DNA from: Uloborus plumipes
Taxonomy: Eukaryota > Arthropoda > Arachnida > Araneae > Uloboridae
Reading direction: 5' to 3'
Assembly (NCBI GenBank): GCA_038373865.1
Contig: JAXGGA010001680.1
Coordinates: forward strand, 62,001 to 126,000
DNA: 64,000 nucleotides
Shown: positions 1 to 64,000 of the stretch, piece by piece
Layout of the letters: the number at the start of each line of letters is the position of its first letter
Numbering within the stretch: position 1 is the stretch's first letter
Notes under the pieces: model-generated
What the model was told of the DNA's origin: nothing
The model's input: the letters and a program-made list of their open reading frames with translations, nothing else
Database searches by the model: none
Translations under genes and position numbers: made by a program

Positions 1-9
1 ATAAACTCT

Positions 10-155
10 ACATTGGGTGTTTTGGGGGGTTGAAATGAAAAAAAAAAAAAAATGCCGTGAAACAGTAAATGTGAACACCCTAATCAGAGGACAAATATGG
101 CATTTTCCTGATGTTTTCTCTGTGGAAAGGTGTAGAAGAAAGCGACTACCACTAA
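10..155. repeat. Dispersed repeat, copy 1
   Basis: This stretch matches 24425-24555 in the same orientation (shared TTTTGGGGNGTTGAAA, GTGAACACCC, and the GTGTNGAAGNAAG region). No terminal repeats are visible. It lies in intronic or 5'-flanking sequence of the p25-alpha-like gene. Nothing coding is recognised in 156-464. Confidence 0.5.
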
Positions 156-1280
156 CTCAGATAAGAAAAGTTAAAAAAGCTTATCCTTTCAAAGAAATCA
201 GAGGGCTTTCGTTCACAGGATGGGGGGGGGGGGGAGTAACTCACTGGTCAATACTCATTGATGTCACTAACAAATTGAAAATTTTCCGCATTGAAAAAGG
301 AGTTCAGTATAATCTCGAAGGAAAGGAAAACGCAAAATTTTTGCATTTTACTTGAAGGAAGTTTTGGTTTCCAAAGTTGCTGTGTAATTATATTCAAAAA
401 ACCTAGAAATGGTAATTACTCTGATAAAGTTAATTTTTGTGCAGTTTTCTGTGTAGGTTAACACTAGAGCCGCTATACAGGCCGTCTATACCGTCTATAG
501 TTATACTCGGTTACTCGAAAATAGGCGTACGAATTTTGAAAATTTTTCATCGTCTCCATAGAAACCACACAAAAGACAACTGTTTCACTCTTTTTTTATA
601 CACTGCTGTTGAGGCATTTCATTTATTTTATGTTTATCGAATTAGGCTTACGTTTTTATTTATGTCCTCGTATCTCAATTATTTTTAAACGTTTTCTAAC
701 AAATCTAGTGCTGAATAGTTTGTTTTAGCAAGACTTGCTATCATGAGTCTCCTTTACATAAATACTTCAAAAAGTATTCTATTAACGTTGATTGAATAAT
801 AGTTTACGCACAAAACAAGTTTAATCGTTTGCATTTAACCATTCTTGCAAAAGCTAAGTAGAAGAAAAGTCCTCAGTGCCGTAACTATGAAAACCACAAG
901 GGAAAAGTGCGGTGCTACATATTTGTTTGTATGTTTGTTCCTTGGACAGATCCACAGTTTTGTCGGATTTTCATCAAACTTGGCACAGAGGTTCCTTGAT
1001 GCTCTAGATTTTACATAGGTTGGGTTTTAAAATTTTAAAAAAATTCAAATATCTCAAAATTCAAATTTTTGTCTCAAAATGGCCATTTTCTTTCTATTTT
1101 GAATAGATAGAGTAATAGAGACAAGCCTTTAAGCATACAATATGATAAAATTTAACACATTTAAATAGGAGTATTTTCCAACAAAGATTACGATTAACAA
1201 TGAATTATCAATTTAAAGCTCACCTATTTCATTTTTGCATGAAATAAATTAAAAACAATTATAATGGAGCTATAATTAGC

Positions 1281-1307
1281 ACCGGGCAACGCCGGGTAAT
1301 AAGCTAG
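1281..1307 (+). mobile_element. Helitron-like 3' terminus
   Basis: A GC-rich CCGGGCAACGCCGGG hairpin-like stretch is followed about ten bases later by CTAG and then T. This is the form of Helitron 3' ends (hairpin, CTRR, host T). The element body would be roughly 885-1307, which includes a GTTTGTTTGTATGTTTGTTC tract. The 5' TC end was not located. Confidence 0.4.
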
Positions 1308-1310
1308 TTC

Positions 1311-1572
1311 TACCATATAGACGAGCTGACGAATCAGATTTAGTTTGACCACTTTGGATTCAGTTCGCATTTGATTGGTTTTTCCTGGCGAGTTATCGCG
1401 TTTTGGTAATCTTCGCCGCAAGCAATTATTAGTTGTACGTGAATTAGGCAATGTCCCGAAAGTTTGTTCTGGTAGCCCTAACCCCGCAACAATTAAAAGT
1501 AGAAGTAAATAAATTGCATCCAAAGTGATCACACTTAAGGTGATGCATCGGCCTATCTATATAGCGGCTCTA
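1311..1572 (-). repeat. hAT-like MITE, diverged copy
   Basis: The right end GATGCATCGGCC...TATATAGCGGCTCTA and the interior (GCGTTTTGGTAA, AGCAATTATTAG, GTCCCGAAAG) match the family clustered at 44060-46840. The left end is abraded. A second, isolated end of the family (TAGAGCCGCTATA) is at 465-477. No clear 8-bp duplication flanks this old copy. Confidence 0.6.
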
Positions 1573-1609
1573 GTTCACATAACAACTTTTTAAATGTTTG
1601 AAATTCCAG

Positions 1610-1875
1610 AGATCTGTGACTGAAAGTACAGGAGGCTCGGCTGGTGCGAAGTTTGGCTTTAAAACTAGAGTGACTGGTGGTGCTATGAAGGGCGTAACCG
1701 GTGGATTGGGAAAAGTTTTTGGAGGAATCGCCAACATGGGAGGGTCCTCCCGTAAAAAACAGGAGGCGATAACCCTCGATTGCATCAACTGTTGGTTCCA
1801 GCAGGTTGGACTTTTTGGAAAAGATACTGCTATTACAGCTCAAGACACTGAGAAGGCATTTGAAAAATTCAACAA
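1610..1875 (+). CDS. Exon A1, module 1 linker and first half of p25-alpha-like domain
   Basis: The exon is 266 bases, entered in phase 0 after a CAG acceptor, and ends AAC AA before the donor GTTAGTATAT. It encodes a Gly-rich linker, then residues resembling ITLDCINCWFQQVG and FEKFN. It is the first coding exon visible. The sequence before it, from about 465 to 1580, is mostly transposon-derived, so the preceding exon is off the window. The polypyrimidine tract of its acceptor is weak. Confidence 0.8.
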
Positions 1876-4800
1876 GTTAGTATATGGTAGTAAGTTACCG
1901 CCCTTAAGCCAGGGCGAAGGCAGAGCTACGTGAAATTCACTGCCAGCTTGGCTATGTCATCCAGACCAACGCCTCCTAAATACTAAATGCCTGCAACTTT
2001 CTGGTTTTTAGCACAGAGCAAAATTTCGTCTTTGGTTCACGATACACTGGCATGTACCGCAGTTCTTCGAGAAAGAGAAATCAACGATTAGTTCATTTCT
2101 AAATTTAAATTTAAAAATCAACCAATCAAAAAATTTAATTCGAATATTGTTTGGATCCATCGCCAATAACTGCAAAATGCCCTTGGTTCACGATACACTG
2201 CCATCTAGCGGAGTTCTTCGAGAAATTAACGATTGAGTCATTTCTGAATTTAAATTTAAAAATTAACCAATCAAAAAATAACGAAGGCATTATCGGATTG
2301 CCGCAAGGTGGCGCTTAACGTGGAATCAACGACAGCTGTAACAAAGCAAATGTACTAGGCATTTAGTACTTAGGAGGCGTTGTCCAGACACTGCCAGTTT
2401 CATACTCATTGGAAACCATCAATCTGGCTTAGACAGTAACCGAGCTCCAGGCAGAAATGCTCTTAAAGAAGCTAAGAATGTTAAGCAACCGGGTAGATAA
2501 CTTAAAAATAGTACACCAGCGACTTAAAATGCTAATAAATATCTCACTGGTGTGCTACTTCTACTTTAGCTACTTTGGCATTCTTACCTTCTTTAACAGG
2601 ATTTCTGCCTCTAGCTTGGTTACTGTCTAAGTCAGACTGATGGTTCCTAATGAGGATAACGCCGCAATATCTGGATGACACGTGCAAGATGGCAGAGTTA
2701 TTTCAAGTCAGTATATAGTAGTTTATTTCTCTGCATGAATTTATCTACACATTGTACAAATAAAGTCCATCAAATATTGAAGTCATTCTTACTCCTGTTT
2801 GTAAAATACCAGCTTTTAAGTAGGATAAAATTATTCAAATTTTTTGAATCATATTTATTTTAAGATTTAAATTTTTTTAACTTATTGAAAAGTATTTAAC
2901 TAAAAAAAGGAACTATCTCTTTTTAATTACCTTTTTTCAGTATTTCAAGAACTTTGATTGTAAAATAACGACCCCAAGCCCAAGCAGTATGTCCACCTAC
3001 ATTTAGCTAAATAGGCTGAACACGAAGTCAAGCATCTTTGAAGAGTAATTCAATACGAGAAAAATATTTTACACAAAAGGAATGAGCTACTCAGAAGATA
3101 AATAATAACTAGTAGAAATTACTTTCCATTTTACATTTTTATTGCAGTTTATTCAAAATTGCGTTTGACAACAGATAGACTATTAAGGCTCCTGCATCAT
3201 AAAAATCAACGAAGCCAATGAATCATAATCTTTCAGTGTATAATATACTGATATTTTTTTATTACAAGTATTGACCCTAATTTTACTTTCCAACAGACCT
3301 AGCATAGAAATAGAAGAGTTCCAGGAGCTCGTCGAGGATGTTGCAAAGGAGGCGAACATCCCAGAAGACGTTATTGCTGCTAAGCTGGAAAAAGTTGATT
3401 TATCTGAAGTGCAAGAAAAAGCTGTAAGCATTGAGCTTTCTTTGTGAATCAACATTTTTAAAGCTGAAAGTACTGGGCTGGAGTTAATTTTAAAAACCAG
3501 TCACCTACTTTAAAAGATTCCATACATAAAAACTACCCAAACTTAGTGTTCGTAACAAAAACTTCTACTAGAACGCGCGTCGCAAAAGATTACAGACAGC
3601 CATTTCTTCTGATTTAAGAGCCAACTTATTGGGTAAGAAGTACGAAATAAATTATGATAATTTTTAGTACCAAAAAATGAAAATACAAAGACCGTCAACT
3701 GGCGTAACTTTAGACGTTGCGGGTAACTTAGGCCCAACAAACGGAAGGACATTATCTATACTGTATGAGATATACCAGAGTGATTATATATTATCCATTC
3801 GCTTCTGAAGCCTAATAGGTTGTAACACTGACATGGCCCTATCATTATTGGCAGTACTGATTGACTTTTCATTTATTGGGTCAATGGTACACTATAAAAA
3901 ACGCGAAAGTGACCCATGTTGACGACACCTAAGCAACTTTCTACAGTCATAGATTGAATGTGAAAAGCGTACAGTTAGAAAACTACGTAGAAATATAATA
4001 TTAAAACTAATTTAAAACTATTGCAATGACACTATGTCCAGTTAAGAAGACAAGTAGCTATATGAATTACAGGTGGCGAGCTATCTACTCTCAGATTGAA
4101 CAGCTATTTTAAAAATACCTATCTTCAATTAGAGCCACACACATTCGCAGTGATCATAGAAGATATAAAGTTTGTGCACAGAATAGGAGAGGTTTAAACT
4201 TTAATGCACATCAGCGTAAGTGGAATCGGCAGTAGTGAACTCATCGAATCAAAACTACAGCTAAGAAACCGATGGCAATCATGTCAACTATAGAGAAAGT
4301 TTCAGAGCGACTAATACTAATGAATTGAAGGGCTTGGAGGAAGAAGAGGTTATGTTACATTTTTAAAAATGAATACTCTGGACAATGGTAATTAATGGAT
4401 ACAGGTAAGCAAATAAAACTTGGTACACTAAACACGAAGATGTCATTAGATAATTTTCATACGCTCATTAACGACAAAACCAGAAAACAAAAAAGCTCAA
4501 CATCTGCAACAATAAAACTTTGAAGTTCAATTACTCGCATTTTCTATTTTGTTACATAAGTCCTTCATCTCCCAAGCCCTTCAATTTAGAGATGAGAGAG
4601 AGAAATGTAAATCGAGGAGAAAACATTTTGCTTTTTGTTCTAGTCTTATGCTAGTAAAGAGTAAAATCATGTTCTTATCACTATAAACGCAGACCCTTTC
4701 CCACATTGAAAAAAAAGTTTTTTTTTTCGGTTACTCAGTAGTGTATATTAGGACAATTTTCGCATTTTTGTTTCATTACGGCCTTAATACCCGTAGCCCG

Positions 4801-7800
4801 TAGGTACTAGTTGCCTTTGAAAAGTACAGCAAGTTTGGAAGCTACCTTGGGTAAAATAATTTTTTTCTCAATCTTCATCCATACATAAGCCAAAAACCTT
4901 ACAAAAATTTGTCTTTTCAGAAAACTATGACTGGCGGTGCAGGAGGCACTGCCGAAGCTAAAGTGGGAATTGAAACTGGAGTTGCTACTGGTGCCGTGAA
5001 AGGCGCAGCCGGCGGGATGGGGAAAGCTTTTGGAGCCATTGCCAAAATGGGAGGATCTGTTCAAATAAAGGATGGGAAAATAACTCTTGAAGTCGTCAAC
5101 TGTTGGTTCAAACAAGTTGGAGTGATTGGAAAGGACTCGGATGTTACTACAGAAGACACGAAGACGGAATTCGATAAATTCAACAAGTCAGTATATATTT
5201 CTAATAAAATTATCACAGTAGTGTGGTACACGTGTATTTTCTGGAAATATAGTGGCAATTTTCAGGTAATGCAGAACAAGAAACTGTTCACAAAATATCA
5301 TACGAAGCGAAATTATTTTTATTTATGTTTAAGTTTCTGGACTTTCCGAAAACTTAAGTACCGTAAAGTCGGGTTACTTGGACCCACAAGGAGGTTACTT
5401 GAGCCCACAGTAAAATGATAAAATCTGGGTTTGGTACTAGCATTAGAGACTGCAGAGTGCTTCTACCTAGAGGAGAAACGAGGAACTACGTGCAAGTCTT
5501 CAACTAATAAGTACCAAACCTAGATTTTATCATTTTACTGCAATGGGCTCAAGTAACCCCTTAGGGTCCAAGTAACCCAACTTTACGGTATAATAAGGGT
5601 ATAGATTTTTGCATGCGGTACTTCTTCACATGGCACTTGTTTCCGTTCATGAAATTAAACATTATTGATTCGATAAGATTTGATTTTTTTTATTTAGTCT
5701 TTGCCCATGTCATTGAAATAACTGACACTGAGTTTTTTTTTCATAGAGAAAGCATAACACTTAACGAGTTTCACCAGCTCTTGGAAAACATTGCAAAGAA
5801 GGTGGACATGTCAAAGGATGATCTTGTTACAAAACTGGAAAAAGCAGATTTATCAAGAGTGCGAGAAATAGTCGTAAGTACTGAAATTTCTCTATATCCT
5901 AAAAACTTTAATACATTATGTAATTAATTTCTAGAACAACTCTGTTTCTAGCCTTGAAAGTACTGAGTACTGCTTAATGGAGCAGAAAGTAGGTAGAAAG
6001 TTAAATCTCTAAAGCTCCGTTTTTATAAATGTTATAATGATGTGTACATAGCATCCGAGGTTGTTTTTATTCTTTCTCTACGATTTCTCAGAAAAGTGTA
6101 AGATCCAATTGAAAAGTTACTACATAGAGCATAAAGTAAAAACCAAATTTGTATATTAAGTTGTAAAAGTGTTTGGCAAGGTTCCCTAGTGATAACAAGG
6201 TTGCCAGTATTTTTTATCAAATTAATATTCGATGACTTTTTGGAAAGAACATGATTCATTTGTTAATAAAATTAATTATACCGTAAAATGGGGTGAATTG
6301 GTACACTTTTCAGCTTGTATTGTAAAAAAAGTAGTTAAAATTTTTTTTTCAATTTGATTTTTTGGGTAAAAACTTAGGTCTTGCTTTGATTTTGATATTC
6401 CAAGCAAAGACAAAACATGTTGAACCGTTATTATGTATATATAAAGGAATTTAGGGGTGTCTCGAATCACCCCGCTGATACGGGTCAATCGGAGCACGTG
6501 TTAAAATTTTTATTTTCTTCAATTTAACCTGTAATAGGTTTCACAAACATGAGTAATATGGATGGATAGAATAAGAACAGATAGTTACTGTCAAACAAAA
6601 GTTTATTTCTACAACAGTAAACGTTTATGATTTGTCAAAATTTAAAACAATTTTGAATTTATGAAAAATTAATTTTTCATAAATTCAATTTTTCATAAAT
6701 TCTAAAATTAATTTTAAGAAATGCTTTTGAATTGAAATAAAAAAATTTACAAATATGTCCACAAATATGCTTTTGTCCTTAAAACTAGCATTTGTGGCTT
6801 GGCTTAAGTTTTTATAACTTCTTCTGGGATGAACGCTGCCTCTTCTTTAGTTTCGTGAAATGTCTGGGTTTCGGGGATTGATTGTCCTGTAAGATTTTCC
6901 CACTTATTCATCACTGTCTGTGTGCTGGACTTTTACTACGTAGAATATATATGACTTCTAAGTAAAAAGAAGTCTCCTGGAGCAAAAATCTTTTGAAATC
7001 TGCAATGTTCTGTCATTCTAAGAGCTAGTTGCTCACGCGAAGGAACAAACAGCAATAAATCCTTGTCCTTGTCTTGACTAAAAGAATTGGGATTAGAATC
7101 TTGATTTTGCAAACAGTTTCCTTGAAATAAGTTTGAGTTGGAACAGCATAACAAGGTGTTACAATTCACTCAGGTGTTCCATTTCCGCAAATCCTTATCC
7201 TATGACATTATGAAGAATTTTTCGTTTTTATGACACAATTAAAATATGTTGTCTCGTCTAATGTGGTACTCTGTTGTTCATATATATGCATAATTAAAAA
7301 ATACTATTCTTACCAGGAAAGTACTCGACTTAAGTAATAATGAAAAAAGTTAAAAATGGTACCATTCGAAAGAGCATACTGAAACATGTTTTTGACCCAA
7401 AGATCAAGTGCCCTCGTCCCCTCGTTTTCGAGATAAGGGATCTTAAAGTCGGCCGAAAAGTAGCCAAATTTGAAGACTTGGCAAGAAATTGAAGCTACCT
7501 CCCAATTCTCCCTTCCGCTGCCTTCTCGGCATCGCATCGTTTCCATGTTTGGTCATTTGCAAAGAAAGTAAAAGATGTTTTACGTTAACTACGTGTATGA
7601 GTCAAGATAAAGAATGCTGGTCAAAACTGATGTGGAAAGCAGAGTGCTTTATCCAGAGGAGCAAAAACATTGCAAAGAAGTTAAAGTGTTATCTTTTTAC
7701 GCATGATAACAATACATTTTAAAATTTTAGTTATTTTAAGTTTCTTTACTGAACTAAGTTATATGTGTTAATTATTATACGTTAAAATATATTGCACGTG

Positions 7801-10800
7801 TTTCTAAATGAATAATTCAGGATAATTAAATAAGTATGAAGAGCAGCTAATATAAGCTTATGTACAAAAAATGAAATAAATAGTCTTTGAGGTAGAAATT
7901 AAATTGTCATGGATTATGATATCAGTTCTCATTTCAAAAAAAAAAAAAAATCGATACAAGAAGTTTCACTATCTGCTCACTCTTAGCAAAAACATTTATT
8001 TTTTTAAATTGAAATCGAGAAAAAATAAATAGAAATTTTAAAAAGAAAACGAATAGTAAATATCAATAACTGCAAAATTATATCCATGTCGGAAATTACA
8101 TCAAGGGTAGAGGGAAATAGTTATTTCCATTCTTAAAATATACTAATAGAGTCGACATTCATTGTAAAAACCCACGTCGTTCGAACAAAATTGGTCACTG
8201 TAGCGAAAAGTCTCTGTAACGTAAATGTACAACATATTGCATGTTAATTTCGTATTGTTTAAAAACACTAGAATAACTTTTACTAGTTCTGCTTTATGTT
8301 CAACAGGTAGGAAAAGACTAACAAAATTGTAAATCTATGCAAGTTTTAGCTTAATTTTCTGTAAAAGTAGAAAATAGGTGAAAAAAATCATGAAAGAAGA
8401 TCTGAAGCATTGGAAAAAAAACACGCTCAAAACAATTGAGTCGAAAAAGCACAACTTAATAAAAATAATAAAATACAGAGAAATTTAAAGTAGGAAAGTT
8501 GGGTTTTGAGCTGCGGAAACTGTTCCTGTCAGTCTGTGTATTGGCCAGTTCTTCTGCCCACCCCCCGGCAATAACTTGTGAGTGCATAGTTCGATTCGAT
8601 TTTTTTTTTTTTTTTTGAGCGAAAGATTTCAGTGAGGACAATGCACTCCCATATTCGACTTTTTGATTTGAACAATATATCCATTTCGAATATCCGTTTT
8701 TTTTTCGTCCTCCTTTATAACTTTTGAGGGAACAAGTCCGATTCGAGCAAACAATTTTTTCTTTCGAAATATCTCAGAGAAAACACCTCATTCCTGTTTG
8801 ATTGTTTTATTTGAACGCATTTTCACTAAATTTTTAGCAGGTCAAAAAAAAAATTGCCCCCCACCCCCCCGAGCCTAGTCCCTAATAACTTTGCTTGAAC
8901 AGTCTTATTTGAGCACTTTTTTTTTTGAAAGACCATTCCTACATACCCAGTAATAGGGTTTGCTCGACCCTAAGTTCTGGTTCAAAATTAAGACCAGAGC
9001 GCTCTTCAGGGCCCTATCCCGGTTAAATCACGAAGCTGTGGTAGGTACGGGGGACCCTGGAGTATGAAATGAAAAAAAAAGGTGACAAAATACTCAAGGG
9101 AACTTACCTTAAATTATAGGGGACCCACCAACAGAAAAGTGGTTTGAAAAAATTTATATTTGCAATTTTTACAATTAAAAAACCCAAACATCACCCCGTC
9201 CCCATGCTACAGAATTGTGCGAACACTTAAAAAAATGACGAAAACAGAAAAACAGGAGGTTCAGTTGTCTCCTGGGACCCTTAAACAAGGGACCTGTTTT
9301 AATCGCAAATAATAAGACAAAATTTACTTTTGATGTTGTTTAAAATTGTTTTTCCTCCTTAAAAAGCTCTCTGCTTTCCATGTCATAGGCTTGATAGTAG
9401 CTTTTGGCTTAAACACGCACAGGTAAAGTAAAATACTATTGTAAAGCCGTCTTCCACAAGCTTTGCAGATGACCAAAAATGGAAATTAGGATTCCTGCTA
9501 GACGCAAATAGTGTAATCGCGCCGCAGCTTCCAGTTTCATTATAACTCGCTAAAATTGGCGAATTTTCAAAAAAAAAAAAAAAAAAAAAATCAGCTGACT
9601 TTAGGATCTTATATTTCGATAACGGGGGCGCGAGGGCAAAAACGCATGCTTCCAGAAACATGTTTTACAATACTCTTTCAATTGGTACTCATTAAAAAAA
9701 AATTCATTATTCCATGATCGGGTACTTTCCTGGTTAGATTTGAAGTATGAAGGGGTATGTACGCCAATACAAAGTTTTGTAGACCATGAAAACTTGAGGT
9801 TTTTTAGCGTCCCGCTTGCAGCCTTGCACAGAAGCCAATAGTGTTTGCCAGAATGACAAAAATAGTTTTCCCCTACGTCTTATAATAATATTACCTTCCT
9901 AAAAAATTTAACTGCCAAAAATACCCAACGATATATTTATGAAGAATTTCTTTGTATGAACAGGAAGTTTTGTTCCGAATCACCGAGCTGTTCCTATACA
10001 CCCCGTTTTATGGTACCCAACTTCAAAGAACTATTTTTAGAGAACTTGAAAAGTAACGGTTGTCGTTGCGCGCCAGGCCACAACCTTTTTTCAGCCAGGT
10101 GTAAACTGTTGCAATATGTTGGTATTTCTACGTTCATGAAAGTTATGCATTATTTATACATCAAACTATTAAACTAAAGCTATTTTTTTCTGAACATGAT
10201 AAACTAAGGTTGCTTATGTAAAATTTTCATCATATACGACTTGCCAGCTGTTAAAGATAAGTTCAAATGAAAGTACAGGACCGTCATTTCGAATTTTTCC
10301 AGGGGCGGGACAAAAGGGTGTATACACAATGTAAATTTGCCAAAAAAAAAAAAAAAGGCAAAGACTACGCCTACTTACATGCAAATACATTGATTTACAA
10401 AAATCAGGGGGCCCCCTGAACTCCAAAATGACGGGCCTGAGAAAGAAAGTGGTTTACATCATGTGCTCAACAAGGATAGTGATAGTTTGTTGCATGGAGT
10501 TTTAAAGCCAAAATGCAAAATATTTCCGCTTTGAGAAAGGTATACCTTGCTACCTTAAAAGACATGCTTGCAAAACTTCTGCTCTACTGATTAAACAATG
10601 CTCAGTATTTTTATTCACTGCAATGATTTAAAAAAAACTAGAAAGTTTTGAGGTTACTTTAGTAGGGTGAAGTGGGGTAATTGCGTACTTGGGGCAAATG
10701 TGTACTCATTTGAAAAAAGGAGGAAAAACTGAAGCTAGCTGCTATCTAGTGGCACCATTTGGAAGCCTGTAGGTTAGTGATCACTTCTCAGATGGCTGCA

Positions 10801-13800
10801 CCTATGTCCAGATAATAAGGCTTTATCAATCTGCCTCCATTTCGTCAGGTGTTTTTTTCGTTGTGAATCACATTTCGTGGACTTTTGTTTACAGTGCTGC
10901 AGGATCACCATTTTCAGCTAAATTTGATTAGTTCTTGGATAAATCACTTGAAGGTAAGTTGTTTTCCTCATTAATGGCTGCAAAATAGTTGAATTAATGT
11001 TTACCTATACATACTGTTGGGGTATACATTTACCCCGGTTTGTTTTCAGTCACGGGGTAAATGTGTACTTTTTCCTGGGGCAAATGTGTACTACAGTAAA
11101 CATTTACCCTAAGCAAAATTTACATAGAATACACATTCACCCACTCCTTATTAGACTTTTACAATCTTATTAGGGCGTATATTTTTGTTCCCAAATGTTT
11201 GATTGACCTCCTCACAATAAATTAATTGTAAAAAATGGAGAAAACACTTTCGTTTACCCTCACTCTGAAGATATTAGCAAAATCGATGGCAATGCTATTG
11301 TCACCAAGCTTCCAGAGCCATCTGAGGGAAAAAGAGGTGTTTTGATATTCCCAGCTAAATTTTCCTCCTACAACATGGGTTAGCAGAGTTGCTGAAGGTC
11401 TCACTCAAATTTGCTATTCTCATTTTGGCCAGGACTCGCCACTATAATTCCTTTTTTTTTTACATTCCAAGATACACATTTTGGCATGTTCTTTTCAATT
11501 TTGCTATTAAAGACGTTTTTTCCCCTTTAATCCTATGCTTTGTACTTTGTTTTCACCTTTGTAAACTGTACCAATTAAGAGAGGACAGAAGGTGGGCAAC
11601 AAAAAAGTGCATAGCTTCCGCTGGAGAATTCGGAAATAAAAAAATCATACACAGAATTTTTTGTCCTTAACTGCTCTTTTGTACTTATTTGGCCCAACAG
11701 CAAAACAACTGAATTGTATAGGATTTTCATGCGGCGTACACATTTGCCCCAACTTGTGGGGCAAATGTGTACTTCAGAGATGGTTTTAAAAACATAGCAA
11801 TACAACCATGAAAAAAATAGTTTTTTTAAAATTCTTTGGGTGATTTGTAATCTAGAGAAACGCCGATAAAAGATGATATAAAAAAAATAAAATTCTGAAT
11901 ACCCCCCTCTCCACCAGAGACTTAAGAAGTTGAATTTCGTCAAAACAGGTACACAATTACCCCACTTCACCCTACACCACAATTTTCTTCCACACGTAAA
12001 ACAAAACATCTCTAAACATTTCAAATTTTCAGAAAGCTACAGTTGGTGTTGCAGGAGGCATAGCTGATGCAAGAGTTGGAGCTGAAATTGGAGCTACCAC
12101 TGGTGCCGTGAAAGGTGCTGCAAGCGGATTGGAAAAGGCTTTTGGAGCCATCGCTGACATGGGAGGGCCTACTCAAGCAAAGGATGGGGAAATCTCACTG
12201 GACAACATCAATGCATGGTTCAAACAAGCTGGAGTGATTGGGAGGGACTCTGCAATTACTGTCCAAGACACTGTGGAGGAATTTGAAAAATTCTCCAAGT
12301 CTGTATATGTTTTACTTTGTCATACACTAAACATTTTGTGTGACCTTACTCCATAAATACGGTGGCAGCAGTGCTGCCTCCGTATCCTCAATTTTCTTTT
12401 TAATTCTTATTGGGCTACTTTACGGACTTTACATTTTCCGGACATAGTCTATTAACCGGTATATTGCCATGCTAAGCACAAAAGTGGTATATGGAGAGAA
12501 TCACAAACTGAGATATTGTTGTTTAAAGTTTTGGCGTCTCCATGTATTTGATTCAGGAGATACTTAAAAAAAAATTTTTTTTAAATATTTCCCTTTCTCA
12601 AATGACCATAAAACATTGCATTTAGAAAATGTACGTCACCAAGAGCCACCTGGTGGCCATTACTCAATTTTGTTAAAAAGTGCAGATACGACTTTTATGC
12701 TTAGCACGGCAGTATATGTATTCATTCTTTTGTGTGACACCATTACCGAAGGATGTCATTACCAAGAGATATTAGTCACCCAGTTTCCAGATCAGATGGA
12801 GGCACCTGTTCTTCCTTTTAGCGAGTCTGCACTAAAAATAATCGAAAAAAATATGGGAAGAGTACTCAAAGACTAAAAATTACTCGAGGGATTTCTTGCA
12901 GTTAGGTTTAAGCCAGCACCTTTAGAAGTAATGTACCAACCTGTTACCACTATAACATTTTTCTGCGAGGTTTTTGGTAAACGAGTACATATATTTGCTT
13001 ATTAATTACTGTTCGACTATGTTTTCCATCGAAAGGTGTAAAGCGTTAGGCTTAGACGCGATTCTATCTAAAATAGTCTAGCACGGAAATAGAAAATATA
13101 GAAGAGGGTGATTTTTATATGCGTGTTTTCTTCATTTATATGCTACTCTGGTTTGAATTTGGGAAAATGGCCTTCAGCAAACCATTATATGCATGTTCAT
13201 ATTAAGAAAGGAAAAGGTAAATGTGAGCTCGCAATAGCCAAGCTGAATGCTACGAAACGAGTGGCTAGTCTGTGGGTGTGGGGGGGGGGATGTATTGAAA
13301 CTAAAATACTTGATATAATAAACTAAATTAAATATATAGCTAAACTAAAATGCTACATATAATGGGATTTATAGTCGTGTGAATAACATCTATTGACCGT
13401 TTTTTCTGCGTAGCACAAGAATGTATCTTTTTTTTTTTTTTTACAAAAATCAAAACATTAAATTTTAAGAAAATGATTTTATATTTAAGCACCTTTACTC
13501 TGTGACAGTTAAATTACTTATTTTTGACAGTATTATAATTCTTATTGAAAAATACTAGTTCAAAATTAATTTTAATGTAGACCCAGCATAGCAATAGATG
13601 AGTTCTACCAGCTTTTGGAGGATATTGCAAAGAAGGAAAACATATCAAAGGACGATCTTGTGGCTAAACTAGAAAAAGCTGATTTATCCAAAGTTCAAGA
13701 AGAATCCGTAAGTTTTTTTACCTACACTAAAAAACTAAAAATTATTTTTATTATTTAAAAATTAACGTGCTAGAAGTTGTGAAAAGATGTCTGTGGCTGT

Positions 13801-16800
13801 CCCAAGTCCAAAGCAACCTATGTCACCTACGGCTTAGAAGCATTCCCGAAAGTTTTTTTATTACCATTATAATTCCTAAAACCTTGGCCACCACTAATAT
13901 TTCGTATTGAGAAATTCATTAAGCAGCCTGTTTGGAGACCTTGTGGTGGTACGTAGAATTTGGGATGGTTTAAACTGTTTGTCAAAAACCTATTTTACGC
14001 TTTATTACATTGTTTAGCAAACTTCTGAAAATATTTTTCATATTTTATGTTTCTTCTAGAAATTGATTCCCAAATATGGAGGCAATCTCTAAATACAGTT
14101 TTTAATCAATTAAAGCAGCAGTAGACGGTTGACCACCAGTAAACCACCTCAATTTAGTAAAGTTAAGCCTTACATGAAGAAATTTAAAATCCTGCCACGA
14201 GAATTACTAATTTTGTGAAAAACGCGAGTTCGTGATTTTGAGAACGCTGATATTTTATTTTGAAGTAGTTCATCTAAAATTTTCTCCTCGCATTAAACTG
14301 TTCGTATTTAAAAATTCTTAATCTCAGTAAAAATTTTTTATTCACTTTGAACGAAAGGAATGGACTCCAAAGGAAAAGATGAGAAAAGTGCAGGGGTAAA
14401 ATTGATTATCTTTTCATTTTCAGAATTTTTTTTCTGTGGTAATTAAGGAAAACAAATAGCTACAATATCTTTATCATTGTTCGGTAATATTTCTCTAATT
14501 AGACTTTTGAGTTTCAATTTTTGTTAAGGTTTTAATTATCGGTTTGTGGATGCTGAAAATTACTTGTACGATTTAAATTTATTCCCATGATTTTAACTAG
14601 CACATTTCAAAGCTAAAATAATTTTCGTTAAAGTCATGTCGCTTGGTTTTGGCGAATATTCTACCTTACATCTTGGCGAAAATAACGTTTTCATCACGCC
14701 ATGTTTGGTTTTCTTTTTCTTACTTTACATTTTAAGGAAACTTTTAACGTTTCTCATTTAATCGGCAGATTTTATTTCGTGTAATGTGCAACATTTTCAT
14801 GGAGTTTTTATTCCTGTTTTATGTAATTGATGGATTGTTTTGATTTAACTTTTCCAATTGTTTTTGGCTTCATCTTTTGTGTTTGGAGCATATTTCTAAT
14901 ACTTTACCGGCTTAATTTAACTATTTGATGGAGGACATTTAGATAATTGGGAATCTGGTACGGTTTTCAAATTTTGGGCCATAATTATTTTATTCTAGTA
15001 ACCCTTTGTTTACATGTACGAAGGAACGATTTTCTTCGCCCATTATGCATTGTTGCCAAAGATTTGACGCCAATGGAGACATAGACTGCCGATTCCCAAT
15101 TATCGAAATCATCCCGTTTGATGAAATTTTTTTTTTCATTTAAGCGGAGCTTTTATTCCCATTCAAGGACAAAGGATAAAATACCACGCTTTTAAAACAG
15201 TGACATTTCTTTTTTAGTCAGTAATTCAACTCTTGTGTTGGGAATTATTTTGTACTTTTTTGTTTGATGAATCCAAAAAGCGTGATTTTAGTTTTATTAT
15301 TACTTTTTCGAAAATTCGCATGCCTTGAAAAGGTTTCTTAAAAATTTTAGCGTGCCGTAACTGGAATTGTAGGCGGGGTGGCTAATGCTAAAACTGGACT
15401 TGATGTTGGAGCTGTCACCGGATCTGTGAAAGGGGTGGCCGGTGGATTAGAGACATCATTCGAAGCCTTCGCTCATCTTGGAGGTAGTAAGGAAGTCGCC
15501 ATCACTCTCGATCAAATTAAGTTATGGTTCCAACTGGTTGGACTGACTGGAAAAGATGCTATGATTACTGTCCAGGAACTCACAACGGAATTTGAGAAAT
15601 TCGCAAAGTCAGTATATAGTTGATCTTTAGTACTTCTCCAGAATTCATTAATATGCAATGTCAATCATATCTGTTTTAGAAATCCGCTTCGAAAATTAAA
15701 TTTTTGATTAATTTTCATAATTGATTTAATTTTTATTGTTAGATAATTTAGAGATTATTCATCAGTTGTAAGAAAGCAGATGCTAGCATACGGGAAAGTA
15801 GGATCGTTTAGCTCTGAACAGAACAACCTTAATTCTTTTTAAAGATGTTCGTGTGTCTACGTTTTAATTCGCTTTGAGTTATTTTAAGAATTATTTCTCA
15901 TTAAAAGAAAAATCCTTAAGGTGCTATACAAATACTCGTTTTAATTTCTCGTACAGTTTTATATAAAGTTCGACAGCGTATAATACTTTACCTTCCTTTA
16001 CCAAACGCATGCTTATCAAGTAATCTAATGTTGCTAACTTCAAGCGTCATTGAAAGAAAAGAAGCGGCATGCTTTATTCATCAAATGTTTTGAACAGGGT
16101 CCAGCAACAGAACTTCCAAAACATTAAAAACTATTTCATGAGCCAGAATCATTAATATATTTCTTGACTATTGTCCGACCACGGGTAAGCTGGAAAAGCT
16201 AATATGCGGTTTACCGGCGGAAATGGGAGCATCTATTAGTTTTTAGGGCTGTCGGTTTTTGCAGATGCGTGGTAGCCTCTAAATTAAGCTGAGACACAAT
16301 GAAATATGAAAATCACGAGCATCCAATTTTTAATTTTTCCCTCATCCATATAGACTTGTTTTTGCTGGATGTTTACTTAATCCAAAGCATCTGTAGGTCA
16401 AAGAGTGTGTATGTAAATTTCCAAAGTTTTAATTTTACTCAGTTTTGAAAATCATAGCAAGTAGGTAACGTCAGCCACTGTTCAGTGTCCATACGCTGGA
16501 AGAGCAGATTTATGGTGTTTCTCACATGACCCTTGCCAGCCTAAAAACGGGTCTGCTAGCATTTTTTGCCCAGTTGTTGGTTTTTTTTTGTTCTCGTACT
16601 GTCCTTGAGTGGTTGGCATAAACGTGGAATTCCAAAATTCTCCACAGTCAATCGAAAGGGGACCAAATCGAGGGAGCACTCTGAGTACTCGAAATCATTT
16701 CTTATGGAGATAAGTCATTTCGTCAAAAATTTCCCTCAAAACAGCCACGGTCGCAGTGGGAGTCGCTGCTTCTGTTGCAAGCAAATGCCACTTGAGTAGT

Positions 16801-17271
16801 GAAAAAAAAAAAAGAGACAGAGTATCTAATAATGAGATGCTACCAACCTGATATGACTTTAAAAACAGTCTAAGAAACAACTTTAGACATCAACCTATAC
16901 TATTAAAGATAAATAAAAAACGGACACTGTTATTCAATATATAACTTGTGTTTTGTCTTCTTATAAAATTAGTTTTTGCTCTTTTAATGCGAAATACAAT
17001 CCTTCTGTTGATTTTGTATAGGCCCAGCTTAGCGCTCGATGAGTTCTACCTATTCCTGGAGAATTTGGCAGCTTCGAAGAAAATGTCAAAAGATGAACTA
17101 GTTTTACAACTGTCCACAGTTGACGTAACAAAAATACAACAATCAGGTGTAAGTACCAACTGTTGCTTAATCTCAGTTATTATATGTACTAAATTGTATA
17201 AATCGTGCAGAAAGTGACGAACACGCAACTGCATTGCTGAAATGCTTATAGAATACTGCAATAGTAGTAGC

Positions 17272-17317
<46 letters not shown>

Positions 17318-20300
17318 GCATTATTTTCCACGAAAAGTTACCATTTTGTCTCGCACGTGAAGCTCGTGTATTTCATTAAAAAGTAGTGGTTATAAAGTAG
17401 TGATTAATGAAATTCTGTTGGTTAAGAAATTTCAAACAGGTGTAGGATTTCTTATACATTTTTTTTAATTACAAGGTAGCATGTCAAAAAATTGCTAGAT
17501 CGTGTTATCATTGTTGTCAGAAAGCCTTGCTAATGATAACGCATTATCATTGATCACTTTTTAAAACCATGCAACAGTGTAGCAAAAGATATCATAAAAG
17601 AGATTTATCAAAAAAACCTGATCTTATTTTACAAAAAGTTTTGTTTCCATCATTGCCCACTTCAGCTTAATAGTATAAAAAATTAATTAATGCTTTTGAC
17701 GCCGAATTGATGTAGTTGACGCATTTGAAAAGAAAAATCACTGTATACTGTGATTTTTCCCAATAAGACCGTAGTTCACTTGAATAGGACACTGGATTAG
17801 GAGGAGGTGAATATGATCTATGATCTTGTGCTGCATGTGGCTCATATGTGCACCAGCTATACACAGTAGGTTCAAAAAAAAAAAAAAAGCAGAAAATAAC
17901 CAATTACAGAGCTTTAACTGAGAGGATTGAAATTTCTCCTTTCCATTGAATTAAACATGAATATTCTGATGATTTTTTCTTGTTTATCAAATGAGGTTTG
18001 TTATATATAAATGTTTTTAAGAATTTTTTTATTATTTTTAGCTGGATGGTACTTTTTGCTTTGTTTTTGTATCTAAACCTCGCTTAAGATAATCTTTGCT
18101 CAGGGTCTGCGTCATTAGGGGCCCACCTTCCCAATATGGTCTACTCGTCGTTCTTTAGTCAAAACAGATAATAAGCATAATAGAAACTTATACTTTTACT
18201 TGGAATTATGTTTTCTTATTTCTTATGAGTTAGCTTATGAATGTAAAAAAAACTGGAGTTAATTGAATCATAAATAAGCAAAATAGTGGACCAATGGCAA
18301 ATTCCTTATTTTGCTCACTTAGATTACGAAAGCAACCCAAAACAGCTCATCACCAACTACTCTTTTCTATTTCCCAAAAGAGGTAAATATTGTAATAGAC
18401 AAAAGCTGTCTAAAAAAAAAATGCGATCATATGTACATTAAAAATTTTTGTATAAATAGAAAGTACATATGTATTTATCACCCGGTCTGCCAGGCCGGGT
18501 ATGGGACCGGGGGTTGTGGCAATCGATCAAAATTCGCAATTTTTCTTAAGATATCCTTCAGATATCTTTAAGATTTTCTGCAGTTTTGGTGCACAGTTGA
18601 AGTTTTTAAGACAGTATATGACAAAGGTTTTTAATTTTATTCCTGGGCAGGTTCATTCTATTTTTCAGGTGAGGGGGGGGGGGTATTAACATTTTGACGG
18701 CCACCGCCTGTTTTTTGGAGGGAGGTACCCTCTTGCTGATTACGTTGAGACATGTAACAGACAGACATCGACCGTCTCGGAAACACTAAAACAATTCATT
18801 CTAATAGTAGTGGTTTAAGCAGTGGTGACCATAAATGGCGCCGTAAAGGGGGAGGGGTCATAATGTATATTACCGTAGTTGCAATTTTTCAGGTGATTCT
18901 TGTCACAGGTGATAGTCGGACAGAAAAGTTTTAACTATTTTGTTGTTTTTGGGAGGAGCTCCCTAATATTATGGTGAGGGGTGGGGGGAGCAACGTCTTC
19001 TTTAGGGGGGAGTGCCCCTTGCTAAAGTGTCTCAATAGTAAGACATCAGACATAGAGCAACCGTCGACGTCTCGAAAAGCACTCCAGCAATTTATTCTAA
19101 TAGTAGTGGTGTAAGCAGTGGTGACCATAAATGGCGATTGGGGGGGGGGGGAGGAGGATTAAAGCTCAAGATGCGCCGTTGAAATTTTTCAAACGATTTT
19201 TGAAAGGGGTTGTTGTTTTTTTCTGGGGGAGAATCTTCCTGTTCGGGGGGGGGGGATTGCTTAGTAAAATTGGGGGGAACCCCTTTTTTGGGGGGAGGGG
19301 GTGACTACTCTTGTGTACTCTGACTACTAAGACATGCAATAGCGATCAGCCATCGACCATTTCGGAAATCATTTTAGCATTATTTCCTAAAAAAAGTTTA
19401 AGGGTTGGTGTCCCAAAATGGCGGAAGGGGTTTCGGTACCCGTTTTCTACCTACAGGTTTTAAAATGCGCAATTTGGAGCAAAATATAGCTCAGTCCCCT
19501 TCGTTGTCTGAGAAAAATCTGAAGATTTTTCAAAGATCTTCCTGCATAATTCTGAAGAAATTCTTAAAATATTTCGAAGATTTTAGGCTTAGCGGCTCAA
19601 AACTGCAGAAAATCTTAAAGATATCTGAAGAATATCTTAAGAAAAATCGCGAACTTTGATCGTTTGCCACAACCCCCGGTCCCTTACCCGGCCTGGCAGA
19701 CCGGGTGATAAATGTTTGCCTACATATGTACTTTCTATTTATACAAAATTTTTTAATGTACCTATGATCGCTTTTTTTATGTAGCCAGTCTCGGTCTATA
19801 AAGTTTAAAGCTCAACTTATTAACGCCACACTATACTGTAATTTTTAAATTATTATTTTTATTTTCTCCAACCAGTTTCTCTGTTTTTTTTTCAATCTTC
19901 TATTTTATGATTTTGTTAATTTAATTCCGCACGTTCGAAATATTAAATTTTTTTTAATGTACTGGCAATGTTCAGTTAAGATTTCTTTTCACTGCTGGAC
20001 GTATTTTTGTTTAGCCCGGTAGTGGGACAAAAAAAAAAATGTTGTTTTAGTAAAACTTTACAGAAATTGGAAGCATTTCGAACCTTTTGAAATAACAATG
20101 TCGAAGCATGGTCGTTGTATTCGATTCTCGCTGCGTTAATTGAACCATTTTCTTCATAAACCAGTTAAGCCCCAAGCTCTATGTAAAATTTCGAAAAAAA
20201 AAAAAAAGAAAGCATCACCATAGAAGAATTTTCAATAAGAATTTCCATATTTTAAACTTTAAGAGATATACGTATTTGAGTAAATTTCTTTTAACCAACA

Positions 20301-23300
20301 GGGTTAACCTATCAAATAATTTATTATGGTGTTATAAATGTTTTCCTAATGTTAGAGATTTTGACATTTTAGTGGTTTCTGAAACATACAAATATTACGT
20401 TGAACGTATTATATAGAACGTCTGATTCAAAAACGTCTACTATATCTCTACAATAGAAATTTAGTAACCTAGAAGATTTTCTTTAAAAAAAATAAATAAT
20501 TAAAATAAATAAAAAAAAAAGTACGAAATTATTTACTTGGACTTCAGAACACGATCAAGTAGCATGATGTCATACGTGTTTGGAAATTATTGTGGTAATA
20601 TTGAATCACAATTACCACCACATTGAATCTTAGTTTTTTTCCACTAGAGTCATCTACTATTTACTACGACTGACCTAGTAGTCACACCCCCAACCATCAC
20701 CATTTCGGATGGAATTTTATAGAGTTATACATCTGCCTTTGTCACCAACATATTCAAATTTTGAGCTTCCAAGATCTAAATCCTGAGAAACCATGGATCT
20801 CTCAGACAAAGGGTTCCAAAATGCCGGGACAGCTTTACGCATTGAATTGACGTTTTGAGGCCAAGCTCGCAGAAAATTTAATTACACTAGAGCTCTGAAA
20901 TTTGGGGAATTTGGGGTGTTGACTACGGTCAATACGATCTGATATTTTAGAGATTTTATAAGTAACAATTTTTGTAGAATTTTTGGTTAGCACTAATTAT
21001 CACAAACCATTCAAATACATGGACTTATGATTATATTAAATGTAAATGCATTTAACGATTACAGTAGCAGTGTTTAAATATTTTAGATCTGTAAAAGATG
21101 TTGGCATCCTATATGCCTACCAAAAAAAATCTTCATAAAAAATAACGCCTTTTTACTGCACTGATGCTTAAGGTAAGAAGGGACTTTCAGATGAGCAAAA
21201 AACGGTCAAAAAATCGGCTCTTCTTTGATGATATTTCTAAAAACTATATGATTGAAATACATGTTATTGCTATTGTAAATAAATAGCTTTACCTTATTTG
21301 TGGTGAATTTGTATTCAAAACTATTTTAATAATGAAATATGCAATAGTAAATGTTGATTTTCTCAAAACACAATTTTGCGCGTGTTTTCAAATTTCATAC
21401 TGGTCCAGTGTAAAAAAATATTATTTAAATTTGCTAAATTTTTTTTGCCATGTACTTAAGAGGTTTGTTAACATTTTGTTGGGAAGGAATTTTCTATTTT
21501 ATTAGCTGTGTCGAATGTATTTGCTATGTTTTATTGAAATATGGATATCTTTTACAAAAAAAAAATGTAGATTTTAGTTTGTTTTTTTGTTCTTTACTTT
21601 TTTCCACAATATAAGAAAAAGTACTCCCAGCATTTTATTTTCTGATGTTTTATGTTCCACATTTTGCTTGTATTTTGTAATTTTAATGAAATTTCAGGCG
21701 CGAGGAATAATATAGAAAAAGCGTTAACCCTACACTGCATGATTTTTTATTTTTCTTAGAAAAAAATATGTGTTTGTCAACGTAATAAGAAAACATGGAA
21801 AAATATTTAAAAAAATTAAACTCTAATTTTTTACCACTTTCTAATTAAAAATAGTTTTGTTGCCAAATGGCTACACCATGCATTCAACAGATAAAAATGA
21901 TTTTAAATGATAGTCTTGAAATTAGTTGTTTTTTGTAAAAAAATAGAGGAATTGAACATTTGGTGCACTGTACTCTTGTAATCCTATACATTTTGACATT
22001 TTACATCATTGTTTATTTGTACTGTGTTCTTTCCGATGATCAATTCTGTCAAATCTGATATCTTTTGGAGGCTCTCTCGCGAGCGCTCTTTTTTTTTTTT
22101 TGGTTTATAACTATTTCCTCTGTAGCTAATGGTCTCCCTCCTTTTAATACGCTTTTATTAACTTCACATGTGGGTTTGTTTGTATGTATGTGTGTAACTC
22201 TGAATAAAAGTTAAAATTTACTTTCTCTGGAAATATAAAAGCAATATATTTAATATTATTTTTAATACTAAAGGTTAAATTGTATTGCATGTTGATGTAT
22301 AATAAGTGCATGTAAACTTAAGGGTGGATATTCAGTAGTTTTGAAAATCAGAGGGAAACCCGTGATGATCACAGCGCATTCCTATATAAAAGCGTGTTTT
22401 TTAGTTTTTTTCAAAACTATATTTTAAAATTGTTAATAGTTTTATTTGTTCGTGTAAGCACAACGTTTGTGCTAACTGAAATCTAAAATGAACACGTTTT
22501 GAAGGCTTTTCCCTATTGATTTTTTGTTTGTTCACTCTCTTGAACATCAGCTAAGCATTGATAATTGCGAGGTCTAATAAACGGTAGAACAGCCGAAAGT
22601 ACCACTTTTGGGTCCGCATGATTATTTTATACCTTCCAAAAAGAGAAAGAAGCTAGCGCGAAACATAAACAAAGCACATACTTCATGAACTACAGAGAGG
22701 AATCGAAGTGTTCTCTAGATGCTTACGGCATAATGTTGCCAAATGGCTACAGACATGAATTATGTCCTAGATTTTTTCCAAATAATTATTTTGATGTAAG
22801 ACGCATCTTAAACGAAACATAAATGTTTATTTTATTCATGTTATTTTTTTAAAGACAAATAAAAATGGTTCATTGTAAAAAATAATTTCAAAACTTGGTA
22901 GTTTAAGTGATTTTAGAAACTATCCATATGGATTCATTTAAGAGCATGTAACAGACCAGTGCTGCCATGTATGGAGGATAAATGGTGATAATTTCTTTAA
23001 ATATACCCAATACTTGCTTTTTATGCATTGAGTTGCCTCATGACTACATTCTGCTATTCATAGGGAGGACAAATTGTACATGTATCCAACTGGCAACATC
23101 ATGCAGTGTAGGGTTAAAATTCAAATTTTAAATAAAAAAATTTGATTTTAAAATATTTCAACGAAAATTTTGAAATGTGTTAGTATGAGCAGCATATAGC
23201 TATGCTGCAAATTTCAAAGAAATTCATTGAAAATTGCTAAAGAAAAAAATCATAGTCCCTTGTCGCCTTAAATAAGCTTCAAGCAATTTTATTTCTTTAA

Positions 23301-23886
23301 CTCTTTCCACAATAAGAAATAACTTATTTTTCTTATCACAAAGGCCTTTTACTTTCTTATACATTTAATGTGCAGAAAAAAGTATTTTTTTAATTTTGGA
23401 GGAATTATATTTTTTAGGTGCGTTGAATCAATTTTGACGTCTGTGTGCACGTGTCAGTGTGCACGACCAGTTTTTGTGGCCACTCTAGTTAAAAACTGTT
23501 CAATGAAAGTGAACGAAAATCGTTACACAGATGAACCCCTATGTGAGTTGGGGCACATTAGTTTTTGGCCCTAATACTTAAAAGGGGATTAAGCAATCGA
23601 AGGTTTTCATCTCTATGAGGGACTGCATTTTTTTAACAAATGAACGGCCGCAGAGACAACAGAAGATATAAACTAAACAAACGAATTCCCAATGCTTGAA
23701 GCATCAAGTTCTAAGACTTTTTTTTCGGTATTTGAAAAATGAGTAATATTAATAAAATTAAAAATAAAATGTTACTTTAATGGTCAAAATTTTATGAGCA
23801 AATTTTTTTTTCAGGGAACCACAACTGTTACGAAGACTACAAAAACTACTGGAACAGTAGGTCCTAAGAAGGATTATGAAGAATGA
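1610..23886 (+). CDS. Tandem p25-alpha (TPPP-like) repeat protein, 3' part of a nine-exon-visible gene
   Basis: Nine exons join in one frame: 1610-1875, 3297-3423, 4921-5186, 5747-5873, 12033-12298, 13581-13707, 15351-15607, 17022-17148 and 23815-23886. They give 544 codons and a TGA. All junctions are GT-AG and alternate phase 2 and phase 0. The product is four modules plus a Thr/Lys-rich tail. Each module has a glycine-rich linker of about 45 residues, then a segment with an ITLDxINxWFKQxGVIGKD-type core, FEKFNK, and an EFxQLLExIAKK / LVxKLEKADLS helix. This layout resembles the p25-alpha domain of tubulin polymerization-promoting proteins, where the similar core is followed by a TITFEEF-type strand and helix. 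TPPP proteins bind and bundle microtubules, but whether this one does is inference. No signal peptide or membrane segment is visible in the part present. The start and any earlier modules lie left of base 1. No AATAAA follows the stop within 200 bases; a weak GATAAA variant lies near 24027. Confidence 0.8.
1967..2382. mobile_element. 416-bp MITE inserted in a hammerhead repeat
   Basis: Terminal inverted repeats CAACGCCTCCTAAATACTAA / its complement are flanked by TCCAGAC on both sides (1960-1966 and 2383-2389), a 7-bp, perhaps worn 8-bp, target duplication. Inside is a 149-bp direct duplication beginning TGGTTCACGATACACTG at about 2034 and 2183. It interrupts the minus-strand hammerhead repeat. 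Confidence 0.65.
2383..2452 (-). ncRNA. Decayed hammerhead ribozyme motif (minus strand)
   Basis: Read on the minus strand: CTCGG, TGTC, CCAGA, then TTGATGG in place of CTGATGA, then GAAAC, TGGCAG, GTC and TCTGG. The missing 3' arm continues at 1966-1933 across the MITE insertion. Stem I arms CCAGA/TCTGG can pair. The core changes C3 and A9, so it is probably inactive. It lies in the first visible intron of the p25-alpha-like gene. Confidence 0.5.
2611..2690 (+). ncRNA. Decayed hammerhead ribozyme motif (plus strand)
   Basis: The order is TGTC, TCAGA, CTGATGG, a TTCC..GGAT stem II, AACGC in place of GAAAC, then ATA, TCTGG, GACA. It has the same layout as the pair at 52.1 and 52.9 kb but with core changes. 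It faces the minus-strand copy at 2383-2452, forming a head-to-head inverted pair centred near 2530. Confidence 0.45.
3297..3423 (+). CDS. Exon B1, module 1 second half
   Basis: The exon is 127 bases. The first A completes a Lys codon with the AA from exon A1. It then reads PSIEIEEFQELVEDVAKE and on to LEKVDLSEVQEKA, ending in phase 0 at GTAAGC. It corresponds to the strand-plus-helix second half of a p25-alpha domain. Confidence 0.8.
4323..4586. repeat. 264-bp TIR MITE, copy 1
   Basis: Ends AATTGAAGGGCTTGGAGG and CCCAAGCCCTTCAATT are inverted repeats. The same ends flank a stretch of almost equal length at 61313-61575, in the opposite orientation. The interiors match in part. No ORF. It sits in the intron between exons B1 and A2. 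Confidence 0.65.
4921..5186 (+). CDS. Exon A2, module 2 linker and first half of domain
   Basis: The exon is 266 bases, preceded by a good pyrimidine tract and TTTTCAG, and phase 0. It encodes a linker with TGAVKGAAGGMGKAFGAIAK, then ITLEVVNCWFKQVGVIGKD and FDKFN. The donor is GTCAGTATAT. Reading through the donor meets a stop after a further stretch with no similarity to the module, which supports splicing here. Confidence 0.82.
5361..5588. repeat. 228-bp MITE with about 85-bp TIRs and TA flanks
   Basis: The left arm CCGTAAAGTCGGGTTACTTG and the right arm ending ACCCAACTTTACGG pair for about 85 bases, leaving a short loop. TA lies on both sides (5359-5360 and 5589-5590), so a mariner-type origin is likely. 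It is in the intron between A2 and B2, 172 bases after the donor. Confidence 0.7.
5747..5873 (+). CDS. Exon B2, module 2 second half
   Basis: The exon is 127 bases after a T-rich tract and CATAG. It encodes ESITLNEFHQLLENIAKK and ends SRVREIV before GTAAGT. It has the same length and phases as the other three B exons. Confidence 0.82.
8650..8936 (+). repeat. Satellite-like units related to the 37.3-37.9 kb array
   Basis: Two and a half degenerate units carry the order ATAACTTTTGAGNGAAC, CCGATTNGANCAAAC, CGAAA(G)ATCTC, CATTCC, TTGATTTGAAC. The same roughly 145-bp unit is tandemly repeated at 37322-37908. Confidence 0.55.
8954..9070 (+). repeat. 5'-truncated tRNA-derived SINE
   Basis: This matches the 3' part of the full SINE at 39066-39362, from GGTTTGCTCGACCC to the GGGGGACCCTGGAG end, with a few differences. 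A short A run follows. The tRNA-like head is absent, as expected for a 5'-truncated retrotransposed copy. Confidence 0.7.
10275..10439. repeat. 165-bp MITE with CAGG ends
   Basis: The left end CAGGACCGTCATTT and the right end AAATGACGGGCCTG are inverted repeats. CCAGGGG and CCCCCTGAA follow inside. The form suits a hAT-type MITE, but I could not see a convincing 8-bp duplication. Confidence 0.5.
10665..11972. mobile_element. 1.3-kb TA-flanked TIR element with repeated GGGGCAAATGTGTACT motifs
   Basis: Ends GGGTGAAGTGGGGTAATTG and CAATTACCCCACTTCACCC are perfect inverted repeats between TA dinucleotides (10663-10664, 11973-11974). The motif GGGGCAAATGTGTACT or its complement occurs about six times inside (near 10692, 11023, 11056, 11078, 11738 and 11758). 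The length equals a mariner but no transposase ORF is present. It ends 60 bases before exon A3. Confidence 0.7.
12033..12298 (+). CDS. Exon A3, module 3 linker and first half of domain
   Basis: The exon is 266 bases after TTTTCAG and phase 0. It encodes a linker with GAEIGATTGAVKGAASG, then ISLDNINAWFKQAGVIGRD and FEKFS. The donor is GTCTGTATAT. The preceding intron (5874-12032) is one of the two longest in the gene and holds several MITEs. Confidence 0.82.
12461..12717. repeat. 257-bp TIR MITE (TGCTAAGCA family)
   Basis: The left arm TATTGCCATGCTAAGCACAA and the right arm TTATGCTTAGCACGGCAGTA are inverted repeats flanked by TA-rich sequence. It starts 160 bases after the donor of exon A3. 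No coding potential is recognised. Confidence 0.55.
13581..13707 (+). CDS. Exon B3, module 3 second half
   Basis: The exon is 127 bases after AATGTAG. It encodes PSIAIDEFYQLLEDIAKK, then KDDLVAKLEKADLSKVQEES, and ends at GTAAGT in phase 0. It is the closest of the B exons to the group consensus. Confidence 0.82.
14940..15115. repeat. Dispersed repeat with GATTCCCAATTATCG ends
   Basis: GATAATTGGGAATCTGG at the left and GATTCCCAATTATCG at the right are inverted. The interior (AACCCTTTGTTTAC, TTTGACGCCAA) is shared with 34580-34690 and, in the other orientation, 63400-63560. Similar but older sequence extends left to about 14530. Confidence 0.5.
15351..15607 (+). CDS. Exon A4, module 4 linker and first half of domain, three codons shorter
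   Basis: The exon is 257 bases after TTTTAG and phase 0. It encodes GLDVGAVTGSVKGVAGG, then ITLDQIKLWFQLVGLTGKD and FEKFA. The three missing codons fall between the linker and the ITLD core. The donor is GTCAGTATAT. This module and its B exon are the most diverged of the four. Confidence 0.82.
17022..17148 (+). CDS. Exon B4, module 4 second half
   Basis: The exon is 127 bases after TGTATAG. Its first G completes AAG (Lys). It encodes PSLALDEFYLFLENLAASKK, then LQLSTVDVTKIQQSG, ending at GTAAGT in phase 0. It keeps the length and phase but loses the KLEKADLS run seen in the other modules. Confidence 0.8.
17274..17316 (+). repeat. Poly(A) run followed by a partial MITE
   Basis: About 43 uninterrupted A residues are followed at 17317-17460 by one arm of the MITE that is complete at 40427-40642 (CACGTGAAGCTCGTGTATTTCATT). 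A long pure A run suggests a retrotransposed tail or replication slippage. Confidence 0.5.
18423..19771. mobile_element. 1.35-kb element with about 175-bp TIRs and G-rich internal repeats
   Basis: The left arm (GCGATCAT, TGTATAAATAGAAAGTACAT, CACCCGGTCTGCCAGGCCGGGT, AAGATATC) recurs inverted at 19600-19771. Between the arms are about three diverged units of about 290 bp, with TCTAATAGTAGTGG, GTGACCATAAATGGCG and runs of up to 12 G. No transposase ORF. It occupies the B4-terminal exon intron. Confidence 0.7.
20641..21030 (+). repeat. Diverged relative of the 40.8-kb foldback arm
   Basis: The order GAGTCATC, AGCTTCCAAGATCTAAATC, CCAAAATG, CAGAAAATTTAATTACA and TGTTGACTACGGTCAAT parallels the left arm of the foldback element at 40813 onward. 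It is heavily decayed. 19772-20640 and 21031-21723 hold no feature I recognise apart from A/T runs. Confidence 0.4.
21728..23113. mobile_element. piggyBac-like non-autonomous element
   Basis: CCCTACACTGCATGAT at the left and ATCATGCAGTGTAGGG at the right are perfect inverted repeats, each next to TTAA (21724-21727, 23114-23117). A TTAA target and a CCCT terminus are hallmarks of piggyBac elements. A subterminal motif, TTGCCAAATGGCTACA, occurs near both ends. No transposase ORF; a separate dispersed repeat (22090-22370) is nested inside. Confidence 0.75.
22160..22370 (+). repeat. Dispersed repeat, copy nested in the piggyBac-like element
   Basis: It shares TTTGTTTGTATGTATGTGTG, AACTCTGAATAAAAG, TATTTAATA, ACTAAAGGTTAAAT and GTGCATGTAAACTTAAGG with 53190-53420 and 57954-58110. 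In the latter place the Gypsy element splits the copy. Confidence 0.6.
23815..23886 (+). CDS. Terminal exon with Thr/Lys-rich tail and stop
   Basis: A T-rich tract and TTTTTTTTCAG at 23803-23814 precede 23 in-frame codons and TGA (23884-23886). They read GTTTVTKTTKTTGTVGPKKD and end YEE. Entry is phase 0, matching exon B4. A basic, Thr-rich tail after the domain is also usual in TPPP proteins. The 6.7-kb intron before it is the longest in the gene. Confidence 0.7.
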   Translation, partial: GTTTVTKTTKTTGTVGPKKDYEE

Positions 23887-24424
23887 AATCTTTGCGTCAT
23901 TCAAAATACTCAGAAGAAGATACGTAGTTAAAATCAAATCTGATTAACTTTTTGGAACTTTTTAAAATTGTCTTCTGCCTAAAAAGCTATAAAAATGCTA
24001 AATTGAAATGTAAAATTGTTGAAACTAGATAAATGTTGTTAGATTTTTTTCTCCTGTATTTTCTTTTGTAGACACAATTCATTATTGCAGAAGTTCTATC
24101 AATGCATCGCTCAATTTGCACTTTGAATGCGAATTGCGCGAAGCAAAAGAGATTTCATAAACAATCCAAGTTTAAAAAATTCAATGCACACTTCAACAAA
24201 ATTAGTTATGAAACAAAGAAAAAAAATCACCAAGAGGAGCAAAAATTTTCGTATGCACATGGGGTATACCGACCAGTGAATGGACACCTAAGCGAAATTT
24301 CGTTTTCGAAAATTCATAGCACGGTTAAAAATTATGGTATTTGTCACATGACTGTAAAAACACTGAAGGGGATATATGTAATCATTTTTAAAAATATTGC
24401 ATGAATTTTTACTGTTCTGGATCA

Positions 24425-24555
24425 GGTTTTTTGGGGAGTTGAAAGGAGAAAAAGTTTCGAAACCCAGTGAATGAACACCCCAAATAAAAGACAAACGCAA
24501 CATTTCCTTGAAATTTTCTTTTTGGAAATGTGTTGAAGGAAGTTACTACTGCCTG
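24425..24555 (+). repeat. Dispersed repeat, copy 2
   Basis: It matches 10-155 near the left edge. A further A/T-rich repeat with CTTCCTTTTACGTAGTAAAGGAAGTATTGTGATCGCG starts at about 24591 and runs to about 25000, ending GTTCCCAAGGGGGTTTTACCCC. Confidence 0.5.
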
Positions 24556-25023
24556 TTCATCCAAGAAAAATGTTTAAAAATTTTATTTTTACTTCCTTTT
24601 ACGTAGTAAAGGAAGTATTGTGATCGCGAAAAAAAAAAATCACTCAAATTTGAGTCTAAATTTTGCTTTTGCTCACCCCCGAATGAATGTTCAGTAGTTT
24701 TTTCGACCTGTCAGCACGTGCATATGTACCTACCAACGTATAAGCAGCCCAAAAATTCTTTTCAACCACCCACGATTTAATTACGACGAGTTTTCTCGTG
24801 ACGTCTGTATGTACGTATGTGCGGATGTAGGTGCGTATGTGGCTCGCATAACTCAAAAACTATATACCGTAGAAGCTTCTAGCTTGGTATGTAGGCTCTG
24901 AGGATGGTCTAGTTGCGCACCTTCTCTTGTGGTTGCATTTGAATGTTCCCAAGGGGGTTTTACCCCTTTTTTGGTGTAAATCAGTGTTAATTTCAATGCA
25001 GACTCAAGTCATATGAATTGGCG

Positions 25024-25175
25024 CGACAACTTGGCGATATGTCGCCAAGCTTTTGGTCACCAAGTGCTTGACGCCAACTTGGCGACATATCGCCAAGTTG
25101 GCGTCAAACAATTTGGCGTGAACAAATTTGGCGAAAAATTTATTTTTTGAATTAGGGTTCAACTTGGCGCTATTG
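25024..25175. repeat. Nested hairpins built on TTGGCGA / TCGCCAA
   Basis: AACTTGGCGA-TATG-TCGCCAAGC at about 25027 and CCAACTTGGCGA-CATA-TCGCCAAGTTGG at about 25074 are near-perfect hairpins. More single TTGGCG copies follow to 25175. The same ATCGCCAAGT word makes up the minisatellite at 37136-37219. Confidence 0.6.
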
Positions 25176-25454
25176 GCGATATTTTGCGAAAAATTCACTG
25201 AATGATATTAAAATCAGCAATATTTAGAAAATTAACCATTGAAAAATATTTTTTGCATTGTTTCGTGGTAGATTAGGCGAGTAAATATTTGAATTGTTAC
25301 CTTGCTCACTGCAAGCACTTTTTTTAACACTTAAAGCAACTACTAAGAAATTTACACGTAAAAGGAAGTAGTGTGGGGTCCATACCAGATTTTTTCGTAA
25401 AAAATATGAGGTGTTCATTCACTGGAAGTGCTCATGCACTGGTCGGTCTACCCT

Positions 25455-25683
25455 TTTTACTTACTTCTATGTCCAATATATAGAAGAAAGTATTGGATTC
25501 GTGAAAACTTTCGATTGTCGAATTTTGATGGATTTGCACGTTTTGAGGTGCGCTGAGTCTATTCCGATCATTTTTGGAAAATGTCTGTCTGTGTGTCTGA
25601 GTCTGTATGTGTGTGACCAGTTTTTGTGGCCGCGCTAGAGCAAGAACTACTGCATGAAATAGAAAAAAAAAATTTTGCACATA
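25455..25683 (+). repeat. Dispersed repeat hit by the BEL/Pao insertion
   Basis: The stretch (GAAAGTATTGGATTCGTGAAA, GCACGTTTTGAGGTGCGCTGA, GTCTGTCTGTGTG, TGTGACCAGTTTTTGTGGCC) has a diverged copy at 23341-23560. The BEL element interrupts it and it resumes after 31440. Confidence 0.55.
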
Positions 25684-25688
25684 TGTAC

Positions 25689-25906
25689 TGTCAGTCTTAA
25701 TTACACACAGACTAACAAAGAAGCGTTTTATTTCATCGTATTTGGTATTTTACACAACAAGAAGTCGTATCAAACAAAATGGACTCGTAATTCTAAAAAT
25801 CGTAAACAACTGAACAAAAAAGGCGAGTTGAGTTGTTCCGCCGAAAAGGAAAGTTAAAGTCACTTTTATTGAACATTATTGTGCAGGGCTTTTCTGGATC
25901 TTCACA
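25689..25906 (-). repeat. BEL/Pao 3' LTR
   Basis: This 218-bp direct repeat of 31217-31434 is identical as far as I could read. The last ten or so codons of the polyprotein and its stop (25876-25878) lie inside it. Confidence 0.93.
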
Positions 25907-28900
25907 TCCTCCCCACCCTGGTCACCCCATAGATCAGGATGCTCCCCACCCTGATCTATTTCCAGAGGGATGACCAGTTGGATAGGCCTTTTGATTTTCT
26001 GAGTGGCACTTCTTAACATACAGGATCTAATTTTCCCATCCCGCCCAGGGAAAAGTTCTTCAACTACAGCCTTCTTCCATAAATGTCTTGGTTGCACGTT
26101 TTCGTGCAAGAGAACCACGTCCCCAACACGAACGGGAGGCCCCATTGCACGGCTTTTCACTTGGTGAAAATTTCGTAAATCGAGGAGGTATTCCTTACTC
26201 CATCTCCTCCAAAAGTGGTCTTGTATTCCCTGTTGTTGCTGCCATCTTTTCGTTAGATTGCTGTCGATTGGCTTGGGAGAAGATGGAATAGAAGTTAATT
26301 TTCGTCCAGTGAGAAAATGAGCGGGTGTCAGTGTTTCATTAAATTCCTCTTCACTGTTCTCTTGTACAATAGGTCGGCTATTAAGAGCGGCTTCTATTCC
26401 TATTAGTACCGTTCGGAGGCTTTCTTCGTCTAAACAAGTACTTCCAAGTATTTTCCTCAAGCACCTTTTGACAGATCCTACCATTCGTTCCCACCATCCT
26501 CCCCACCAAGCCGCTCGTGGTACAATAAATTTCCAACGTATGCCGTTATGAGCGTAGAATTGTTGAACTTCGGAGGAGGTGAGAGCATTCCAGAGATTTG
26601 TGAGCTCCTTGTTCGTGGCGTGAAATGTGGTTGCGTTATCAGAGTAAATCGTATGAGGAAACCCGCGTCGGGAAACGAATCGTTGAAGTGCCATAAGGAA
26701 TCTATCAGTCGAAAGATCTGAAACGGTTTCTAAGTGCAATGCTCGGGTGGTTGCGCAAGTGAAGAGTGCAATGTAGGTCTTTTGTGTTGTTAAATGTTGA
26801 CGGACATACAGAGGGCCAGCAAAATCAATTCCAGTAACAGTGAATGGTGGTGATGGGCGTATTCTATCTGCTGGCAAAGGGGCTTCAATTTGCAATGGAC
26901 CAGATAATCGTGAAATTTTGCAGGGTAAGCAGTTTCGTAAAGCCATCTTAATGGCTTGTCTACCACGTATTATCCAATATTTGTCACGAAGTTCAGAGAG
27001 AACTATACGAACTCCGAGGTGATGTAAACGAACATGTGTATACTGGATCAATAATGTAGTGAAGCGATGAGAACCATCAAGCAATAACGGATGTCGTTGA
27101 GAGTCCGAAAGTTGAGCAAAGTGTAATCGTCCTCCAAGTCGTATAAGACTATCTTCCAGGAATGGGTTAAATTTGGCGATTTTTGAAGTGTCCGGTACGG
27201 CCGATCCGCGCTTCAATAGTTCGAGTTCCTGGGAGAAAGTTTTCTGCTGAACTATAGAAATCCAATATCGATGAGCGTTTTCCAGTTCTTGGGCATTTAA
27301 TTCATCTTTCTTTTTTGTCGGTGACCTACAGTTTGTTATGAAACGCATTATCCAAGCGGTCGCTCGTAACAACTTAAAATACTTGCTAAATCGTGAAATA
27401 TCAAGAATAGGGTTAACAGTAGAAATGTGCAGTACTTCTAAATTTTGATTTCGAGCTTCAAGCTTTTGAGAAACGTCCTTACTGTTAACAGAGCAGTCAT
27501 TCGGCCATGATTCTGGTGGACCTACTAGCCAAGGTGGTCCATTCCACCAAATGTGCGATGAGTTCAACACCGATGACGTAACTCCTCGTGACAAACAGTC
27601 TGCCGGATTGTCTTTTCCAGGGCAATAGCGCCATTGTGCAGGATTAGTGTGTCTTTGAATTTCAGTGACTCGATTGCAGACAAATGTTTTCCATTTGTTA
27701 GGATCACAACGTATCCAACTCAAAGTTACTGTTGAATCAGTCCATAGCACAGCTGACGAGGTGCTTAAGTACGTTTCGCGACAAAAATAAGCAAGTAATC
27801 TAGCTCCTGTCAAAGCTGATAAGAGTTCTAGGCGAGGTAAAGTCACCCTTTTTATTGGAACTAGTCGATTGCGGCTGCACACTATGTGAACTTTTGTAGT
27901 TTTCTTTTGAGTTGTAAGTAAATAGAGAACACTACCGTATGCACGTTCAGAAGCATCACAGAAAACATGAATGGCATATTGACCATCTGAAGTGAATCCA
28001 ATCCAGCGAGGAACTTGAATAGAAGGGATGAGAGACAGTTCTTCAAACCATTTACGCCACTTAACCACTATATCGGATGGCAATATTTCATCCCACTGAA
28101 TACCACGTAGCCATGTATCTTGAAAAAGCAGTTTACTGTACACAATAACTGGAGCAAAGATGCCCAGGGGGTCGTAACAACTAGCCGTTGAACGTAAAAG
28201 TAGACGTTTCGTGAGTGGTTTTTCAAGCAAATTCCGTTTCATGTGGGAGAAATCGTGCGAAAGTGCATCCTCGTGCGAATTCCAAGATACACCTAAAACT
28301 TGAGTATGTGTGTTGTATGGAATATTTGTATCATTCCAAACTGTGAGAAGTTGTGTACAGTTAGTAGCCCATTTACCCATAGGTAATTTAATAAGAGACG
28401 TGATAGCTTGTAACTGATTGTACAATAATACAATATCCTCTTCATTTTGAGTACTAGAAACAATGTCGTCCATGTAGAAACTTTTGTGCATTTCAAATGC
28501 TGCAAGGGGGAATTCTGTCTTGTGAGTCGTTGCTAATTCGCGTAAAGTAGCCGAGAGCAAGAAAGGGCTACAGCTGAGACCGAACGGGAGACGTTTGAAA
28601 CGATAAGTTGCTATTTCATCTTTTTTAAATTCCAGACCTTGAGGCGTAGTTACTGAAGCAAACCAAAGGAAACGAGTGGCATCTCTATCACGTTCATCGA
28701 AAGAAAGCTGTAAAAATGCCTGTGTACCATCACCAGTTAAAGCTTGCTCGTGTAGTCTAAAACGTAATAGAACAGCTAAAATGTCCGGTAATAAATTAGG
28801 TCCTACTTCCAATGCGTCATTTAATGAAGGGGAAGTGGGAATTCGTGAGGAAGCATCAAACACAACACGCCATTTTTCTGATTCTTGTTTAGTCCTTTTA

Positions 28901-31155
28901 ACTGCATGATGGGGTAAATAAAACTCTTTATCGTTATTTGAGTTTGAAGAAGGGGCAATTTCAACTTGATCATTTTCAATGGACCCTTTCATGCAGTCTT
29001 CATAATTACATCTGAAAGATTGGTTTGATGTGAAACGCTTGGTTAATGTATGAAATCGACTTTTAGCATTGTCAATATTGTTGCAAGTCAAAGTAACGTC
29101 TTTTTTCCACGGGAGACTTACAACTCTGCGTCCATCTTCAATTCTATATGAATCGTGAAATTCTTTTAGTATTTTAGAATCCAATGCATTCATGTTCGTG
29201 TGTCGAACTTCATCTTTAATACCAATTGTTTCCAAGTCCCAAAACTGGCGAATATCACAGGTTGATACATTTTCGACCGCAACGTGGTTAACGGAAGCAT
29301 TTTCTTTCAAAATGACATTAGAACGTGTGCCAGAAAGTATATAACCAAAAATAGATGGAATAAGAGCGAGAGATTCAGTTACTTTAATAGGCGATTCTTC
29401 CTTTATTATATTCCAATAAAAATCTCCGCCAATCAGCAACTCTATTGGCAGGTCTAGTCCATCATCAGGAGGATCTGCAAGTTTAAGTCTTTTCTTTTGA
29501 GCGAAAAGAGCAATGTCCGTTGGAGCATGTGGATGTGGGGTGTATGAATTGAGACTCTCAAATGCGGTAACTGAAAGAGTGTTTTTGTTCCAATAACTTG
29601 ACAGCTTAAATTTTACTCTTCGACGCTGTGCATTAGTCGTTTCTGTAGATTCAAATGTATTCACTTTTAAAGTCTCTAAATGCATCACTTCAAGTCGTAA
29701 ATCATCAATTAAATTCGAATGTACAAAACTGGATTGACTGCCACCATCTAAAAGACATTTTGTAAGTTTTGTTATACCTGTGGGTCCCGTGATATAAATT
29801 CGAGCCGTTTGCAAATAAGTATAGTTTGTTTCAGCTACATTGATTTTGTTAACTTCACTAGGAATAGCTGTGACTAATTGCGTATTTCGTGAAACTTTAC
29901 AAATCGATATGTGATGTTTCCCTTTACATTTCGTGCAATGCACTTTATCTTTTCGTGCACAATTTTTCGCATTATGGCCACGGTTAGTACAAAGAAAACA
30001 GCGTCCAGAGTCCTTTAGTTTTTTAATTCGTGTATCCACATCTGTTACAGTTGTACAATTTTGCGGCCAATGTCCAGAAGTTTCGCAAAAGAGGCAGAAA
30101 GGCATTGGTTTCTTAGATCGATTCATTGGTTTAGCATTTACTTGAAAGGAAGACATAGTAGGAATAACCGGAAGAAATCTTTGTTCACCTTGTATTTTTT
30201 GTGCTGTCATTGCGCTTTCAACTTCTTCGGCAAGAAACTGCAACAATCTCGTAATATTTCCTTCGTTTAGCTTTTCACGTTTCACATAAAGAATCCACTG
30301 TTTGCAAATTTCTGTTGGAAAAGCTCGTAGAATTTTTGGCACCAAAACTCGACCATAACTGTCGATATCTTCGCCTAACGCACGTAATGCTTGTAAACGT
30401 CTATTACACTCGATATATAATATATTTAAATCTTCTGGCGAAGTATTAGTCACTGGAGTAAGGCTTTCTAAAAAATCCAAATGTGCTTGAATTATGCGAT
30501 TTTTATCGCCGTATTTGTCCTTGAGAATTTGCTTCGTCGTATCGTAAGTATCTGCAATAACACTAATGCCGTCAACTAGGCGCCTTGGTTCGTCTTGTAA
30601 ATATCCGCGAAGAAAAACGTGTTTATCAATCGTGGATAATTGGGAATTTTTATCAATAGATGACTCGAATTGTTCCCAAAAATTTTGCCACTGTTCTATA
30701 TCACCTCTAAAAGGTTCCAGCTTTATAGCGGGTAATTTGACAGTAAATGATTGTGTTATTGGCGAAGGTACAGCAAGGTCAGAAAACTGAGTAACATTTG
30801 GCACAGGAGTTGCAGAATAGTTTAATGTATCTTGGCGTAATAATTTATTTGATTTAAATATTGCACGATTAGCCACTTCTTCGTACTCTTCACATTTTAT
30901 AACGTCTTCGTTATATTCTGCGTCAGTAAAATTTTCGTGTATATTTCGATCCAATTCTTTCATCTCTTTCAAACAGTCCTCCAAACGCTGAGAGGTGTAA
31001 TACAGTTCGTCTCTCTGCTGAGAATTTGTCCAGTTATTTACATCATTAACAAGGCGTGTTATATTTCCGCGAACTGTCGTCCTTCGTCGTTTTAGAATTG
31101 TAACCTTAGCTATTATTGCTGCTATATCGTCACCGTCCGCCATATTAAAAAACAA
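25876..31155 (-). CDS. BEL/Pao Gag-Pol polyprotein, 1759 aa, intact
   Basis: This single open frame encodes a Gag-like region (about 1-330), three zinc knuckles (from CLFCETSGHWPQNC at about 350 to about 420), an aspartic protease with CLLDGGSQSSF at about 470, reverse transcriptase with YMDD at about 893, RNase H with FCDAS at about 1065, an HHCC integrase zinc finger at about 1370-1410, and an integrase core with D, D and E in GIDFAG (about 1443), YSDNAT (about 1503) and WWERMVG (about 1555). A C-terminal DUF5641-type domain follows. The order PR-RT-RH-IN and the DUF1759/DUF1758-like segments are those of BEL/Pao. There is no envelope-like ORF. The start could be Met1 or Met5 (MADGDD); the latter looks better. 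The protease has DGGS where many families have DSG. Confidence 0.95.
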   Translation of the reverse strand: MFFNMADGDDIAAIIAKVTILKRRRTTVRGNITRLVNDVNNWTNSQQRDELYYTSQRLEDCLKEMKELDRNIHENFTDAEYNEDVIKCEEYEEVANRAIFKSNKLLRQDTLNYSATPVPNVTQFSDLAVPSPITQSFTVKLPAIKLEPFRGDIEQWQNFWEQFESSIDKNSQLSTIDKHVFLRGYLQDEPRRLVDGISVIADTYDTTKQILKDKYGDKNRIIQAHLDFLESLTPVTNTSPEDLNILYIECNRRLQALRALGEDIDSYGRVLVPKILRAFPTEICKQWILYVKREKLNEGNITRLLQFLAEEVESAMTAQKIQGEQRFLPVIPTMSSFQVNAKPMNRSKKPMPFCLFCETSGHWPQNCTTVTDVDTRIKKLKDSGRCFLCTNRGHNAKNCARKDKVHCTKCKGKHHISICKVSRNTQLVTAIPSEVNKINVAETNYTYLQTARIYITGPTGITKLTKCLLDGGSQSSFVHSNLIDDLRLEVMHLETLKVNTFESTETTNAQRRRVKFKLSSYWNKNTLSVTAFESLNSYTPHPHAPTDIALFAQKKRLKLADPPDDGLDLPIELLIGGDFYWNIIKEESPIKVTESLALIPSIFGYILSGTRSNVILKENASVNHVAVENVSTCDIRQFWDLETIGIKDEVRHTNMNALDSKILKEFHDSYRIEDGRRVVSLPWKKDVTLTCNNIDNAKSRFHTLTKRFTSNQSFRCNYEDCMKGSIENDQVEIAPSSNSNNDKEFYLPHHAVKRTKQESEKWRVVFDASSRIPTSPSLNDALEVGPNLLPDILAVLLRFRLHEQALTGDGTQAFLQLSFDERDRDATRFLWFASVTTPQGLEFKKDEIATYRFKRLPFGLSCSPFLLSATLRELATTHKTEFPLAAFEMHKSFYMDDIVSSTQNEEDIVLLYNQLQAITSLIKLPMGKWATNCTQLLTVWNDTNIPYNTHTQVLGVSWNSHEDALSHDFSHMKRNLLEKPLTKRLLLRSTASCYDPLGIFAPVIVYSKLLFQDTWLRGIQWDEILPSDIVVKWRKWFEELSLIPSIQVPRWIGFTSDGQYAIHVFCDASERAYGSVLYLLTTQKKTTKVHIVCSRNRLVPIKRVTLPRLELLSALTGARLLAYFCRETYLSTSSAVLWTDSTVTLSWIRCDPNKWKTFVCNRVTEIQRHTNPAQWRYCPGKDNPADCLSRGVTSSVLNSSHIWWNGPPWLVGPPESWPNDCSVNSKDVSQKLEARNQNLEVLHISTVNPILDISRFSKYFKLLRATAWIMRFITNCRSPTKKKDELNAQELENAHRYWISIVQQKTFSQELELLKRGSAVPDTSKIAKFNPFLEDSLIRLGGRLHFAQLSDSQRHPLLLDGSHRFTTLLIQYTHVRLHHLGVRIVLSELRDKYWIIRGRQAIKMALRNCLPCKISRLSGPLQIEAPLPADRIRPSPPFTVTGIDFAGPLYVRQHLTTQKTYIALFTCATTRALHLETVSDLSTDRFLMALQRFVSRRGFPHTIYSDNATTFHATNKELTNLWNALTSSEVQQFYAHNGIRWKFIVPRAAWWGGWWERMVGSVKRCLRKILGSTCLDEESLRTVLIGIEAALNSRPIVQENSEEEFNETLTPAHFLTGRKLTSIPSSPKPIDSNLTKRWQQQQGIQDHFWRRWSKEYLLDLRNFHQVKSRAMGPPVRVGDVVLLHENVQPRHLWKKAVVEELFPGRDGKIRSCMLRSATQKIKRPIQLVIPLEIDQGGEHPDLWGDQGGEDVKIQKSPAQ

Positions 31156-31216
31156 ACTTACTTGGGAATTCGTTTAAGTTCAGTTTCTTTCTTCCCGCGT
31201 TTTCGGCACCAAAATT

Positions 31217-31434
31217 TGTCAGTCTTAATTACACACAGACTAACAAAGAAGCGTTTTATTTCATCGTATTTGGTATTTTACACAACAAGAAGTCGTATCA
31301 AACAAAATGGACTCGTAATTCTAAAAATCGTAAACAACTGAACAAAAAAGGCGAGTTGAGTTGTTCCGCCGAAAAGGAAAGTTAAAGTCACTTTTATTGA
31401 ACATTATTGTGCAGGGCTTTTCTGGATCTTCACA
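31217..31434 (-). repeat. BEL/Pao 5' LTR
   Basis: This 218-bp direct repeat of 25689-25906 supplies the element's promoter and primer-binding side on the minus strand. An AATAAAAG word on the minus strand (complement of 31391-31398) may serve as the poly(A) signal. Confidence 0.93.
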
Positions 31435-31484
31435 TGTACTACCATGTGAACTGGTGCACTTGATTTTTTTTAGCGAATTCCTCC

Positions 31485-31800
31485 AAGGGGGGGGGGGGTG
31501 GAGCAATCGCACGTGTTCTGCGCGTGGGTGATTGCTATATCTCAGGAAGTAACCGGCGGAATCAAACGAAAATTGGCCCATAGGTAGACCCTGTTGAGTA
31601 CAGGTGCTGATTCAATTTGTGTGTCAATATCTCGAAGGAGGGTGGAGCAATCGAACGTGTTCTGCGCGTGGGTGATTGCTATATCTCAGGAAGTAACCGG
31701 CGGAATCAAACGAAAATTGGTCCATAGGTAGCCCCTATTGAGTACAGGTGCTGATTAAATTTTCGTGTCAATATTTCAAAGGGGGGGGGTGGAGCACCGG
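31485..31800 (+). repeat. Two-unit tandem repeat of about 146 bp
   Basis: GGTGGAGCAATCG, ACGTGTTCTGCGCGTGGGTG, AGGAAGTAACCGGCGGAATC and GAGTACAGGTGCTGATT each occur twice with few changes, and a third unit begins at about 31780. It sits upstream of the C48-like ORF, probably in the same mobile element. Confidence 0.75.
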
Positions 31801-32847
31801 TTTTGAAGCGCTACGGTCGAGCAGTTCGGAGTTACAGATAGAATATTTTTCTTTGTCTATTGCCTAATAGGTTTCAAGCGGTAACGTGCTGCCATCCATA
31901 GCCAATATAACGAACTAATTCCAAATATTCGAATTTCCAAAAAAGCATTTAAGGAACTGATTTCGATTTCAAATCACCGTCAACAAAGTCCGACATTTCA
32001 GCTTTCATCAGATTTCAAGCTACATTTTCAACATGCAGAACGCACCTCTACATGAAATCCTTCAAGGAGCCGGAATTTCGGAACAACAAGCGATCCACTC
32101 AATTCTACCCGCAAATGGACAACTAGAAGATACCGTCATTGTCAGAATGCTTCTTCATTACGCCGAACAAGCTTACCCGACCGTCAAAGTTACCGTACTT
32201 CACCCTGAATTTGTTGCACGCTTCTACGTTACAACAGCGGATGGCGCTTATGAAGGAATGGCTCTTCTCAACGATATCAGCGACCAGAACAAGGCTTCCA
32301 ACTATCTATACGGCGTTCAACAAGGTATCGAGGTGCTACTCATTCCCATTCACAAGAGAGCTCAAATGGATAGAGGCGAGCACTGGATGCTAGGAGTTTA
32401 CGAAGCAAGCTATGGAGAACGTCAACTATTAGTCTGCGATCCAGTCGACAACCCGCTGCCCATCTCCAGCTCCATCCATCCCGCTGCCCATCCAGTCGAC
32501 AACCCCCTCTTTTGAGAAAAATACTGCGACACGTTTTAAATACCGTTGTTACGAATGAAAAGCTTAAAGGATGCATCGTAAAACCTCGCAACGCTTACAA
32601 CCACCAAGATGACGCGTCTTCCTGGTGGTCCTCTCCCTCCGAGTTTACATCGTCTTTTATGCTCGACAATACCTCTCTCATCGACGCCTTTTCCTGGACA
32701 AGAATTTTCAAGTAGCGGATGAACGGAAGCAAATTTATCAATTCGTTGTGAACAGTGACCAATTGAACATGTCGGGACCATCTGAAGCCGATCTTCGAGT
32801 TAGCTTCGATACCTGTTTTCTCCGAGTGGAGCTCGGTCACCCGCTGG
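31800..32847 (+). mobile_element. Helitron-like element, 3' portion, carrying a C48-like ORF
   Basis: The 3' end has a CCGAG-TGGAG-CTCGG hairpin, then GTCACCCG, CTGG and T, the form of a Helitron terminus. Its last roughly 58 bases match the complement of 49098-49156. The block near 31805 (CGGTTTTGAAGCGCTACGG) matches the complement of about 50975-51000. The 5' TC end is not located, and the 146-bp repeats may be part of the element. Confidence 0.45.
32033..32515 (+). CDS. Ulp1/C48-type cysteine protease fragment, 160 aa, transposon borne
   Basis: The ORF starts at a Met and reads LLIPIHKRAQMDRGEHWMLG followed by LLVCDP. This resembles the His (HW) and Asp stretches of Ulp1/SUMO-protease (C48) catalytic cores. 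The downstream Gln and catalytic Cys segment is not in this frame: the ORF ends in a degenerate repeat built on HPVDNPL-like codons. Another frame (32625-32852) stays open to the element's 3' end and reads like a transposon protein tail, so the gene is probably frameshifted. The similarity is judged by eye and could be to an OTU-like or other transposon protease. Confidence 0.4.
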   Translation: MQNAPLHEILQGAGISEQQAIHSILPANGQLEDTVIVRMLLHYAEQAYPTVKVTVLHPEFVARFYVTTADGAYEGMALLNDISDQNKASNYLYGVQQGIEVLLIPIHKRAQMDRGEHWMLGVYEASYGERQLLVCDPVDNPLPISSSIHPAAHPVDNPLF

Positions 32848-33276
32848 TGTAATTTTAAAAAAACAGAAAAGAAATAAATGGGGCAATAGGATGAAAATTA
32901 CTGTCATTCTTTGAGCTCGTATGTTATGAGTTACGGAATTTGCTTTACCTCTCTCAGTCACCATCAGCCAGAGAGTGCAGCGCCTCCTTTAGTTTATTAG
33001 AGCAGAGAATTTATATTACAAAAGCAGCGCTTTAAATAACTATTTTACTTACTAGAATTTAAAAAAAAAGGCCTCAATAGATTTAATAAAGCATATGACT
33101 TAAGCAAGAAGTTATTAAAACAAATATTAGTGTAAATAAGGAAAGCCTTAAATAATAACGATTGAGAAATAAGTGTCATCTTGAACGTGCTCATGGTATT
33201 TGAAAAGAAATAGCTAAACTGCTTAGAAAGAAATTCTTTTGATAGATGCAGAACTAATTCCAATCTAAATTTTCAT

Positions 33277-33312
33277 TTAAAAGTGTTTATTTTTTCCAGT
33301 AGTTTGCAGTTA
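33277..33312 (+). promoter_or_regulatory. Possible core promoter or 5'-UTR acceptor of the small gene
   Basis: TTTAAAAG (33277-33284) lies about 25-30 bases before TTTGCAGTTAAC, a weak initiator-like site. The same stretch ends a pyrimidine tract plus CAG at 33299, so an intron acceptor is equally possible. The sequence alone cannot decide. Confidence 0.25.
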
Positions 33313-33354
33313 ACTCAAGTTCCTTTCCGCTAAAAGTATTGCTGTTATTAGAAG

Positions 33355-33405
33355 ATGTCTGGACCACAATCTTCAAATACAGATAGTGGATATGACCACG
33401 AAGTG
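33355..33405 (+). CDS. Exon 1 of the 66-residue protein gene
   Basis: ATG in the context AGAAGATGTC opens 17 codons that end at the donor GTG|GTACGT in phase 0. Upstream, TTTATTTTTTCCAG at 33286-33299 could be the acceptor of a 5'-UTR intron. Alternatively transcription could start near 33310. Confidence 0.5.
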
Positions 33406-36400
33406 GTACGTAATTTGTCATTCTGTCTTTTGTAGGTTTTTAGGAATCTGAAATTGCCTAATGGTGTTAAAGGTAAATTCTTACTTTAGGGTCCGGGTTT
33501 GGCGATTTTTTTCAGACTGTGGGCAGGATTAATAAATGGTTGCCAGAAAACCATAAATCTAAATTAGAAACCATAAATCTAATGGTTGCCAGATTTAATA
33601 ATGTATCGCCGGACTTTAAACTAGGATTCATCCGTGTTAAATTTGTTTAATGGGAGGAACATATTGTGACAATCCTACTGGTAAAATCCTACTTTAGGGT
33701 CCGGGTTTGGCGATTTTTTTCAGACTGTAGCTTAATAATGTAGTAGGGTTGCAATAATTTAGCTTAAAATTACCAAATAATCCAATCATACAATGATAAT
33801 TCTGTGGGTTGCCAGATTTAGTAATTTATCGCCGGACCTTAAACTAGGATTCATCCAATCCTACTAATTAATTAGGTGCATTTGTATAATTTGGAAGTTG
33901 GCGTGGTCAAACTTCTGTGCGGAATTTCGATCATTGGGAAATTGTTTATCTTGGTCATTTGGTGTCAAATTTTCTCGTCAGTAAAACTTCTGAGAGAAAT
34001 GTGTTTCCTTTGCGTATGCTAAAAAATAGTTAGCGAAACATCTGTTTGCATATGGTTTCATTAAAAAAGTTACACTATTTCATTCCATAATTTTTCATTC
34101 TAAAAATTTGATAACGTTGCCAATTTCCCCGAAAGAACTATCCCTACTGCTTGGCGCGAATAATATTATTTAGGATACCTTTTTCAATTAAGGTAAACCT
34201 GTTTTATCCAACTCTTTGCTTGCTACATACATAACATTTCTCACACGTATTAGAGCGAAATTTGATGCCAATGGATCAATATCTCCAATTTCCGAATTAT
34301 TGGAATTTACTCGAATTATCAGAGTGTGGAACATTTCAATTGGCAAAAAAGAAAACCTAAAGGTTGAAGTAAAATAAAAATGTAAACTTTTAACGCTAGT
34401 TAGATTGGTTGTTTTGTTCTTCAAAGTTAAAATTTCAGTAGGCTCGATAAAGCACTCATATACTTGTCAAACGTTGTACAAAACAATGTTAGCCGAACTT
34501 AAAATCTTATTGTTTACTTTTCAACCCTTGAGATATTCTGATAATAGGGAAACTGGCGGAGTCGTTAAATTTTTGGAGATAATTATTTTATTTCGGCAAC
34601 CCTTTGTTTACTCTTGCGTAGGAAAGATTTCCCTCGCCCACGCATTGGTGACAAAAATTTGACGCCAAAGGAGAGAGATCGCCAGATTTTTACTACCAAA
34701 ATTGTTCCAAATTTTTGGCGCAAAAGTCGAAGAGCTAATGTATTTTTGTCTGGTTGATATTGGCAGAGTAAAATGCTTATCGACAAAAATTTGGCGAAAT
34801 CTCCAAAATCCTAGCCATCAAAATATCCCAGAAAATATACACCATTAATTTAGGTATTTTCGAAAAATTCTGCAGCCAACCGCGAAAACTTAGATAAAAC
34901 CGGAGTAGTGAGGGAAGGTGTTTATACTAAAGTTTAATAATGAACTAGCTGCCAGGGCAGCTAGATTAGCTTCCTGCGGCACGTTGTTGCCTTGTAGGTG
35001 CGGGGGACCTCAGGGTTTTAAATGTCAAAAAACTAATTTATATTTCAAAAAATTACAAGTAGCTATCGATAAAAGTACAACGTACGTGACCCGCTAATGA
35101 GTTTCATATTTGATTTAGTTAAGCCTTCATTCAAAGTTCTCAGCTTCATGGTTATTACTGTTACCACGTTTTGCAACAATGGATTTCATATTTAATCATT
35201 TAGGCCTAATTGCTTTGAACCTGACTACTTATTAATTGATATCTTCGTTAATTATTAAATCGTATAATAATATAAATTTAAACTAATGAAGCCTGAAAAA
35301 TTACCTTTCTATAGGTACCTGGTTCGACTTTCAGTTCATTGGCGTTCAGGAGAAAGAAGCGTGACATAAATAGATAGTTAAAAAGATAGAAAGATACTTA
35401 GTTTTTAATATAAGTACATAATCATAAAGTGAAGTACGCCAAATTTCAAAAAAAAAAAAAAAAAGATCCCAACATTAAATTTACTGTGACCTTCTATGTT
35501 TATCTTGCTTCAATTTTGCACAGCGACATCTAGTGGACAGTGGTTTGGCAAAACACTTTGAAACCGCGCCAAATGGTCCATGCTATGATAATTCAACGGT
35601 GGAATTATATAAAATATTTTTGGAAAAAAATAGAACCGACTTCAGTTGGAAATTGCTCTAAAAAGTAAAAAATAATTTTTTTCTTTGAACACCATCGAAA
35701 CTACTTTTAAACATAAGTTTTGAAGTCGGCGCAAAAACGATAGGTAAAATGATATGAAACCATATTTTGCCAACATTTTTCAGAGAAACCATTGAAAATT
35801 AAAGCAGAATATTTGTACCATTGCACGAATGTGTGGTAATCAATGAAATGTATGCGAATGCTCTTAACAAACGTGGATCCATTAAAATTTATATTTATAG
35901 TTGCGTATGATTCTATACATTGTTTTTGCGCCGACTTCAAAACTTATGTTTAAAAGTAGTTTCGATGGTGTTCAAAGAAAAAAATTATTTTTTACTTTTT
36001 AGAGCAATTTCCAACTGAAGTCGGTTCTATTTTTTTTCCAAAAATATTTTATTTCATTCTTTTTAGTGTAAATGCACTTAAAATAATCAAAATATAGTTA
36101 AAAACTAACATTTACGCTTTTAAATAAAGTTCAGAATAAAGTTTAAATTTAGTTGAATTTCATGTTGGATTTAGTTAAGCCTTCATTTAAAATTATCATT
36201 ATCATTATTATTACTGTTTCATATCAACCACGTTTTCTAACAATGGATTTCATATTTAATCATTTAGGACAAATCGCTGTCATTATTACGATTACTGTAA
36301 TCCCTATTACTACTTCGAACGATTTCTGCAGGTTCCCGTTATCAAACCCGGACCACGAGACGATGGGACCAATCGGAAATGAAACCCTTTCTAACAAAAA

Positions 36401-38403
36401 AAAAAATTTTTGAAACCGGTCCAGGCGTCTTCCAGAAATCTTATAACATACAAAAAAAAAAAAAAAAATCTCCGATGATTTGTATAACCTCCTCCTTTGT
36501 TGAAGTCGGTTAAAAATAGGTCTCATTGCATCTGCTGCTAATTTTGATCCATATACTTTAGTTGTATATTTTAATTGAACTTTTCATTTGGCATTTTTAA
36601 GCTTATTTCGTGAATTGTTTTGTTTAAACACTTAAAGCCTAATAACTGAAATTTCAGGGAACACTTTAACACTGAAATTAGCGAACTTTAACTATTGGCG
36701 CCAAATTTTTGCAAGAATGCTTTTCCTCTTTCCGCTTTCCATATATTTAACCGTGACCCAACCATTAAAATATAATATGACTGTCTTTAATGTGCAAAAA
36801 ACAATGAAAAATTCAATATGCATTTTAGAATAGGGGTTCTAAATTTTGGCCCTTGCTATGTTGTGTTGGCTTTCATATGTATAATAGGGCCATTCTATAG
36901 AAAGGTCAACCTCAGCCGAAGAAAAAAAAATACCGATGTGAAAAAAGTATGTAAAAATAAATAAACAAAAATCATACAACATAAGAAGTTTATAAAAAAA
37001 ATTGAAAAAGTATTGTAATTATCACTGAGATTAGCCATAATAAATAGTTTCTAGTGTGTTTTCTGCTTTTTAGCCTACTTTCCCGTTAAAAATAAAAGAA
37101 AGACGAAAAAAGTATTAAAAGTAGCTCAATGCATCTAAAAAATATCGCCAAGTCCAAAAAATATCGCCAAGTTAAAAAAATATCGCCAAGTCAAAAAAAT
37201 ATCGCCAAGTTAAAAAAATAAAAAGGTAAAATGAATATCGAAAAATTAAAAATTTGAAAGTAGGGTATTGAGATGGGGAAATTGTGCGTCGGTCGGTCGG
37301 TCGGTCGGTCGGTCTGTCTGTCCCCCCTAATAACTTTTGAATGAACATTCCGATTTGGGCAAACTTTTTTTTGTTGGAAAGATCTCGGCGAGTACAGCTC
37401 ATTCCCATATTTGATTTTTTGATTTGAACAATTTTTAGGTCAACTTTGAGCAGTTCAAAAAACCGGTCCCGCGATACTAACTTTTTAATGAACAGTCCGA
37501 TTTGAACAAACTTTTTTTTGTTCGAAAGATCTTTTCAAGGATACTTCATTCCCGTATCTACATTTTCGATTTGAACAATTTTTCGTTCAACATTGAACCG
37601 CTCAATCAAGCTGTCACCCCTAATATCTTTTGAGTGAACAGTTCGATTTAAATAAACTTTTTTTTGTTCGAAGGATCTCAACAAGGATACTTCATTACCG
37701 TATTTAAATTTTCAATTTGAACACTTTTTCGTTCAACATTGAACCGTTCAAGCAACCTTTCCCCACCTAATAACTTTTGAGTGAACCGTCAGAATGGAAT
37801 AAACTTTTTTTTGTTTGAAAGATCTCGGAGAGGCTTTCCCATACATTCCCATATTTCGCTTTTTGATTTGAACCATTTTTCGTTCAATATTGAACCGTTC
37901 AGAAAAAAAAATTAACATTAGCGTCTACGGGGAATTTAAGTTGAATGTTGATCCTGAACTTAAAGTCGGATTTCCTTCAAACTAACTTTGTAAGAAAATG
38001 GTTTTAATAAATAATGTTTGTAACGTACTTTTCTGAGTAATCTTCTGTGAGGACTCTGATTCCGACTCCGACTCCGCAAACATGGCGGAAATGCAGGCTC
38101 AGAAAAAAAATGACTGACTGTGCAGACGATTTTTTGTTTATTTATTCATTTGTTTTATTTTATTTATTATTTTTCATATTATTATTTTTTGGCAGACGAT
38201 GTTTTTTTTGTAACAAAAATTTTTCATTCACGAGAACATTTTATTCTTTATTTATATTTAACAACTGGCAACAGATTAAAAGTGAAATTCGAGACATTTT
38301 ATTAACGGACGAGTTTTTTTTTTCTTTTTTTTTTCTTTTTTTTTTCTTTCTTTGATAAAATGTGTTTTGATGCTCTTTGTACTTTTATTTATTTGTTAAT
38401 TTA

Positions 38404-38449
<46 letters not shown>

Positions 38450-39697
38450 TTTTTTTTTTTTTGAAAACGATGGAGGATTTTTTCTACGGAGGAACTGTAA
38501 CAGTTACACTCTTTAAAAGGTGCGACAAAACTTTATTTATTCGTTAATTACTTTTTACGTGTCTATTTCATCTGATGAAAGGGGTATATTTTGCTTTTCG
38601 AAATCAGCTCTAAGTGCTAAAAAGGTACGTTTGACATAATTTTAAGTCTCAGATAATCAAGAGAATAATGATCAGATGCGAGAATGCCGATGTCGATGTA
38701 CGGGAAAGTAGGCTCGTTTAGTTCTTGACAGAACTTCTTGTTATTCGATGGTTACGCTATTCACACTCCATCTTGAGTAAAAGCGACACTTAAGACTTAA
38801 AAAAGTTAAGATTTAATAAATGTGTTTTATGTTTTTAACAGCCAACTTTACACATTCTTCAAATATATCATTCACTTTTTAACACTTGGTTAACTTTGAG
38901 AAATTTTTGCCTCACAACATGAGCATTCATTTTCAGGGTTGCAAAAATGTTGCGTTAGTTACGCTGCTATTTTGGTTGAAAAAATATCTACTGTCAGTAA
39001 TTTTGTTTTAAATTTTTAGTAGAAATGATACATAGATACCACGTACATTGTAAATCCACCAGCATCGGGCCGTGGTGGCCCGATCGGTAAGGCATCGGAC
39101 TCGTGTCCGGAGGGACCCGGGTTCGAAACCCAGCCGATCAAAGATCCACCGCCTTGATTAATGGTGGCTGGGAGGCGTTAAAAATGTCGTGGTCACAAAG
39201 TCCTCCAAGTGAAACGATACCTCTGGGGGTGCTGGGCCCTAGGGTTTGCTCGACCCTAGGTTCTGGTTCAAAATTAAGAACAGAGCGCTCTTCAGGGCCC
39301 TATCCCGGTTAAACCACGAAGCTGTGGTAGGTACGGGGGACCCTGGAGAGTGTGAAGTGAAGTAAATCCACCAGCATAACTGAAAAATATTTTTTATCCT
39401 TTAAGTTACAAGTAAAAATAGTTACAAAATCAGCTCTGAATGTTACGTTAGTCACTATGGAATGACCCAATAACAGAAAGTTGGTGACAGTAGAACTTAG
39501 CAAGCATTTTTGAAGTGCTAACAAGTCGAATTTAATTTGTTTTATAGGATCACGGATTCATTGGAAAAATATTCTGCAACGTTAAATTGTTTTTTGGAGG
39601 AACTTGCAAAAAGGATGAAAAGGAGGATAAAGCTGCAACATCATCTAACACAGAAGACCAAGAAATGAAAGCTCCCGATTTCCAGCAAAATAATTGA
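33355..39697 (+). CDS. Two-exon gene for a 66-residue protein of unknown function
   Basis: Exon 1 (33355-33405) has 17 codons from ATG and ends GAAGTG before GTACGT. Exon 2 (39548-39697) follows TTTATAG and has 49 codons and TGA. Both are phase 0, so they join in frame. AATAAA lies 30 bases after the stop. The protein starts MSGPQSSNTDSGYDHEV. Residues 20-37 are hydrophobic and Gly-rich with Cys at 27 and 37 and three Lys. The last 29 are charged and Ser/Thr-rich. There is no signal peptide, and the hydrophobic part is too short and basic for a clear membrane span, so membrane association would be inference. I do not recognise the family. The 6.1-kb intron is full of repeats. The joined in-frame exons and poly(A) signal support it, but no homology does. 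Confidence 0.55.
33473..33860. repeat. Two adjacent copies of a short TIR MITE
   Basis: CTTTAGGGTCCGGGTTTGGC begins copies at 33486 and 33695. Each closes with an inverted CGCCGGACNTTAAACTAGGATTC near 33611 and 33829. GGTTGCCAGATTTA precedes each closing arm. Copies are about 150-170 bp. Confidence 0.6.
34500..34830 (+). repeat. Dispersed repeat related to 14.9 and 63.4 kb
   Basis: AATTATTTTATTTCGGCAAC, CCTTTGTTTAC and TTTGACGCCAAAGG are shared with 14980-15080. The boundaries are worn. 33861-34499 holds nothing else I recognise. Confidence 0.45.
34946..34980 (-). mobile_element. Possible Helitron-like 3' terminus, minus strand
   Basis: On the minus strand AGCTGCC-CT-GGCAGCT forms a perfect hairpin that runs into TAGT. 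The hairpin is closer to the CTAG than usual, so this is weak. Sequence 35100-35200 is repeated at 36155-36270 (TTAGTTAAGCCTTCATT, TGGATTTCATATTTAATCAT). Confidence 0.25.
35613..36050. repeat. Foldback MITE with about 125-bp TIRs
   Basis: The left arm TAAAATATTTTTGGAAAAAA, then TAGAACCGACTTCAG, through GTTTTGAAGTCGGCGC is inverted at 35925-36050. The loop is about 190 bp. A single arm-like relic with AATTTTGGAAAAAAATCGAA is at 61767-61800. Confidence 0.7.
37136..37219 (+). repeat. Minisatellite, four units of 18-19 bp
   Basis: The unit AAAAAAATATCGCCAAGTY is repeated four times with a C/T alternation at the end. (GGTC)n follows at 37290-37318. It is a short pure array with no spacers. Confidence 0.85.
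37322..37908 (+). repeat. Tandem array of four units of about 145 bp
   Basis: Each unit runs CCCCTAATAACTTTTGAGTG, CCGATTTGAACAAACTTTTT, GTTCGAAAGATCTC, TTCATTCCCGTAT, TTGATTTGAACAATTTTT, GTTCAACATTGAACCGTTCA. Units start near 37323, 37479, 37617 and 37763. Related decayed units are at 8650-8936. Confidence 0.8.
38400..38461 (+). repeat. (ATT)n microsatellite and T run
   Basis: About 15 ATT units are followed by 14 T. T-rich, low-complexity sequence also fills 38140-38360. No gene is seen between 37909 and 39050. Confidence 0.9.
39051..39377 (+). mobile_element. tRNA-derived SINE with 15-bp target duplication
   Basis: The SINE body is 39066-39362. Its head has an A-box-like TGGCCCGATCGG and a B-box GGTTCGAAACC at tRNA spacing. 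The body then carries GGTTTGCTCGACCC and GCGCTCTTCAGGGCCC. TAAATCCACCAGCAT is duplicated on both sides (39051-39065, 39363-39377), as expected for LINE-driven insertion. The perfect duplication implies a fairly young copy. It lies in the intron of the small gene, 170 bases before exon 2. Other copies: 8954-9070 and 49840-50168. Confidence 0.88.
39548..39697 (+). CDS. Exon 2 of the 66-residue protein gene
   Basis: After TTGTTTTATAG come 49 codons (DHGFIGKIFC, then NVKLFFGGTC and an acidic/Ser-rich end) and TGA at 39695-39697. Phase 0 entry matches the upstream exon. The exon on its own is too short to stand out, but the stop, the short 3' UTR and AATAAA line up well. Confidence 0.55.
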   Translation, partial: DHGFIGKIFCNVKLFFGGTCKKDEKEDKAATSSNTEDQEMKAPDFQQNN

Positions 39698-39726
39698 GAC
39701 AGTTCCCAGCTCCTCCAAAATTCCTC

Positions 39727-39732
39727 AATAAA
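39727..39732 (+). terminator. Poly(A) signal AATAAA of the small gene
   Basis: AATAAA lies 30 bases downstream of the TGA, followed by TTTGTATGTAGTTAGTTTCG, a GT-rich downstream element. A second AATAAA is at about 39774. Confidence 0.6.
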
Positions 39733-40426
39733 ATTTGTATGTAGTTAGTTTCGACTGAAAATGATAGTTTGAAATAAAAATGCGATGAATATTGTTTAAA
39801 ATACCAACAATGACTTTTTTTTAAATTTTAAATACTTTTCTATTGTGGATGCACACGACATGTCATACGAACTCAATGTGGCTGTAGTTATTCCTAATGT
39901 ACTTACAAACCTATGTTTGGGACAAAACAAATTTGGCAGCAATGATTATTCTATACAGATCCTTATCCCAGCATTATGTACGCTGTCAGGTTATGCTTTT
40001 TTCAGACTATAGTTTTCTTGCATAGTTCTTGTGAAAAGACTGTTTTACAGTTTCTGACTACAAAACCCGACAACTCTAATATCTGAAAAAAAGAAAAGCT
40101 AACAACAACATTAACATTTTGTCCCGAATTTGGATACATCTTACTATCCTTGAAAACAGAAAATGGTGTATTTAGTTGAAAAAAAAAAAAAAAAAAACTC
40201 CCATGGGGCGTTGTGAGAGGATTGCGAAAGTCAACCCTACAGAAGATTTTGTGAAACACATATTCTAATTCCAAGAAGACAGTTAATATTTACATAATCA
40301 CTACTCCAACCAAAAACCTAGCACCCAAAAGGTAAATTTTGGCTACGCTAGTGCTTGGCATGTAATGTTATATCATCTAAATCGTCTCACCAGGGAACCA
40401 CACAAATGATATAGTAGGGCAACTCT

Positions 40427-40642
40427 ACGAAAAAGTCGCCATTTGTCCCTCACGTGACTTTCATGTATTTCATCAAAAAATAGTGATTTTAAAGGGTAAT
40501 GAATGAAATTTTCTTGATTAAGAAATTACGAACAAGTGTGGGATTTCTTAGGAAATAAACTTTGTTCATCAACTTTTAAGATTACTACTTTTTATTGAAA
40601 TATATGAGCGTTACGTGTGGGACAAGATGGCGGTTTTTTCGT
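40427..40642. repeat. 216-bp foldback MITE
   Basis: ACGAAAAAGTCGCCATTTGT at the left and ACAAGATGGCGGTTTTTTCG at the right start arms that pair for about 65 bases, with CACGTGACTTTCATG facing TGAGCGTTACGTG. A partial copy is at 17317-17460. Confidence 0.7.
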
Positions 40643-40812
40643 GAAATAGCAATTTATGAATTGTTTTTAAAGAAATAGGTAGCAATCGAAAGAGCATATT
40701 GAGACATTTTTTGGCACAAAAAATATTTACCCTCGTTATTTATATGAAAGGTCTCAAATAAATTTTTACAGCACCTAAAAAGCGACGAATACTACTCCGC
40801 GTGAATGTAGTA

Positions 40813-43633
40813 TATGAGTCATTCCATGTCAAGTGGACTAGCGGTCCCCACCCGACCATCTCCGATTTGGATCAAATTTTACAGAGGTATAGACATGCCT
40901 ATGAAACTAACCTGTGCAAATTTTTAGCTTTCAAGATCCAAATCTGGAGGAGCTAGGATCCCGCAAAAAATGTGGCCCAAAATGGCGGATGAACTTCATG
41001 AAACAAGTTGCAATGTTTAGGTCAAGGTTGCAGAAAATTTTATCACAGTGGAAGCCTAATTTTTTTTGGAGCTTAAAGTACTTTTGGTTGTCAACACTCT
41101 CCAGTATATTCTTTGAGATTGCGCTTATTAGATTTTGTGTAGCACGTGCCTAAACTTGCGAAAAAACGCGGTGGGCAATTTTTTCCCTGGATTTCAGGTT
41201 GTCATACATTTTTAACCAAAAAAAATTCAAAAGTTTATACTTCGTAGTTTTATTGTCCAAATACTTGTTTTTAATGTTTTACAGCTACAGAGCTTAAATA
41301 TTGTATTTGTAAAAGATATTGGCACCCTAAGTGTCGATGAAAACGCTTCTTTTGAAAAATCGCCTGTTTTCAACTCACTATATCTCAGGTTTGTCACCTA
41401 AGACCATTTTTTCTTTGGCACCAGTAGAAAGAACAGATTTTTTCCTATCGAAATGAGTTTTTTTTTCGATGGTGTTCTTTGGAATAAGGATGAAAAAATT
41501 AGCTTGAAATACTGTCTGTTATGAAGAATTGGCATAATTAGGTTAAGACTGCAGAAAATTTTATCACACTGGGGGCCTAATATTTTTGGAGTTTAAAGTA
41601 CTTTTAGTGGTCAATACTCTCCAGTATTTTTTGTGAGATTGAGCTAATTAAATTTTGTGTACCACGCATGTTAACTTGCAAAAAAAACGCGTTAGGCAAT
41701 CTTTTTCCTGTATTCATAAATTTTTAACCAAACGAATTCAAAGGTTCATGTTTCGTAGTTCTATTGTCCAAATACTTGTTTTTAATGTTTTACAGGTGCA
41801 GAGCTTAAATATTGATTTTGTAAGAGATATTGTTGTCAAAAGTGTCTATCAAAACCATTTTAATGAAAAATCGCCTGTTTTCAACTCACTCTATCTCAAG
41901 TTTGTCACCTTCCACTGTTTTTTTGTTGGCACCATTAGAAAGAACAGATTTTTTCCTATTGAAATGAGTTTTTTTTTCGATGGTGTTCTTTCGAACAAGG
42001 AAGAAAAAAATAGCTCGAAGTATTGTCAGTTATGAAGAATTGGCATAATTAGGCTAAGACTGCAGAAAATTTTATTATACCAGAAGTTCGAATTTTTAAC
42101 AACTCAAAGTACATTTAGTTGTTTATATAAATACTCTGATAAGAAAAAATCTGTTATTTATAGTAGTACTAACGAAAAGATGATGGAAGGTGACAAACCT
42201 GAGTTACAGTTCATTGAAATTAAGCTATTTTTCAAACAGGAATTGCCAATAATTTTCATGTATGCTACACAAAAGCTAATGAGCTGGAAATCACATAATT
42301 ATTAGAATCTATTAACAACTAAATGTACTTTAAGTTGTTAAAAATTCGAACTTCTATTATAATAAAATATTCTGCAGTCTTAGCCTAATTATGCCAATTC
42401 TTCACAACTGACAAAACTTCCAGCTTTTTTTTGTCCTCTTTATTCGAAAGAACACGATCGAAAAAAAACTAATTTCGATAGGTAAAAATCTGTTCTTTCT
42501 AATGGTGCCAACGAAAAAACGGTTGAAGGTGACAAACTTGAGATACAGTGAGTTGAAAACAGCCGATTTTCCATTAAAATGATTTTGATAGACACTTAGG
42601 GTGCCAATATTTTTTACAAATACAATATTTAAGCTCTGCAGCTGTAAAACATTAAAAACAAGTATTTGGACAATAGAACTACGAAATATGAACCTTTGAA
42701 TTTGTTTGGTTAAAAATTTATGAATCCAGGAAAAAGATTGCCCACCGCGTTTTTTCGGAAGTTGACATGCGTGCTACACAAAATTTAATAAGCTCATTCT
42801 CACAAAAAATACTGGAGAGTATTGACAACTAAAAGTACTTTAAATTCCAAAAATATTAGGCCCCCAGTGTGATAAAATTGTCTGCAGTCTTAACCTAATT
42901 ATGCCAATTCTTCATAACAGACAATATTTCAAGCTAATTTTTTCATCCTTATTCGAAAGAACACCATCGAAAAAAAAAACTCATTTCGATAGGAAAAAAT
43001 CTATTCTTTCTAGTGGTGCCAAAGAAAAAATGGTCTTAGGTGACAAACCTGAGATATAGGGAGTTGCAAACAGGCGATTTTTCAAAAGAAGCGTTTTCAT
43101 CGACACTTAGGGTGCCAATATCTTTTACAAATACAATATTTAAGCTCTGTAGCTGTAAAACATTAAAAACAAGTATTTGGACAATAAAACTACGAAGTAT
43201 AAACTTTTGAAGTTTTTTGGTTAAAAATTTATGACAACCTGAAATCCAGGAAAAAAAATTGCCCACCGCGTTTTTTCGCAAGTTTAGGCACATGCTACAC
43301 AAAATCTAATAAGCGCAATCTCAAAGAATATACTGGAGAGTGTTGACAACCAAAAGTACTTTAAGCTCCAAAAAAAATTAGGCTTCCACTGTGATAAAAT
43401 TTTCTGCAACCTTGACCTAAACATTGCAACTTGTTTCACGAAGTTCATCCGCCATTTTGGGCCACATTTTTTGCGGGATCCTAGCTCCTCCAGATTTGGA
43501 TCTTGAAAGCTAAAAATTTGCACAGGTTAGTTTCATAGGCATGTCTACACCTCTGTAAAATCAAATCCAAATCGGAGATGGTCGAGTGGGGACGATTTGA
43601 AAAATTGGTCCAGTTGACGTGGAATGACTCATA
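40813..43633. mobile_element. 2.8-kb foldback element (giant inverted repeat)
   Basis: The arms 40813-42125 and 42312-43633 are inverted copies with few differences; an 80-codon ORF in one arm reappears on the other strand with two changes. TA lies on both sides. Within each arm a unit of about 515 bp is repeated (GCAGAAAATTTTATNAYAC at 41031, 41552 and 42061). The loop is about 185 bp. There is no transposase. Such arms extrude as cruciforms and mispair in assembly. Confidence 0.88.
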
Positions 43634-44051
43634 TATGCAACCACTGATAACAGGAAAGGAAGAAAGCGAGAAGAACGTATGTGCTACCTTTCGTCTATAT
43701 ATTTTCTCTTATCTATTGCTAGCATTAATGGGATTTATATTTAGAACCAAAACTGGTTAAATCCATTTTTATAGAAAAAATATTAAAAAATATAAATTTT
43801 GAAGCTCCTTTACAAATGGCTTAAAGGCAATAGAACAAAAACCACTAGATATCAATAAAAAGTGAATATAAAATAAGGGTTTTAAAACAGAAACCTTTTA
43901 GATCCATTGTTCCGCCTTCGTAACTATGAATTTTGTGAAATTATCCTAACGGATTTTGATTCTAAACGACTCATTTTAATCATTTAACAGAGAAATTACA
44001 CGAAGTTTACCGCTTCTTCACATAACTCTTTTAAGAACAAGAACCAAAATC

Positions 44052-46532
44052 GGTTTACCTAGAGCCGCTATATAGATAGGCCGACGCATCAAGATTAAGT
44101 TTCACCACTTTGGATCCAATTCCTTAACTTTTACTTTCAAATTTTCATTGTTGCGGAGTAGGGTTACCAGAAAAAAGTTTTGGCACATTGCTAAGCTTTG
44201 CCAAATCCACGTGCCGCTAATTATTGCTCACAGTGAAAAATTACCAAAACGCGATTACTGGCCAGAAAAGACAACCACTCAAACACACAAACACGCGCTG
44301 GATCCAAAGTGGTGAAACTTAATTTTGATGCGCCGGCTCGTCTATATAGGGTCCTTAGGTTTACCTAGAGCCGTTATATAGACATGCCGACGCATCACAC
44401 TTAAGATTCACCTAAGGCCCCTATATAGACGAGCCGGCGCATCAAGATTAAGTTTACCCAAATTGGATCCAGAGCGCGTTTGAGTGTTTGAGTGGTTGTC
44501 TTTTCTGGCCAGTAACCGCGTTTTGGTAGTTTTTCACTGTAAGCGATTATTGGCGACACGTGGATTTGGCAAAGCTTAGCCTAATAATTTCTCATAGTGA
44601 AAAATTACCAAAACGCGATTACTGGCCAGAAAAGACAACCACTCAAACACACAAACACGAGCTGGATCCAAAGTGGTGAAACTTAATCTTGATGCGCCGG
44701 CTCGTATATATAGGGGCCTTAGGTTCACCTAGAGTCGCTATATAAACAGGCCGACGCATCAAGCTTAAGTTTGACCACTTTGGATCCAACTTATTTACTT
44801 TTACTTTCATTTTTCATTGTTTCGGAGCTAGGGTTACCAGAGCAAAGTTTCGGGACATTGCCAAGCTTTGTTAAATTCACGTGAAAAGTTACCAAAAAAG
44901 CGATAACTCGCCAGAAAAGACAACCCTCAAACACGCGCTGGATCCAAAGTGGTCAAACTTAATCTTGATGCGTCGGAACGTCTATATAGAGGCCTTAGGT
45001 TCACCTAAGGCCCCTATATATACGAGCCGGTGCATCAAGATTAAGTTTGACCCCTTTGGATCCAGCGCGTGTTTGTGTGTTTGAGTGGTTGTCTTTTCTG
45101 GCCAGTAATCGCGTTTTGGTAATTTTTCACTGTGAGCAATTATTAGCGGCATGTGGATTTGGCAAAGCTTAGCAATATGCCAAAACTTTTTTCTGGTAAC
45201 CCTACTCCGCAACAATGAAAATTTGAAAGTAAAAGTTAAGGAATTGGATCCAAAGTGGTGCAACTTAATCTTGATGCGTCGGCCTGTCTATATAGCGGCT
45301 CTAGGTTCACCCAAGGCCCCTATATATACGAGCCGGCGCATCAAGATTAAGTTTCACCACTTTGGATCCAGCGCGTGTTTGTGTGTTTGAGTAGTTGTCT
45401 TTTCTGGCCAGTAATCGCGTTTTGGTCATTTTTTACTGTGAGCACTTAATAGCGGCACGTGGATTTGGCAAAGCTTAGCAATCTGCCAAAACTTTTTTCT
45501 GGTAACCCTACTCCGCAACAACGAAAATTTGAAAGTAAAAGTTAAGGAATTGGATCCAAAGTGGTGAAACTTAATCTTGATGCGTCGCCTGTCTATATAG
45601 CGGCTCTAGGTTCACCTAGAGACGCTATATATACAGGCCGACGCATCAAGCTCAAGTTCGACCACCTTGGATCCAATTCATTACTTTTACTTTCACTTTT
45701 TTATTAGGGTTACCAGAGAAAAATTTCAGACAGTGAGAAGCTATGCCAAATTCACGGCCGCTAATAATTGTTCACATTGAAAATTTGCCAAAATGCGATA
45801 ACTTGCCAGAAAAGACAACCATTCATCAACTACCAGAGAAGACAAAACACGAGCTGGATCCAAAGTGGTGAAACTTAATCTTGATGCGTCGGCTCGTTTA
45901 TATAGGGGCCTTAGGTTCACCTAGAGCCGCTATATAGACAGGCCGACGCATCAAGATTAAGTTTCACCACTTTGGATCCAATTCCTTAACTTATACTTTC
46001 AATTTTCATTGTTGTGGAGTAGGGTTACCGGAAAAAAGTTTTGGCACATTACTAAGCTTTGCCAAATCCACGTGCCGCTAATAATTGCTCACAGTGAAAA
46101 ATTACCAAAACGCGATTACTGGCCAGAAAAGACAACCACTCAAACACACAAACACGTGCTGGATCCAAAGTGGTGAAACTTAATCTTGATGCGCCGGCTC
46201 GTATATATAGGGGCCTTAGGTTCACCTAGAGCCGCTATATACACAGGCCGACGCATCAAGATTAAGTTTCACCACTTTGGATCCAATTCCTTAACTTTTA
46301 CTTTCAAATTTTCATTGTTGCGGAGTAGGGTTACCAGAAAAAAGTTTTGGCACATTGCTAAGCTTTGCCAAATCCACGTGCCGCTAATAAGTGCTCACAG
46401 TGAAAAATTACCAAAACGCGATTACTGGCCAGAAAAGACAACCACTCAAACACACAAACACGCGCTGGATCCAAAGTGGTGAAACTTAATCTTGATGCGC
46501 CGGCTCGTATATATAGGGGCCTTAGGTTCACC
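44052..46532. repeat. Array of nine hAT-like MITE copies separated by single GGTTCACC spacers
   Basis: The units are 44060-44357, a fragment 44366-44404, 44413-44721, 44730-44997, 45006-45303, 45312-45608, 45617-45913, 45922-46218 and 46227-46524. Each is about 268-309 bp with TIRs of about 58 bp beginning TAGAGCCGCTATATAGAC or TAAGGCCCCTATATA, which fit the hAT end rule YARNG. Every junction is one 8-bp copy of GGTTCACC (GGTTTACC or GATTCACC at the left). Units occur in both orientations. Eight bases is the hAT target-duplication length. No transposase is present. Confidence 0.85.
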
Positions 46533-46542
46533 CAGTGAGACT

Positions 46543-46840
46543 TAGAGCAGCTATATAGACAGGCCGACGCATCAAGATTAAGTTTCACCACTTTGGATCC
46601 AATTCCGTAACTTTTACTTTCAAATTTTCATTGTTGCGGAGTAGGGTTACCAGAAAAAAGTTTTGGCACATTGCTAAGCTTTGCCAAATCCACGTGCCGC
46701 TAATAATTGCTCACAGTGAAAAATTACCAAAACGCGATTACTGGCCAGAAAAGACAACCACTCAAACACACAAACACGCGCTGGATCCAAAGTGGTGAAA
46801 CTTAATCTTGATGCGCCGGCTCGTATATATAGGGGCCTTA
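46543..46840 (+). mobile_element. hAT-like MITE, clean copy with perfect 8-bp target duplication
   Basis: It starts TAGAGCAGC and ends GGGGCCTTA. GTGAGACT is on both sides (46535-46542 and 46841-46848). This copy defines the 8-bp duplication for the family and lies just outside the GGTTCACC array. Confidence 0.85.
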
Positions 46841-46848
46841 GTGAGACT

Positions 46849-49090
46849 CAAAGAGCTGAAAAATAAAGTTTCTGAAGTCTAAAATCCTTTTGCTTAACTT
46901 TAGCCTTGCTGTCCTGTTTGTTTAAGTTCAATCAGCACCTCCTTGCGTTGGTTCAACTTGCTGGTTTGTTAACATTATTGACTGCATATTATTGTTTTCT
47001 GAGGGAACAAGTGAAAATAACTCCGTCAATTTCGTCGCGCCAACACATAAGAAATAGATAAATAAAAAAAAACATAAATAAATAAATATAAACCGTTATT
47101 CATTAAAAAGAGCTTCATACATATTCGCATTAGTCAATCTTATTTTAAACAAAGCTTTTTATAATAATTGCCGACTCTTACGACTTTATAAACCACACTA
47201 AAATCTTAACAATCATTTGTCTCCAGTAATTGTATAAGAAACAGTTCTAGCAATCATCAGAAACGCTGTTCTAACAATAAGACTACTTTACATTTAATTA
47301 CATTAAAGATCATTATCTCTGAGCATAAAATAAGCAAAATCATATTCTTGATCACACGCTTTGGGTGAAGAATTAGGCAGAAAATTTTGAAATGCGTGTT
47401 TTGCATCAACCATATGGCGTGAGATCGTCGGGTTGACAGGATAGAAAATTATAGAGTCATTCGTGTAAGGACATAATTGTGTCGCCAATTCCACATAATG
47501 AATGGTAGTCCAAACATGTAAGATTACTTTCATTGGCTTACTTTCAAAAAAAAAAAAAAAGAAAGGAAAAAGAGTCATTATCAGCTATTATAAAACAAAA
47601 ACTTGGCTTTATGCAAAAGAAAATACCCGACGTAATGCATTGACAAATGACTTAGCAGTAGTTTAATAGTTTTGACCACAACCGACAAAGGATTATATTA
47701 CAAGACTTGGTGCTTAATTCTGTGACATTTTGGTTAAAATCCAAATGAATGACTTTAGGAAGTAACATTTTTTGAATATATTCTCCGTTTGGTTCGATGA
47801 AATTTTAATGTAAAGTAAAAAAGAAAAAAAATAGTCTAAGTAATGTCATCAATTAGCGAGTTTCGGAACAACCCAAACAACTGCAACTTTTATCAACTGC
47901 ATCGCCTGATCTCAATTTATTAGAATGGAAACAATATCTCTCAATTCAAGTTCCGTTATCTTATAAGGCAGTAGTTTCGTAACTTTTTATAGCCACGATC
48001 TCCCTTTGTCATACAAATATTGTCCCGCATCTCCCCTGGAATTTTCGTAATAATAAATTTTCGTAAAAACAACCCTGGCGATACAATTTATTTAAAGAGT
48101 AAGAGAAACAATGCAATATTTCATTTAAAGTAGTTTTTATGAACCAAAAATATTTAGTTAATATACAGTAATAGGAGTACTAATAGTTTTAAGACAATTA
48201 GCAAATCGTACAAAATGTCCGAAAAGACAAATGCTTAAAATGCTAGAAATATTAAAATTAGAGAAATAGTACTGCGGCAGTGAACTTGCTTTTGAACGAA
48301 AATTCTTGCGTACGGGTTTGCACACCAGAATTCCAAGCTTCCCTGGACAAGTAAATATCAGTATCTACAAAAAGGTTTTTTTTCAAGGTCTTCAAAAAAC
48401 GCGTTTATGATTCCAAACCAAGATCAGAAAAATGGCAGAGTTTGACTTTCTTTTCGTGCTATTTTTTCAGCATAAACCTAATGCAAAACTAAAGTAAAAC
48501 AGGTTTAAAAAAAAAACATGCAAAATTTGCAGATACTGCTATTTACCTACTCTCGCCACAGCAAATTGATATAGCGTTATGCTTATTTTTATTTTCGGAC
48601 AACAATTTGAGTGCTTTTCGTTTTTTTGTTCATACTTTATAATAATATGTGACCCGTATGCCCCTTTATATCAGTTTTATGCCGTCTTAGAGAGTGCACA
48701 GCTCAGATTGGGAACCCCTGTTATAAGAAGAAAGTGGGAGTAAGATGACAATACAAAGTTAAAATTCTTTTTTCTCGTTTTAGGATGTGAATTAAAATTT
48801 CCAAACTAATACGCAAGACATCTTTAAAATGTTAAGTTTAATAAAAAAAAATTGAAGCTCTTGGTTTTTGCTTTTGAAATATGACAAATCTATAAAAAAA
48901 ATTGAAAAACATTATTCATCATCTTACCTTACCTATAAGGTGGTATGACGAATGGAGTTGGGGGAAAAACTAATCATTAAGGGAGGAAAATCACTGTAAA
49001 AATGCGTACAAACAGTTTTTTTTTTTTTTTTGGAAGAACCAATATGTTGTCCTATCACAAAAGTTTGTAGGTAACAAAAACCAATATATT
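46849..49090. other. No recognisable gene
   Basis: The stretch is AT-rich with short A and T runs (47546-47561, 49018-49032). No exon-like block with splice signals, terminal repeats or conserved motif was found on either strand. Confidence 0.5.
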
Positions 49091-49839
49091 GTACTAACCA
49101 GCGGGTGACCGAGCTCCGCTCGAAAAAACAGGTGTCGAAGCTAACTCGAAGATTTAAATTTTCAATTGTGATTTATCAAAACAATACATGCCATAAGAAA
49201 ATTTGTGAAACCATTGGTGAAAGATAGCCGGTTAAAGTGCACCATTGTAAACTATTCTAAACAAAGTTAGAGTTTGGAAAGGGAACTATTCTATACAAAG
49301 GATAAAGTTTGAAAAGTCATAGGAAATAAAATGTAATTGATAATTAAAAATTATACAATTAAAGAAATGGTATAAAGTGAGCAGTATAAAGATTAATGTG
49401 TGTTGAAGTTCAATATTTTTGACAAATTTATTTAGAAAAGCCAAACCTCGTGATTCCTTGTGGCCAAAAACCCCAGACCCCCAAGTTTACCGGAGTTAAT
49501 TAATTCTGGGGTGATTTTCGACTTGGCAACCATTCTTCGTATTACCCCTAACGTGTACCAGGGAACCGAGCCCGCTCGGTTAAAAAAAAAAGAGGTTTGT
49601 AAACTCATGTTTTTTTCTAAAGTGCGAAGTTCTTATTTAGATAAACTTGAAAAGCATTTTTTAACCTTTGGTTACAATTACGCATTCAAAACAGCAGTAA
49701 TTTATTTAAAAAAACACAACCCTATTTAATCCATGCCCACCGTAAAATCACACCTAATATCATTTCATTTGGCGCCGAAGGCGCGGGAGGGGTTGATGAG
49801 AATGGATGCAGAGTCCCTGTTCTCCAGTACGCATTTGGT

Positions 49840-50168
49840 TCCAGTTGGTTTTGACTTTCACTTCACTTTAGACTCCAGGTCCCCCCTCCCCCGTACATAC
49901 CACAACTCGATTTTTAACTGGGATTGGGCCCTGAAGAGCGCTCTGTTCATTTTTGAAAAAGGCGCAAGGACCGAGTAAACCCTTGGTCCAGCACACCCCA
50001 GAGGTTTCGTTTCACTTGGAGGATTTTGTGACCACGAACATTTTTAACGTCCCCCAGCCACCATTAATAAAGACGGTGGATCTTTGATCGGCTGGGCTCC
50101 CTCTATATGATCGACCCGAGACCCTCCGGTTACGAGTCCGACGACTTACCGATTGGACTACCGCAGCC
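49840..50168 (-). repeat. tRNA-derived SINE, minus strand, older copy
   Basis: The complement of the SINE body (GGGCCCTGAAGAGCGCTCTG, CCCCAGAGGTTTCGTTTCAC) and of the tRNA-like head (CGAGTCCGACGACTTACCG) is present with many changes. A hAT-like MITE inserted at its 5' end (50169). The adjoining 49733-49840 may be a longer 3' part. Confidence 0.7.
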
Positions 50169-50434
50169 AAAGGCCCCTATATAGACGAGCCGACGCATCA
50201 AGATTAGGTTTGACCACTTTCGATCCATCGCATGTGTGAGGATTGTCTTTTCTGGCGAGTTATCGCTTTTTGGTAACTTTTCACGTAAATTTAACAAAGC
50301 TTGGCAATGTCCCGAAACTTAACTCTGGTAACCCTAATTCCTCAACAAAGAAAAATGAAAGTGAAAGTTAATGAGTTGGATCCAAAGTGGTGAAACTTAA
50401 GCTTGATGCGTCGGCCTGTCTATATAGCGGCTCT
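50169..50434 (-). mobile_element. hAT-like MITE inserted in the SINE head
   Basis: The ends AAAGGCCCCTATATAG and CTATATAGCGGCTCTA belong to the 44-kb family. The flanks CCGCAGCC and CCGCTGCT are an 8-bp duplication with two differences, so this is an older copy. Confidence 0.7.
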
Positions 50435-50616
50435 ACCGCTGCTCATACCCAATTCTAACTTTATTTTGATCGATCTCTTTTAACTTTCAAAAACAATAAC
50501 AATTCTAACGTGTTGCCAAAAGTTATTTGCCAAACACCATAAAAACATAAATTTACGCTGATGTGATTAAATATGAAATCCATCGTTAAAACGTGGTTGC
50601 TATGAAACAGTATAAC

Positions 50617-50885
50617 TAGAGCCGCTATATAGATAGGCCGACGCATCAAGATTAAGTTTCACCACTTTGGATCCAATTCCTTAACTTTTACTTTCAACTT
50701 TTCATTGTTGCGGAGTAGGGTTACCAGAAAAAAGTTTTGGCGTATTGCTAATCTTTGCCAAATCCACGTGCCGCTAATAATTGCTCACAGTGAAAAATGA
50801 CCAAAACGCGATTACTGGCCAGAAAAGACAACCACTCAAACACACAAACACGCGCTGGATCCAAAGTGGTGAAACTTAATCTTGA
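50617..50885 (+). mobile_element. hAT-like MITE with perfect duplication but shortened right end
   Basis: It starts TAGAGCCGC after AGTATAAC (50609-50616). AGTATAAC recurs exactly at 50886-50893, directly after CTTAATCTTGA, about 30 bases short of the usual right end. The exact duplication implies that this shortened form is what moved. Confidence 0.7.
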
Positions 50886-51117
50886 AGTATAACAATAAGA
50901 GTAATCATAAAGAAAATGGCGTAGTAAGAAATCTTCTCAAACTTTTCATGAATCCTATCTGTAACTCCGAACTGTTCGACCGTAGCGCTTCAAAACCGAC
51001 GCCAATCGATTCCCCGTGGCCAAAAACCCCAGACCCCCAAGTTTACCAGAGTTTATTGATTCTGGGGCGATTTTCGACTTGGCAAACATCTCTCGTATTA
51101 TAGTATAGGATTAGTAC

Positions 51118-52010
51118 ACATTACCATTCATAAGCTTGCCACCGCTGCAAACTTATCGAGAATTTAAAATGAAATTATCCGTTTTATTATAAATCGTTAG
51201 GGAGAAGATAGCCTGCTTTTTTGAAATGGGTACCATAGAGAATTGTACATGTATAAATTTTTATAAACTCAATTTGGAAAATTTGTTCAATATAATTATC
51301 CCCAGTCTCGTCATTAAATTGTTCTAATCTATTAACCACGTTTTTTCATAGAAACTACATCGATAAGTTTATTAATTTTGCTTCTTTCTTATTGTTAGTT
51401 CATGAACTTCATCCGTTTGAAAAAAGAATGAGAACGAAGGAAAAAATGTATTCCTCTAAAAATATTACTTATTCCCATTAACTTTTATGACTCTTAGAAA
51501 ATAACAATTTGCAGGTACTAAAACAAATTTTATGCAGTGAAAAAAAAAGTGTTAAGCAATAAATTTAATGAAGTTCGTTAATATACTTATAGTTATCGAG
51601 AAAAAGTTTTACGAGTTTTATTCAAGTGTTAGAACGCAGACACATTAACAACTTGACATGGAAACATGTTTTTTTCCTCGAGTGATAAATGATACCTCGC
51701 ACGGAAAGTTATCCATTTTACTTGTGTAAATGCATTATTATAAAATTAAACTATAAGCGATGATATTTGTGTAAACGATGAAGTGTTTTCGAATAACCAA
51801 ATTGGAGCTAGTCAGAAACATTCGGCTCGTTAAATAAGTAAATAAATAAATAAATGATGCTTTAACATTGTGCCAAATCGTGAAGCTCAAACCATAACCG
51901 TTCCCTATCACGGTACTTGTCAAAAATTAAGTTTTCATTTTTACACTACAGAAAATTTAATAGTTCCGCAAATAAAATTCACCACCAACTCTGTCATCCA
52001 TATAATGCTA
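51118..52010. other. No recognisable gene
   Basis: The sequence is AT-rich and ends with a short (TAAA)n run at 51833-51856. No coding or repeat structure was recognised on either strand. Confidence 0.5.
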
Positions 52011-52114
52011 CTAGTTGAAACGTGCCACTGTTGCGGTCTCTCGCTGGTGAGCTATTTTTACAGTAGCTACCAGTTTAATTGCCACTCTTAGCCTCTATGA
52101 GAGAATTTCTGCCT

Positions 52115-52196
52115 CCAGTTCGGTACCTGTCTAAGCCAGACTGATGACTCCTATTGGGAATAAAACTGCAGTATCTAGATGACATGGCCGAGCTGG
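52115..52196 (+). ncRNA. Hammerhead ribozyme motif, type I-like, copy 1 of tandem pair
   Basis: CCAGTTCGG (52115) can pair with CCGAGCTGG (52188), TGTC with GACA, and CCAGA with TCTAG. The core has CTGATGA, then a weak stem II, then AAAAC where GAAAC is expected, then TGCAG, GTA and the predicted cut before TCTAG. The tiny palindromic CTGCAG stem III is the dimer-type seen in Penelope-like elements and retrozymes. Loss of the G of GAAA should impair cleavage. Confidence 0.55.
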
Positions 52197-52329
52197 TGGA
52201 TTATTTCATGTAGAACTTTAAATATCTATTGTTCAAGTTTTACCACTTATTTGCGAGTTGAACCGTACGACTGTTGTGGTCCCTCGCCGGTGAACTATTT
52301 TTACATTAGCTGCCAGTTTGGCGTTAATA

Positions 52330-52876
52330 CAGTGAACTCTCACTTATACGCCGCCTCATTTATGCGCCTTTTTCACATATACGACGATTTTAAATGGTCC
52401 CAGCATATTCCGTAGCAAAATAATGATAGTATCGTTCGTTTATAAGTCGCTCTAACGATAAATATTTCACTTATGCTCCGAATTTTCCCTAAAATGTATT
52501 TCTTTTCTTTAAAAAATAAGCATTTTTCTTTACTTTCCTCTTTAATCTTTCGCCTTTATTGCTCACGGAAGGCATTTTTTCCGCATGAACTAGAGTTCGG
52601 AGGGACAATTATCTATTATGCATAGTTTTAAAGGGAACAGTTTGTAATTAAGGTATGCTACAACTTTTGTTTTCTCTTAATCATTACAGTCACGTTACAG
52701 CAATTGCCAAACTGTAGTAATATGTCCCTTTTCTATGCAAACATTCTTATTCACTCTCATTAGAACCAATGTTGAGTTTTATTCCTTTAAATAGGCTTGT
52801 TCACTTGTACGTCTCTCTCACTTATGCGCCTTTTTCTGTTGGTCCCTAGGGCAGGCGCATAAGTGAGAGTTCACTG
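52330..52876. mobile_element. 547-bp pogo/Tigger-like MITE
   Basis: CAGTGAACTCTCACTTATAC at the left and GCATAAGTGAGAGTTCACTG at the right are inverted repeats between TA dinucleotides (52328-52329, 52877-52878). CAGTG ends and TA targets fit pogo/Tigger-type elements. No transposase ORF. It split the second retrozyme-like unit upstream of its hammerhead. Confidence 0.75.
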
Positions 52877-52906
52877 TAGCTTCTAAATAAGAGAATTTAT
52901 GCTGTG

Positions 52907-52985
52907 GCTCGGTTACTGTCTAAGCCGGACTGATGAGTCCTAACGAGGATAAAACTGCAGTATCTGGATGGAACAACCGAGTTGG
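52907..52985 (+). ncRNA. Hammerhead ribozyme motif, type I-like, copy 2 of tandem pair
   Basis: CTCGGTT pairs with AACCGAG, and CCGGA with TCTGG. The core is CTGATGA, stem II GTCC-TAACGA-GGAT, then AAAAC for GAAAC, CTGCAG, GTA and TCTGG. Compared with copy 1 the outer helix changes on both sides (TTCGG/CCGAG to TCGGTT/AACCGA), which supports a selected or recently folded RNA. The G12 position is A, so it is probably inactive now. Confidence 0.6.
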
Positions 52986-53189
52986 TGGTGTACTTCATAT
53001 TGCTGTATTACTATTCTTTTTAAAAAATGTTCCATTTCTACTTATGTAAAGTCAATGTCAGTCTGTGTATCTGTGCGCGATGTCCAATTCATTCTAAAAC
53101 ACTTACAGACTTGAAATTCTCTATGAAGATAGTTTGAAATCTTGGATGATGCTCTTCGATCCGGGTTTTTTTTTTATACGCTTTTATTA

Positions 53190-53420
53190 CTTTCACATAT
53201 GTGTTTGTTTGTATCTATGTAACTCTGAACAAAGATAAAAAGTTCACGTTGTTTACAAAAATAAAAGTAATATATTTAAAACTATTATTAATATTAAAGG
53301 CTAAACTTTATTACCTGTTGATGCATTATAAGTGTTTCATTTGTTTATGTGTGTATGTTCAGTTGCACTCTGAATAAAAGATAAAATTCACGCTCTTTGC
53401 AAATATCAAAGTAATGTATT
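53190..53420 (+). repeat. Dispersed repeat, left half split by the Gypsy insertion
   Basis: It contains two copies of the TTTGTTTGTAT...AACTCTGAAYAAAG word and matches 22160-22370. The rest continues after the Gypsy element at 57954-58110 (TACTAAAGGCTTAATTATAT, GCATGTAAACTTAAGG). Confidence 0.6.
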
Positions 53421-53611
53421 TGTAGTGAAGTGAATTCACCGATTCCTGCGAGGAGACAACTCAACTCGGCAGAGAGAGAGTTGGCGAGAAATTAATGAAA
53501 TTGAGTGTTCGAATGTTGCATTAAAGAGTTGTATATTATTACAAGTTTAAATAAAATAATTGGAGTCAGATAGTTGTGTTATTAAAATACTAAACACACC
53601 CAAAACCTACA
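53421..53611 (+). repeat. Gypsy 5' LTR
   Basis: This 191-bp copy is nearly the same as 57759-57949. Differences include GAGAG/GACAG around 53489, a T/A near 53521, A/G near 53533 and a GT indel near 53575. A TTTAAATAAAATAA stretch may hold the poly(A) signal. Confidence 0.92.
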
Positions 53612-53644
53612 GTGGTGACTTCCGGACTGGTTTGTGCAGGAATA

Positions 53645-54511
53645 ATGCATAACGACACAGAAGTTCAAGGACAAGATTTGCTTACGGGCGATTCAGCTGC
53701 CGGAACTGAAAATACAGAGCAAGCACGCTTTGTGGATCATGTTGGAGTTAAAATTCCGCCCTTCTGGAAGCCGGATCCCAGGATATGGTTTCTACAGCTC
53801 GAAGCACAATTTCGCCGAGCTAAAATCTCCAGTGATGACACAAAATTCGATTACGTAGTTAGCTCGTTGGACGCAGAAATCCTGGCACAGGTAACGGACA
53901 TTTTAATTACGCCGCCAACAAACAACAAATATAATGCAATAAAGGACCGCCTTATATCAACTTTCGCGGATAGCGAATCACAAAGAACACAAAAACTCTT
54001 GAATCAAATCGAACTAGGGGATCGCAAACCTTCGATTTTGCTCTGCGAAATGAGGAACCTCGCCGACCAAAAGGTTAGTGAAAATTTTTTGAAAACCTTA
54101 TGGCTACAACGGCTCCCGATGGACATGCGTAGCATTCTGTCTGTCAGTTCTGATGATTTGAATAAATTGGCTACCATGGCTGATAAAATTTGGGATATCC
54201 GCCCGCCAAATAATTACAATTTGGCATCGGTGTCACAACCAAAAATGTCGGTGGTAACTTTGGAATCCCTTCAAAAGCAAATAACAGATCTTCAAATTCA
54301 GGTGGAGAATTTAAGCTGTAGGGGACGTCCCAACTCACGTCAGCGTTATCGAGGGAAGGCCAACAGCAAGTCCGGCAGCCGCAAGCCCTCCGATCAACGC
54401 GGGATATGCTTCTATCATACAAAGTTTGGAGATAAAGCGTACAAATGCTTACAACCGTGTAGTATGACTCTCCAACGACGGCGTGAGAGCCCAGACGTGC
54501 AGGAAAACTAA
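53645..54511 (+). CDS. gag: Gypsy Gag protein, about 288 aa
   Basis: The frame opens at the ATG of MHNDTEV. It carries IPPFWKPDPRIWFLQLEAQF and the FADSESQRTQKLL segment typical of the retrotransposon Gag domain in arthropod Gypsy elements, then a basic region (SRQRYRGKANSKSGSRK). A knuckle-like CFYHTKFGDKAYKC follows near the end. It stops at 54509-54511. Protease coding continues in the frame one base back, overlapping slightly, so either a -1 frameshift joins Gag to Pol or this copy has a mutation. No canonical slippery heptamer was seen at the overlap. Confidence 0.8.
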   Translation: MHNDTEVQGQDLLTGDSAAGTENTEQARFVDHVGVKIPPFWKPDPRIWFLQLEAQFRRAKISSDDTKFDYVVSSLDAEILAQVTDILITPPTNNKYNAIKDRLISTFADSESQRTQKLLNQIELGDRKPSILLCEMRNLADQKVSENFLKTLWLQRLPMDMRSILSVSSDDLNKLATMADKIWDIRPPNNYNLASVSQPKMSVVTLESLQKQITDLQIQVENLSCRGRPNSRQRYRGKANSKSGSRKPSDQRGICFYHTKFGDKAYKCLQPCSMTLQRRRESPDVQEN

Positions 54512-54895
54512 TACCCCGGCTTTCCACGGCGATAGGAAGCCTAGGGGCGGAGCTGAGTCGCCTCTTTATTAGTGACAAAGCATCAGCGGCCCTTTTCCTG
54601 ATTGATTCCGGTGCGGAAATTTCCGTAATCCATCCAACGCTCTCGGAAAGAAAAAATGTACATAAATTTGAGCTATTCGCGGCTAATCATTCTAAAATTA
54701 AAACTTTTGGACAGAAGCTTTTACGACTCGACCTTGGATTAAGGCGAGACTTCGTTTGGCCCTTCATAATAGCCGATGTCGACAAACCAATCATTGGAAT
54801 AGACTTTTTGGCAAACTTCAACCTTTTGATTGACACGAAAAATCAAATGCTAATTGATGGAAACACAAAACTGTCAACAAGGGGAACGTTTTTTT
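54487..54895 (+). pseudogene. pol: Gypsy aspartic protease segment, frame-disconnected
   Basis: In the frame one base back from Gag the reading is open from 54487. It shows FLIDSGAEISVI (catalytic DSG) and IIGIDFL, the usual end of a retroviral-type protease. It then runs into the T run 54889-54896, beyond which homology continues in a different frame and this one soon stops. A one-base indel in the T run is the simplest explanation. The copy is therefore probably unable to make full Pol. Confidence 0.7.
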
Positions 54896-57748
54896 TCAAC
54901 GAGAAGGCCAGTCATCACTATGGTAGAAGCGCAACAGCCATACATGTATATAGTCTCAAAATTTCCTGATCTGCTCAGACCCAATATTGTAAATACTAAA
55001 ATTATTAAACATGATATTGAGCATTTTATCACCACAAAGGGGCCACCTGTATATAGTAAGGCGCGCAGACTTTCAACAGAGAAATTAAAAGCCGCTCGAA
55101 AAGAGTTTGACTACATGCTGCAACAAGGTTTGTGCCGCCCATCCAAGAGCAGTTGGGCCAGCCCACTGCATTTAACCCAGAAAAAGTCAGGCGATTGGAG
55201 ACCTTGTGGGGACTATAGGGCCCTCAACAATGTTACGGTTCCAGATCGCTATCCGATACCATTTCTGACAGACTGTAACCACATACTACATGGAGCTAAG
55301 ATTTTTTCATCTATTGACTTACTATGGGCATACCAGCAAATACCCGTACATGAAGCGGACATTCCAAAAACCGCCATTATAACACCTTTTGGACTCTTCG
55401 AATTTCCCTTTATGACTTTTGGGCTTTGCAACGCCGCACAGACTTTTCAACGTCTGATGAACACGGCGTTACAAGGGTTAGATTTCCTTTACTGTTATTT
55501 GGACGACATACTTATCGCTTCGAAAGACGAAGAGACACATCGAAAACATCTGTTCCTTCTTTTCGAGCGATTGAATGAGTATGGTCTACGCATAAACCTG
55601 TCAAAATGTATATTTGGTGTAGCACAGATCCAATTTCTTGGATATGAAATCAACTCCGAGGGAATGAAGCCTTGCACCTCTAAAGTGGATGCCATTAAAA
55701 ATTATCCTGAACCTCACTCTGCTACCAGTTTGAGAAGGTTCCTGGGAATGGTTAATTTTTACCACAGATTCATTCCTTCTTGCGCAAGCATACAACAACC
55801 ACTCACTAAGATACTTGCTGGCCACAAAAAGAATAGCACCAAACCTCTTCAGTGGACCGACGAATGTCGAGAATCTTTTTCCAGACTCAAGGATGCCCTA
55901 TGCTCGGTGACTCTGTTAACACATCCAGATCCAGAGGCTCAGCTGAGTTTAGTAACGGACGCTTCAGACACGGCCATCGGAGCCGTCCTTCAACAAGAGA
56001 TCGCCGGAGTTAAAAAACCTCTTAGTTTCTTTTCAAGAGCTCTATCTCCTGCACAGGTGAAGTACAGTGCGTACGATCGCGAACTTCTGGCCATACACAG
56101 TGCACTCAAGCATTTCCAACATCATCTAGAAGGACGTGCGTTTCCTGTGTTCACCGATCATAAACCTTTAACATTCTGTTTCAAACAAAATTCAGATAAA
56201 GCCTCGCCACGTCAGGCCAGGCAACTCAGTTTTATATCCCAATTCACAACGGACATCCGATTCATACGCGGAGATGAAAATGTGGTGGCTGACGCGTTGT
56301 CGCGCATCGACTCCATCACCTTTCCTTCATCCATTGATTATGAAACCTTGGCAAACACACAGGAAGATGAGGAATTGTCCAAGCTTAAGACAGACACTAG
56401 TCTGAAAATCGTACAGCTGCAATTACCTAATTCAACCAAGACCATTTATTGCGACATCTCCACGGACAGAATTCGCCCCTACGTTCCACAACAATTACGT
56501 AAAACGGTATTTACTTCCATCCACGAACTCTCACATCCCGGCATTGCGGCAACCTCCGAATTGGTTGCTGCACGATTCGTCTGGCCGGGTATGAGAAAAG
56601 ATTGCCGGACTTGGGCAAAGACATGCCTAGCGTGTCAGGCTGCCAAAATCCATCGGCATACTCATGCACCTCTATCAACGTTTCTGGTACCCAGTCAGCG
56701 ATTTGAGCACATCAATGTTGATATCGTGGGTCCACTGCCACTGTGTCAGGGGTTTCGATACCTCTTAACGGCCGTAAACCGTTTCACCCGCTGGATCGAG
56801 GCAACGCCAATGGAGGACCAAACTGCTGACACCGTCGCCAAAACTCTGGTAGTGTCGTGGGTTGCTCGTTTCGGCATCCCGGGAAGAATAACTACAGACC
56901 AGGGCCGACAATTTGACAGCCAATTGTTCCGGAGTTTAACAATGTACTTAGGGTCTCAGAACCACACAACAACAGCTTACCATCCCCAGTCAAACGGCTT
57001 AATCGAACGACAGCACCGAACCCTTAAAGCAGCTTTGAAGTGTCATTTGATGTCTCGGAATTCATCTTGGGTGACAGCCCTACCGTTGGTGTTGCTGGGA
57101 CTTCGAACGGCCCTCAAGGCAGACTTGGGTTGTTCGTCCGCCGAGATGGTTTATGGGTCTCCTCTCCGGCTGCCGGGAGAATTATTTGTAGAGTCCAAAG
57201 ACACAAAACATTTAGCCTTCCTCGAGCAATTACAGAATGTTATTCGTTCGCTCAAACCAACACCAACCACGACCCACGGAACAAAGGCCATCTTTCAATC
57301 AAAAGAGCTAAGCACCTGTACACATGTTTTCGTGTACCAAAATGCTGTACAGACACCATTGCAGCCCACCTACAAAGGGCCGTACAAAGTTAGGGCCCGT
57401 GGTAAAAAATACTTCGATCTTGACATTGACGGATCCCAGGTTCCGCGGCGAGTGTCAGTGGACAGGTTAAAACCCGCATTCATGCTGCAGGATGAATGCC
57501 CAACAGGACTGGTCGTTCCGGTTTCAGCTCCTTCTCCTACACCTGCTGTTCCTGATCACGCTCACCCAGTTTCTCCTCCTACACCGGCTGTTCCTGATCA
57601 AGCTCACCCTGCTCCTCCTCCACCGGTTGTTCCCGACCATGCCGACTCCGCACCTCCTCCGCCTTCGGTGATAACGACGAGAGCAGGCCGTAGGGTCCGT
57701 TTCCCGGCAAATTTTCTGGAATCCTCCAGTTCGGATCGCGGTCGCTAG
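54857..57748 (+). CDS. pol: Gypsy Pol: reverse transcriptase, RNase H, integrase
   Basis: The open frame, counted from the first codon at 54854, has reverse transcriptase with YLDD at about 215, RNase H from LVTDAS at about 367, an integrase zinc finger (HELSHPG to CLACQ, about 557-592), and an integrase core with D, D and E in VDIVGP (about 624), TTDQG (about 680) and NGLIERQHR (about 717). The C-terminal end has a Pro-rich repeat (TPAVPDHAHP-like, about 895-945). True homology starts only after the T run at 54896, so the first codons and the ATG are not meaningful. No internal stop follows. The Pro-rich repeat is a small in-frame tandem duplication. Confidence 0.88.
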   Translation: METQNCQQGERFFSTRRPVITMVEAQQPYMYIVSKFPDLLRPNIVNTKIIKHDIEHFITTKGPPVYSKARRLSTEKLKAARKEFDYMLQQGLCRPSKSSWASPLHLTQKKSGDWRPCGDYRALNNVTVPDRYPIPFLTDCNHILHGAKIFSSIDLLWAYQQIPVHEADIPKTAIITPFGLFEFPFMTFGLCNAAQTFQRLMNTALQGLDFLYCYLDDILIASKDEETHRKHLFLLFERLNEYGLRINLSKCIFGVAQIQFLGYEINSEGMKPCTSKVDAIKNYPEPHSATSLRRFLGMVNFYHRFIPSCASIQQPLTKILAGHKKNSTKPLQWTDECRESFSRLKDALCSVTLLTHPDPEAQLSLVTDASDTAIGAVLQQEIAGVKKPLSFFSRALSPAQVKYSAYDRELLAIHSALKHFQHHLEGRAFPVFTDHKPLTFCFKQNSDKASPRQARQLSFISQFTTDIRFIRGDENVVADALSRIDSITFPSSIDYETLANTQEDEELSKLKTDTSLKIVQLQLPNSTKTIYCDISTDRIRPYVPQQLRKTVFTSIHELSHPGIAATSELVAARFVWPGMRKDCRTWAKTCLACQAAKIHRHTHAPLSTFLVPSQRFEHINVDIVGPLPLCQGFRYLLTAVNRFTRWIEATPMEDQTADTVAKTLVVSWVARFGIPGRITTDQGRQFDSQLFRSLTMYLGSQNHTTTAYHPQSNGLIERQHRTLKAALKCHLMSRNSSWVTALPLVLLGLRTALKADLGCSSAEMVYGSPLRLPGELFVESKDTKHLAFLEQLQNVIRSLKPTPTTTHGTKAIFQSKELSTCTHVFVYQNAVQTPLQPTYKGPYKVRARGKKYFDLDIDGSQVPRRVSVDRLKPAFMLQDECPTGLVVPVSAPSPTPAVPDHAHPVSPPTPAVPDQAHPAPPPPVVPDHADSAPPPPSVITTRAGRRVRFPANFLESSSSDRGR

Positions 57749-57758
57749 GAGGGGAGTG

Positions 57759-57949
57759 TGTAGTGAAGTGAATTCACCGATTCCTGCGAGGAGACAACTC
57801 AACTCGGCAGAGAGAGACAGTTGGCGAGAAATTAATGAAATTGAGTGTTCGAATGTTGCATAAAAGAGTTGTATGTTATTACAAGTTTAAATAAAATAAT
57901 TGGAGTCAGATAGTTGTTATTAAAATACTAAACACACCCAAAACCTACA
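57759..57949 (+). repeat. Gypsy 3' LTR
   Basis: This 191-bp copy of the 5' LTR is directly preceded by the purine tract and by the stop of pol at 57746-57748. The small divergence indicates an insertion older than the BEL element but still recent. Confidence 0.92.
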
Positions 57950-57953
57950 TATT

Positions 57954-58110
57954 TAATACTATTAGTAATACTAAAGGCTTAATTATATTACATGTTCATG
58001 TATTATAAATGCATGTAAACTTAAGGGGATATTCAAAAGTTTTTAAAATCACAGGGAAATCAGAGTATCATGTGAATTATTTTGATTAACTCTAAAAGCG
58101 TATTTTTGGT
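57954..58110 (+). repeat. Dispersed repeat, right half after the Gypsy insertion
   Basis: It continues the repeat of 53190-53420. The order matches 22240-22370. 58111-58700 shows no feature beyond A/T runs. Confidence 0.55.
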
Positions 58111-58703
58111 TTCCTTAAACTATATTTTAAAATTATTTCATAATTTGTCCAAAAAATGTTTAATGAATTTTTAAACAAATCTTCATCTCTGTCGAATTTT
58201 TTTAATTCTCGAGTCGGTCATCAACCAAAGTTTTCAAAAGAAGTATTATAAGTTTCAGATTTGATGTTTTATTCAACTCACCTAGACTGCTTGAGGCTGT
58301 TCTAATTACTAACCATTTTAGACAACCATTTAAGACCATTAAGATATAGATTTTTAGACCATTTAAGATATAAAAGATACACCGTTTTTTTCAATTAAAT
58401 TCTTTTTTTTTACTAACGGGAAGTGAGGCTGTTATTTTTATTTATTCCCTTATTTATTCCATTTTAGACGTATTACTTTTTGTTATTTTTATTTTATCTT
58501 TCCAGGATTATTCAAATTTTATGAAACGAATAAGGATTTAAAAAAAAAATCCTTTCAAATTCAAACTTTTTGTTTAGACATGATTTGAACTTTAATAAGC
58601 GTCGAGGATTTTTCATACAAAAAGGAAAATCAATTTCATCGTTTTAATACTAACTTAAACGCAAGATGAAAAAAAAAGGAAAACAATCTATTTATTTTAA
58701 ACT

Positions 58704-58745
58704 AGCCGGGTACCCGACCCTGCCCGGGTTTCTGCCGGGTATGGT
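58704..58745 (-). mobile_element. Helitron-like 3' terminus, minus strand
   Basis: On the minus strand ACCCGGCAGAAACCCGGGCA, then GGGTCGGGTACCCGG, then CTAG and T. GC-rich, hairpin-forming sequence before CTAG is the Helitron 3' form. The 5' end is not found. Confidence 0.45.
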
Positions 58746-58932
58746 GTTTTAGTGACACTCGTTCATGAATTTTTCAACAATAAAGTGCATAGCTATATAC
58801 ACAATGGCTACTTCTGTAAACAATGGTAATTTTTTCTGTCTGGACAAACTAAAAAACTGTATTACACACCGTAAATAAAAATGCACGCTACAAATAATGT
58901 TAAGGTAAATCGGAAATGTTATAAGCTTGGTA

Positions 58933-59804
58933 CAGGGTGCGGCGGATAAACTTGCAGACTTGAAAAGTCAACTAAGGGAAAAGTACTTAATGTATCAGTT
59001 TACTACTTTTTATAAGATATGGTACCCATTCTGAATTTTTATATTAGTTAGATTTAAAAACTACATCGGGAAGAATGACGGCCCCTGTTAATGATGCACT
59101 CATGTACCCTAGATTTGTTGCACTCTTTCGAGCATATCGACTGATGGGATGTCGGTGATAGCAAGCCGGATGTTGTTCTCCAGGCATTGCAGGATCCGGG
59201 GCTTGTCGTTGTAAACGATCGATTTGAGATACCCCAATAAAAATATTCACAGAGTGTCAAATCGGAAGAGCGGGCTGGCCACGGTACGTCACCTTTCAAG
59301 GAGACGTTATCACTCAACTGGTGAACCACAGCAAGTTTGTAGGGATGAAACTGGAGTTCGTTGTGAAGAATTCGTCTCAGTGTCCAATCAAAAATCCCCA
59401 AAGCAGCAGCGTGTTTACGCGCCGAACGCCTGGGAGAGCGCAAAAACGACTCCCTCACTTTTTCGACGTTTTCTAGGGTTCTGGGAATCCGTTGACCTCC
59501 TGGGCCTCTTTTTGCCACACCCCCACTTTCCCTAAATATTTTCACCCACAAAACAGTCGATTCCCAACCATGAACCGAGTTCGGAAGGCACGTTGAGTGG
59601 CGACCGCCGAAAGATTATTTGAAAAGTAAGACTCGGCGGCGAACGCTCGTTGCTCCTTCGTCCAACGCATGGTGAAAACTAAACTATGAGATAACAAAAC
59701 TTCAGGACATTCTCTTTGAAATTAGACTCTTCCCAATCCTTTCTGACCACTCCTTGCTAATTAGCATCCAATTAAAATCAGCAAGTTTCTCTGCCGCACC
59801 CTGT
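58933..59804 (-). mobile_element. Internally deleted mariner-type element
   Basis: CAGGGTGCGGCGGATAAACT at the left and its complement-like AGTTTCTCTGCCGCACCCTG at the right form about 26-bp TIRs between TA dinucleotides (58931-58932, 59805-59806). The element is 872 bp, short for a mariner of about 1.3 kb, and carries a broken transposase. Confidence 0.8.
59054..59670 (-). pseudogene. Mariner-type transposase remnant
   Basis: On the minus strand an ATG at 59670 opens MRWTKEQRAFAAESYFS, a helix-turn-helix start common in mariner-like transposases. After a frame change the longer ORF 59054-59551 reads GPGGQRIPRT, RRSARKHAAALGI, RRILHNELQFHPYKL. It then jumps to WPARSSDLTLCEYFYWG, the WPxRSPDLxPxDFxLWG region with the acidic residue changed to Glu. 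The block with the first catalytic Asp is missing. It cannot be functional. Confidence 0.75.
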
Positions 59805-59806
59805 AA

Positions 59807-61312
59807 ATTAAAATAAATATATATTTACAATATCAACCGCACTGGAGTCAAGTATTTCCAAACAGTACACGTAAAATAAGTCCCATCATTAGTTTATATC
59901 CTTGTGACTACATTGGTGAAAACATCTTACGTACCTAACTTAGAAATTTTTTGACTATAAACATTTTCTGTTCTCTAACTGTTGCCGAAATCAATTATCT
60001 TTTTATTTACCCCGTTAGCGATTATTGGAACAGATGAATCTAAAAATCCTAAGAAAGCAATAAATTTCATACTTACTCCAGTGAAGCCTTGGTTCACATT
60101 TTCATTATGATCAGTATTAATATTGTTGTTGCCAGGCAATAATTTTTTTCAACAATGGACTGAAAATTTAATCATTTAATGGGGAAACTACATGAAATTT
60201 ACTATTTTCCATAATAACTTTTTTAAACTAAGCTTTTTAGAAATAAATTATAACTTATCCTGCTCCCTATTACTGTAGCTATCTACGGTGAAAAAATGGT
60301 TAAAATCGGTTCAGTAGTTTGAAAGATTACCCCGGACATACGGATACAAAAGTAGTCTTTTATGTATATAGATTCTTTTATTTCAATCAAAATATATGTT
60401 GTCACAACTTTCTTTACCTCTTCACTCCTTTTGTCATTTTTGTCACAATTTCTAAAACACTACTACCTCCCTTCCTCAAAGCGGAACATTATTTACAGGC
60501 GGTTTCAAACGATTTTCTTTGCACAGCTTTAAAAAGTGACATCTATTTTCAATTCAAACTGAACTTGGAAAAAAAAAGGAGGTATCAGATATTTAACATC
60601 TTCCAGAGAAACACAACTTTCCCTTTTATCTTGATGCGTTACGATATCGAGCCCGTATCATAACTAAAAGAAACTGAACTTTGATACTTTTCCTACACAG
60701 TCGTAAAATGCAAAATTGCGTTATAGCGCACTTTTGAGGAGTTTGCAAGAATTTATCCTCTCATATCTCAGGTCTTTCCGGTAATATATTCAAATTCATG
60801 ATTCGCTTTACGCAATTCTTCCCTTCCCTCCCGAAAAAAAAAGGAAGAAAGAAATGGTTTGAATTGGTTCAAGTTTTCAGAACTTTTTTTTAGATAAGTA
60901 ATTATTTTTGTACTAACCCTAAAGTGTCATGATTATTTTTTGTTATCAAAAATAGTTTCAATGCAATTTGAAATCCTGAAATAATCGTAAGTAAGATTGT
61001 ACTCTGAACTGCAATACAGTTTCTCTTATAGTAGTAGGAAACGTATTTAATTAAAACATTAAAAACATGCAAAATTAATATTTTTCAGAATTAAAAAAAA
61101 ATGGGACAGTTTACATACCATCAAAATTTGTGTATCCCTAATCCGTAAAAGTGACCTCCAATGCAAAAAAATAATTTAACTGATAAAACTTTAGTAACAT
61201 AACGCATAGCTGGTAACGTTACTTCAGTTTTATCAAATTAGTTACTCTATCGCATTGGAGGCCGCTTAGGATGCCATAATTTTAAACCTTTTTTTCTGTG
61301 ATCAAAGAGTAT
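59807..61312. other. No recognisable gene
   Basis: The sequence is AT-rich. The longest open frame (60319-60663) has no recognisable motif and low-complexity Phe-rich content. No splice-consistent exon pattern or terminal repeats were seen. Confidence 0.5.
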
Positions 61313-61575
61313 AATTGAAGAGCTTGGGAGATGAAGGGGTTAAGTGACAAAACAGAAATTGCGAGTGAATAAAATTCAAAGTTTATTGTTGTAGTTGTTT
61401 CAGCTTTTTTGTTTTCTGGTTTTGTCCTTAACGTGCGTACGAAATTGGTCTATTGACATCTACTGTTTGATGTACCAAGTTTTATTTGCTTACCTGTATC
61501 CATTGCTTACCATTGTACAGAGTGTTCATTTTTTAAAATGTAACTTAGCCCCTTCATCCTCCAAGCCCTTCAATA
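61313..61575. repeat. TIR MITE, copy 2
   Basis: The ends AATTGAAGAGCTTGGGAGAT and CCTCCAAGCCCTTCAAT are inverted repeats. The copy matches 4323-4586 in reverse, including the TTTGTTTTCTGGTTTTGTC and TTACCTGTATCCATT interior. Confidence 0.65.
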
Positions 61576-64000
61576 ATTGATAAGGCCGACATTTTGAATT
61601 TTTCCGCCCCCCGGGGGTTAAGGGCGTAAAATTAAAGTAACCTACACAAAAAAGAAAACAACCGCAAAAACCATTCCCTTTTAAATGCAAATATTTAAAA
61701 TTTTTTAATCCTGGGATTGCATAATTAGTAAACTACTTTCAAATTATAAAGCGAGTTTTAATAAAATAATTTTGGAAAAAAATCGAACCGACTCACAGAG
61801 GTCGATTTTTCAAATCTAGCTGGACAAAAATCAAAATTTCAACATCGTTATTTTTTGCCAAAATATTTTTGTTGGCAACTGAAATATCTACAAAGCAATA
61901 AACCATGTCTAATTTAGATGGTTAGTTCTTAGAATTTCTTCTCTAAAGGCTTGAAGTACACGGATTGTAATAGTACATTTTGTGATGCTTTAGAAGGGAG
62001 ATAAACGACTTCGGCTACCTGTTGTCTCTGTTGTTTGAAAAAAATTGTGCTTATATATTCTCATTGTGTCATCCAAGCTCATTACTCTCTTAAAGGGCCG
62101 TACATTAAATACGGATTTTAAATATATTTTAAACTACGTGAAAAATTAATGAATTTTATACCATAACACTAAAAGTTATTGGAGCAGCAAAAAAATGCTC
62201 CACAAGTCTTCGCCCTCTAAGTTATATTTTTGTGTACCGGATATGTTGACAAATGAGTGTACAAAAGATTATACCCGGATCTTACCGGCAATATGAGCAA
62301 CGTGTCTTGAAATTGTGGATTTTTTGTCTCAAACGATGAATTTATAATCAGAGAAAATTTTCATTCAGGTGTGTGTGGGGAGAAGGGGGGGGGGATAGTT
62401 TTTAACTAGCGCCTGATGTTATATTTATTTTTAAACCTTGTTTATCAGCCTTGTATAACTGTTAAAAAAATATTAGTGTTCGAACGTTTTAGAATGTAAT
62501 TTAGATTGTAATGACAAGGCTACACTAGATAGCGCTTTATACAGGCTTCTTCATTTGATTAAATTCCTTGGGATAAAAACGGACGTCCTTTTCCAGCGAC
62601 ATCTATCGAATTTTGTGGTAACTAACATTATATACAAATCAGATAATAAAAGACAAAATTAAAATTTAATTTGTTGGCGACAATTTTACAATTTGGCATT
62701 CAATTCTATTTTATTATATTTTAACGTCATTTAATAGCTTGTTCGATTTGCTGGTTTATTCTGCATTTTAACGGCTTGTTTTAATTAGTTAGCGAATTAT
62801 TTTTCATTTTAATTGATTCTAATTATAATTAAACTATGAAATGACACTGGCACCGCAGAGCGATAAATGGCGATTTTGGAACGATAGTTCCATCAAAACT
62901 TTTGATGAGTTTAGATTGTCAAATTAATTTATTTGGCGATTTTTTTACATTTTAATGGACATTTTGGAATGACTATGGCACTAATATCTTGAAAAGCACA
63001 TCAAGAATTTGTTCTCCGTAAAGCTTTTGAGAATATTTCAATAACCGAGATCTTTGGTAGTATGTACGTTTCAGTTATAGGTACGTTTTTTAACTTGGCG
63101 ATGTATTTTCTTACCACCTAAGCGAAGATTAAAATTTTAAGTCTGCATCGTCTTCATGGTTGCTTCTTTTCTCTTATTTTGCATTTTAATTTAAATTTCA
63201 ATGATAATAATGGCTCGATATATTTATTAAACTTATTATGTTACATGCTAATGGAGCTTTTAAAGTTGATTTGGCGAGTTTTTTTTTAAGAATTCTCACA
63301 TTATTTCGCAGCTTTTTTTTCAGTTGGCCCATTATTTTACTTTCAAGTATTAAACGTATGTGTGAAATTAGAAACAAAAAAGGGAAGATTTCGGTGATTG
63401 GAAGTCTGGTTATCTTTCCCTATTGGCGTTAAATCTTTGTGGCCAATTTATGAGCGAGGGAAATACTTCCTTCGCAAACATAAACTAAAGAGCAACAAAA
63501 TAAAGTAATTATCGCCAAAAATTTGGCAACCACACCAGATTCCCAATTATCGAAATATTATCAATGTGTGAAATTTAACATAAAAAGAACATTACCTTTT
63601 TCTTTTGTGTAAATGAAAACAAAATTTTACAGTTGGTCGTCGTTAAATTGTAGTTTTGTTTATTTTTTTCGTACTTGCTCTTTAGTACCAAGCGATTATA
63701 TATGCTCATTTCGTTGTTACTAAAGAAATTAATATGTTTTGTTGTCAATCGTCTTTCCGTTGAACACCAATCGCTTCATTGCAGGGCATTCATTCTGGGG
63801 CATCAAAAGGAAATGTCCCTACGAATAGATTCGCCATTTATCGCTCTGATGGGTCAACGCTATCAAAATGAACATCTGAGCTTTTGCGTAGCAATTAAGA
63901 TCGTGTGAGCAACAATAATGAAACAAAATAGTAAATAGAACAATATTATTTCATTGCTACATTTTTATTTATCGGCTGCGAATATAAGCGTATATTTTAT
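61576..64000. other. AT-rich sequence with worn repeats, no gene seen
   Basis: A relic of the 35.6-kb MITE arm is at 61767-61800. A dispersed repeat related to 14.9 and 34.6 kb spans about 62640-63560 (TTTGGCAACC, ATTCCCAATTATCGAAA near 63539). A G run is at 62376-62393. No ORF with a recognised motif. Confidence 0.45.

Follow-up and report, generated by a model that had tools for sequence, protein, structure and literature searches.

A tandem array of predicted truncated TPPP cores in two-exon cassettes, probably of one gene, in the spider Uloborus plumipes

In the parts of the literature drawn on here, proteins are described with one, two or three p25-alpha domains; the short and double short types are stated to be absent from animals, and truncated TPPPs to occur in holometabolous insects alone. 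The relevant sections of PMC12731214 describe double short, double long and triple long TPPPs, and those of PMC3498115 a triple short p25alpha protein in Micromonas pusilla. The multi-domain proteins covered in these sections come from choanoflagellates, Tunicaraptor, an annelid, a sponge, a chytrid, algae and other protists; they have two or three domains, and none has four or more, or Gly-rich or KRPSS linkers. Thus, the premise of a preliminary description of the present locus, that TPPPs normally carry one domain, was too strong. Truncated TPPPs of the Drosophila CG6709 type consist of one core (about 106-128 aa) without the last exon, have two coding exons with a phase-2 intron in a conserved Lys, and are reported from Endopterygota only in the sections used of PMC8180608. 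The same sections give the C-terminal exon of TPPP as needed for microtubule binding. According to the part of PMC5225419 used here, ELISA and BiFC show dimerisation of the human TPPP CORE when its termini are absent; it spreads through the cytosol, and on its own it shows no alignment with microtubules in cells. By contrast, the TPPP-like domains of Tetrahymena TLP1 and TLP2 do sit on microtubules; TLP2, found at the ciliary tip, combines two such domains with an ARM domain and a long helix (PMC11642885, as far as drawn on).

The locus compared here with these systems lies in a window of 64,000 nucleotides (positions 62,001 to 126,000 of contig JAXGGA010001680.1, here C1680) from Uloborus plumipes. 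Nine exons (Table 1), joined by splice sites and phase only, give 544 residues with a single stop, at the end, and form four two-exon modules followed by a tail. A GT..AG reading is possible for each of the eight introns, and the coordinates given in the preliminary description for these exons proved exact. Exon lengths are 266 and 127 nucleotides in the first three modules, 257 and 127 in the fourth, and 72 at the end. Chance resemblance between the module exons is ruled out by their recovery, among 2916 six-frame segments, with profiles from which their own module had been left out (E 1.9e-27 to 2.3e-35 for exon 1 and 9.2e-8 to 1.5e-16 for exon 2). Identity between M1-M4 is 43-63%, and dN/dS is 0.33-0.43 in the six pairs of modules, which indicates purifying selection. 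No match was found among the eight introns by blastn (1e-3), nor did Rfam and tRNA scans of the window return any. In the frame 5′ of all four exon-1s a stop is reached before any ATG, and the third codon of M2 exon 1 is an ATG. The acceptor of M4 exon 1 is itself an in-frame TAG, so that this exon can be internal only. Four single-module genes are ruled out, as M4 has no start of its own and the exon-2 ends carry no stops before good donors.

Table 1. Exons of the array in the window (left-out E, E value with the profile lacking the exon's own module; bits, PF05517 score of the whole module)
Feature	Position	Strand	Remarks
M1 (contig module m09) exon 1: Gly-rich segment and first half of p25-alpha core	1610..1875	+	Phase 0 in, 2 out; left-out E 1.6e-30
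M1 exon 2: second half of core	3297..3423	+	Phase 2 in, 0 out; left-out E 5e-10; 22.8 bits
M2 (m10) exon 1	4921..5186	+	Left-out E 4.1e-35
M2 exon 2	5747..5873	+	Left-out E 1.5e-13; 27.5 bits
M3 (m11) exon 1	12033..12298	+	Left-out E 2.3e-35
M3 exon 2	13581..13707	+	Left-out E 1.5e-16; 27.1 bits
M4 (m12) exon 1, internal exon only	15351..15607	+	Acceptor is an in-frame TAG; left-out E 1.9e-27
M4 exon 2	17022..17148	+	Left-out E 9.2e-8; 17.1 bits, below the cut-off of 22.6
Terminal exon: 23-residue Thr/Lys-rich tail and stop	23815..23886	+	Sole exon of this kind found on the contig

The modules first counted are real, but "at least four" was an underestimate. As had been predicted, the array continues leftward: eight further modules of the same design and strand lie upstream of M1, for a total of 12 (m01-m12). 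Over the whole 144,014-base contig, 12 exon-1 and 12 exon-2 matches alternate strictly, all on the + strand and none on the other. The splice phase 0-2-0 is common to the 12 modules, and AG..GT can be read at 24/24 module exons, with boundaries chosen to fit this phase pattern. The codon split between exons 1 and 2 is in phase 2 throughout and encodes Lys in nine modules (M, L and M in m01-m03, respectively). The window holds the 3′ end of this array of two-exon cassettes, in which 12 phase-compatible cassettes on one strand are followed by one terminal exon. Because a cassette both begins and ends in phase 0, tandem duplication would be possible without breaking the frame.

An ordinary long-type TPPP gene is present in the same genome, on contig C6676. 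Its exon 1 ends GCTAA|GTAAGATT inside a Lys codon, at a phase-2 intron; its exon 2 (29630-29762) ends in phase 0; and its exon 3, at 34073, carries GKGRGKEGR in the GxGxGxxGR region. The joined gene has a single basic core and matches PF05517 in full (154.9 bits over 2-153). Both this gene and the modules have the structure of animal TPPP genes, with a phase-2 intron in the conserved Lys and an exon 2 ending in phase 0. In contrast, the C-terminal exon with GxGxGxxGR is absent from the modules, and a whole-genome PF05517 search placed exon-3-type stretches on C6676 and C15713 only, with none on C1680. Scanned singly, seven of the 12 modules (m01, m05, m06, m07, m09, m10 and m11) exceed the curated PF05517 cut-off of 22.6 bits, m04 (20.0 bits) and m12 fall below it, and m02, m03 and m08 give no row at E<=1. 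The family call made by eye in the preliminary description is therefore borne out for M1-M3, with M4 under the cut-off. Module matches always cover profile positions 1-94 of 153, because the modules correspond to TPPP exons 1-2 without exon 3. At the level of sequence, each module is thus shown to be a truncated p25-alpha core, with the last coding exon missing, and the array is predicted to be this core, multiplied. The likeness seen to CG6709-type proteins is one of gene structure, and 12 cores in frame are found here rather than the single core of the Endopterygota group. Set beside the literature above, truncated cores, 12 or more in number, follow one another in an arachnid genome, and their cassette corresponds exactly to exons 1-2 in the ordinary TPPP gene; a symmetric phase-0 cassette would offer a clear route to multiplying a dimerising core without its microtubule-binding tail.

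The 12 modules most likely belong to one gene that would continue 5′ off the contig, and a single transcript across them is likely. Their join encodes 1569 residues with a single stop. In a tail-exon scan of the whole of C1680, the terminal exon scores 121, against 31 for the next best candidate and 32 for the minus-strand null. The single-gene reading is based on phase and on the absence of any second tail exon; a shared phase, however, is expected after duplication in any case. The donor of m08 exon 2 is poor (GTTAAG). It is possible, if somewhat unlikely, that there are instead several neighbouring multi-module genes, for example m01-m04, m05-m07 and m08-m12. These three blocks differ in exon-2 length (112, 130 and 127, respectively) and linker type, the tree unites m05-m07 (98/98) and places m08-m12 with a module of C8075 (88/52), 19.8 kb separates m07 from m08, and an ATG lies close to the 5′ end of m05. 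By contrast, C1680 holds a single exon of the known terminal type, and m04 and m07 appear to splice onward because their exon 2 ends on good donors (GTAAGT and GTAAGC). No other candidate for a start or stop exon came to light in this analysis, made without a gene finder, and the first 2753 bases of C1680 did not yield the start exon of the array.

Taken as a whole, the reading favoured here, by a modest degree of confidence, is that of a truncated-core array made of two-exon cassettes, probably in one gene, with an oligomerising scaffold as its product. The more tentative part is the last, in which the product would consist of many TPPP cores in a long chain, associating among themselves or with TPPP. 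The Gly-rich segments of m08-m12, with Gly every fourth residue, would pack as helices; the excess of this spacing is modest (21 pairs vs 12.0 in column shuffles, P 0.028, one of eight spacings tried). Any attachment to microtubules would run through the linkers of m01, m02 and m03, which are basic (net +15, +4 and +6, respectively), and not through the cores. Such an array would make it testable whether the TPPP core serves a function by itself.

Multivalent microtubule binding, the function proposed in the preliminary description, is possible but finds no support in the cores, because they lack the C-terminal exon and range from neutral to acidic (net charges of 0 to -10 across 12/12, vs +8 in the ordinary TPPP core of the same genome). 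In its favour, TLP1 and TLP2 domains sit on microtubules and the three linkers are strongly basic. In this reading, which is doubtful, each core would dock on the lattice as the two TLP2 domains do between protofilaments. TLP2 resembles the array in its repeated TPPP-like cores with linkers and offers a model for a chain of cores spanning protofilaments, and TLP1 is among the chains weakly matched by the module profile (E 0.14). However, the Lys/Arg tubulin contacts of TLP2, as given in the part of PMC11642885 used, are not generally kept in the modules. At the position of TLP1 K382, 3/12 modules have Lys, five Gln and four Glu, in an alignment made by eye from an insignificant match, and at that of K403 the four window modules have Glu or Asp. 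The behaviour of the human CORE also argues against docking by cores. As signs of microtubule binding, the charges of cores and linkers and the TLP1 contact residue are indirect and point both ways.

A second contig, C4602, read from 40001 on, holds ten more exon-1s and nine exon-2s; exon 2 of its last module was not found in 40001-52000. In the tree, m01-m04 group with the C4602 modules (15 rows, 85/88), at a fork outside the tree's two starred branches. It is conceivable, as a long shot, that C4602 (at least 10 modules) and C1680 (12) are parts of one gene with at least 22 TPPP cores and well over 2,500 residues. Its product would serve as a ruler of repeated units, running along or across some special arachnid microtubule array such as the sperm axoneme, with the basic linkers on the lattice and the Gly-rich segments assembling the far end.

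A decaying or untranslated, pseudogene-like array is very improbable: a few splice sites are weak and there is a possible exon-2 relic at window positions 20187-20252 (E 0.02-0.05), but the 24 module exons are free of stops and frameshifts, the frame is open across 1569 codons, and the dN/dS values of the window modules speak against decay.

Another helical or EF-hand-like fold is the least credible alternative. The M2 core matches EF-hand_7 (E 1.2e-4) below that family's cut-off, the 544-residue join matches RHH_4 above the RHH_4 cut-off (33.3 bits vs 25) with PF05517 absent, and the best PDB chain by sequence reaches E 0.04 only, but PF05517 is the best family in every singly scanned module with a match above any cut-off, and the intron place, phase and split Lys are identical to those of the C6676 gene, so that EF-hand and ribbon-helix-helix identities are rejected. 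The search of the 544-residue join against Pfam, which the preliminary description had put forward as its check, failed to return PF05517 at E<=10. This is taken here as a putative hmmscan filter effect, because the join of M2 and M3 matches PF05517 strongly (E 4.5e-12); three reversed cores, used as a control, gave no PF05517 row. Searches of the PDB by sequence placed TPPP at E 0.04-0.28 with M3 and 0.12-0.35 with the module profile, neither significant, and an NCBIfam scan of two modules gave none. For exon 1 by itself, structure prediction gave a poor model (pLDDT 50.5), and Foldseek found nothing with it at 1e-3. In a protein database that includes those of spiders, there was no match to the 544-residue join at 1e-3 among 7995 candidates (lengths about 300-950) or to the module alignment at 0.01 among 3067 (about 72-229 aa), proteins above about 950 aa being outside both ranges. 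A viral-contig scan gave 146 pattern matches, with 0 confirmed. At the start of the domain, the motif LxxxF(Y)xxF is, by eye, strict in three modules (m01, m02 and m12), and the Phe of helix 1 stands at the same place in all 12.

The window was described as holding nine exons that join in frame (1610-23886, plus strand), and the exon map and splice sites confirm both their positions and the joins. All four window modules (M1-M4, or m09-m12 of the contig) share one split-exon design, as had been claimed. Exon 1 has 266 bases (257 in M4), is entered in phase 0 and is left in phase 2 within a Lys codon, exon 2 has 127 bases and is left in phase 0, and a terminal exon of 72 bases carries the stop at its end. 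Leave-one-out module profiles recover each module's own exon 1 at E 1.9e-27 to 2.3e-35 and exon 2 at E 9.2e-8 to 1.5e-16. Among these modules, dN/dS is 0.33-0.43, and intron-versus-intron comparison finds no similarity; thus, the duplications are old and the protein sequence under constraint. A weak exon-2-like stretch adjoining an A-run in the last intron (20187-20252, E 0.02-0.05) is a relic or a chance match.

The window is positions 62001-126000 of contig C1680, in a genome of 1.42 Gb and 25,906 contigs. The analysis also took in the rest of that contig: 62,000 bases before the window and 18,014 after it. The preliminary description's "at least four" modules, in a gene running off the left edge, become 12 with eight more upstream. 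Over the whole contig, the exon-1 and exon-2 stretches matched by the module profiles number exactly 12 each; they alternate and are all on the plus strand, with none on the minus strand.

Upstream modules on contig JAXGGA010001680.1 (contig positions)
Module	Exon 1	Exon 2	Strand	Source
m01	2754-3181	4060-4171	+	module profiles
m02	4919-5169	6356-6467	+	module profiles
m03	12590-12828	13595-13706	+	module profiles
m04	14741-14970	15934-16045	+	module profiles
m05	16975-17222	21046-21175	+	module profiles
m06	22501-22724	24036-24165	+	module profiles
m07	27533-27756	29543-29672	+	module profiles
m08	49494-49759	50931-51057	+	module profiles

AG..GT boundaries, picked to fit the pattern, are readable with identical phases in 24/24 module exons, and the split codon is Lys in 9/12 modules. 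The 12-module join has 1569 residues and a single stop; no initial ATG exon was found in the contig's first 2753 bases. Judging from sequence, the 12 modules may form one gene, as splice phase and order are consistent, the contig has a single terminal exon, and m04 and m07 end on good onward donors. Several neighbouring multi-module genes are a less probable arrangement, to which the 19.8-kb gap between m07 and m08 and the three module types point.

Scanned singly against Pfam p25-alpha (PF05517, cut-off 22.6 bits), M1, M2 and M3 exceed the cut-off (22.8, 27.5 and 27.1 bits) and M4 falls below (17.1), which bears out the family call. The M2+M3 join reaches 46.9 bits (E 4.5e-12), and three reversed cores, used as a control, give no PF05517 row. 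Against it, the HMMER check proposed for the 544-residue join returned no PF05517 row at E<=10, and RHH_4 exceeded its own cut-off there; this probably reflects filtering of so long and repetitive a sequence. Across the 12 modules, m01, m05, m06, m07, m09, m10 and m11 exceed the cut-off, m04 and m12 fall short, and m02, m03 and m08 give no row at E<=1.

The genome's ordinary TPPP gene lies on contig C6676. Its exon 1 ends at GCTAA|GTAAGATT, within a Lys codon in phase 2, exon 2 (29630-29762) ends in phase 0, and exon 3, from 34073, bears GKGRGKEGR; the joined protein scores 154.9 bits (profile 2-153). According to PMC8180608, the Lys/phase-2 intron is common to human TPPP and truncated fly TPPP. 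Because intron phase, Lys codon and exon ends match these patterns, the modules are, by sequence, exons 1-2 of TPPP. They resemble truncated fly TPPP in having the Lys/phase-2 intron and in lacking the last TPPP exon; the fly protein is said there to be very probably unable to bind microtubules. As the cassette begins and finishes in phase 0, copies of exons 1-2 could be added in frame.

Single exons used as queries found additional module exons on C4602 (minus strand), C8075, C21105 and C19225. The C19225 copy is nearly identical to m08, and this is perhaps an allelic contig. C4602:52042-86365 (minus) holds a second array of the same cassette, with ten exon-1 and nine exon-2 stretches counted in 40001-70000 and 76001-86465. 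Seven of these are nearly alike, with KDVRP linkers, and a phase-2 GT ends 9/10 exon-1 frames (by eye). The last module's exon 2 was not found in 40001-52000, and the one module scanned of ten gave no PF05517 row. C8075:55793-57914 has one exon pair resembling the Gly-rich module type, and C21105:3704-8408 two exon-1s and one exon-2. A 25-row tree joins m01-m04 to the C4602 modules (85/88) on a branch that is not starred. It also groups m05-m07 with one another (98/98) and places the C8075 module among m08-m12 (88/52).

That TPPP/p25 proteins normally carry one domain was too strong a statement, as PMC12731214, PMC3498115 and PMC10304595 describe proteins with two or three, the double short type being said there to be absent from Metazoa. 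Proteins with at least four were not found in the literature searched, where subscription journals are mostly outside coverage.

The proposed multivalent microtubule-binding protein is unsupported for the cores, which are neutral to acidic (net charge 0 to -10, versus +8 in the ordinary TPPP core) and lack the microtubule-binding last exon. Human TPPP without its termini, according to PMC5225419, still dimerises and is distributed through the cytosol. The position of K382 of Tetrahymena TLP1 is Lys in 3/12 modules, in an alignment (also of K403) derived from a match at E 0.14. The linkers of m01, m02 and m03 are basic (+15, +4 and +6). Because of these features, we favour a scaffold in which the cores would self-associate; any microtubule attachment would come via the basic linkers. 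The Gly-rich segments of m08-m12 have Gly at every fourth residue, a spacing that modestly exceeds shuffles in the four window modules; no Pfam Gly-zipper family is above cut-off in them (E 2.4).

Mobile elements and repeats also lie in the window. At 25879-31173 (minus), a Pao-type LTR retrotransposon keeps its frame unbroken and carries DUF1759, Peptidase_A17, RT and integrase. Its best named relatives are mostly from spiders (Araneus, Nephila, Parasteatoda, Oedothorax, Stegodyphus); the first twenty also include one termite and one scorpion. Because such elements can pass from host to host, these relatives indicate no more than a probable arachnid host. Further LTR retrotransposon frames (53594-57745, plus) have RT, RNase H and integrase domains, and 59057-59614 (minus), judged by eye, resembles the remains of a mariner-type transposase, with no Pfam row at 1e-3. 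A tandem array at 44939-46841 has a unit of ~306-316 bases with inverted-looking halves. Finally, a 144-base tandem repeat (31496-31786) recurs, by eye, at the contig's left end (~1341-1600).
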